31,003 nt of DNA from a virus (IMGVR_UViG_3300032242_002811:1-31003); one strand, 5' to 3'. Positions 1 to 31,003 are shown, counted from the first letter of the stretch. Made by a program: numbers and translations. Notes: a model not told the origin generated them from the sequence alone.

Positions 1-1053
1 TATCCAATATCAACGAAAGAAGCAGAACATCTATTTTTTATTAGCAAAAAAGAAATGCAAGATAAAATTTCTAAAGTAGGCTATGATATATTAGAATTAA
101 GATTTGATGATAATTTTTATGATTCTATTATTTCTTTTCAGCAAGAAACAAAAACATCTATGTTTTGGGTATTGAATACAGATTTAAAATTAACAGCAGA
201 TTTAACATATCTAGTACCCGATTATGATAAAGAATATGTACATCAATGGATTGCCTCTAATACAGATCATTCTAGATTAAATCTCATACCAAAAAAATAT
301 CCCATTTCTAAAAAAGAAGCAAATACATTATTCTTTATTAATAAAAAAGAAATGGAAGATAAGATATTTGAAGAAGTTTATGATATAATTTTTATATCAT
401 ATAATGAACCAAATGCGGATGAAAATTGGTTAAATCTTCTAAACAGATTCTCTCGGGCTAAACGTATACATGGGATCAAAGGCATTCACAATGCCCATAA
501 AAAAGCGGCTATCATATCAACTACTTCGATGTTTTGGGTAATAGATGGTGACTCTCAAATATTAGATAATTTTAATTTGGATTATATAGTTGATCCTTGG
601 GATAAAGATTCTGTATTTGTTTGGAAGAGTAAAAACCCAGTAAATGATTTAGTTTATGGGTACGGTGGAGTTAAATTATTGCCAAAAAAATTAACACTAC
701 AATTAGATATATCTACGGTTGATATGTCTACGTCTATTAGTAAGAAATTTAATCCAATGGATGGTATTAGTAATTTAACTATATTTAATACTGATCCTTT
801 TAATACATGGAAAAGTGCATTTAGAGAATGTGTTAAAATGTCAAGTAAAGTAATTGACGGACAAATTGAAGATGAAACAGAAAAGAGATTAGATGTTTGG
901 TGTACCATTGGATTTGATAAACCCTATGGAGAATATTCCATCAAGGGTGCGGTAATGGGGAAAGAATTTGGATTAAAATATTATGATAATAAATCTATGT
1001 TATCTAAAATTAATGATTGGGAATGGTTAAAAAGTGAATTTAGTAAACTCTAA
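1..1053 (+). CDS. Glycosyltransferase-like phage protein with internal repeats (5' partial)
   Basis: The reading frame is open from base 1, so the gene is truncated at the left edge; the first in-frame ATG (base 55) is probably internal. The visible part carries diverged repeats. A motif beginning YPIS, followed by LFFI and KKEM, occurs at base 1 and again at base 298, a period of 99 residues. A TSMFWV segment is likewise repeated near bases 151 and 523. The second copy is followed by an acidic DGD at bases 544-552, a plausible metal/nucleotide-sugar site. The segment around FISYNEPNADENW resembles conserved proteins of marine T4-like phages that I recall being labelled glycosyltransferase-like; that name is inference. 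The C-terminus (VWCTIGFDKPYG, then GKEFGLKYYDNK) looks intact. The next gene overlaps its last 20 bases. Confidence 0.6.
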   Translation, partial: YPISTKEAEHLFFISKKEMQDKISKVGYDILELRFDDNFYDSIISFQQETKTSMFWVLNTDLKLTADLTYLVPDYDKEYVHQWIASNTDHSRLNLIPKKYPISKKEANTLFFINKKEMEDKIFEEVYDIIFISYNEPNADENWLNLLNRFSRAKRIHGIKGIHNAHKKAAIISTTSMFWVIDGDSQILDNFNLDYIVDPWDKDSVFVWKSKNPVNDLVYGYGGVKLLPKKLTLQLDISTVDMSTSISKKFNPMDGISNLTIFNTDPFNTWKSAFRECVKMSSKVIDGQIEDETEKRLDVWCTIGFDKPYGEYSIKGAVMGKEFGLKYYDNKSMLSKINDWEWLKSEFSKL

Positions 1054-2026
1054 TTTTCAAAATATTCCTTGGGATAAGATAACCAGTTTTGGGCAAAAAA
1101 CTATGTTAGAAAATCCTTTATTTTCAGTTAGCTGGATATTAGGCAGATTTTGTAACTATAATTGTTCATATTGTTGGCCATATGCCCGTAGTGATAAGGT
1201 TGATCATTATGATCTAGATCTTTATAAGAAAACCATTGACGAGATAAAACAACAAGCAAGATCTAATGGATTTACAGATTTTCATTTTAGTTTTAGCGGA
1301 GGAGAACCGACTGCTTATAAAGATTTCTTAAATTTAATAGATTATTATGTTGATGATATTGAGTCTAAATATCAAAGTTTTCATATGACTACTAATTGTA
1401 GTCCTGGATTAAAGTGGTGGAATCGTTTAGTAAGCAGATTATCCCTGTTAGATAGAGCAAGTGTTACTGCTAGTTTCCATTCTGAATTCGCTAATGAAGA
1501 AGAATTTTCAGAGAAATTATTGTTTCTCATGGAAAATAATATTTTTGTAACTATTAATCAAGTAATGGTTCCTAATAGATTTTATGAGTATTACGAACGT
1601 TGTAATCGATTCTATAAAAGAGGAATTCCAGTAACATTAAAACCACAAAGCAATACTACGGCTACTGAAATAGTTAAAGGATATACGCCCAAAATGATAG
1701 ATATCATGCAGATTGGATTTCCACAACATATTAATGAGGATGCTGTTTATCAGATAAAATTATGTGATTCTGATGGAAATAAATATGATTTTGATCAAGC
1801 AGAAAGATTTAATTCTTTTGGATTTAATAAATTTAAAGGATGGCAGTGTAATAGCGGATATCAGAGTGTTATAATTCGAGGAAATGAAGTTAAACGATCC
1901 TATAGTTGTCATGACGAACCTTTGGGAACAATAGAAAAAGGTTTTAATTTATTTAATTCTCCTAAAATTTGTATAACTAATAGTTGCATAAGTTCAGCAG
2001 ATAGTAAGATACCAAAAAAATGTTAA
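1034..2026 (+). CDS. Radical SAM protein with C-terminal cysteine-rich domain
   Basis: Predicted radical S-adenosylmethionine enzyme of about 330 residues. The [4Fe-4S] cluster motif is CNYNCSYC (C40, C44, C47) and the SAM-binding motif is SGGEP (residues 88-92). The C-terminal part has at least five further cysteines (GWQC, YSC, KIC, NSC, KKC), suggesting an auxiliary Fe-S cluster. It is a clear paralogue of the radical SAM protein at 6294: both have GWQC, a Gly, then an Arg-x-x-Cys and an LG.I segment in the same order. The start is GTG at 1034, inside the end of the upstream gene, and the stop overlaps the next gene by 7 bases, so it sits in a translationally coupled operon. Radical SAM chemistry is well supported; the substrate is unknown. 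Confidence 0.88.
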   Translation: MNLVNSNFQNIPWDKITSFGQKTMLENPLFSVSWILGRFCNYNCSYCWPYARSDKVDHYDLDLYKKTIDEIKQQARSNGFTDFHFSFSGGEPTAYKDFLNLIDYYVDDIESKYQSFHMTTNCSPGLKWWNRLVSRLSLLDRASVTASFHSEFANEEEFSEKLLFLMENNIFVTINQVMVPNRFYEYYERCNRFYKRGIPVTLKPQSNTTATEIVKGYTPKMIDIMQIGFPQHINEDAVYQIKLCDSDGNKYDFDQAERFNSFGFNKFKGWQCNSGYQSVIIRGNEVKRSYSCHDEPLGTIEKGFNLFNSPKICITNSCISSADSKIPKKC

Positions 2027-2772
2027 ATTTTTTTAGAAATATAAAAAAAGATATAAGGAAGAGTGTATTTCTTCCCACAGATTCGTCTCCCGAAAAACAT
2101 TTTTGTGAGATTGATAGTCGAGAATTATTTCTAAAAAATTTAAAAACACAACCTGAGTCATGGAGATATAGAAATAAAGAAGTAACATATACAATAAATT
2201 CTCAAAGATATAGGACTATACCTTTTGAAAATATTGATTGGAAAGAATCTGTTGTATTATTTGGCTGTTCAACTGTATTTGGTGTAGGACTCAGTGACGA
2301 TGAGACTATTGATTTTTATTTAAGTGAAATATTAGGTGTACCTGTAATCAATATGGGGGTGATTGGATCATCTATAAATTACTCGTTACATAATTCTGTG
2401 ATACTAAATCAAGGATATCCGACTCCTAAAGCTGTTGTAAATATATGGACATTAATTGATAGATGTGTTTATTATCAAAATAATAAACCAATCAGTTATG
2501 GATCATGGAACACAAATAATGATGATTACTTTTTCCATTGGAACAAATATAATGATAATCCTCTTGTTAACGCAATATTTGCACAAATGATAAGTCGACA
2601 AATTTGGCAACCAAAGACGAAGTATTACGAAGCTACGTTTTTTCATGAAACTGCAAATGATCTTGATTGTGATTGTATAATTGATGTAGATAAAGCAAGA
2701 GATTTAATACATCCGGGTTATATGTCATCTAAATTAATGGCTAATTTAATATCTAAGAATTTAAAATTATGA
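2020..2772 (+). CDS. SGNH/GDSL-type hydrolase-like protein
   Basis: Predicted SGNH-fold esterase/acyl hydrolase of 250 residues. The block I nucleophile region is LFGCSTVFGVG (likely Ser84), the block II glycine region is NMGVIGSS, and a DLIH (D228, H231) near the C-terminus fits the block V Asp-x-x-His pair. The family removes or transfers acyl groups from sugars, lipids or peptides. It is a paralogue of the gene at 15705: both share an NLKT..SW.YR segment before the nucleophile and a PKA segment after it. It begins within the end of the upstream radical SAM gene and its TGA overlaps the ATG of the methyltransferase-like gene (ATGA). No signal peptide is seen, so it is probably cytoplasmic or virion-associated. 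The substrate is unknown. Confidence 0.75.
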   Translation: MLNFFRNIKKDIRKSVFLPTDSSPEKHFCEIDSRELFLKNLKTQPESWRYRNKEVTYTINSQRYRTIPFENIDWKESVVLFGCSTVFGVGLSDDETIDFYLSEILGVPVINMGVIGSSINYSLHNSVILNQGYPTPKAVVNIWTLIDRCVYYQNNKPISYGSWNTNNDDYFFHWNKYNDNPLVNAIFAQMISRQIWQPKTKYYEATFFHETANDLDCDCIIDVDKARDLIHPGYMSSKLMANLISKNLKL

Positions 2773-3380
2773 AGATTGATATTGATCATATATTATTTTG
2801 GATGGATGCTATACGCAATAGTTCCAACAAAGATCGAACATTGGAAAGTTTTTGGAAAGGTCAAATTAAGAGTAAGATTTGGTTAATAGATAATCTAATG
2901 ACATATGTTCCGTCAAGTGATATTACTATAGTAATACACGGAGGATGGAATGGTGTATTGGCTAGTTTATTATTTCAAACTACTTTGAAGATAAGCAAGA
3001 TAGTATCGATAGATATTGATAGATCTTGTGAAGATACTGCCAATACTATGAACAAGATAGAAGAAATAGAAGGTCGATTCCAAGCAGTTACTTGTGATAT
3101 GACAGAATATTACTATAAGTTTATTCCGAATATTGTTATAAACACTAGTTGTGAACATATCACACAAGAAACATATGAAAAGTGGCTATCTAATGTTCCA
3201 AAAGAATCTATAATAGTTTTACAGAGCAATGATTATTTTGAATTAAATGAACATATACGATGTGCTAATGATATAGATGAGTTTATTGAACAAAGCAAAA
3301 TTAAAGTGTTTAGTTATGATATATTAGAATTACCAAAATACAATCGATTTATGATAATCGGTAGAAGAGATAAGACGTAA
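2769..3380 (+). CDS. Class I SAM-dependent methyltransferase-like protein
   Basis: A 203-residue protein with the features of a Rossmann-fold methyltransferase. A glycine-containing first loop (IHGGWNGVLAS, about residues 56-66) is followed by an acidic strand end, SIDIDRSCEDTAN (about 79-91), which would bind the SAM ribose. Then come CDMT and a strand ending NTSCEHI, in the place of motif IV. The glycine loop is not the canonical E.G.G.G, so the assignment is family-level only. The start overlaps the upstream stop as ATGA, and the next gene starts just after its stop. The position between an SGNH hydrolase and radical SAM genes suggests it methylates an intermediate of the same pathway; this is inference. 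Confidence 0.65.
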   Translation: MKIDIDHILFWMDAIRNSSNKDRTLESFWKGQIKSKIWLIDNLMTYVPSSDITIVIHGGWNGVLASLLFQTTLKISKIVSIDIDRSCEDTANTMNKIEEIEGRFQAVTCDMTEYYYKFIPNIVINTSCEHITQETYEKWLSNVPKESIIVLQSNDYFELNEHIRCANDIDEFIEQSKIKVFSYDILELPKYNRFMIIGRRDKT

Positions 3381-3381
3381 A

Positions 3382-4356
3382 ATGTATAATTTAGTAGACA
3401 TTAAAACAGTACACTTAGAAATAACAAGTCGATGCCAAGCATCTTGTCCAATGTGTGCGAGAAACATACAAGGAGGGATTGAGAATCCATTTATTTCTAT
3501 CGATGAAATATCTAAAGAACAATTTATTACATGGTTTCCAGAAAGTTTTATTAAACAATTAGATAGATTATATATGTGTGGAAATCTGGGAGATCCTATA
3601 ATGGCTAAGGATACTTTAGAAATATTTGATCATATAAGATTTCTAAACAATGATATCATATTGAGTATGAATACGAACGGTAGTGCTAGGACATCAAATT
3701 GGTGGATAGAACTAGCAAAACTTAAAGTTAATATCCGATTTGGTATAGATGGATTAGCAGACACACATTCATTATACCGTATTGGAACTGATTGGAACAA
3801 AATTATTGAAAATGCTAAAACATTTATCAATGCTGGCGGTTATGCTGGATGGGATATGTTAATATTTAAACATAATGAACATCAAATTGATGATTGCAGG
3901 AAATTAAGTAATGATCTAGGATTTGAAGTTTTTACTTTAAAGGATACATCTAGATTTAAAAACGATCAATTAACAGTTATTGATCGTAAAGGAAAGACAT
4001 CTCATGTGCTTTATCCAACAGATAAGAGCAAAACTATAACTACTAAATTAGATTATAATGGACCATCAACTATTAACTGTAAATCTCTACAAGATAAAAG
4101 TTTATATGTAAGTGCTATTGGAAATGTTACACCTTGTTGTTGGTTAGATAATGAATGGTATAATCCAAATCATCCGAGTAGAATTGAATATGTGGATCTA
4201 TTTGACAATTATTTAAATTTACAAAAAATCTCATTAGAAGAGATATTTAATCAAGGTGTATTTAATAAAATAGAATCTACATGGAGAACATGTTCTCCAT
4301 TAAAAGAATGCACACGTCAATGTGGAAAGGTTGATCGATTTAATGAACAATTCTAA
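3382..4356 (+). CDS. SPASM-type radical SAM protein
   Basis: Radical SAM protein of 324 residues. The cluster motif is CQASCPMC (C18, C22, C25). The usual GGEP is replaced by GNLGDP, a common variant in SPASM-like maturases. The C-terminal SPASM-type cysteines are in INCKSL, TPCCW, TCSPLKECTRQC, which would bind auxiliary clusters. SPASM radical SAM enzymes typically modify peptides or proteins. The closest relative in the window is the gene at 11929-12975, which shares W..L, the DGL.DT..LYR.G segment and the HN.HQIDD segment. The twitch radical SAM gene follows with a 14-base overlap, the same arrangement as in the minus-strand copy. The target is unknown. Confidence 0.88.
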   Translation: MYNLVDIKTVHLEITSRCQASCPMCARNIQGGIENPFISIDEISKEQFITWFPESFIKQLDRLYMCGNLGDPIMAKDTLEIFDHIRFLNNDIILSMNTNGSARTSNWWIELAKLKVNIRFGIDGLADTHSLYRIGTDWNKIIENAKTFINAGGYAGWDMLIFKHNEHQIDDCRKLSNDLGFEVFTLKDTSRFKNDQLTVIDRKGKTSHVLYPTDKSKTITTKLDYNGPSTINCKSLQDKSLYVSAIGNVTPCCWLDNEWYNPNHPSRIEYVDLFDNYLNLQKISLEEIFNQGVFNKIESTWRTCSPLKECTRQCGKVDRFNEQF

Positions 4357-5644
4357 AACTATCTGTCCATTGCCTTGGATACATATCGCTACACGACCTA
4401 ACGGTGATGTTAGATTGTGTGCTACTGCTAACGCTAGCGGTAGTGGGAAACAAGAAGATAAAGAAGCAGGATTAGTAACAAACAATGGTACCCAATTAAA
4501 TCTCAGACAGCATACTATAGAAGAAGTATGGAATAGTGATTATATGAGGAATGTACGTAAAATAATGTTAGAAGGTAATCGCCCCGATAGTTGTCTTAAA
4601 TGTTATAGAGAAGAAGATATTGGTATTAACAGTAAAAGATTATGGGAAACTGCCGAATGGAAAGATCGTCTTGATATTGAATCCATAGTAAATCAAACGA
4701 CTGATAATGGGAGTCTACCTGTTCAGATCCCTTATTTTGATCTTAGACTTGGAAATTTATGCCAATTAAAATGCATCATGTGTTCACCTCACGACAGTTC
4801 TGGTTGGATCAAAGATTGGAAGATACAAAATCCAAATTATAAACATCCTGAATTAAGGTATGATCAGCAATGGGCAATTGATTATGATTATACTTGGTAT
4901 AAGAAAGGATCATTTATTAATTCAATAAAATCTCAGGTGCAAAACATTAAGGAATTATATTTTGCCGGAGGTGAGCCATTATTAATACCTGAGCATTATA
5001 AGATTCTTGAATTTATGGTTGACACTAATAATGCTAAGAATTGTATATTAAGATACAACTCTAATGGATTAGAAGTATCTACTAAACTATTAAATTTATG
5101 GCACTATTTTAAAGAAGTTAGATTTAATCTTTCTATAGACGCTGTTGGTGATAAGAATGATTATATTAGATATCCATCTAGGTGGGAAGATTTAATAGCG
5201 ATTGCTAAGAGATTGGATAATACAGAGGATCATATTATTATTAACATCGCATGTGCTGTGCAATTATTAAATGTTATGTATCTCGATGAATTAATAGAAT
5301 GGAAATTAGATCAAAAATTTAAAAAGATTAATCTAGCACCATTTGGCGGAGGATTGATAGGGATGCATTTGGTTACATATCCTAGTTACTTAAATATAAA
5401 AGTATTACCACCTCATTTAAAACAACTTGCTAAAGAAAAAATAGAAAAATTTTTATCTCACTATAATGAAGATGAATTTAATAATTCAATTTATGGTAGA
5501 CAAAGATGGGAAGGAATGCTAAAATATATGATGTCCGAAGATTATAGTGATAAGTTAGACATAACTGTTGAATATCTTGAAGCATGTGATAAGACTAGAG
5601 GAACAAATTTTAGAGAGATTTTTAAGGAGTTAAATTCTTTATGA
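4343..5644 (+). CDS. Radical SAM protein with N-terminal twitch domain
   Basis: A 433-residue radical SAM enzyme with an N-terminal twitch-like cysteine domain (C8, C26, C84, C87; ICPLPW..., RLC, SCLKC), then the radical SAM core with CQLKCIMC (C140, C144, C147) and a canonical AGGEP. The order twitch-then-core matches the phage/marine group annotated as N-terminal twitch radical SAM proteins. I chose ATG 4343 because AAAGG lies 12 bases upstream and the first twitch cysteine follows closely; a GTG at 4322 in the same frame is possible but lacks a ribosome-binding site. It overlaps the SPASM gene upstream by 14 bases and the oxygenase gene downstream by ATGA. Its minus-strand paralogue at 10901-11932 is interrupted by a stop codon. 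Confidence 0.88.
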   Translation: MNNSKTICPLPWIHIATRPNGDVRLCATANASGSGKQEDKEAGLVTNNGTQLNLRQHTIEEVWNSDYMRNVRKIMLEGNRPDSCLKCYREEDIGINSKRLWETAEWKDRLDIESIVNQTTDNGSLPVQIPYFDLRLGNLCQLKCIMCSPHDSSGWIKDWKIQNPNYKHPELRYDQQWAIDYDYTWYKKGSFINSIKSQVQNIKELYFAGGEPLLIPEHYKILEFMVDTNNAKNCILRYNSNGLEVSTKLLNLWHYFKEVRFNLSIDAVGDKNDYIRYPSRWEDLIAIAKRLDNTEDHIIINIACAVQLLNVMYLDELIEWKLDQKFKKINLAPFGGGLIGMHLVTYPSYLNIKVLPPHLKQLAKEKIEKFLSHYNEDEFNNSIYGRQRWEGMLKYMMSEDYSDKLDITVEYLEACDKTRGTNFREIFKELNSL

Positions 5645-6297
5645 CGGAAGATGAAAAAGAAAGAGCTATCTTATGGAATAGTTTAACTAATTTAGGAAGT
5701 TATGCTAAGTTAAATTTGAGGATAAATGAATATGATGTTAAAGATCAGTTAGTTCAATTTAATAAAAATTGGTGTCCATATAATCAAAAAAAAGATATAG
5801 TTAATAATAGATGGGGTCTTCCTATTACTAGTCATAGTGGCGATGTTATGGATAACTATCATCTTAATAGTTTTGGATATATGAAGAAATATCATAATGT
5901 TGAAATGAAAGAAGAAAATTTTAATGTTCCAACAGAAGTGTATTATGCTATTCCTGAACTAGCTAAATTAGTCGATGAATTTTCTCCCAACATAGGTAGA
6001 GTACATTTATTACGTGTAGATCAGGGAGGATACTTCCCACCTCATAGAGATTTTGCAGGTTTAGCTCCTGAGTATTTTAGATTATTATGTGTCTTTGGTA
6101 ATTGTTCAGATTTTAATTATGTACATTTATTACATGATCAAGTCTTTAGACCAGAAAGATGCCATCTTTATTTTGTTAACTTTCAACTTAATCATAGTGT
6201 TTTTAGTTTTAGTAATAATCTTTATGCGTTAATATTAACTGTTAAATTAAATCAACAAACACACGATCTTATTATTAAACATTCGATGGCACAATGA
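5641..6297 (+). CDS. Fe(II)/2-oxoglutarate oxygenase, aspartyl/asparaginyl hydroxylase type
   Basis: A 218-residue protein resembling the Asp/Asn beta-hydroxylase branch of the Fe(II)/2-oxoglutarate oxygenases. The double-stranded beta-helix metal motif is PPHRDF (H135, D137) with a distal His in NHSVFSF (H185). The last strand, LYALILTVKL, lacks the Arg that normally follows about ten residues after the distal His and anchors 2-oxoglutarate; Lys202 might substitute. That makes it the least canonical of the five oxygenases in the window. It is translationally coupled on both sides (ATGA at 5641 and at 6294) and lies between two radical SAM genes, implying a shared substrate. Hydroxylation is the family reaction; the target is not visible. 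Confidence 0.72.
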   Translation: MTEDEKERAILWNSLTNLGSYAKLNLRINEYDVKDQLVQFNKNWCPYNQKKDIVNNRWGLPITSHSGDVMDNYHLNSFGYMKKYHNVEMKEENFNVPTEVYYAIPELAKLVDEFSPNIGRVHLLRVDQGGYFPPHRDFAGLAPEYFRLLCVFGNCSDFNYVHLLHDQVFRPERCHLYFVNFQLNHSVFSFSNNLYALILTVKLNQQTHDLIIKHSMAQ

Positions 6298-7208
6298 GGA
6301 TTGAATACAAAGACTCTAAAAAAAATAATTGGTTTTTAATAACTTGGGATCTATCTAATAAATGTAATTACCGATGTAATTATTGTCCAAGTATGTTCCA
6401 TGACGGCAGTTCAGGTTGGCCTGATATTGTAAAAGTTAAAGAATTTATTAAAAAAATTAACAAGTTGTTACCTAACAAAGATATATGTTTTAGGATAAGT
6501 GGAGGAGAACCTACCTATTGGAAGCATTTCTTAGAATTTGCTAAAGGTGTTAAGGAGTATAACAATTCATTTACTTTCTTAACTAATGCTAGTCGAGATA
6601 TTTTATACTTTAAAGAAATTAATCCGTTCGTTGATGGATTAATTTTAAGCTATCACCTACAGTATTCTAATATCGATAATTTTATAGAAATTATCGATAT
6701 CATAGAATGTCCTGTTGCTATTAATTTGATGATGATTCCAACAGAGTTTGATCAACTATTAAATATTGCAGAGAGATTATATAATAATGGTGCTGCTGTT
6801 TGGCCTAAAATTCTATTAGATAAAACTAGTGATATTGATATTATTACAAATAATACTATTGAATATAGTTTAGAACAGAAACAAATTATACGAGAATGGA
6901 AATATTTTAGGAAGATAGATGATTCTAAGATCCATAGAGGCGAATTATTGTTAGATGATGTTGAGATTACAGCAAATGATTTAATACTCAGTGGTAAGAA
7001 TTCTCATAAAGGTTGGCAATGTTGGGCAGGGTTAGATATGATTAATATAGATTTCTGGGGAAATATATATCGAGCTAATTGTGAACAAGGTGGAAATTTA
7101 GGTAATATTGAAAACTTTAAATTACCAATAGATACTCTAATTTGTAACAAAGAATTATGTGCTTGTTTAAGTGATATTTATTTAAGAAAATCTAAACCTT
7201 TATTATGA
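6294..7208 (+). CDS. Radical SAM protein with C-terminal cysteine-rich domain
   Basis: A 304-residue radical SAM protein: CNYRCNYC (C24, C28, C31), SGGEP (residues 69-73) and a C-terminal cysteine set in GWQCWAG, ANCEQG, ICNKELCAC that probably holds an auxiliary cluster. It is a paralogue of the gene at 1034, matching it in the GWQC/G/R..C/LG.I order, so the first + block contains two of this subtype plus the SPASM/twitch pair. It starts by ATGA overlap with the upstream oxygenase and is the last gene of the + block. Its final 31 bases overlap the end of the convergent aminotransferase gene. The substrate is unknown. Confidence 0.87.
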   Translation: MRIEYKDSKKNNWFLITWDLSNKCNYRCNYCPSMFHDGSSGWPDIVKVKEFIKKINKLLPNKDICFRISGGEPTYWKHFLEFAKGVKEYNNSFTFLTNASRDILYFKEINPFVDGLILSYHLQYSNIDNFIEIIDIIECPVAINLMMIPTEFDQLLNIAERLYNNGAAVWPKILLDKTSDIDIITNNTIEYSLEQKQIIREWKYFRKIDDSKIHRGELLLDDVEITANDLILSGKNSHKGWQCWAGLDMINIDFWGNIYRANCEQGGNLGNIENFKLPIDTLICNKELCACLSDIYLRKSKPLL

Positions 7209-8098
7209 AGGTCGTATATTGGATTTTTAAGTCCAATTCGATTTATAACATTGTCTCTGCTAAAATACTCCCAATTACTATCACCGATTCCGAGATGTAT
7301 CGTTTTACTTGGAAATAAATTATAATATTCACATACTTTTATTTGGCTATCACGATATATCAAAGGTATTGTATCCGGACCAAATTTCTTCATTAATTCT
7401 AGTGCCATAGCAGTGTGTAAATGTATACCGTGATGCCAGCTTGTTTGTATATCTAACGAGCATTCTTTTGATTTTCTTTTAGTAAACAATATTCCTGTTC
7501 GAAAAAACCCACAGTTTAAGCCTTTAGTTGGACTAAATGAAACACTATTAATGCATGGATGATCAAAATTAACAGAAAGATCTAAGCAAGTTCCAAAAAA
7601 TGCACAGTCTACAAATACAGGTATCTGATTTTGATTACAGTGACTGATCAGTTCATGCCACCTTGGATGCTCGTCTCCCGATGCTGAAAATGGATAACTT
7701 ACAACAACTGCATCGTTTTTAGATGGAAACTGGTCGTCTAGATAACTTACTTCTTTATTGATAATCTCACGTACATAGGGATATTCTCCTTTAAATATCT
7801 TTATATTTTTATTTGTTTGAGAACAAAACAATACAAAATCATCGATAGATTGTGTTACTCCTAAACTTACATACCTATAAGGGAAACTATCTAAACCTGT
7901 AAATGTATTAAGATTACTTGATAAGATCCATTTAAGATAAAACTCTAAAAATTCTTCCTGTACATCGATAGGTTTTTTTAAATTAAAAATATCTTCAAAC
8001 ATGTTATTTTTTAAAAAGAATGTCCTAAACGGATCATGTACAATACTATTAGCTGATGTTATAAGATATTTTCCAAACAAATTTATATGCTGATTCAT
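7178..8098 (-). CDS. PLP-dependent aminotransferase-like protein (fold type I)
   Basis: A 306-residue protein with class I/II aminotransferase-like signatures. VFVDCAFFG (D164) would contact the pyridine nitrogen. SFSPTKGLNCGFFRTG supplies the Schiff-base lysine (K192) and a phosphate-binding Arg (R200) in the usual S.S..K.......R.G arrangement. VTQSIDDF near residue 81 fits the cofactor phosphate-binding turn. It is shorter than the usual 380-400 residues, lacking much of the C-terminal domain, so it may be a minimal enzyme or act on an unusual substrate. It is last in the minus-strand block, its ATG overlapping the stop of the upstream propeller gene (ATGA), and converges on the radical SAM gene at 6294. 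Function beyond PLP chemistry is unknown. Confidence 0.7.
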   Translation of the reverse strand: MNQHINLFGKYLITSANSIVHDPFRTFFLKNNMFEDIFNLKKPIDVQEEFLEFYLKWILSSNLNTFTGLDSFPYRYVSLGVTQSIDDFVLFCSQTNKNIKIFKGEYPYVREIINKEVSYLDDQFPSKNDAVVVSYPFSASGDEHPRWHELISHCNQNQIPVFVDCAFFGTCLDLSVNFDHPCINSVSFSPTKGLNCGFFRTGILFTKRKSKECSLDIQTSWHHGIHLHTAMALELMKKFGPDTIPLIYRDSQIKVCEYYNLFPSKTIHLGIGDSNWEYFSRDNVINRIGLKNPIYDLHNKGLDFLK

Positions 8099-9243
8099 AT
8101 TTCTTCAAACCTTAGATTAAAATTAAAATCTATACTCAATAAATGATGTGTTTTATCTTCTAATCTATACGCCAGTGTTACTACTTCGTCTCTATATATA
8201 ATAGGTCTGCTCACTAGATAATCATTAATTAACTGTTTAAAAAGTATAGTTCCATTTTTATCAATAATCATTATAGGACATGTAGGTGTTCCGGTTGGCA
8301 TAAAGACAGCATTTCCATTAAAGTTTATTCCAGATCTAAATCTATACTTCCCTCCAAAAGATAATCCTATATCAAAAACATGATGTTCTTTAGTATTGAT
8401 ATTATAAACTAATCCCCAATTGCTATCGTTGTAGTGTTCGTCACCGTACGGTAAACCTATTATTATGTCATCTAGCAGAACACCAACATTGAATTTTTTA
8501 CAAAAATCTGGAATATTTAATTTTGTTAATGAATAGGTATTAGTAATTGTGTCAAATTCTAATACCTCATTTAATCCTTTTGATTCACCAAATGGCAGAG
8601 AATATAGTTTATTATTTTTAACAATGAGATCAGTATATTTCCTTGTTATATTAGGATTATTGATATTAATTGGATACCTTTCTACTGATACTCCGTCAAA
8701 GCTTACCATGTCAACATATCCAGGTGTATCACCTCGAGGAGCACTCCAAAATTTTCCATTGGCATATACACTACCCATATGTAATTTAATATGTTCTTTT
8801 CTTTCAAATTTTATACATTTTAGAGTTTCATTTTTAATATAAATTCCATAACTTGTATCTTCATATCCTAGTGGAAAACTAAACGCACTATCTTTATTAG
8901 ACGCTATGCTATAGAATTGTCCTTTTCCGGAAAAATCTATAGTATGATATATTGGTTTAAAATTTTTTAGTTGTACTACAATGTTAAAATTATCCCATAT
9001 ACCATATGGTATAAACCAAATACTATCATTTAAGCTAACAACTGAATTAAATTTACTAGTAGCAGGGGTTATATCTAGATCAATAAACCATTTTTTATGT
9101 CCATCAATGCAGAGGATTTTATTATAATCCTTGCATTTATCAGTAGAGAATGGCGGACTTATTAAAATTCCATTATGTTCGTGTAGAACTAGATGTTTTA
9201 TACTAGATTCTTTATAAAAATCTTCAAACGCCTTATATTTCAT
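8095..9243 (-). CDS. Beta-propeller (Kelch-like) repeat protein
   Basis: A 382-residue protein built of about eight repeats of 45-50 residues. Each repeat has the form hydrophobic-x-P-(Y/F/R/P)-G followed some 10-15 residues later by an Ile/Val-rich strand ending in D-x: for example WFIPYGIWD, WSAPRGDTP, YSLPFGESK, IGLPYGDEH, VFMPTGTPT. This periodicity predicts a beta-propeller, likely seven or eight blades. No catalytic motif, signal peptide or membrane segment is seen. The protein is homologous to its neighbour at 9233-10456 and the two genes overlap by 11 bases, so they look like a tandem duplication. Possible roles are binding glycans, a protein partner or the pathway substrate; none is shown by the sequence. 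Confidence 0.7.
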   Translation of the reverse strand: MKYKAFEDFYKESSIKHLVLHEHNGILISPPFSTDKCKDYNKILCIDGHKKWFIDLDITPATSKFNSVVSLNDSIWFIPYGIWDNFNIVVQLKNFKPIYHTIDFSGKGQFYSIASNKDSAFSFPLGYEDTSYGIYIKNETLKCIKFERKEHIKLHMGSVYANGKFWSAPRGDTPGYVDMVSFDGVSVERYPININNPNITRKYTDLIVKNNKLYSLPFGESKGLNEVLEFDTITNTYSLTKLNIPDFCKKFNVGVLLDDIIIGLPYGDEHYNDSNWGLVYNINTKEHHVFDIGLSFGGKYRFRSGINFNGNAVFMPTGTPTCPIMIIDKNGTILFKQLINDYLVSRPIIYRDEVVTLAYRLEDKTHHLLSIDFNFNLRFEEI

Positions 9244-10456
9244 TTAAATCGATCTCTTTAATTACTTTTTCAGAAATAGTATCAAATACCAATATATTTT
9301 GAAAACTATCACTTTGTCCGTATGGCATTGCAAATATTTTATCATCAACAATAACACAGCAGTTAAATTTTTCTATAGTAGTATTGTCTTGGAAATATTT
9401 ACTAATATCGATAGAATAAAAACTATCGTTTTTAGTGTTTATTACTAATACTTCAGCAAGATCCCCTTGGCTCTTCCAATTTTCAACGGGATCACATACA
9501 CAACCTCCTCTTGGAATATAATATATTTTACCTTGACTGTTTTCGCACCCTGCAAAATATTTCTTACTTTCTTTCCCTAATCCTAAAGGCACAGTCTTCC
9601 AACTGTCGTCTTTAGTATCTATAACAAGCATATCGCTCCAATCTTCATTGTGACCTGCGGGCGGACAATATATTTTTCCATTATTTGAAACGTAATGTGT
9701 ATAATATTTTCTAGAAGTTGTCTTTAAACCGGTTCTTTCGTGTTTCCAACTTCCGTCAAATTTTAAGATTATATCAAAGTTAGGATTTTCACTATATGGC
9801 GGAGCATACAATTTATTTCCTACTTTAGCTAATGTAGTATATTTCTTATTTGTAAATTTTTCTTGATCGTAATCTGCCCATATACTACTCATATCTATTA
9901 ACTGATAATCTAAACTGTCGCAATCTAATTCTATAATATATGGAAAGTAATTCTCATCCCATCTTTCGCCTCTAGGAACGCCATATATCTTTCCATTTAA
10001 ATATTGTGTAGTATGCCATTTTTTTTGATCATCGATTGGGCACAGTATTTCTTTTAATATAACTTCTTTAGTATCAATATCTAAGCTAATGAGGTGATTA
10101 AATATTCCCCATTCTCCATAAGGTAATGCTATTATTTTATTTTTGTGTCTATGTGATTTGATATACTTTCCAGTTCCCTTGATTTTCACATCAATATATT
10201 CAACTGAATCGTTAGATGTATTTAATATTAATATCTTGCTTTCGTTATACGGTAAGAATACGATGCTATCGTTAACGACTATTCCGTATTCCCATTTTTC
10301 TTTGCTTTTATCAACTTTTAATGGAATTTTTGTTATTTCGTAACTAAGAGGATCAATTTTGATCATATAATTTAAACTCTCAGTTAATCCATATGGTGGA
10401 CAATATATCATTTTGTTACTACCGACAGTAGCATAGCTAAAAGATTGTGGAGTCAT
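9233..10456 (-). CDS. Beta-propeller (Kelch-like) repeat protein, paralogue of the next gene
   Basis: A 407-residue protein with eight recognisable repeats, each carrying a K-I/L-I/Y-x-x-P-x-G-like motif: YCPPYGLTE, VFLPYNESK, IALPYGEWG, YGVPRGERW, YAPPYSENP, YCPPAGHNE, YYIPRGGCV and FAMPYGQSD. Most are followed by an I-x-x-hydrophobic-D-T strand. Eight regular repeats predict an eight-bladed propeller or a seven-bladed one with a split blade. It differs from the adjacent homologue in being more regular and richer in Lys-Ile starts. The start overlaps the kinase gene's end by four bases. It has no visible enzyme motif. Propellers in phages can be receptor-binding, but the position amid enzyme genes suggests a pathway partner; both are inference. 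Confidence 0.72.
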   Translation of the reverse strand: MTPQSFSYATVGSNKMIYCPPYGLTESLNYMIKIDPLSYEITKIPLKVDKSKEKWEYGIVVNDSIVFLPYNESKILILNTSNDSVEYIDVKIKGTGKYIKSHRHKNKIIALPYGEWGIFNHLISLDIDTKEVILKEILCPIDDQKKWHTTQYLNGKIYGVPRGERWDENYFPYIIELDCDSLDYQLIDMSSIWADYDQEKFTNKKYTTLAKVGNKLYAPPYSENPNFDIILKFDGSWKHERTGLKTTSRKYYTHYVSNNGKIYCPPAGHNEDWSDMLVIDTKDDSWKTVPLGLGKESKKYFAGCENSQGKIYYIPRGGCVCDPVENWKSQGDLAEVLVINTKNDSFYSIDISKYFQDNTTIEKFNCCVIVDDKIFAMPYGQSDSFQNILVFDTISEKVIKEIDLNEI

Positions 10457-10914
10457 ATATTAATCTCGATATTTTTAAAAAAAGATCCAAATGCACTAGA
10501 AAGATCACTATTTAATTTATCAATTACTTCATCTTTTGGATATATTCCGACATTATCCCAATCACATAATGATATCTCATTATTGTATAGTAACATATTA
10601 CTTAACGCCCAATCTCCGTGTACATAAGGTTTAGTAGTTCTAATATTTTCTAAACAAAACTCATAAACTTTAAACATTAAATCTTCACTAAACGGTATCT
10701 CATTAATAGGGACTCCTTTTAGTAATTTAAAATTAGCATAGACACAATTATCTTTTTTACCATATGATATAACATAATTTGGAATTAATATATTAAGGAG
10801 GCTTACATGGTTTTCAAGCCAATCTATATCTTGAGCATACCATTTTTTTTGTATGCATGAGTCTAATTTCCAAACTTCTCTTTTTTTTAATTTATTTTCT
10901 CTAAGTAATATCAT
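10453..10914 (-). CDS. Small APH/choline-kinase-like phosphotransferase
   Basis: A 153-residue kinase-like protein. The catalytic loop is VHGDWALSN (residues 98-106; D101 catalytic base, N106 metal ligand), followed by the metal-binding CDWD (117-120). These are typical of aminoglycoside phosphotransferase, choline kinase and related enzymes that phosphorylate small molecules or sugars. The protein is far shorter than the usual 250 or more residues. The N-lobe is reduced to about 70 residues with a candidate ATP-site lysine around residues 16-24 (WKLDSCIQKKW). Activity is plausible but unproven. It starts within the last 14 bases of the broken radical SAM gene and is followed by the propeller genes with a four-base overlap. 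Confidence 0.68.
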   Translation of the reverse strand: MILLRENKLKKREVWKLDSCIQKKWYAQDIDWLENHVSLLNILIPNYVISYGKKDNCVYANFKLLKGVPINEIPFSEDLMFKVYEFCLENIRTTKPYVHGDWALSNMLLYNNEISLCDWDNVGIYPKDEVIDKLNSDLSSAFGSFFKNIEINI

Positions 10915-11173
10915 ATATATCTGCCACTTCTGGAATAAAATCTCTTATATTAATTGATCTTCTTTTATCTAATATTGAAATGTATTTTCTAAAAAAATTA
11001 TGACTTGATTTATCTTCTTCATCTCCGGTATGGAAGTTTTTAATTTGATCTTTAAGTATTTTTGGTGAATAGTTTATATTAAGCCATTTCGGAGAAGATA
11101 AAATATTATCATAGACCTTATATTGTCTTTTATCACACCATTCTTTAAGTTCATCATAGTATAATACATTCAT
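10901..11173 (-). pseudogene. C-terminal fragment of the interrupted twitch radical SAM gene
   Basis: This 90-residue open frame begins at an ATG that lacks a ribosome-binding site. It continues in the same frame as the radical SAM gene upstream, from which it is separated only by TAA at 11201-11203 and nine more codons. Those codons and the fragment (IQVMNVLYYDELKEW, then PKWLNINYSPKILKDQIKNF) align with the C-terminal part of the intact gene at 4343 (VQLLNVMYLDELIEW, then PSYLNIKVLPPHLKQL). I therefore read it as the severed tail of one gene rather than a separate gene. It would be translated only by readthrough or internal initiation. Confidence 0.72.
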
Positions 11174-11200
11174 AACTTGTATAGTTGGACCAACTGATAT

Positions 11201-11932
11201 TTAACATATGTCTGAATATTGATTAATATTCTTTTCAATATCGCTCCAAATGCTACCCCATCGTATATATTCATTAACTTTACCAATACCATCTATTGAG
11301 AAACACATACTAACTTCTTTAAATCTTTTTAATTCTCTTAATATCTTAGGATTAATTAATGTTCCGTTTGTATTGAATCGAAGTGTAACTGAACTATCTA
11401 ATTTCTCTAAGAATTTATCTAGATTTTTAACCATCATTGGTTCTCCACCTGTTAGATAAATTTCTTTTAGATCGGGCAAGTTAGAAAATAGATTTCCCTT
11501 ATCATCGTCATACCAACTATATGATTCCCCCCCTAAGTTAACCCAAGGAGATTCAATTCCTAAATCTAATAATTCTTTATGTTCAACCATTATACTGCTA
11601 GATGACATTGGATTACACATAATACATCTTAAATTACAATTATTATTAAATCTTAAATCAAAATGGCTTATTCCGGGACCGTAATTTCTAGGTCTAATTC
11701 TCATGCTCCGAATTCCTACAGATTCTTCATTCTTACATTTAGAACAAGCATCTGGCCATATATTTTGAGAAAGTAGATCTCTGGCATTACTTGGCACTTC
11801 ACTGCTTAACCATTCATTGATCGTATGTGTTCGAACATTTTCTTTATTGCTAGGTTCCATACTAGCACAACACAATCGATATTCTCCTGTAGTACGTACA
11901 CAGATTTGATGATCTAAATATTTACAATTCAC
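11201..11932 (-). CDS. Twitch radical SAM protein, truncated by an in-frame TAA
   Basis: A 243-residue product containing the N-terminal twitch cysteines (CKYL, RLCCAS, ACSKC), CNLRCIMC and TGGEP. It ends at TAA 11201-11203, just after the IDGIGKVNEYIRWGS segment, where the intact paralogue at 4343 continues for about 140 more residues. The reading frame resumes directly after the stop, so one base change (for example TTA to TAA) would explain it. The start is probably GTG 11932, which overlaps the stop of the SPASM gene as GTGA and has AGGAG nine bases upstream; TTG 11941 is too close to that site. The cluster-binding half is intact, but loss of the C-terminal strands probably disables the barrel unless the stop is read through. 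Confidence 0.75.
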   Translation of the reverse strand: MNCKYLDHQICVRTTGEYRLCCASMEPSNKENVRTHTINEWLSSEVPSNARDLLSQNIWPDACSKCKNEESVGIRSMRIRPRNYGPGISHFDLRFNNNCNLRCIMCNPMSSSSIMVEHKELLDLGIESPWVNLGGESYSWYDDDKGNLFSNLPDLKEIYLTGGEPMMVKNLDKFLEKLDSSVTLRFNTNGTLINPKILRELKRFKEVSMCFSIDGIGKVNEYIRWGSIWSDIEKNINQYSDIC

Positions 11933-12975
11933 TTTCCGCAACTCCTAGGACAAATTTCGTATCTATCTATAGAATCCCAACTATTTGTTAATGTTTTGAC
12001 AAACCAATCATGATTTAAAATTTCTTTTAAAGTATGTGAATTAATATTATTAAAATCTTTTTCATTTTCTTCTAATATACGTTTTATATCTTTAGCAAAT
12101 ATGTTATCAGGATTTCTAGGATATCTATCAGATAAGAAATAACAACAAGGCCAAACTTCTCCCATATGGCTAACTTGTACTTTCTTCTTACGTTGCCATT
12201 TACATTCTATAGGAATATTTATAAAAGCATTCTCTAAAGTTTCGTATGATTCTATTAGTTTTTTAATACGAATTTCGTGTTCTAAAAACGCATATTCGAT
12301 CTCGTATGAACTTTGTTTTTTATTTGCTTTAAATCTTTCTTTAGCATCGCTTATAACTGATTGTATTGCTGAATTTGCATGACCGCCATTTATATCAAAC
12401 TTTAAAAATCCTAAATCTTCTGATAATGATTTCATATCATCTATCTGATGTTTGTTATGTTGGAATATAAGAGTCCGCCATCTTGCCCATCCACCTTCGT
12501 CGATGAATGCTTTGGAATTTTCCATAACTTTTTTCCATGATACTCCTCTCCTATATAAATGATTTGTATCTTCTAATCCGTCTATACTAAATGTTACATG
12601 TGTTGGTTTTGGAAACTTTGATAAACATCTAGCTAGTTTTCTCCACCAATCTGTATTGTTCATACCGCTATTTGTATCGATCCTTATTATAGGCAGATTA
12701 TCTGTTAGTGAAATTAGATACTCTAACGCGGGTATTAGATTAGGATTCATTGGCGAATCTCCGTATGATCCATTGAATATTATTTCGTTAATTTGTTCAA
12801 CAGTCTCTTTATCCATTAATTTCTTCCAAGAATCTAAAGACATGTGCTCAAGAGGCATTAGCGGATTTAATGTAGTTCCTCCTAAATTTCTAGAACAGTT
12901 TCCGCACATACTATTACAATATGCTGTAAAATCTATGACTATTGTTTGTATCTGATTGAAAGGAATATAGGTCAT
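11929..12975 (-). CDS. SPASM-type radical SAM protein
   Basis: A 348-residue radical SAM enzyme, paralogue of the gene at 3382. The cluster motif is CNSMCGNC (C20, C24, C27), the GGEP position reads NGSYGDSP, and the C-terminal SPASM-type cysteines lie in ECKWQ, WPCCYF and EICPRSCGK. Shared segments with the paralogue include DGLEDTNHLYRRG and FQHNKHQIDD. It has about 35 extra residues between the core and the SPASM cysteines, rich in Lys/Glu and probably helical. It is the first gene of the minus-strand block, reading away from the 60-base divergent intergenic region, and no clear ribosome-binding site precedes its ATG. The downstream twitch gene begins at its stop codon. Confidence 0.87.
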   Translation of the reverse strand: MTYIPFNQIQTIVIDFTAYCNSMCGNCSRNLGGTTLNPLMPLEHMSLDSWKKLMDKETVEQINEIIFNGSYGDSPMNPNLIPALEYLISLTDNLPIIRIDTNSGMNNTDWWRKLARCLSKFPKPTHVTFSIDGLEDTNHLYRRGVSWKKVMENSKAFIDEGGWARWRTLIFQHNKHQIDDMKSLSEDLGFLKFDINGGHANSAIQSVISDAKERFKANKKQSSYEIEYAFLEHEIRIKKLIESYETLENAFINIPIECKWQRKKKVQVSHMGEVWPCCYFLSDRYPRNPDNIFAKDIKRILEENEKDFNNINSHTLKEILNHDWFVKTLTNSWDSIDRYEICPRSCGK

Positions 12976-13019
12976 ATATTATATATTCATATAAAATAGT
13001 AGATAGGTAAAAATAACAT

Positions 13020-13027
13020 CATAAATA
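13020..13027 (+). promoter_or_regulatory. Candidate late-type promoter box in the divergent intergenic region
   Basis: CATAAATA fits the NATAAATA late-promoter consensus of marine T4-like phages and lies 8 bases before the oxygenase ATG at 13036. The 60-base gap (12976-13035) is the only divergent junction in the window, so it must drive both blocks. In such AT-rich DNA this match could be chance, and the implied 5' leader would be almost absent. I found no convincing counterpart for the minus strand. Confidence 0.3.
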
Positions 13028-13035
13028 TTGATAAC

Positions 13036-13758
13036 ATGGAAAACAAACATAAAGATATATTAGAGAAATTTTGGAAAGAACATGGTAAAGAATACAGATA
13101 TAGATACCCGGATATGTTTGATCCAAAATGGGTACTTGTTGAATCAACATGGCCTTGGTTCAATCTTAGTGCATTAAACGACCAACCTTATAATGAGATG
13201 TACAACGAAGCATATAAATTAATAGATAAGTTTCATCCTCATAGAGAAAATTATGGATATGGATGGAAGAGTTTAACTATACACGGCTTAAATGAAGATA
13301 CTCAAACTTTAAATAGTTATGGGGATGATAGATCAAAAACAATATCTCAATTAGATTGGACTTGGGTGGCAGATTCTTGTCCAGTAACTAAGAAATTTTT
13401 AACTGAGGTATGGCCTTCTGAATTTTTAAATAGAGTTAGATTTATGTTATTGGAACCGGGTGGATATATCCTACCTCACCAGGATAGAACTAGTGACCAA
13501 AAGAGACTTAGTATCTGTAATATAAGTCTTAATAATCCTGATGGTTGCGAGTTCATAATGAAAGATTATGGTATAATTCCTTTTAAAGATACGGGTAGCC
13601 CATTTTTAGTTGATATTTCTAATGTTCATAGTGTATGGAATAAGAGCAATACTCCAAGGATACATATGATTATACATTATGAGATGGGACGTAGACTTCG
13701 TGATTTCTTTTATGTTTTAAGAAAAAGTTATTATACAAATAAAGGAATGTATGAATGA
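13036..13758 (+). CDS. Fe(II)/2-oxoglutarate oxygenase, aspartyl/asparaginyl hydroxylase type
   Basis: A 240-residue oxygenase. LPHQD supplies H148 and D150, NVHSVWN supplies the distal His (H198) and PRIHMI supplies the 2-oxoglutarate-binding Arg (R208), so all family positions are present. It is a paralogue of the gene at 19965-20807: both share a DSCP/DQCP..TKF segment, RVR, GGYI/SGYI before the metal motif, P.GCE, RIHMI and a C-terminal SY. Expected reaction: hydroxylation of a side chain or small molecule with succinate and CO2 as by-products, in the cytoplasm. It is first in the second + block, and its stop overlaps the next ATG (ATGA). Confidence 0.8.
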   Translation: MENKHKDILEKFWKEHGKEYRYRYPDMFDPKWVLVESTWPWFNLSALNDQPYNEMYNEAYKLIDKFHPHRENYGYGWKSLTIHGLNEDTQTLNSYGDDRSKTISQLDWTWVADSCPVTKKFLTEVWPSEFLNRVRFMLLEPGGYILPHQDRTSDQKRLSICNISLNNPDGCEFIMKDYGIIPFKDTGSPFLVDISNVHSVWNKSNTPRIHMIIHYEMGRRLRDFFYVLRKSYYTNKGMYE

Positions 13759-15248
13759 GAGATTGGGATAGTATTACTGTTGATAAGTATTTTAATTCAA
13801 TAACTCTTGATATTAAAATTGGTGTTGGGATACTTGATATTAGCAGAGATATTCCAAGTGATATAGTACGTAAACGTTGTTTTGACATGACTTTCTGGAT
13901 GATTAACCAAGGTATGAAAAATAACCTATGTGGATATAGGGGGTTTTATACTAAAGTTAGTTCTATACTAGAAGAAAGTATAAAAGCTGATGATCAGATC
14001 TGTATTATTTCTTGCCAAGGTTTAATGTCACACCGACAAGCACAGATACTTTCTAGATGTGCTGATTATTACAAACAAAATCCTGATTTTTTTGTTATTG
14101 GACATATAATAGCAAAGAAAGATAGATATCCTGGATTACATAGGCAGATGTTAGTAGTAAATGTATCAAAATGGGTAGAATTAGGTAAACCAGAATTTTT
14201 AGAAGCTGGATTTTATTGGGATAGAAAACCTAGTTACCCAAACTTTAAACTAAGTGAAGAAACAATTAGTGCTGAATACACACCATTATGGATTGAAGGT
14301 GCACCAGGATTTAATGAATATAATCATATCGAAGATGGCTCTAATTGGATATCTTTAGCTTGTGAAAATAATATACGTATTGATAATTTTGATTTAAATA
14401 TCCGTGAATGTAAAACTTTTTTATATCCTTATTCTCAGACTGACTTATTAGAAAAGATATGGTATAATTTAGCAGATGAGATTGATATAGACGGACATAC
14501 TCCGACTTATTCGGATAAGTTAACGAATCATAGTCAACGTTCTTGGATACGGAAAATGGCTTATCAAGAATATATCGAACGTGATAGAGTTTATGCGTTT
14601 AACACAGAACGATTAAGCAGCGAAGGTGTTAGATCATCCGCACCGATTGATAGTTTGTTTTCAGCGGCAGCAGGATTTAAACCTTTAGCACTACTTCGAA
14701 ATAATAGATTTCATGAAAATACAATTGTAAATTACTATGATTGGTGTAGTCCGAGTTTAAATTTTAAAAAAGATCTACTAGAAACATGGGATGGTATAGA
14801 TTTTGATAAATGGCTTTTAAAGAATGATCTAAAATACAATTATTCAAGTGTATATAGAGGTACATATAAAGAATATTGGGATAAAGAAATTAAGATGGAG
14901 TTTGGTTCTCCTAAAGAATTTAAAGAGTTATGGGATAGATATAGAAAATTAAAACACAATTTTTTAGTTATTGATATTGTCAATGAACCTAAAAAATTAT
15001 TTGAAGAAATTAATAAACAGACAGGTAATAAAGTCTTATGGACTACGAATATTTGGGCTAGTATGGCATTACATTGGAATGTTGAACCTGAGATATTAGA
15101 AGATAAGTGGTTAAATTTTGAAAGCATGATACCTAAAGATTTAGTTTTATATGGACAGGATTATTTGGCTAGAGATATGAAAGTAAGGATAGAAAATAAT
15201 ATTAGAATCACACATCCTAAATATAGTACTTCTTGGAAAGATTTATGA
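13755..15248 (+). CDS. Two-part protein: unknown N-terminal domain and methyltransferase-like C-terminal half
   Basis: A 497-residue protein not recognised as a whole. The N-terminal 200 residues contain an alpha/beta-looking stretch (ICIISCQGLMSHRQAQ, FFVIGHIIAKKDRYPGLHRQ, MLVVNVSKW) that faintly resembles a nucleotide-sugar-using fold; this is weak. From about residue 285 on it matches the methyltransferase-like protein at 22306-23235. LFSAAAGFKPL aligns with CICSAAGLNPL. IVNYYDWCSPSLNFKKDLLETW aligns segment by segment with VYVVDISAISIEISKKIIENW. FLVIDIVN and KVLWTTNIW align with FKVLDIFN and KIFWSVTNCF. The start overlaps the oxygenase stop (ATGA) and its own stop overlaps the phosphatase start. 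No signal or membrane segment is seen. Confidence 0.6.
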   Translation: MRDWDSITVDKYFNSITLDIKIGVGILDISRDIPSDIVRKRCFDMTFWMINQGMKNNLCGYRGFYTKVSSILEESIKADDQICIISCQGLMSHRQAQILSRCADYYKQNPDFFVIGHIIAKKDRYPGLHRQMLVVNVSKWVELGKPEFLEAGFYWDRKPSYPNFKLSEETISAEYTPLWIEGAPGFNEYNHIEDGSNWISLACENNIRIDNFDLNIRECKTFLYPYSQTDLLEKIWYNLADEIDIDGHTPTYSDKLTNHSQRSWIRKMAYQEYIERDRVYAFNTERLSSEGVRSSAPIDSLFSAAAGFKPLALLRNNRFHENTIVNYYDWCSPSLNFKKDLLETWDGIDFDKWLLKNDLKYNYSSVYRGTYKEYWDKEIKMEFGSPKEFKELWDRYRKLKHNFLVIDIVNEPKKLFEEINKQTGNKVLWTTNIWASMALHWNVEPEILEDKWLNFESMIPKDLVLYGQDYLARDMKVRIENNIRITHPKYSTSWKDL

Positions 15249-15718
15249 TTAACATTTATTCTAAAAAAAATTTTAAAATAATGTTAAATAATCGGCGTAT
15301 TGACGATGATACTGTTTCTAATTTTCTAAATGAATATTTTATATCAATATCGCCACAAGACGGTCCTGATAAGGAAGAAATTTTCAAATTTCAACATACA
15401 AACGTACTAACTTTATTTTTTGATGATGTATTAACAGATTCGTTTAAAAGCGGAGAACCTGTTGTTAGAGGATTAATATTTGCTAAAGCAATGACGATTA
15501 GTCAAGCAACTGAATCTATTAAATTTATAAAAACTATACCAAAAGATTCTAAAATACATATACATTGTATGGCTGGTAAATCTAGAAGTGTAGCTTTTGG
15601 TTTATTTTTAACCGAATGGTTTAATTTAGATGTAGAGGAATTTTTAAAAAAAACAAATCCTATCTATAATACATATGTATATAATTTACTAAAGGAAGCA
15701 TCGATTGTCAATCATTAA
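15245..15718 (+). CDS. Dual-specificity-type protein tyrosine phosphatase
   Basis: A 157-residue protein with the cysteine phosphatase signature IHCMAGKSRS: C108, then five residues, then R114. This forms the phosphate-binding loop, in which Cys is the nucleophile. The acidic DDVLTD segment about 45 residues earlier could provide the general acid Asp. The length matches the small dual-specificity/archaeal-type PTPs. I chose ATG 15245 because it makes an ATGA overlap with the preceding stop and has GGAAAG just upstream; TTG 15233 is an alternative. Together with the kinase at 10453 it could set a phosphorylation state of a shared small molecule or protein. No such target is visible. Confidence 0.8.
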   Translation: MINIYSKKNFKIMLNNRRIDDDTVSNFLNEYFISISPQDGPDKEEIFKFQHTNVLTLFFDDVLTDSFKSGEPVVRGLIFAKAMTISQATESIKFIKTIPKDSKIHIHCMAGKSRSVAFGLFLTEWFNLDVEEFLKKTNPIYNTYVYNLLKEASIVNH

Positions 15719-16568
15719 AACGAAAATTCCTATGGATTTAACCGGAATGCTATTTGACCAATCTGATTGGCCAATAGTTCATTCGTCAATGAAACCTAAT
15801 AATATTCTTGAGTTTTATGGAACAGATAATGAAGTAGACTTTAACGAAAATTTAAAAACATTATCTCCGAGTTGGGTATATAGATCTAAACCAATTTCCT
15901 ATAAATTTAATAATATTGGTCTTCGTATGGATAAAGAAATCAGCGATGTTAATGATGAATATATCATAACATTTGGATGTAGTCATTCGGTTGGAGTAGG
16001 AGTTTCTAATGAAGATATATGGCCCTATATAGTAGCAAATAAATTAGGTATTGATTATATTAATTCAGCCGTGTCTGGTTCCAGCATAAAATTAAATACT
16101 ATAAATTTTTTTAATATGTTAAATCATCTTGGAAAAATTCCAAAAGCGGCAATATTTTCTTGGCCGAGTTCGGTTAGATATTGTTTTTATTCAAATGATC
16201 AATTTTTGTTTTATCTACCTAGATTTATAACAGATGATAAAATGTTTAAATATCAAACAGAGTCTTATAAAAATTTATTAATGACAGATTTTAACTATAC
16301 TGAATCTATATTCTACAGAAATATGGTTAAGACAACCTGTTTAAAATTAGGTATACAATATATAGAATTTGGATTTGATAATATGGATGATTTTTCTATA
16401 AAACAAAACATTAAAATTATAAATCCGTCTTTAAATTCGATGTCTTTTGATAATTATTATGCTAGAGATGTAAGAAAATATACAGACAATACTTACTTTA
16501 GTCATGTTGGTAGTGGATTACATTTATTAGCAGCAGAATATATACTGGAAAAGATAAAACTATGTTAA
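15705..16568 (+). CDS. SGNH/GDSL-type hydrolase-like protein
   Basis: A 287-residue paralogue of the SGNH-like gene at 2020. The nucleophile block is TFGCSHSVGVGVS (likely Ser93), the glycine block is SAVSGSS, and a late His (H267 in YFSHVG) with a preceding Asp is the probable block V, although the usual D-x-x-H spacing is not exact. It shares NLKT, SW.YR and the PKAAIFSW segment with its paralogue. The start is TTG 15705 with AAGGAAG about eight bases upstream, overlapping the phosphatase end by 14 bases; ATG 15732 is the alternative. The stop overlaps the following oxygenase start. A role in deacylation or acyl transfer is family inference. Confidence 0.72.
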   Translation: MSIIKTKIPMDLTGMLFDQSDWPIVHSSMKPNNILEFYGTDNEVDFNENLKTLSPSWVYRSKPISYKFNNIGLRMDKEISDVNDEYIITFGCSHSVGVGVSNEDIWPYIVANKLGIDYINSAVSGSSIKLNTINFFNMLNHLGKIPKAAIFSWPSSVRYCFYSNDQFLFYLPRFITDDKMFKYQTESYKNLLMTDFNYTESIFYRNMVKTTCLKLGIQYIEFGFDNMDDFSIKQNIKIINPSLNSMSFDNYYARDVRKYTDNTYFSHVGSGLHLLAAEYILEKIKLC

Positions 16569-17263
16569 CATTAGATACGATCGGAATACATACGCCAGGA
16601 TTTAAACGATATGTAATGACATATACTCCGGCTCCGATTAAATGGAAAATAAAACCTTGGTTTAAGATTGATCTAGAAAGACTACGAGAATGGTATAAAA
16701 ATTTAGAAAAAGATCATTTAGATTGTAAGTTTGTTTATGGAGACAATTTAGATGTATGGACAGATCCTATACACGATCCTACAGGTAGGACAGGCCATAT
16801 AGTTTCATACAGTAGTGCTTGGTATGTTTTAAGTTTTTGTGGTAATCAAGATGGTTCATTACCTCCTATATGTATTGGAGTAAAGGATGAATATAAAGAA
16901 GAATGGGCAGACAATGACGAATTAAATCCTAGAAAATGTTTTTATGGGTATGGATTAGATATTGTAAAAAGTATGCCAGCTAAAGTTAAAAAAATCCAAG
17001 TTACTATAATGTCTCCTGGGCATGAATTAATATTACATCAGGATAGTCCTGATAATCTTAGATTTCATATAGCTTTAGAGACAAATAATCATTGTTGGTG
17101 GGAAATCGCAGGCGAAAGAATTCATATACCTGCAGATGGATGGGTATATCTAGTTAATACTTCATTACCTCATAGAGTATATAATAAAGGCGATACTGAT
17201 CGCGTACATCTATATGGAAAAGTAAATACGAAGGATATATTTGATGCTGAACAATTTGATTAA
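16562..17263 (+). CDS. Fe(II)/2-oxoglutarate oxygenase, aspartyl/asparaginyl hydroxylase type
   Basis: A 233-residue oxygenase with a complete facial triad and co-substrate Arg: LHQD (H159, D161), LPHRVYN (H204) and DRVHLY (R214). Between them, FHIAL..NNHCWWEI and IPADGWVYLVNT are typical beta-strands of the Asp/Asn hydroxylase core. It shares the ADG..YLVNT strand and the overall triad spacing with the next gene, so the two are tandem paralogues. It begins inside the last codons of the SGNH gene and overlaps its downstream neighbour by 20 bases. The halogenase lies one gene further on, which suggests hydroxylation and halogenation of a common molecule; the order is not known. Confidence 0.8.
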   Translation: MLTLDTIGIHTPGFKRYVMTYTPAPIKWKIKPWFKIDLERLREWYKNLEKDHLDCKFVYGDNLDVWTDPIHDPTGRTGHIVSYSSAWYVLSFCGNQDGSLPPICIGVKDEYKEEWADNDELNPRKCFYGYGLDIVKSMPAKVKKIQVTIMSPGHELILHQDSPDNLRFHIALETNNHCWWEIAGERIHIPADGWVYLVNTSLPHRVYNKGDTDRVHLYGKVNTKDIFDAEQFD

Positions 17264-17843
17264 GTTAAAAATTAAAGTTGATATAGATAAATTAAGAAAT
17301 TATTATAGTGTTATAGAAAAAAATTATGAACATCTATGTTGGAGATTTAATAGTTTAGTAGATCAATATGACGAAGGAGTAGGCGGACATAGAGTTAAGG
17401 ATATGTTTGGATGGGCAATTGAAAGTAATGCAATGGACATAACAAAACCATGTCCACCTTATAACATTGGTTTAAAAACATTATCTTATTATAGAGATAC
17501 TGAAATGGTATTCGGAATAATAAATTCTTTTAAAAAACAATTTCCTTTTGCCCATGGGTACTCTCTTGCTACACACCCACCTGGAACATTTATAAATTCT
17601 CACATTGATACAGACGATTGGATTAAAATCCATGTTCCGATCTATACATCGGATAATAGTTGGTTTTATTTTGAAAAAGATGAAAAATATCATATGGAAG
17701 CAGACGGAAGCTTATATCTCGTAAATACTATGATTTCACATGGGACAGATCATTGTGGTAATAGTAATAGAACACATTTAATATTTAAAATACCATCTGA
17801 TTATAGTGAACTTGTACAACAAATGGACGGAATTATTATATGA
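17244..17843 (+). CDS. Fe(II)/2-oxoglutarate oxygenase, aspartyl/asparaginyl hydroxylase type
   Basis: A 199-residue oxygenase, the shortest of the five. Metal ligands are probably H120 and D122 (NSHIDT) and H166 (MISHGTD), with R176 (NRTHLIF) for 2-oxoglutarate. The MEADGSLYLVNT strand matches IPADGWVYLVNT of the preceding gene. I chose ATG 17244 with AAGGA eight bases upstream, rather than TTG 17241 immediately before it. The stop overlaps the halogenase start (ATGA), so the two proteins should be made together. Its N-terminal domain is reduced compared with the neighbour. The substrate is unknown. Confidence 0.77.
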   Translation: MLNNLIKLKIKVDIDKLRNYYSVIEKNYEHLCWRFNSLVDQYDEGVGGHRVKDMFGWAIESNAMDITKPCPPYNIGLKTLSYYRDTEMVFGIINSFKKQFPFAHGYSLATHPPGTFINSHIDTDDWIKIHVPIYTSDNSWFYFEKDEKYHMEADGSLYLVNTMISHGTDHCGNSNRTHLIFKIPSDYSELVQQMDGIII

Positions 17844-19369
17844 AAGTATGTATTGTTGGTGGAGGAACTGCTGGATGGATTACATTAGCTTATATTGTTT
17901 CAAAACTAGATATAGATGTTACTATTATACACAGCAATGAAATAGATATAATCGGTGTTGGGGAAAGTACTAGTCCTACTATTAGACAAGTTGCTGATGC
18001 TGTTGGCGTTGATGAGTATACTTGGATGAGAGATGCCAAGGCAACATTTAAGTATGGAATTGATTTTATAGATTGGAACAATATTGGTTCTCACTGGTTC
18101 CATTCTTTTGAAGGTGAAATTTTAGAACAAGCATTTACGAATCCTGTAGTTGATTTCGGAAAAGATACTTTTGAACAAAAATTAACTAGTATTGATTATT
18201 TCTTAAAGCTTCGACAGAATGATGCTAGTTTTGATATAGATAAGTTTAATAATATGCATGGGCCAATGTGGCATATTCTTGGAAACGGTAAAGGACACTA
18301 TAATACTCAAAGACAATGTAATATTAGTAAATATGCCGGGTATGCATATCATGTTAGTGCATACGAGTACAGTCAATGTCTAAGAAAACACACACCTAAA
18401 GAAAAATTCACAGAGATTGTTGATACTATTATTGATGTTGAAATTGATGACACAGGGGTTAAGAGCCTACGAACAAAAAGTGGAAATATTATAACTAGTG
18501 ATATTTTTATTGACTGCACCGGTATGAAGAGATTGTTAATTGGAAAGCTTACGGGATTTACTAAATTTGATAAGTTAAAGAATAATCGAGCTATATTTGG
18601 CGGCGTTGATAGATATCAAAATTATAGAGCAACAACTCAAGCTCATGCCCAGGACGCAGGATGGATTTGGAGTATTCCTACATGGGGACGAATGGGATCT
18701 GGTTACGTCTATTCTAGTGATTATATAACCGACGATAAAGCTTATGATACTATTGTTAAGTTCTGGGCTGATAAAGGTTACAAGTGGATTGAAAATAACC
18801 GTGTAAGTTTTACTAGTGGACGCTGTGCAGACCTAGCTATTAAGAATGTATTTGCAAATGGTCTTGCTCAAAGTTTTATAGAGCCTTTAGAAGCAACTAG
18901 TATCATGATTACATGTTGGACTGTTATTAGATTTGTTGAAATTTATAATCGAAATAACAGATGGGATGATAGATCTGCAAGAATGTTAAACACTATGATG
19001 GCGCAATTCTTAGATAATACTAAATCTTTTGTTGGATATCACTATCAATTGTCAGAGAGAATCGATACTGATTATTGGAGAGATCAAAAAAATCCTGATG
19101 TTATACAAGAAGTTAACGATATTATTAGTTCTAAATTGCGTAGTCCTATGTTACAGAAAGGACAAACATCTATTAATAAGTTCAATTGGACTAGTTTGTT
19201 AATAGGATTTAATAAACCTTTTAATAATCGATTAGAAGATATTTCTCAGGAACATATAGAAAATTATCTATTTTTCGTTAAACAAGCCGAAGAAAATTAT
19301 AAGTTTCTTGTTAGGAATAATCCATTAAATGAACAAATTATTAAAACTATACATTTAAAATCCGATTGA
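17840..19369 (+). CDS. Flavin-dependent halogenase (tryptophan halogenase family)
   Basis: A 509-residue halogenase with the family landmarks. GGGTAGW at residues 7-13 binds FAD. FKYGIDF has the lysine (K71) equivalent to the catalytic Lys of PrnA. WIWSIP at 275-280 is the WxWxIP motif that separates halogenases from monooxygenases. IEPLEATS (E348/E351) is at the place of the active-site Glu. These enzymes use reduced FAD, O2 and halide to make a hypohalous species that the lysine relays to an electron-rich substrate; reduced flavin must come from the host, as no reductase gene is seen. Phage-borne members are known (VirX1 of a cyanophage). It is coupled to the oxygenase upstream by ATGA and its end overlaps the convergent GNAT-like gene by 15 bases. 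Confidence 0.93.
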   Translation: MKVCIVGGGTAGWITLAYIVSKLDIDVTIIHSNEIDIIGVGESTSPTIRQVADAVGVDEYTWMRDAKATFKYGIDFIDWNNIGSHWFHSFEGEILEQAFTNPVVDFGKDTFEQKLTSIDYFLKLRQNDASFDIDKFNNMHGPMWHILGNGKGHYNTQRQCNISKYAGYAYHVSAYEYSQCLRKHTPKEKFTEIVDTIIDVEIDDTGVKSLRTKSGNIITSDIFIDCTGMKRLLIGKLTGFTKFDKLKNNRAIFGGVDRYQNYRATTQAHAQDAGWIWSIPTWGRMGSGYVYSSDYITDDKAYDTIVKFWADKGYKWIENNRVSFTSGRCADLAIKNVFANGLAQSFIEPLEATSIMITCWTVIRFVEIYNRNNRWDDRSARMLNTMMAQFLDNTKSFVGYHYQLSERIDTDYWRDQKNPDVIQEVNDIISSKLRSPMLQKGQTSINKFNWTSLLIGFNKPFNNRLEDISQEHIENYLFFVKQAEENYKFLVRNNPLNEQIIKTIHLKSD

Positions 19370-19963
19370 TTTTTTTCTTTCTTCATAATATTGATCAAGA
19401 TGTAATTTCCAAATACTTTGTCTAGTATTATATAATTCAAAATCATCATAAATTCTTGTAAACACTCCTCTTTTTTCCATCATAGGCATTGCTATTTGAT
19501 CCAGGAATTGGCTTCTTGAGAAATATTTTTTATTTTTTAAGTTATTAGTACTAGTATAAAATTCAGCCAATGGATTATTGTTTAGGATAAACTGTACTTG
19601 CCAATCTAATACATAACTCATTTGATATCCAGATTTAAAAAAATCTCTAGTAAGAGATTTACCCATCCCATATCCAGGAAGTTGGGCACCTCTAAATAAA
19701 CATCTCCATGCTTTGGAACTTATTTCTGGAAGTTTATGTACTCCTGCTATATTCCATATTTGTTTTTTGTTATAATCATATCCAATAAAATATTGCCCGT
19801 AAGGCATTTTTATTTGATCTAATTTAATTGATTTAAAACTTTCATTATTAACAATTCTTAACTCTTTACACCTATTGCAAAAGATATTTAGATCATTATA
19901 ATCGCATTCCTCTAATAATCGAAATTCAAGATGGGGATTGTTTGGTATTTTTGTAGGTTCCAT
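19355..19963 (-). CDS. GNAT-like acetyltransferase family protein (tentative)
   Basis: A protein of about 202 residues with an overall GNAT-like pattern. An N-terminal FRLLEECDYNDL segment is followed by a beta-strand region (YFIGYDYNKKQIWNIAGVHKL). RGAQLPGYGMGKSLTRDFF then resembles the Q/R-x-x-G-x-G acetyl-CoA loop, though the spacing is irregular. The C-terminal third is Arg/Lys/Tyr rich and not recognised. I prefer ATG 19963, which abuts the upstream stop; TTG 19975 in the same frame would overlap it by 11 bases. Neither has a clear ribosome-binding site. It is the last gene of the minus-strand block and converges on the halogenase. Acyl transfer is an inference. Confidence 0.5.
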   Translation of the reverse strand: MEPTKIPNNPHLEFRLLEECDYNDLNIFCNRCKELRIVNNESFKSIKLDQIKMPYGQYFIGYDYNKKQIWNIAGVHKLPEISSKAWRCLFRGAQLPGYGMGKSLTRDFFKSGYQMSYVLDWQVQFILNNNPLAEFYTSTNNLKNKKYFSRSQFLDQIAMPMMEKRGVFTRIYDDFELYNTRQSIWKLHLDQYYEERKKSIGF

Positions 19964-19964
19964 G

Positions 19965-20807
19965 TTAAATATCAAAATTAACTAAGTTTAGATCTTGATC
20001 AGTATTTTCTAAATATGATTTAACAACTAACTTACAAAACTCTTCAACTCTATTACCAATATTTCCCATCGGAATCATGTGTATACGATCTTGATCTGTA
20101 AAATTTGTTACCCAGTGCAATTTACTTATATTATGTAAAAAGAATTTTCCTTCTTTCCATGGTACTTTTCCAAATCCTTCAAACCAAGTTTCGCATCCTT
20201 CGGGATGTATTATTGACATATTAACAGCAACGCCCATAGTTAAAATATTCCAAAATAATGATTGTTCTACAGACATATCTCTATGTACGCCAATATATCC
20301 TGATGCTCCTAGTTTTAAAGGACGCACTCTTGACCATTTTTCGATTGGAAAATCTTTCCAAAATTTAGTTATCGTCGGACATTGATCAGCAATTTCTGTC
20401 CAATGATAGGGTAAAGAACTTTCATCAACATCATCTTCAACATAATCTTCATAATGTAGTGTATGTTTTGGACCTAATCCGTGAAATGTACATGATTGAT
20501 AAAGAGTTTGATATGGTTGATCTGGATGAGCGATAAAATAATGGTTTATATCTTGTATTTCTTTTTTCCATATCTCTAAATCAATATCGATATCTAATTC
20601 TAAATATGCCCAATTATTAAAGTTATCAACTAATAACCAATTACCAACTTCTAAAACTGTTGCTCCTTTAAGATGATCAGGGAGCAATGGTAATACCTGT
20701 TTACAATTCTTATTTGCTAACATCATGCGGTCAATTTCAAGTAAATCTTTAGCATTAGGAGTTACTTGTAATTTTTGTTCAGGTAATTTAATTGGTCCTT
20801 GATACAT
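19965..20807 (-). CDS. Fe(II)/2-oxoglutarate oxygenase, aspartyl/asparaginyl hydroxylase type
   Basis: A 280-residue oxygenase: GVHRDM (H175, D177), KLHWVTN (H231) and DRIHMIPMG (R241) give the full metal and co-substrate set. It is a paralogue of the gene at 13036 with an extra N-terminal part of about 40 residues and an acidic loop (HYEDYVEDDVDES) before the core. The ATG has AGGAA eight bases upstream. It is the fifth oxygenase of the window and the only one in the last minus-strand block. It lies 13 bases downstream of the SGNH gene at 20821, so it is in the same operon as the adenylating enzymes. Confidence 0.8.
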   Translation of the reverse strand: MYQGPIKLPEQKLQVTPNAKDLLEIDRMMLANKNCKQVLPLLPDHLKGATVLEVGNWLLVDNFNNWAYLELDIDIDLEIWKKEIQDINHYFIAHPDQPYQTLYQSCTFHGLGPKHTLHYEDYVEDDVDESSLPYHWTEIADQCPTITKFWKDFPIEKWSRVRPLKLGASGYIGVHRDMSVEQSLFWNILTMGVAVNMSIIHPEGCETWFEGFGKVPWKEGKFFLHNISKLHWVTNFTDQDRIHMIPMGNIGNRVEEFCKLVVKSYLENTDQDLNLVNFDI

Positions 20808-20820
20808 ACTTTTTTCCTGT

Positions 20821-21651
20821 TTAAAGATCTCGAAGTTCTTTGATTACTTTATCAAACTTTAAATTTCCAATTAATCTTGTCTCTAAATTAAATTTTTCTG
20901 GACAAAATTCGAAAAAAATCCATTCTTCGTTAAAGAAATTTTCTTTAATTAATATATTATTTTTCCAACCAGTATCTATATCTTTAACTTTACCAGTTTT
21001 AATTAATTCTATTAATTTATCATGTAGCATTAAGTGATTACTGTAACATAAATGATTGGCTCTTGGATCGGATATATGTTGGAATACTTTATTATATTTT
21101 TCATTTGAGATTTCAGACGAACTAATAGAATATAACGATTTTTTAAATATTAGTAGGTTTGACCAATTATAATTAAATGCCGGAAGAACTTCGTCAAACG
21201 CAGGTATCACTATAATTTTAGTTCCTAAATTAGTTGCTATCTGATTAAGATAATGTAACCAACATGATGTAAATCTTATTATGTTTATTGTATCATGTAG
21301 ATATGCATAATAATCTCTAAATGCCGGTATTGCTTTCTTTACCTTATTAGTAATTAAATTTGGCACTTCTGAAAAATTAAAATTATAAGAATTTATTTCT
21401 TGGGTAAATTCGGGTAGATCTGGAAAAAAATAAGTTCTATCTGGATGACTTAATACTATTATTATTTGATCCCCTGAATTAAATTTTAATAGATCATTTT
21501 CCCATCGTTCAAATGTTTGTAAAATACCATATCGAGGATATCCTCTATCTATATAGTTTAAATTTAACGTATTTGCTAGATTTTTAATCCAACTTTTACC
21601 ACCGTGATTAAAGACATAACTATCACCGTAAAAAAAAATATTCTCATTCAT
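20821..21651 (-). CDS. SGNH/GDSL-type hydrolase-like protein
   Basis: A 276-residue protein starting almost directly with the block I motif FFYGDSYVF (Ser11), as in many SGNH hydrolases. DRGYPRYG follows at the block II position, VLSHPDRTYF is a candidate block III region, and DPRANHL holds a candidate late Asp/His pair, spaced more widely than D-x-x-H. It is not obviously a close paralogue of the other two SGNH genes. It follows the core-only adenylating enzyme after four bases. In that setting a thioesterase-like or acyl-releasing role would be reasonable, but no carrier protein is seen. Confidence 0.65.
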   Translation of the reverse strand: MNENIFFYGDSYVFNHGGKSWIKNLANTLNLNYIDRGYPRYGILQTFERWENDLLKFNSGDQIIIVLSHPDRTYFFPDLPEFTQEINSYNFNFSEVPNLITNKVKKAIPAFRDYYAYLHDTINIIRFTSCWLHYLNQIATNLGTKIIVIPAFDEVLPAFNYNWSNLLIFKKSLYSISSSEISNEKYNKVFQHISDPRANHLCYSNHLMLHDKLIELIKTGKVKDIDTGWKNNILIKENFFNEEWIFFEFCPEKFNLETRLIGNLKFDKVIKELRDL

Positions 21652-21655
21652 AATA

Positions 21656-22303
21656 TCAAGATTTCCATGTATTATTTAATTTATCTATTTTTCTTCTTAT
21701 GAATATTTTATTTTTAACATCAAAAATATCACCTGTAGGACTACCATTAATAATACATTCTCCATCCTCTGAAAATTCTACTGAATTTCCGTTTAACGGT
21801 GTAAAATCAAACTCTGATGAATTATTTCCAATAAATACTGGAGGAGGGAATTCAGTCATTCCGTACCAATTAGCAACTGTCTTAACTCCTTTAGATAAAA
21901 GAGTATCTATCATATCTTGGGAAATAAGTTGGCTACCTGTAACCATATACCTTACGTTACTCATATCTAGATTATTCCACTCTTTAGTTTTTTCTAGTAT
22001 TTCTATATGCCGTGGAATTAAGGAAATATATGTTGGTTTGAATTGATTAAATAATTTTATATAGTTATATGGATCGAAATTTAAAGATATCAACGTAGCT
22101 CCTGCTTCTAATGCCGGAATTGCAGTGACAGTATAATGTGCTATCACATTTGCAGGATATACATCTAGTACTATATCGTCAGATTTAAGTCCTATTGTTT
22201 TAATAGATTGTGCTATATTTTTTTGTAAAGATACGCAACTATGACTTACTAATTTAGGTTCTTTAGTACTGCCACTTGTATATACAATTATATTTCCAAC
22301 CAT
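21656..22303 (-). CDS. Adenylate-forming enzyme, core domain only
   Basis: A 215-residue protein that matches only the central part of the AMP-binding (ANL) superfamily. YTSGSTKEPK (residues 8-17) is the phosphate loop, with Lys in place of the usual Gly after the Thr. VLDVYPANVIAHYT and the NWYGMTEFPPPV segment (YGMTE at 147-151) are the A4/A5-type motifs. It lacks the N-terminal about 140 residues and nearly all of the C-terminal lid domain with the catalytic lysine. The start and stop fit tightly between neighbours, so it does not look recently broken. It may work with the full-length homologue at 23232 or be a degenerate binding protein. Confidence 0.72.
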   Translation of the reverse strand: MVGNIIVYTSGSTKEPKLVSHSCVSLQKNIAQSIKTIGLKSDDIVLDVYPANVIAHYTVTAIPALEAGATLISLNFDPYNYIKLFNQFKPTYISLIPRHIEILEKTKEWNNLDMSNVRYMVTGSQLISQDMIDTLLSKGVKTVANWYGMTEFPPPVFIGNNSSEFDFTPLNGNSVEFSEDGECIINGSPTGDIFDVKNKIFIRRKIDKLNNTWKS

Positions 22304-22305
22304 AA

Positions 22306-23235
22306 CTAAATCCTTTTATGCCATGGTAATACTTCAAATCTTTTATCTATCTCTAAATCTAATAGTTTTTTTATATCGTTTGTTTGATAATAATTAGCAT
22401 CGGCTAGCGTACAATCAATATAAAAATTTTTATTAGAAGTATACAATACATTAAAAAACTCTTTTTGTAAAGCAAATCTTGTTTTTATATCATATAAAAT
22501 TGCAGTAGGTAGATAATTGAAACAATTAGTTACACTCCAGAATATCTTATTTTTGTTAATTTCTTTTACAAAACTCTTAACATCTTCAATATTGAATATA
22601 TCTAATACTTTAAATTCAAATTCAATATTGTTTATTTTTTTAATATTATTAATATTTTTAAAGACATCGTTATCAATATCTTCGATCATACTTTTTCGAT
22701 GATGAGATAATTGATTTATATCAACTTCTACCCCATTTTTCCAGTTTTCTATTATTTTTTTACTAATTTCGATTGAAATAGCACTTATATCAACAACATA
22801 AACTTTGCTGCCTTCCGGCATATCTAGCATATTTGGTATAGTTAATGGATTTAATCCAGCAGCAGAGCAAATACAACAATCAAATTTTCCTTTTATTTCT
22901 TCTGGAATTAATAGATTTTCTGTATTTTTAAAAAAATGTACTTGTAGATTTGTAATTTTGTTGACATCACTTATCCCATGTATATTAGACACATCTAATA
23001 TACTTTGAATCTTTGTTAAATCTTTTTCCAAAGATGATAATAAATTAAAATTAAATAATGATCCAACATAATTAATATAAGCATCGTCGTGAATTTTTTC
23101 ATAAGAATACTCAATCTTAAACCCTTTGTCTATTAAAAAAGAAGTTATGAATTCTGTTAAATTTTTAGACAGAATATTAATTGATGGATATATAGGTTCT
23201 CGATGTATCCATCTAAATTTTTTATTATTAGTCAT
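22306..23235 (-). CDS. Methyltransferase-like Rossmann protein
   Basis: A 309-residue protein. CICSAAGLNPL, then SKVYVVDISAISIEISKKI, looks like a Rossmann strand-loop-helix with the acidic residue (VVD) that would hold the SAM ribose, and FKVLDIFN and WSVTNCFNYLP follow at the positions of later strands. The first loop lacks the G-x-G-x-G pattern, so methyltransferase activity is tentative. The same segments occur in the C-terminal half of the 497-residue protein at 13755, so this is a recurrent domain in the island. It is coupled to the adenylating enzyme upstream (ATGA-type overlap) and lies between two adenylation genes. Confidence 0.55.
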   Translation of the reverse strand: MTNNKKFRWIHREPIYPSINILSKNLTEFITSFLIDKGFKIEYSYEKIHDDAYINYVGSLFNFNLLSSLEKDLTKIQSILDVSNIHGISDVNKITNLQVHFFKNTENLLIPEEIKGKFDCCICSAAGLNPLTIPNMLDMPEGSKVYVVDISAISIEISKKIIENWKNGVEVDINQLSHHRKSMIEDIDNDVFKNINNIKKINNIEFEFKVLDIFNIEDVKSFVKEINKNKIFWSVTNCFNYLPTAILYDIKTRFALQKEFFNVLYTSNKNFYIDCTLADANYYQTNDIKKLLDLEIDKRFEVLPWHKRI

Positions 23236-24638
23236 GATATTTTTATTACTTCTTTAATCTGATCGTATTCCCATGATCCTTTGGTTTCAATAATCTCATC
23301 AACACGATATGAATAACCTAATGTTTTATCGATATAATCGTTAATTTCATTGAGAGTAATTACCATCCCTTTATCTAAAGTTAATAATAGTAATAATTTG
23401 TTATCTTTTTCAAGCAGATGGATAGATTTAAATAATTGATTTTTTTCATTTCTATATGATGATAATGTTGAATAATAATTTCCTATACTAATCAAAACAT
23501 CATTTCTTCTAATAGTTTTATTGGCTCTTCCGACAAACCATATATCGTTGTTATCAACTGTTACGAGATCTTTAGTATCATAATAACCGTTGTTGTTACA
23601 ATTTTTTTCTATGTCATGTCCTTTAGCAAGCCCGTCTCCTTTTATAGTTAATGTGTTGTTTTCACTAATAACTACATCCCAAGAATTTACTAAATCACCT
23701 AAATTATTATTTCCATCTTTTGAATGTGTATTAACATTTTCGGCAGTAATTTTATAAACATAAACTGGCGGCGGCGTTTCCGATAATCCATAAACATTAT
23801 ATAACGTTTTTACTTTTTTTTCAATTAACAAGGTTTCTATAAATATTTGTGGTAATTTAATACCTCCCGAAATAACTTCTTCTAAAAACTCAAAATTTGT
23901 TTCATTCCATCTAGGTAACTTTTTCATATTTTCTATTTGATCATGGAACAATAATGTTTTATTTGGTTTATAATCGATAATAGCATCTAATGAAGATGTT
24001 GGATCCCATGTATCTAACGCAATAGTAAAACATCCAGATATAATAACAGGCAAAATCTGTATAGTGATAACTCCGACATGATTTAATGATGTAAATAATA
24101 ACACAGTATCGCTATCTTTGTAGAACATTTCAGAAGCTTTAAATGTGCTAAACATTAAACTTTTATGTGTATGATAGAAAACTTTTGGAGCACCAGTACT
24201 TCCGGATGTTTTTGTAATTAATAATTTGTCATCTTCATTTATATGGAATTCTATATCTTTTTTTGGATCATAATTATAGACATCATCCATTACAAATTTT
24301 TCTATATTCCAGGCGGATTTTTCACCGTTTACTCTCTCAAATAAAATTTTAATATCTAATGATTTTGGACTAAATGCATCTGTTTCTTCTAATATTATTT
24401 CCATTCTAGGAATCGCAGCATATATTAGTTTGCGTTCAGCAGCAGCAATAAACAATGATAGGTGTTCACTTGATTGTAAGTCGTTAACAGAAAAAATATC
24501 CCCAGCATTTAAATTAACAGAATCAAATACGGTATGCCAACGATTGATTAACTCAATCATCTCTTTTTTGTTTATAACCTTATTTTTGAATTTTAGTTTG
24601 AAATTATTATGTATTATATTTCTATCAAATACTTTCAT
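23232..24638 (-). CDS. Adenylate-forming enzyme (AMP-binding/acyl-CoA synthetase-like)
   Basis: A 468-residue ANL-superfamily enzyme. TKTSGSTGAPK (residues 142-152) is the phosphate-binding loop. NVYGLSETPPPV is the A5 motif. GYYDTKDL contributes the ribose-binding Asp of A7. GRANKTIRRNDVLIS is the A8 hinge. The C-terminal lid is short and ends in IKEVIKIS; the usual PRT..GK catalytic lysine motif is not clear. Expected reaction: activation of a carboxylate to an acyl-AMP, possibly with transfer to CoA or an amine. It starts the last minus-strand operon of the island and overlaps the stop of the downstream methyltransferase-like gene's start. No carrier protein is in view. Confidence 0.85.
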   Translation of the reverse strand: MKVFDRNIIHNNFKLKFKNKVINKKEMIELINRWHTVFDSVNLNAGDIFSVNDLQSSEHLSLFIAAAERKLIYAAIPRMEIILEETDAFSPKSLDIKILFERVNGEKSAWNIEKFVMDDVYNYDPKKDIEFHINEDDKLLITKTSGSTGAPKVFYHTHKSLMFSTFKASEMFYKDSDTVLLFTSLNHVGVITIQILPVIISGCFTIALDTWDPTSSLDAIIDYKPNKTLLFHDQIENMKKLPRWNETNFEFLEEVISGGIKLPQIFIETLLIEKKVKTLYNVYGLSETPPPVYVYKITAENVNTHSKDGNNNLGDLVNSWDVVISENNTLTIKGDGLAKGHDIEKNCNNNGYYDTKDLVTVDNNDIWFVGRANKTIRRNDVLISIGNYYSTLSSYRNEKNQLFKSIHLLEKDNKLLLLLTLDKGMVITLNEINDYIDKTLGYSYRVDEIIETKGSWEYDQIKEVIKIS

Positions 24639-24641
24639 AAT

Positions 24642-24857
24642 TTATCCTTCAGATTCGCCTGGCTTGTTTCTCTTTTGTATAATATTATATATATTGATAA
24701 CAATCTTAGCACTTTTGAATTTGAATAATCCTGGAAATATCCCATGTATAAAAGATAATAATGCTGCATATAACAGGATAACCCCGTACTTAAATGCAAA
24801 TTTAAAGTGAGTCCAGTATGATTCGTTAGTTTCAATTAAATGTTTTTTTCCGAACAT
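24642..24857 (-). CDS. Small membrane protein, DUF6356-like
   Basis: A 71-residue protein with one or two hydrophobic helices (FAFKYGVILLYAALLSFIHG) followed by a conserved-looking FPGLFKFKSAKIV segment and a basic tail. The pattern SYW-x-H-x-x-FA, then HG-x-x-PG-x-F, matches small alphaproteobacterial and phage proteins classed as DUF6356, as far as I can recall without a search. It would sit in the inner membrane; no function is known to me. It starts 14 bases after the fibre gene ends, and its stop lies just before the adenylating enzyme gene, at the boundary between phage backbone and accessory island. Confidence 0.6.
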   Translation of the reverse strand: MFGKKHLIETNESYWTHFKFAFKYGVILLYAALLSFIHGIFPGLFKFKSAKIVINIYNIIQKRNKPGESEG

Positions 24858-24871
24858 ATTTTACATTCTAA

Positions 24872-26101
24872 TCAATACAACGGATTCCAGGATGTTCCAT
24901 CATAATAACATGGATAACTTTTACCTAGATTTGTTCCTTTTGGATCCCACCCTGAAGTCCGTCCATTAGCAACAGATATCATACCATCTACTGGAGTAGC
25001 AGGTACTGTTGTTAGGACTGATAATTTCATAGTACCTCTTACATCTAGTGTAGATTGAGCTACAGTATCTGCTGGTGTCGTTGCGGTTCCTGCCGCTGAT
25101 AATCCAAAAATAGCACCTCCTGCTGTAAAGTATCCATTAGGTGCAAAATTATATGAAATAGCAGTACCGTCCTTACTCATTACATATAGACCGGTATTTC
25201 CGGTAATTTCAGTAGCAGTTTTATCTTTTACATCTGTAACTAAACATGCTGCCATTTTCCAACCTTCTAATGGTCCTAAATAGCCTCTCCAGGATATTAC
25301 ACCTAATCGATCATTAATTACTGATATTGTAGGATTTTGTATTGTTCCGGTTGACCCTGATGAATTAAAATCTATAGTAATTCCATTTCCGTCTATACCT
25401 GCCGGCCCGTTAAGAATTATAGCCTCACCAGATGAAGGATTATTAACAACAAATAATCCGGAAGGATTGGTCTTATTTCCAATAAAAACAGGATATGAAA
25501 CAGCATTGGTATTTTGATCATAGGCAGTAGAAAGCTGAGATCCAGCATAGGAATTAGATATAATCCTTCCACCTACATTTAAATTCTCATTAATTCCTAC
25601 TCCACCTGCAACTTTTAACGCACCAGTTAAACTATTTGTTGATGATGTTGTATCTGTTATTACTATGGGATTAGAAGTTGTTCCGCCGGGATCGCCAATA
25701 GGACCCTTATCACCTATAGGTCCTTTGTTACCAACTAATCCAATTGATCCGGTATATCCAACAGATCCAGCAGATCCAGCACTTCCTTGATATCCGGTAG
25801 CACCAACAAGTCCTGTTGAACCAGCATACCCTACATTACCTATACTTCCCTGATATCCAGTATCACCGATTGAACCCATATAACCGGTAGCACCTCTAGC
25901 ACCAGATGAACCAGTATATCCAACTGATCCTTGGTACCCGCCTCCTATGCTTCCAACATATCCTGTAACAATATTACCACCAACAGTTGAACCGTCGCCT
26001 ACATATAAATCTTTAGTATCAGTGGTATAGATTAATTCTCCCTCAGCAGGGGTGATTGATAATCTTTCAGCGTTGGTACCTCTACGTATTTTAAGTGACA
26101 T
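24872..26101 (-). CDS. Phage fibre/structural protein with collagen-like repeats
   Basis: A 409-residue virion-type protein. The N-terminus (SLKIRRGTNAERLSITPAEGELIYTTDTK, then LYVGDGS) is the short domain common at the start of phage tail-fibre and tropism-determinant proteins. Residues about 47-143 are Gly-x-Y triplets (for example GYQGSIGNVGYAGSTG and GPIGDKGPIGDPG), predicting a collagen-like triple helix. The rest is beta-rich and ends in a region typical of fibre tips (CYYDGTSWNPLY). Trimerisation is expected. Leader sequence: AGGAG eight bases before ATG, partly within a hairpin, and a late-type promoter upstream. It is the only clear virion gene here, and so a candidate target of the island's modifying enzymes. 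Confidence 0.85.
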   Translation of the reverse strand: MSLKIRRGTNAERLSITPAEGELIYTTDTKDLYVGDGSTVGGNIVTGYVGSIGGGYQGSVGYTGSSGARGATGYMGSIGDTGYQGSIGNVGYAGSTGLVGATGYQGSAGSAGSVGYTGSIGLVGNKGPIGDKGPIGDPGGTTSNPIVITDTTSSTNSLTGALKVAGGVGINENLNVGGRIISNSYAGSQLSTAYDQNTNAVSYPVFIGNKTNPSGLFVVNNPSSGEAIILNGPAGIDGNGITIDFNSSGSTGTIQNPTISVINDRLGVISWRGYLGPLEGWKMAACLVTDVKDKTATEITGNTGLYVMSKDGTAISYNFAPNGYFTAGGAIFGLSAAGTATTPADTVAQSTLDVRGTMKLSVLTTVPATPVDGMISVANGRTSGWDPKGTNLGKSYPCYYDGTSWNPLY

Positions 26102-26111
26102 GAATAAACTC

Positions 26112-26147
26112 CTGGATCAGATCTGTTCTTTTATTTATCTGATCCAG
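26112..26147 (-). promoter_or_regulatory. Leader hairpin overlapping the fibre ribosome-binding site
   Basis: CTGGATCAGAT (26147-26137 on the minus strand) pairs perfectly over 11 bases with ATCTGATCCAG (26122-26112), with a 14-base loop. The 3' arm includes the first bases of the AGGAG (26113-26109) of the fibre gene. There is no U-run directly after the stem, so it is a poor terminator. In transcripts reading through from thyX the hairpin would partly mask the start; a transcript starting at the box in its loop would lack the 5' arm. Confidence 0.6.
26132..26139 (-). promoter_or_regulatory. Late-type promoter (NATAAATA) for the fibre gene
   Basis: GATAAATA on the minus strand, 30 bases before the fibre ATG, matches the late promoter consensus of T4-like marine phages. 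Transcription would begin about six bases further on, giving a leader of about 25 bases with an exposed AGGAG. The position before a structural gene supports the call; an AT-rich chance match is possible. Confidence 0.55.
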
Positions 26148-26153
26148 TACTAC

Positions 26154-27023
26154 TTAAATCCACTTTGCTTTAAATTCGTCCAATTCACGCTTGCTAAGAT
26201 CAAACTTCTTAGCAACGCCGTCCTCATCGCGTAGATCTTCTAGGAGATCTAACCACTTGTCGCTGCTAATTATGCGCTTTAGCAATGCTACTTCGAGTCT
26301 GCTAACCTTAACAGAATCTACAGCATAGTCCTCAAATGCTTCGCAAGCTAATGGAAAATATGGCTTAGCGAGATCATACATAGCACGGGCAAACTCCTGT
26401 ATTTCCCATTGTGCATGGCTATCCATACGCAAGCGAGCCATGTGTAGGAAGTTCTTTAGATTTGCCTTCCAATAGCATTCAGTGTATCCACCTACTGGGA
26501 GGATCGCGCGAGCAGTTTCTCTAGCCAACCCAAAGTCGTTGATATGACGTTCATAGAGCTCATAGTTGTAATCCCATGCTCCGAGCATATCGTCAATGAT
26601 GTGTTGTCTCTGGATGTCATCAAGTTCACCTGCTCTGCCCTGCTTATTGGTTGTACTTTGAGGTTTGAAGTTCTGCGGTTCGGGTATATAGAATTCATCG
26701 GTAATGACCGAGTAACGGGCCGAATATTCATTTAAGCTTGCCGTCCTATGTCTGACCAGCTGCCTCATCACAAAGATAGGAAGCTTGATATGGAACTTAA
26801 CTTCGCACATTTCAAATGGAGTAGTATGCTCATGTCGCATGAGATATCGTATCAATCCACGATCACCTTGTACTTTCTTAGTGCCTTCACCGTAGCTAAC
26901 ACGAGCTGCTCGGACGATAGCATCATCACTGCCCATATGATCTACTAGTCCTACAAACCCGTGATCTAATACAGGTACATAGGACTTATCAGTATCAAAA
27001 TCTATCTCATTACGTAGTGTCAT
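26154..27023 (-). CDS. thyX: Flavin-dependent thymidylate synthase
   Basis: A 289-residue ThyX. The signature RHRTASLNEYSARY contains the RHR-x(7)-S-x-R type motif that binds FAD and dUMP, and HEHTTPFEM upstream and LKNFLHMARLRMDSHAQWEIQEFA downstream are further conserved blocks. It makes dTMP from dUMP with methylene-tetrahydrofolate and NADPH, in the cytoplasm; phages use it to supply thymidine for DNA synthesis. Its start has AGGAAG just upstream and overlaps the preceding gene's stop by four bases. Length and motifs are normal. The GC content is visibly higher than in the island. Confidence 0.97.
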   Translation of the reverse strand: MTLRNEIDFDTDKSYVPVLDHGFVGLVDHMGSDDAIVRAARVSYGEGTKKVQGDRGLIRYLMRHEHTTPFEMCEVKFHIKLPIFVMRQLVRHRTASLNEYSARYSVITDEFYIPEPQNFKPQSTTNKQGRAGELDDIQRQHIIDDMLGAWDYNYELYERHINDFGLARETARAILPVGGYTECYWKANLKNFLHMARLRMDSHAQWEIQEFARAMYDLAKPYFPLACEAFEDYAVDSVKVSRLEVALLKRIISSDKWLDLLEDLRDEDGVAKKFDLSKRELDEFKAKWI

Positions 27024-27340
27024 TTCTTCCTCTTTAGAAATTTGTTAGTGCTTCGTATAACATCTTTTTTAAGCTTTTCAACGTCGAGCCTAAAATCGAT
27101 ATGTTCTATGCTTTCTTCATGGAGTTGAAAAAACTCATAAAGATTCCTAGGAAGATTTCCATCTTCTGCTTTTTTATCTGCATCTGCTAAAACTATGTGC
27201 CAATTTTTACCGTCCTTAAATGTAACCATAACACTGTGTAAGTAAGGCAAAGGTACTGCTGAAAGATCAACGTCTTCAAATATCTCAGGCCACTGGTCTA
27301 CGATATTTTTATTGAGGGGCCTCTTCGTTGACTTTGCCAC
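27020..27340 (-). CDS. Conserved phage protein of unknown function
   Basis: A protein of 106 residues if read from GTG 27340, which has AAGGA five bases upstream; a longer in-frame start at 27373 would add 11 residues and deepen the overlap with the upstream gene. The centre (HSVMVTFKDGKNWHIVLADAD) looks like a small beta-sheet, and the tail (VEKLKKDVIRSTNKFLKRKK) is a basic helix, which could bind nucleic acid. I recall similar small proteins in marine T4-like phages but cannot name a family. It overlaps the upstream gene by 32 bases and thyX by four. Confidence 0.6.
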   Translation of the reverse strand: MAKSTKRPLNKNIVDQWPEIFEDVDLSAVPLPYLHSVMVTFKDGKNWHIVLADADKKAEDGNLPRNLYEFFQLHEESIEHIDFRLDVEKLKKDVIRSTNKFLKRKK

Positions 27341-27956
27341 GTGATTCCTTCTTCTTAGGCGGATCGAGTTCATCCGCTATCTTCTTTAGTCTAGCTGCTT
27401 CCTTATAAAGACGGTCAGCTTCACTACGATAGTCACGGGCTGTCGTTAACTCCTTAACAGGCTTTGGCTTAGTTTGATCATCAATAATGACGTCACTTTT
27501 GCTTGGCTTCTTGGTTAGATCTTCGATCTGAATGTCCTGGGTCTTGGTTTCTGGACGATTCTTGTGTGGCATATCGGCCTTAATAGCAAGATCATCTAGG
27601 CTAACACCTTTCTGTTCAGCAATCATGAGATTGAGTTCATCTAGTGGAATCTCATCTACTAGTGACGGAGTCATGATAACACTGCTTGTAGCAACCTTAA
27701 CAAGCTTCCCTGTCATATGAAGTTGTTCCAAGATATTTGATCCATCGCTAAAATAGCGACTTGAAAGATGATCACCTAGCTCGTTGGACTGTTGACCCTG
27801 TGGATTCTCTAACTCTGTCATCAATGTATTATGATACGCTTCCGTTAATGAAGACGTACCAATAACCAATGCAGAGAAAGCATCGCCGGGGAGTGTGCGA
27901 TAAATCACGCACACCTTAGCCCCATTATGCTTCATCTTGCCTACATGCTTGAGCAT
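27309..27956 (-). CDS. Conserved phage protein of unknown function with C-terminal coiled coil
   Basis: A 215-residue protein. The N-terminal 115 residues are compact alpha/beta (HNGAKVCVIYRTLPGD, ALVIGTSSLTEAYHNTLM). They are followed by a charged, Lys/Pro/Asp-rich linker and a probable helix or coiled coil (YRSEADRLYKEAARLKKIADEL). The start and the preceding stop share one base (TAATG), so translation is coupled to the 78-residue protein upstream. The order of these two small genes resembles a conserved pair in marine T4-like phages, probably structural or assembly related; that role is inference and I find no enzymatic motif. Confidence 0.65.
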   Translation of the reverse strand: MLKHVGKMKHNGAKVCVIYRTLPGDAFSALVIGTSSLTEAYHNTLMTELENPQGQQSNELGDHLSSRYFSDGSNILEQLHMTGKLVKVATSSVIMTPSLVDEIPLDELNLMIAEQKGVSLDDLAIKADMPHKNRPETKTQDIQIEDLTKKPSKSDVIIDDQTKPKPVKELTTARDYRSEADRLYKEAARLKKIADELDPPKKKESRGKVNEEAPQ

Positions 27957-28192
27957 TAAGCAGAAGCCTGTGTATCAGCGGCAGGTGCCTGCGCAGCCTG
28001 TGCAGCCTGTGCAGCGGCAAGGAACGCTTCTAACTTAGCATATACTGTTCCAACTGGAACCATTTCGTTTGGCTTAAATGCACCACGTGAGCTTGCAACG
28101 TCAATGATGCTCTTCATAGCAGCAAGATCGTTAATGTTTAGTTCTGGATTAGCAGCTGGGGTTTCTGCTGTTGGGGTTGTTTCATCGACCAT
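27956..28192 (-). CDS. Small conserved T4-like phage protein
   Basis: A 78-residue protein. The middle (ELNINDLAAMKSIIDVASSRG, then FKPNEMVPVGTVYAKLEAFL) is a two-helix motif that I recognise from many marine T4-like phage genomes without a known function. It is flanked by a Thr/Ala/Pro-rich N-terminus and an Ala/Gln-rich C-terminal tail (AAAQAAQAAQAPAAD), which are low complexity and probably disordered. AGGAG stands eight bases before the ATG, and a sigma70-like promoter lies further upstream. It heads a run that continues through thyX. Confidence 0.7.
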   Translation of the reverse strand: MVDETTPTAETPAANPELNINDLAAMKSIIDVASSRGAFKPNEMVPVGTVYAKLEAFLAAAQAAQAAQAPAADTQASA

Positions 28193-28217
28193 TTATATCT
28201 CCTTTTGATGATGTCTT

Positions 28218-28246
28218 ATTATATAACCGTTTTTATTAATGGTCTA
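28218..28246 (-). promoter_or_regulatory. Sigma70-type promoter before the 78-residue protein gene
   Basis: On the minus strand TAGACC (28246-28241) and TATAAT (28223-28218) are separated by 17 bases. The -10 box is perfect and the -35 box matches TTGACA at four of six positions. It lies in the 43-base gap after the stop of the upstream gene and would start the run of genes down to thyX. AT-rich context makes a chance -10 possible. Confidence 0.45.
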
Positions 28247-28529
28247 CCTTATTTTTGGCCAAGTATGGACAACCTAGCAAAAATAGGGTAGATTCGTATG
28301 GATCCTCAAATGCCAACGCATGGTATCCAACGATCTTATTATCGGATAGCTTGGTTAGATATCCAAAAAAGAATCTAGACTTTAGATTCGTATAGATCCA
28401 TTTTAGTATTGAATCTTGCTGCTGATAATAGCTCATATCACCAACATCGATTGGATCTAGATGAGGAGGTAGGAAACGTAATCTCCTACTCTCCAACACG
28501 TTTAGCGGGATTACTTTAAACTCTTTCAT
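28236..28529 (-). CDS. Hypothetical phage protein
   Basis: A 97-residue protein not recognised. It has an N-terminal LNVLESRRLRFLPPHLDPIDVGD segment and a C-terminal beta-rich region (RFFFGYLTKLSDNKIVGYHALAF, ESTLFLLGCPYL). No motif, signal peptide or membrane segment stands out. Its ATG overlaps the stop of the metallopeptidase gene (ATGA), so it is translated with it and may be a small partner of the VWA/MoxR pair. It is followed by a 43-base gap that holds a promoter. Confidence 0.6.
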   Translation of the reverse strand: MKEFKVIPLNVLESRRLRFLPPHLDPIDVGDMSYYQQQDSILKWIYTNLKSRFFFGYLTKLSDNKIVGYHALAFEDPYESTLFLLGCPYLAKNKVDH

Positions 28530-29746
28530 TCTTTAAACTCATAGTGGCTGTATACACCAAAGGGTGGCTTGATAGTCTCATTACCATGGATGATGAACAC
28601 AGTATCGCAGTAGTCAGGATCACCCCAACTACCGAACGGATAGCCATCTGTGAACATAATGAACTTCTTAGGAACAAGATTCTCGTTCTTCATCATTTGC
28701 CAGTTAGCATCAAAGTCAGTGCCGCCGCCGCCCTTAGGCTCATAGTTCTCAAACTCTGCGATGTTATCAGCAGTAATGTCAACGACATTGTAGATGTCAG
28801 TGTCGAAGCACCACAACTTAATGTGGAAGTCCTTGAACTGATCCATAATACCCTTGATCTCGCTAAGGAAGTCACGTGCCATCTTGTTAGAGATAGAACC
28901 GCTCATGTCGATAGCAACAGCAACATCAATAGTCTGATCGTAATTCATACCTGGGAGGATAGCACCAGTATGCCAGCCCTTGCGTGAAGGACGCATCCAA
29001 GTATAGTCATTACGGATAGTGCTCTGGATCTGCTGCTTTAGAAGTTCACGCCAATCAATCTTAGGCTCAGTGAGTTCACTAATCAAACGACGCACACCTG
29101 AGGGGATATTACCAGCGGAACTCTGTGCGGCACTGATCATCGCTTCTTTCATCTCATCGCGGATCTTGCGTAGTTCATCCTTGGTGTACTTCTTGCGCTT
29201 GCTCTTACCGTCCTTGTCATCCTCTCCATCACCGTCCTGATCGAGATGCTGATCCAATAGTTCGCCAAGTTGCTGTAGTTGCTGTAGATCATACTTGCTA
29301 TGGATGATATCGTAGATCTCTTCAGCACTCTTGCCGCGATACTTGTTATCCTGGAAGATCTTGACCTGCACAATCTTATCACCAATGCGATCGTCTACGA
29401 GGATCTGGTTGATAGCATAATCACAAGCGATATTCCAGATGTCAGGCTCGCGATTGTTGCGACGACCCATATGATCAAATACATTATGGAGAACCTCGTG
29501 GCAAAACAGAAACTCTGTCTGCTTAGGGGTCAATTTATCAACGAACGTAGTGTCGAAGTAAAAGTGACGACCATCAGTTGCCGCTGTATTAATATGTGGG
29601 TCGTCAGTACAATCTACCATACGCAAACGTGTAGCGAGATTACCAAAGAAGCTATGGCGGAGCAACAGTCCAACGCGGGCTGTAATAAGCTTCTCTTCGA
29701 TTTTACGACCTTCAATACGTGGGGATTTAGCAACTGCGGTAGCCAT
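28526..29746 (-). CDS. VWA-domain putative metallopeptidase (DUF2201 type)
   Basis: A 406-residue protein. CHEVLHNVFDH (HEVLH at residues 83-87) is a zinc-peptidase HExxH motif, followed by a WNIACDYAIN segment typical of the DUF2201 N-terminal domain. A charged Asp/Lys-rich linker near residues 165-200 comes next. A von Willebrand factor A-like domain follows, with the metal-adhesion motif AIDMSGSIS and a conserved MFTDG near the end. ATG 29746 is chosen because AGGAG precedes it by 6 bases; an upstream ATG at 29770 has no such site. VWA proteins of this type act with MoxR AAA+ ATPases, and such an ATPase is encoded directly upstream. The target is unknown. Confidence 0.88.
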   Translation of the reverse strand: MATAVAKSPRIEGRKIEEKLITARVGLLLRHSFFGNLATRLRMVDCTDDPHINTAATDGRHFYFDTTFVDKLTPKQTEFLFCHEVLHNVFDHMGRRNNREPDIWNIACDYAINQILVDDRIGDKIVQVKIFQDNKYRGKSAEEIYDIIHSKYDLQQLQQLGELLDQHLDQDGDGEDDKDGKSKRKKYTKDELRKIRDEMKEAMISAAQSSAGNIPSGVRRLISELTEPKIDWRELLKQQIQSTIRNDYTWMRPSRKGWHTGAILPGMNYDQTIDVAVAIDMSGSISNKMARDFLSEIKGIMDQFKDFHIKLWCFDTDIYNVVDITADNIAEFENYEPKGGGGTDFDANWQMMKNENLVPKKFIMFTDGYPFGSWGDPDYCDTVFIIHGNETIKPPFGVYSHYEFKE

Positions 29747-29770
29747 GAGATTCTCCTGTGTTATATACAT

Positions 29771-29798
29771 ATAATAGCACAGTTAACTGGATTGTCAA
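29771..29798 (-). promoter_or_regulatory. Sigma70-type promoter of the VWA metallopeptidase gene
   Basis: TTGACA (29798-29793) and TATTAT (29776-29771) with a 16-base spacer, preceded by TGC to give an extended -10. The -35 is a perfect match. It lies 24 bases upstream of the chosen ATG. A 10-base inverted repeat covers most of it. The promoter at 30930-30957 has the same -35, the same spacer and the same TGCTATTAT. Confidence 0.75.
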
Positions 29799-29806
29799 CT
29801 GTGCTA
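29775..29806 (-). repeat. Inverted repeat overlapping the VWA gene promoter
   Basis: TAGCACAGTT (29775-29784) and its exact complement AACTGTGCTA (29797-29806) are separated by 12 bases. The repeat covers the -35 box and touches the -10 box. It could be an operator for a dimeric regulator or a hairpin after the MoxR gene; no T-run follows, so an intrinsic terminator is less likely. Confidence 0.55.
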
Positions 29807-29813
29807 GAGTTGC

Positions 29814-30896
29814 TTACTGGTTAGCAGCGATCACGTACTTGCCGAAGCGATCATGAAACTCATCGAAGTTCTTCAACCTGCTAGGATCAATTGGTAAGTC
29901 GTAGCTCGAAAGCGCAATCTTAGCACCCATAACAGTGAGCTCAGTCTCGAAATTGTCCATCATAAAGCGGAAGAAGTTGTCTGCCATCTCATTCCAGTTC
30001 TTAACCTTCTTCTGATCAGCATCCTTAAGCTCGTAGCAGAGGGAGACAGTTAGCGAATACATCGCGCTAATCTCCTTGACCTTAAGCTCCTTAACCTTGC
30101 CGCTTAGGATGTCTGTAGGATTAGGCATACGTCCAGCAACCTTGCGGTGTGCCATAAACTTAACACCAGTGCCCTCACCAACAGCGCCGCTAACTAGATC
30201 AGCGAGCGTAGCATCACCTAGATCATCGTCGAGCAGTTCGCTAACGAAGCTCCAAGAACGCGGCGTAGCGAACGAGCGGCTAGCAGTCTTAGGATCAAAA
30301 TCGTACAAGTCCTGCTTGGCAAAGCTAATGTAACCAACAACGTCCTTGTGGATCTTGTTAGCAACAGCCCACTGGAACCAGTCATCAAAGTCAACACGTA
30401 GTTCAAGATGTACGAAGCGATTAGCAAGCGGAGCAGGCATACGATAAGTAACGCCCTTATCTGCCTCACGGTTACCTGCGGCAACAACGATCACGTTATC
30501 GGGTAGCTTGTATGTACCAACTCGACGATTAAGAACAAGCTGATAAGCAGCTGCCTGTACGCTAGGCGGTGCTGAGTTCATCTCGTCTAGGAACAAGATA
30601 ACAACTGGATGCTTGGCAGCAAGTTCCTCAGTAGGAAGTTCTACGGGGGGAGCCCAGCTCATCGTGCTGTCAGTTGAGTTAAAGTAAGGGATACCCTTAA
30701 TGTCAGTTGGCTCCCAGAGTGACAAGCGCACGTCAATAACATGAGCATCCATCTCACTGCCTAGCTGATGAATAGCATCGGACTTACCAATGCCTGGAGG
30801 GCCCCAAAGGAATACTGGACGACGCTTCTTAAATGCGTGGCGCAATGCTGACTTGGCGCCGGAAATGCTTACTGTACGTGTGCTAAGATCTGACAT
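29814..30896 (-). CDS. MoxR-type AAA+ ATPase
   Basis: A 360-residue ATPase. The Walker A motif is GPPGIGKS (residues 32-39) and Walker B is VILFLDEM (99-106). AAGNREADKGVTYRMPAPLANRF holds the sensor 1 Asn and the arginine-finger region, as in MoxR-type proteins. It probably remodels or activates a partner in an ATP-dependent way; the downstream VWA/HExxH protein is the natural partner, as MoxR and VWA genes are usually adjacent. AGGAG lies nine bases before the ATG. A strong sigma70-type promoter precedes it, and a second promoter between the two genes would let them be expressed separately. Length and motifs are normal. Confidence 0.92.
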   Translation of the reverse strand: MSDLSTRTVSISGAKSALRHAFKKRRPVFLWGPPGIGKSDAIHQLGSEMDAHVIDVRLSLWEPTDIKGIPYFNSTDSTMSWAPPVELPTEELAAKHPVVILFLDEMNSAPPSVQAAAYQLVLNRRVGTYKLPDNVIVVAAGNREADKGVTYRMPAPLANRFVHLELRVDFDDWFQWAVANKIHKDVVGYISFAKQDLYDFDPKTASRSFATPRSWSFVSELLDDDLGDATLADLVSGAVGEGTGVKFMAHRKVAGRMPNPTDILSGKVKELKVKEISAMYSLTVSLCYELKDADQKKVKNWNEMADNFFRFMMDNFETELTVMGAKIALSSYDLPIDPSRLKNFDEFHDRFGKYVIAANQ

Positions 30897-30929
30897 TCTG
30901 TTGCTCCTGTGCGTTAATGTCTATAATGT

Positions 30930-30957
30930 ATAATAGCATCTGTATATGACTTGTCAA
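30930..30957 (-). promoter_or_regulatory. Sigma70-type promoter of the MoxR gene
   Basis: TTGACA (30957-30952) and TATTAT (30935-30930), spacer 16 bases, with TGC just before the -10 (extended -10). It sits 34 bases before the ATG of the ATPase gene. It closely copies the promoter at 29771-29798, which argues against chance. A host RNA polymerase housekeeping holoenzyme would recognise it early in infection. Confidence 0.75.
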
Positions 30958-30961
30958 GTGT

Positions 30962-31003
30962 CTATTTGGCTAGTTGTTCCTGTCTTGACATCGCTTTAGC
31001 CAA
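30962..31003 (-). CDS. C-terminal end of an upstream gene (partial)
   Basis: The last 42 bases read on the minus strand as 13 codons ending in TAG (LAKAMSRQEQLAK). The helix-like, charged composition, the stop just upstream of a strong promoter and the absence of other candidate frames fit the end of a gene whose body lies outside the window. Too short to identify, and chance cannot be excluded. Confidence 0.35.
   Translation of the reverse strand: MAKAMSRQEQLAK

Follow-up and report, generated by a model that had tools for sequence, protein, structure and literature searches.

A conserved, block-exchanged island of radical SAM and oxygenase genes among the tail-fibre genes of T4-like phages: a possible sugar-centred tailoring pathway

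Introduction

What do phages build with a dense set of radical and oxidative enzymes placed among their tail-fibre genes, and on what do they build it? This question is raised by a viral contig of 31,003 nucleotides (IMGVR_UViG_3300032242_002811:1-31003), which was analysed over its whole length and is called the window here. Phage islands rich in radical SAM genes were first described in 2010; no function was assigned to them, and they were regarded as probably non-essential or metabolic (PMC2853527). For the window, a preliminary description had proposed a phage-encoded pathway that modifies a virion protein, a host surface glycan or a host metabolite.

Results

Layout of the island

Among its tail-fibre genes, the virus carries a conserved set of about 17–25 enzymes (the island). 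Five intact radical SAM genes and one split by a stop codon belong to it, together with genes for five 2-oxoglutarate (2OG) oxygenases, one flavin halogenase, a pair of AMP-ligase-like proteins and further enzymes. Profile searches and motif checks located the enzyme classes of the preliminary description where it had placed them. The genes are tiled, and since no intergenic gap of the window exceeds 60 bp, there is indeed no room for a precursor gene between them. The 31-kb contig is a fragment cut within its first gene (g01), so that a gene missing from the window is not necessarily missing from the phage.

The island is bounded on the left by tail-fibre genes and on the right by a fibre gene and the ThyX backbone. 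In relatives, the order at this fixed site is tail fibres, GT8, GT8, g01, island, fibre, ThyX. The left flank encodes baseplate wedge, giant tail and fibre proteins and the right flank an Mtd_N fibre, and the island content varies between relatives, in which the labels of sister-island genes come from clustering and visual inspection, and only in part from Pfam. The proposed phage origin is supported by the relatives, which encode a DNA polymerase of the T4 type and proteins of the baseplate wedge; the virus, one of bacteria, is probably from fresh water. The GC content of the island is 29% versus 43%. No more than three proteins per island carry transmembrane-like segments, both in the window and in the compared islands, which means that there are almost no membrane proteins.

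On the right side, g29 (24642..24857, − strand) encodes a small DUF6356 protein with a hydrophobic stretch (PF19883, E = 4e-15). The adjacent tail-fibre gene g30 (24872..26101, −) forms the right border; its product combines Mtd_N (PF18454) with collagen repeats (PF01391) and matches tail-fibre phrogs, and a late-promoter motif lies upstream. The backbone genes g31–g38 (26154..30896, −) encode ThyX, small proteins, a DUF2201/vWA protein and a MoxR-like ATPase, as judged by profiles and by synteny in relatives.

Radical SAM genes

Six window proteins (g02, g05, g06, g08, g15 and g14) matched PF04055 above the cut-off and carried the CX3CX2C motif. The first five are intact, whereas the preliminary description had counted four intact enzymes; the additional broken gene reported there was found. 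Family c2 comprises g02 (1034..2026, +; PF04055 E = 1.6e-12; CNYNCSYC), which has a C-terminal Cys cluster and a G057 orthologue at 64%, and g08 (6294..7208, +; E = 3.5e-10). Family c3 comprises the radical SAM/SPASM proteins g05 (3382..4356, +) and g15 (11929..12975, −), both matching PF04055 and SPASM; g05 is part of the conserved core and has homologues on bacterial chromosomes. The curated cut-off for twitch-domain radical SAM proteins (N_Twi_rSAM, NF033640, 170 bits) was exceeded by g06 (4322..5644, +) with 408.9 bits and by g14 with 187.2 bits. On read-through, g14 and g13 make up a single twitch-domain gene (10901..11941, −), in which g14 (11201-11941, −) carries the PF04055 match and the CX3CX2C motif. 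Both parts share one reading frame that is interrupted by an in-frame stop, and related phages have intact orthologues. We also considered g08 as a prokaryotic viperin (pVip) or other anti-phage radical SAM enzyme and rejected this assignment: its NF038283 score was 36.9 bits (cut-off 180), and its PADLOC match was confined to the general radical SAM core.

Oxygenases, halogenase and adenylate-forming proteins

Five Fe(II)/2OG oxygenases had been predicted and five were recovered, all of which carry an HxD motif. Four of them match PF05118 above the cut-off: g16 (13036..13758, +; E = 8e-11), an Asp/Arg-hydroxylase-family enzyme and the best conserved module gene (mean 71% in 13 loci), g20 (16562..17263, +; E = 3e-12), g21 (17241..17843, +; E = 1e-5) and g24 (19965..20807, −; E = 1e-7). 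The fifth, g07 (5641..6297, +; HRD motif), gave no Pfam match and is 2OG-Fe(II)-oxygenase-like by its 32% identity to a protein of the Pelagibacter phage Mosig annotated as Asp_Arg_Hydrox. The predicted halogenase is g22 (17840..19369, +), which by family membership is a putative flavin-dependent Trp halogenase. It scored 302.5 bits against PF04820 (cut-off 21; E = 7e-90), carries the GxGxxG and WxWxIP motifs and resembles solved structures of Trp 5-halogenase (8fov, E = 1e-64) and of the phage protein VirX1 (6qgm, E = 9e-38). Likewise, both expected adenylate-forming proteins matched PF00501: the short g26 (21656..22303, −; 215 aa; E = 1e-19; 12 of 13 loci) and g28 (23232..24638, −; E = 4e-18). 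We considered AMP-binding genes as a general trait of the island site, but among 48 other close records only G005 carried them; thus, they mark the type-A module (see below) and not the site.

Other island genes

For a further seven proteins (g03, g19, g25, g12, g09, g04, g27), the SGNH hydrolase, methyltransferase, PLP-enzyme and kinase assignments of the preliminary description agree with motifs or clustering, but above-threshold profile matches were not obtained. Among the three SGNH-hydrolase-like proteins, g03 (2020..2772, +) gave a weak GDSL match (E = 0.004) and clusters with g19 (15705..16568, +) and two G011 proteins, and g25 (20821..21651, −) has a GDS motif in its sequence. The conserved-core protein g04 (2769..3380, +) is class I methyltransferase-like, with relatives in eight records and a Mosig homologue annotated as methyltransferase (29%); g27 (22306..23235, −) is possibly methyltransferase-like and has a relative in L205. 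By motif only, g09 (7178..8098, −) is PLP-aminotransferase-like; it lacks Pfam and NCBIfam matches and has relatives in three sister islands and in L241. The HGDxxxxN motif of g12 (10453..10914, −), which occurs in 13 of 13 extra loci, suggests an aminoglycoside/choline-kinase-like protein. Similarly, g18 (15233..15718, +; phrog_5614) has the HCX5RS signature (HCMAGKSRS) of the dual-specificity-phosphatase-like protein expected there, but its DSPc match (E = 1e-4) is below the cut-off. The acetyltransferase-like g23 (19355..19975, −) has no profile match and relatives in 12 of 13 loci. No family was assigned to g17 (13755..15248, +), which adjoins g16 in relatives and for which the AF2 model was unusable (pLDDT 46.5).

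The preliminary description had left out g01 at the left edge and two paralogous (22%) beta-propeller-like proteins, g10 (8095..9243, −) and the kelch-like g11 (9233..10456, −; Kelch E = 1e-4, below the cut-off). Both of the latter are present in 13 of 13 extra loci, g11 at a mean of 63%.

g01 and the sugar link

The left border of the island is formed by g01 (1..1053, +), a conserved-core gene whose 5′ end is cut by the contig edge. Residues 123–284 of its AF2 model (pLDDT 83.6) align structurally to glycosyltransferases and nucleotidyltransferases with Z-scores of 9–12 (maximum 11.9), the top 32 Foldseek matches are glycosyltransferases with low TM-scores, and D182xD184 is invariant in 24 sequences. 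The nucleotidyltransferases IspD and MobA align to g01 about as well as glycosyltransferases do, and we describe g01 as glycosyltransferase-like, i.e. as a candidate glycosyltransferase with a predicted GT-A nucleotide-sugar fold and a DxD motif. In relatives, GT8-like glycosyltransferase genes and UDP-glucose dehydrogenase adjoin g01, and in G006 the dehydrogenase lies between two g01 copies. Core copies on bacterial chromosomes adjoin GT2 genes in G084, G089 and G093, and the Defluviimonas copy adjoins a UDP-glucose-dehydrogenase-like gene. Taken together, the modelled fold and the neighbouring genes point to a sugar step. With g01 opening the island and such genes next to it in relatives, the earlier statement that a scaffold synthase is absent is not supported in that form; the apparent lack is partly an edge effect, since g01 lies at the contig edge.

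Conservation and block exchange

The same module was found in near-fixed order in 15 phage contigs, namely the window, G057 and 13 further loci. In G057, the order from g01 to g26, fibre and backbone is kept at identities of 23–76% (most 37–72%). The 13 further loci all carry g10-g11-g12-g14|g16-g17-g20-g21, whereas g23 and g26 were present in 12, g18 in 11 and g22 in nine of them. Recurrence in the same order in 14 other phage contigs can hardly be put down to chance. The core g01-g04-g05 is present in eight close records and recurs in dozens of phages as well as on Bdellovibrionota and rhodobacterial chromosomes. Of 80 loci around g01 from diverse phages, 61 contained a twitch radical SAM gene, 52 contained GT8, 35 a member of the g05 family and 30 contained g04; in 80 backbone-centred control loci these numbers were only 3, 9, 4 and 4, respectively. 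Radical SAM family c2 was not enriched around g01 (20/80 vs. 15/80 in the control), and thus the co-occurrence is carried by c1, c3, g04 and GT8. That many phages have the enzyme families together, and in a conserved order, supports the earlier proposal that the island is one functional unit; independently occurring families with no conserved neighbourhood, which would have argued for unrelated cargo, were not what the search of other phages returned.

Between the window and G003, the backbone is 97% identical at the amino acid level, but the islands share only eight reciprocal-best pairs (44%). For the window and G057, the backbone identity is 51% and 16 reciprocal-best pairs (53%) were found; for G003 and G006, the corresponding values are 77% and 21 pairs at 73%. 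These sequence comparisons show that the whole island is exchanged in one piece while the backbone follows its own history, and many window island genes are missing from sister islands. When genomes of isolate phages were searched for near-identical sequence with the window as query, no match was obtained, and isolate matches to g01, g11, g16 and g17 were not found.

Late-promoter motif

A short distance upstream of g16, the divergent intergenic region 12976..13035 (+) carries the word CATAAATA, which resembles a T4 late promoter. Among genes with an intergenic upstream region, the degenerate word NATAAATA precedes 48% of the structural genes, 28% of those in the island and 6% of those on the ThyX side (island vs. 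backbone, Fisher p = 0.0004), and 17 occurrences were observed versus 3.0 in shuffles. In the AT-rich island the motif is also seen on the reverse strand (13 of 61 island upstream regions), probably because many of these regions are divergent. We tried TATAAATA itself as island promoter and rejected it: in the window no operon starts with this word, which is depleted (2 occurrences where 11.5 were expected), and the degenerate NATAAATA is the enriched motif. As far as motif analysis goes, island operons and tail genes have a T4-like late-promoter motif in common.

Discussion

We tentatively suggest that the island provides a T4-like phage with a tailoring pathway that is exchangeable and expressed late, which would be sugar-centred and would act likeliest on the phage's own virion or tail-fibre protein; we consider this a real possibility but not an established function. 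Here, g01, together with the adjoining GT8-like proteins and UDP-glucose dehydrogenase of relatives, would build or attach a sugar, and soluble radical SAM, 2OG-oxygenase, halogenase, methyl-, acetyl- and acyl-activating enzymes would then modify this sugar or its carrier. The likeliest carrier would be a tail-fibre or other virion protein of the phage. The virion might thus wear a lineage-specific chemical coat, swapped by recombination much like bacterial O-antigen clusters. The conserved module, its single site among tail genes, the block exchange, the late-type motifs, the GT-A-fold core protein and the scarcity of membrane proteins are the observations on this side; a glycan substrate, a location on the virion and a role in adsorption, receptor or evasion diversity are what we infer. 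Among the targets proposed earlier, we would give preference to modification of a virion protein or of a surface glycan. The C-terminal sequence of the fibre did not clearly co-vary with island type, so that no specific carrier was identified. Hydroxylation of collagen repeats by the 2OG enzymes was rejected as a general mechanism because relatives with such islands lack long collagen repeats in their fibres, which occur only in the fibre of the window.

Alternatively, the enzymes may remodel the host envelope, altering an LPS or capsule sugar or lipid and thereby masking receptors against other phages or aiding release during infection. In analogous pelagimyophage islands, GT8 and other glycosyltransferases were read as O-chain modification (PMC7029224). 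Core counterparts on Bdellovibrionota and Rhodobacteraceae chromosomes, some beside GT2, and an island turnover resembling that of O-antigen loci would also fit. However, almost no membrane proteins are encoded, so that every island lacks a flippase and a polymerase, and both the motif common to island and tail genes and the position within the tail-fibre region argue against host-envelope remodelling, which we regard as rather unlikely. Superinfection exclusion is expected to act early. The virion is the favoured site of action and the host envelope the less likely one.

Direct modification of a protein without a glycan, be it a virion protein or a precursor peptide from elsewhere (RiPP-like or QhpD/QhpG-like), is improbable in our view. 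SPASM and twitch radical SAM enzymes, which are typically peptide or protein maturases, are present and have NCBIfam matches, PF05118 enzymes hydroxylate protein Asp/Asn in other systems, and the halogenase is weakly similar to the protein-modifying flavoenzymes GoxB, QhpG and LodB. On the other hand, all relevant NCBIfam matches except NF033640 are far below the cut-off, no precursor ORF fits the gaps (≤60 bp) of this contig fragment, and the sole invariant neighbours are glycosyltransferase-like and methyltransferase-like. Still less probable is a soluble small-molecule or auxiliary-metabolism pathway acting on a host metabolite, to which the halogenase, acyl-activating, PLP-like, kinase and PP-loop (c40) genes would be suited and for which the lone halogenases and 2OG oxygenases frequent in cyanophages might be quoted; a Pfam scan of the window detected no carrier protein, NRPS, PKS or terpene synthase, and genes of host metabolism do not usually lie among tail genes or differ between near-identical phages through swapping. 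One broken radical SAM gene, the very different GC content and the many window genes missing from sister islands might suggest unlinked cargo or packaging filler at a recombination-prone site, but near-fixed order in 15 phage contigs despite strong protein divergence and the strong co-occurrence with g01 make this very improbable. DNA hypermodification, with radical SAM, PLP, kinase and acetyltransferase proteins acting on modified thymidine, is hardly credible even though ThyX adjoins the island and its enzyme classes overlap with those of known hypermodification islands, since ThyX belongs to the conserved backbone and also occurs without this island, four oxygenases match PF05118, and late-type motifs and linkage to tail genes point elsewhere.

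The island is now defined by its fixed core g01-g04-g05, a type-A module of about 17 genes in order, a constant place in the tail region, promoters of the late type and exchange as a block, so that the nature of the product, and of what carries it, can be tested directly on virions. Islands of this kind may also be a source of radical enzymes, as yet uncharacterised, that tailor carbohydrates or proteins. A wider generalization of the virion-tailoring pathway, which at present we think doubtful, would be that T4-like phages carry interchangeable "chemotype" cassettes, i.e. complete late-expressed pathways by which their own tail fibres or virions would receive glycans that are radical-tailored, hydroxylated and possibly also halogenated, swapped as blocks between phages and with a core common to predatory and other bacteria.

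The host recognition cluster (HRC) of pelagimyophages (PMC7029224) is likewise a hypervariable island in the tail region of T4-like phages, with fibres, glycosyltransferases (GT8) and radical SAM cassettes. The window island shares the location in the structural region beside fibres as well as the combination of radical SAM genes with glycosyltransferases (GT-A fold of g01; GT8-like genes in 52 of 80 loci). In the isolate Mosig EXVC030M (MT647606, island at 55–74 kb), Asp_Arg_Hydrox, aminotransferase, methyltransferase, acetyltransferase and MoaA-like genes are found. In contrast, the published HRC lies between VrlC and the neck gene gp14, whereas the right flank of the window consists of fibre, ThyX, small proteins, vWA and MoxR, and g11, g16 and g17 of the type-A module have no isolate match. 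Freshwater pelagimyophages have been reported without radical SAM genes. On the left side of the island site, a protein of 5518 amino acids was observed.

In the Campylobacter phages CP220 and CPt10 (PMC2853527), five radical SAM genes are block-replaced between close phages, beside NDP-sugar-transferase-like genes and a tail fibre, and the same kind of replacement was seen between the window and G003. However, CP220/CPt10 carry an amidinotransferase, which a Pfam scan of all window proteins did not detect, a 2OG/halogenase set is not annotated there, and identity in the radical SAM is only about 23%. Cyanophage Trp halogenases (PrnA/VirX1) belong to the same family as g22 (25–31% identity), and several 2OG oxygenases are found in T4-like phages (PMC3037559); unlike the cyanophages, the window has one halogenase inside a near-fixed 17-gene module with five to six radical SAM genes. 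In mycobacteriophages, phage-encoded glycosyltransferases decorate virion proteins, according to Freeman (2023) as cited in PMC12619734. By analogy, the island may work like this virion glycosylation. To our knowledge, the mycobacteriophage systems involve no radical SAM or 2OG tailoring. Finally, in chromosomal clusters of Bdellovibrionota and Defluviimonas, genes of the same glycosyltransferase-like, methyltransferase-like and radical SAM families lie close together; no halogenase, kelch protein or g16/g17 block was found in these clusters, some of which lie beside GT2 and sugar-nucleotide genes.

Phage lineage of the sequence

Both ends of the 31,003-bp IMG/VR record are open. Phage backbone makes up the part on the right, where the DNA from about 24.9 kb onward encodes a tail fibre (Mtd_N plus collagen), ThyX, a DUF2201/vWA protein and a MoxR-like ATPase. 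For the vWA protein, 453 stretches with relatives were found, and the order of the g31-g38 block is common to the closest relatives (vWA protein identity 73-97%). Since larger relatives encode a T4-like DNA polymerase and baseplate wedge proteins, the sequence data place the window phage in a T4-like myophage lineage. The records are metagenome-derived, and a freshwater origin is probable, judging by the nature of the collection. Antisense to the vWA gene (g36), a long open reading frame (29300-29821 (+)) stays open in most relatives; it is probably a by-product of codon constraint.

Enzymes of the island

The enzyme island reported in the preliminary description is present in the window. All six radical SAM proteins contain CX3CX2C and score over the Pfam cut-off. 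The broken radical SAM gene described before was recovered, but five intact ones were found instead of four. Here, g14 and g13 form a single twitch radical SAM gene with an in-frame stop inside (10901-11941 (-)); orthologues in G057 (a 119-kb contig) and 13 other contigs lack this stop, which may be a real pseudogene, a variant or a sequencing error. Assignment of the 2OG oxygenases, the halogenase and the AMP-binding (adenylate-forming) proteins is well supported, while the SGNH, kinase, PLP and methyltransferase classes are weaker and based on motifs or clustering. The island genes tile, with intergenic gaps of at most 60 bp.

Conserved core and type-A module

To distinguish one system from cargo, close relatives were compared gene by gene. 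Wherever a record shows the left half, g01 (glycosyltransferase-like) opens the island, followed by g04 (methyltransferase-like) and g05 (radical SAM/SPASM), often also by g02. On its left lie tail-fibre genes together with a pair of GT8-like genes and another copy of g01, and in the related record G006 a UDP-glucose dehydrogenase is located between the g01 copies. When viral contigs were scanned with a g01 alignment, at least about 600 matches were obtained. In the best 80 loci, a twitch radical SAM gene was found near g01 in 61 (3 of 80 backbone-centred control loci), GT8 in 52 (9 of 80), the g05 family in 35 (4 of 80) and g04 in 30 (4 of 80). One subgroup (G016, G014, G017) carries between g04 and g05 a conserved 172-aa protein (c68; e.g. 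G016:21490-22008), which, judged by eye, is NlpC/P60-YiiX hydrolase-like.

A g17-based scan yielded 13 contigs (g17 60-63% identical). g10, g11, g12, g14, g16, g17, g20 and g21 were present in all 13, ordered as in the window; g23 and g26 were each present in 12, g18 in 11 and the halogenase in 9. G057 shares the gene order of the window from g01 through the fibre into the backbone. Because the g01-g04-g05 core, the 13-contig module and the G057 order recur, the families co-occur in conserved order rather than independently without a conserved neighbourhood, and the earlier proposal of one system is supported. The type-A markers (g11, g16, g17) had no match in isolate phage genomes.

Block exchange between phages

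The backbones of the window and the related record G003 are 91% (nucleotide) and 97% (protein) identical. From about 5.3 to 26 kb, however, the nucleotide match is lost. Of the 27 island genes, only 8 gave reciprocal best hits, at 44%. With G057, the same backbone proteins are about 51% identical, yet 16 island pairs reach 53%. These sequence comparisons show that the island moves as a block. Its GC content is 29% versus 43% for the backbone. The G003 island represents a second type (PP-loop c40, 2OG c24/c25/c48, kinase c20, GNAT c22), which is common, in varying part, to G005, G006, G011, G071, G078 and G080. A third type is seen in G067 (L215, 1-14600), which holds g01, g04, GNAT, halogenase, an AMP-ligase-like fragment, a 681-aa B12-type radical SAM protein, 2OG and a fibre.

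Late-promoter motif and predicted g01 structure

When upstream regions were searched de novo for motifs, NATAAATA, which corresponds to the T4-type late-promoter word, was found upstream of 72 genes (1.4 expected). It precedes 48% of structural, 28% of island and 6% of ThyX-side genes, in the window including g16 (2OG oxygenase) and the fibre gene g30. TATAAATA is strongly depleted in the window (2 seen, 11.5 expected) and similarly in eight relatives (records G003-G080). This depletion and the concentration of NATAAATA upstream of late-type genes suggest that stray late promoters are selected against.

In the predicted structure of g01 (pLDDT 83.6), residues 123-284 match B4GALNT1, WrtF and ThuS/SunS, and also nucleotidyltransferases (Z 9-12), and its DxD is invariant across 24 aligned sequences. 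The model indicates a GT-A nucleotide-sugar enzyme fold.

Possible function and precedents

We propose that the island encodes a soluble, late-expressed tailoring pathway that centres on sugars, lies among the tail-fibre genes and is exchanged between phages like a serotype cassette. Because of the tail-fibre position, the late promoters and the lack of membrane proteins, the most economical inference is a virion protein as carrier. Only 0-3 proteins per island have TM-like segments, which means that the island has no genes for export of the flippase/polymerase type. Among the fibres compared, no tracking of C-termini with island type was found. The main rival, modification of the host envelope by the island enzymes, is the reading published for pelagimyophages, whose 'host recognition cluster' contains radical SAM cassettes along with fibres and GT8s (isolate Mosig; PMC7029224). 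This cluster, the interchangeable module of five radical SAM genes in Campylobacter phages CP220/CPt10 (PMC2853527) and the PrnA-type halogenases plus 2OG oxygenases of cyanophages (PMC3037559) are known precedents of the island. As far as our searches and reading go, the conserved type-A module with markers lacking an isolate match is new. So are the core shown here, its counterparts on bacterial chromosomes, the exchange as a block and the link to promoters.

Among the fibres compared, the Mtd_N N-terminal part is conserved and the remainder variable; g30 (24875-26101) has the sole long run of collagen-like GYxGS repeats. Upstream of its fibre and GT8 genes, G006 encodes a 5518-aa tail-associated protein (G006:66193-82749), possibly a VrlC-like giant.

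Bacterial counterparts

Bacterial g05 homologues, on contigs of up to 2.4 Mb, come mostly from Bdellovibrionota and from Defluviimonas isolates, and many adjoin g01, g04 and further members of the radical SAM families. In 3 of 10 bacterial genomes, GT2 genes are found at a distance of no more than about 10 kb, and in Defluviimonas a UDP-glucose-dehydrogenase-like gene, as read from sequence, adjoins g05. The chromosomal g01-g04-radical SAM core (L224-L247; Bdellovibrionota, Defluviimonas and other genomes) merits its own study. Up to 8-10 g05-family matches were counted per bacterial genome (G090, G093).
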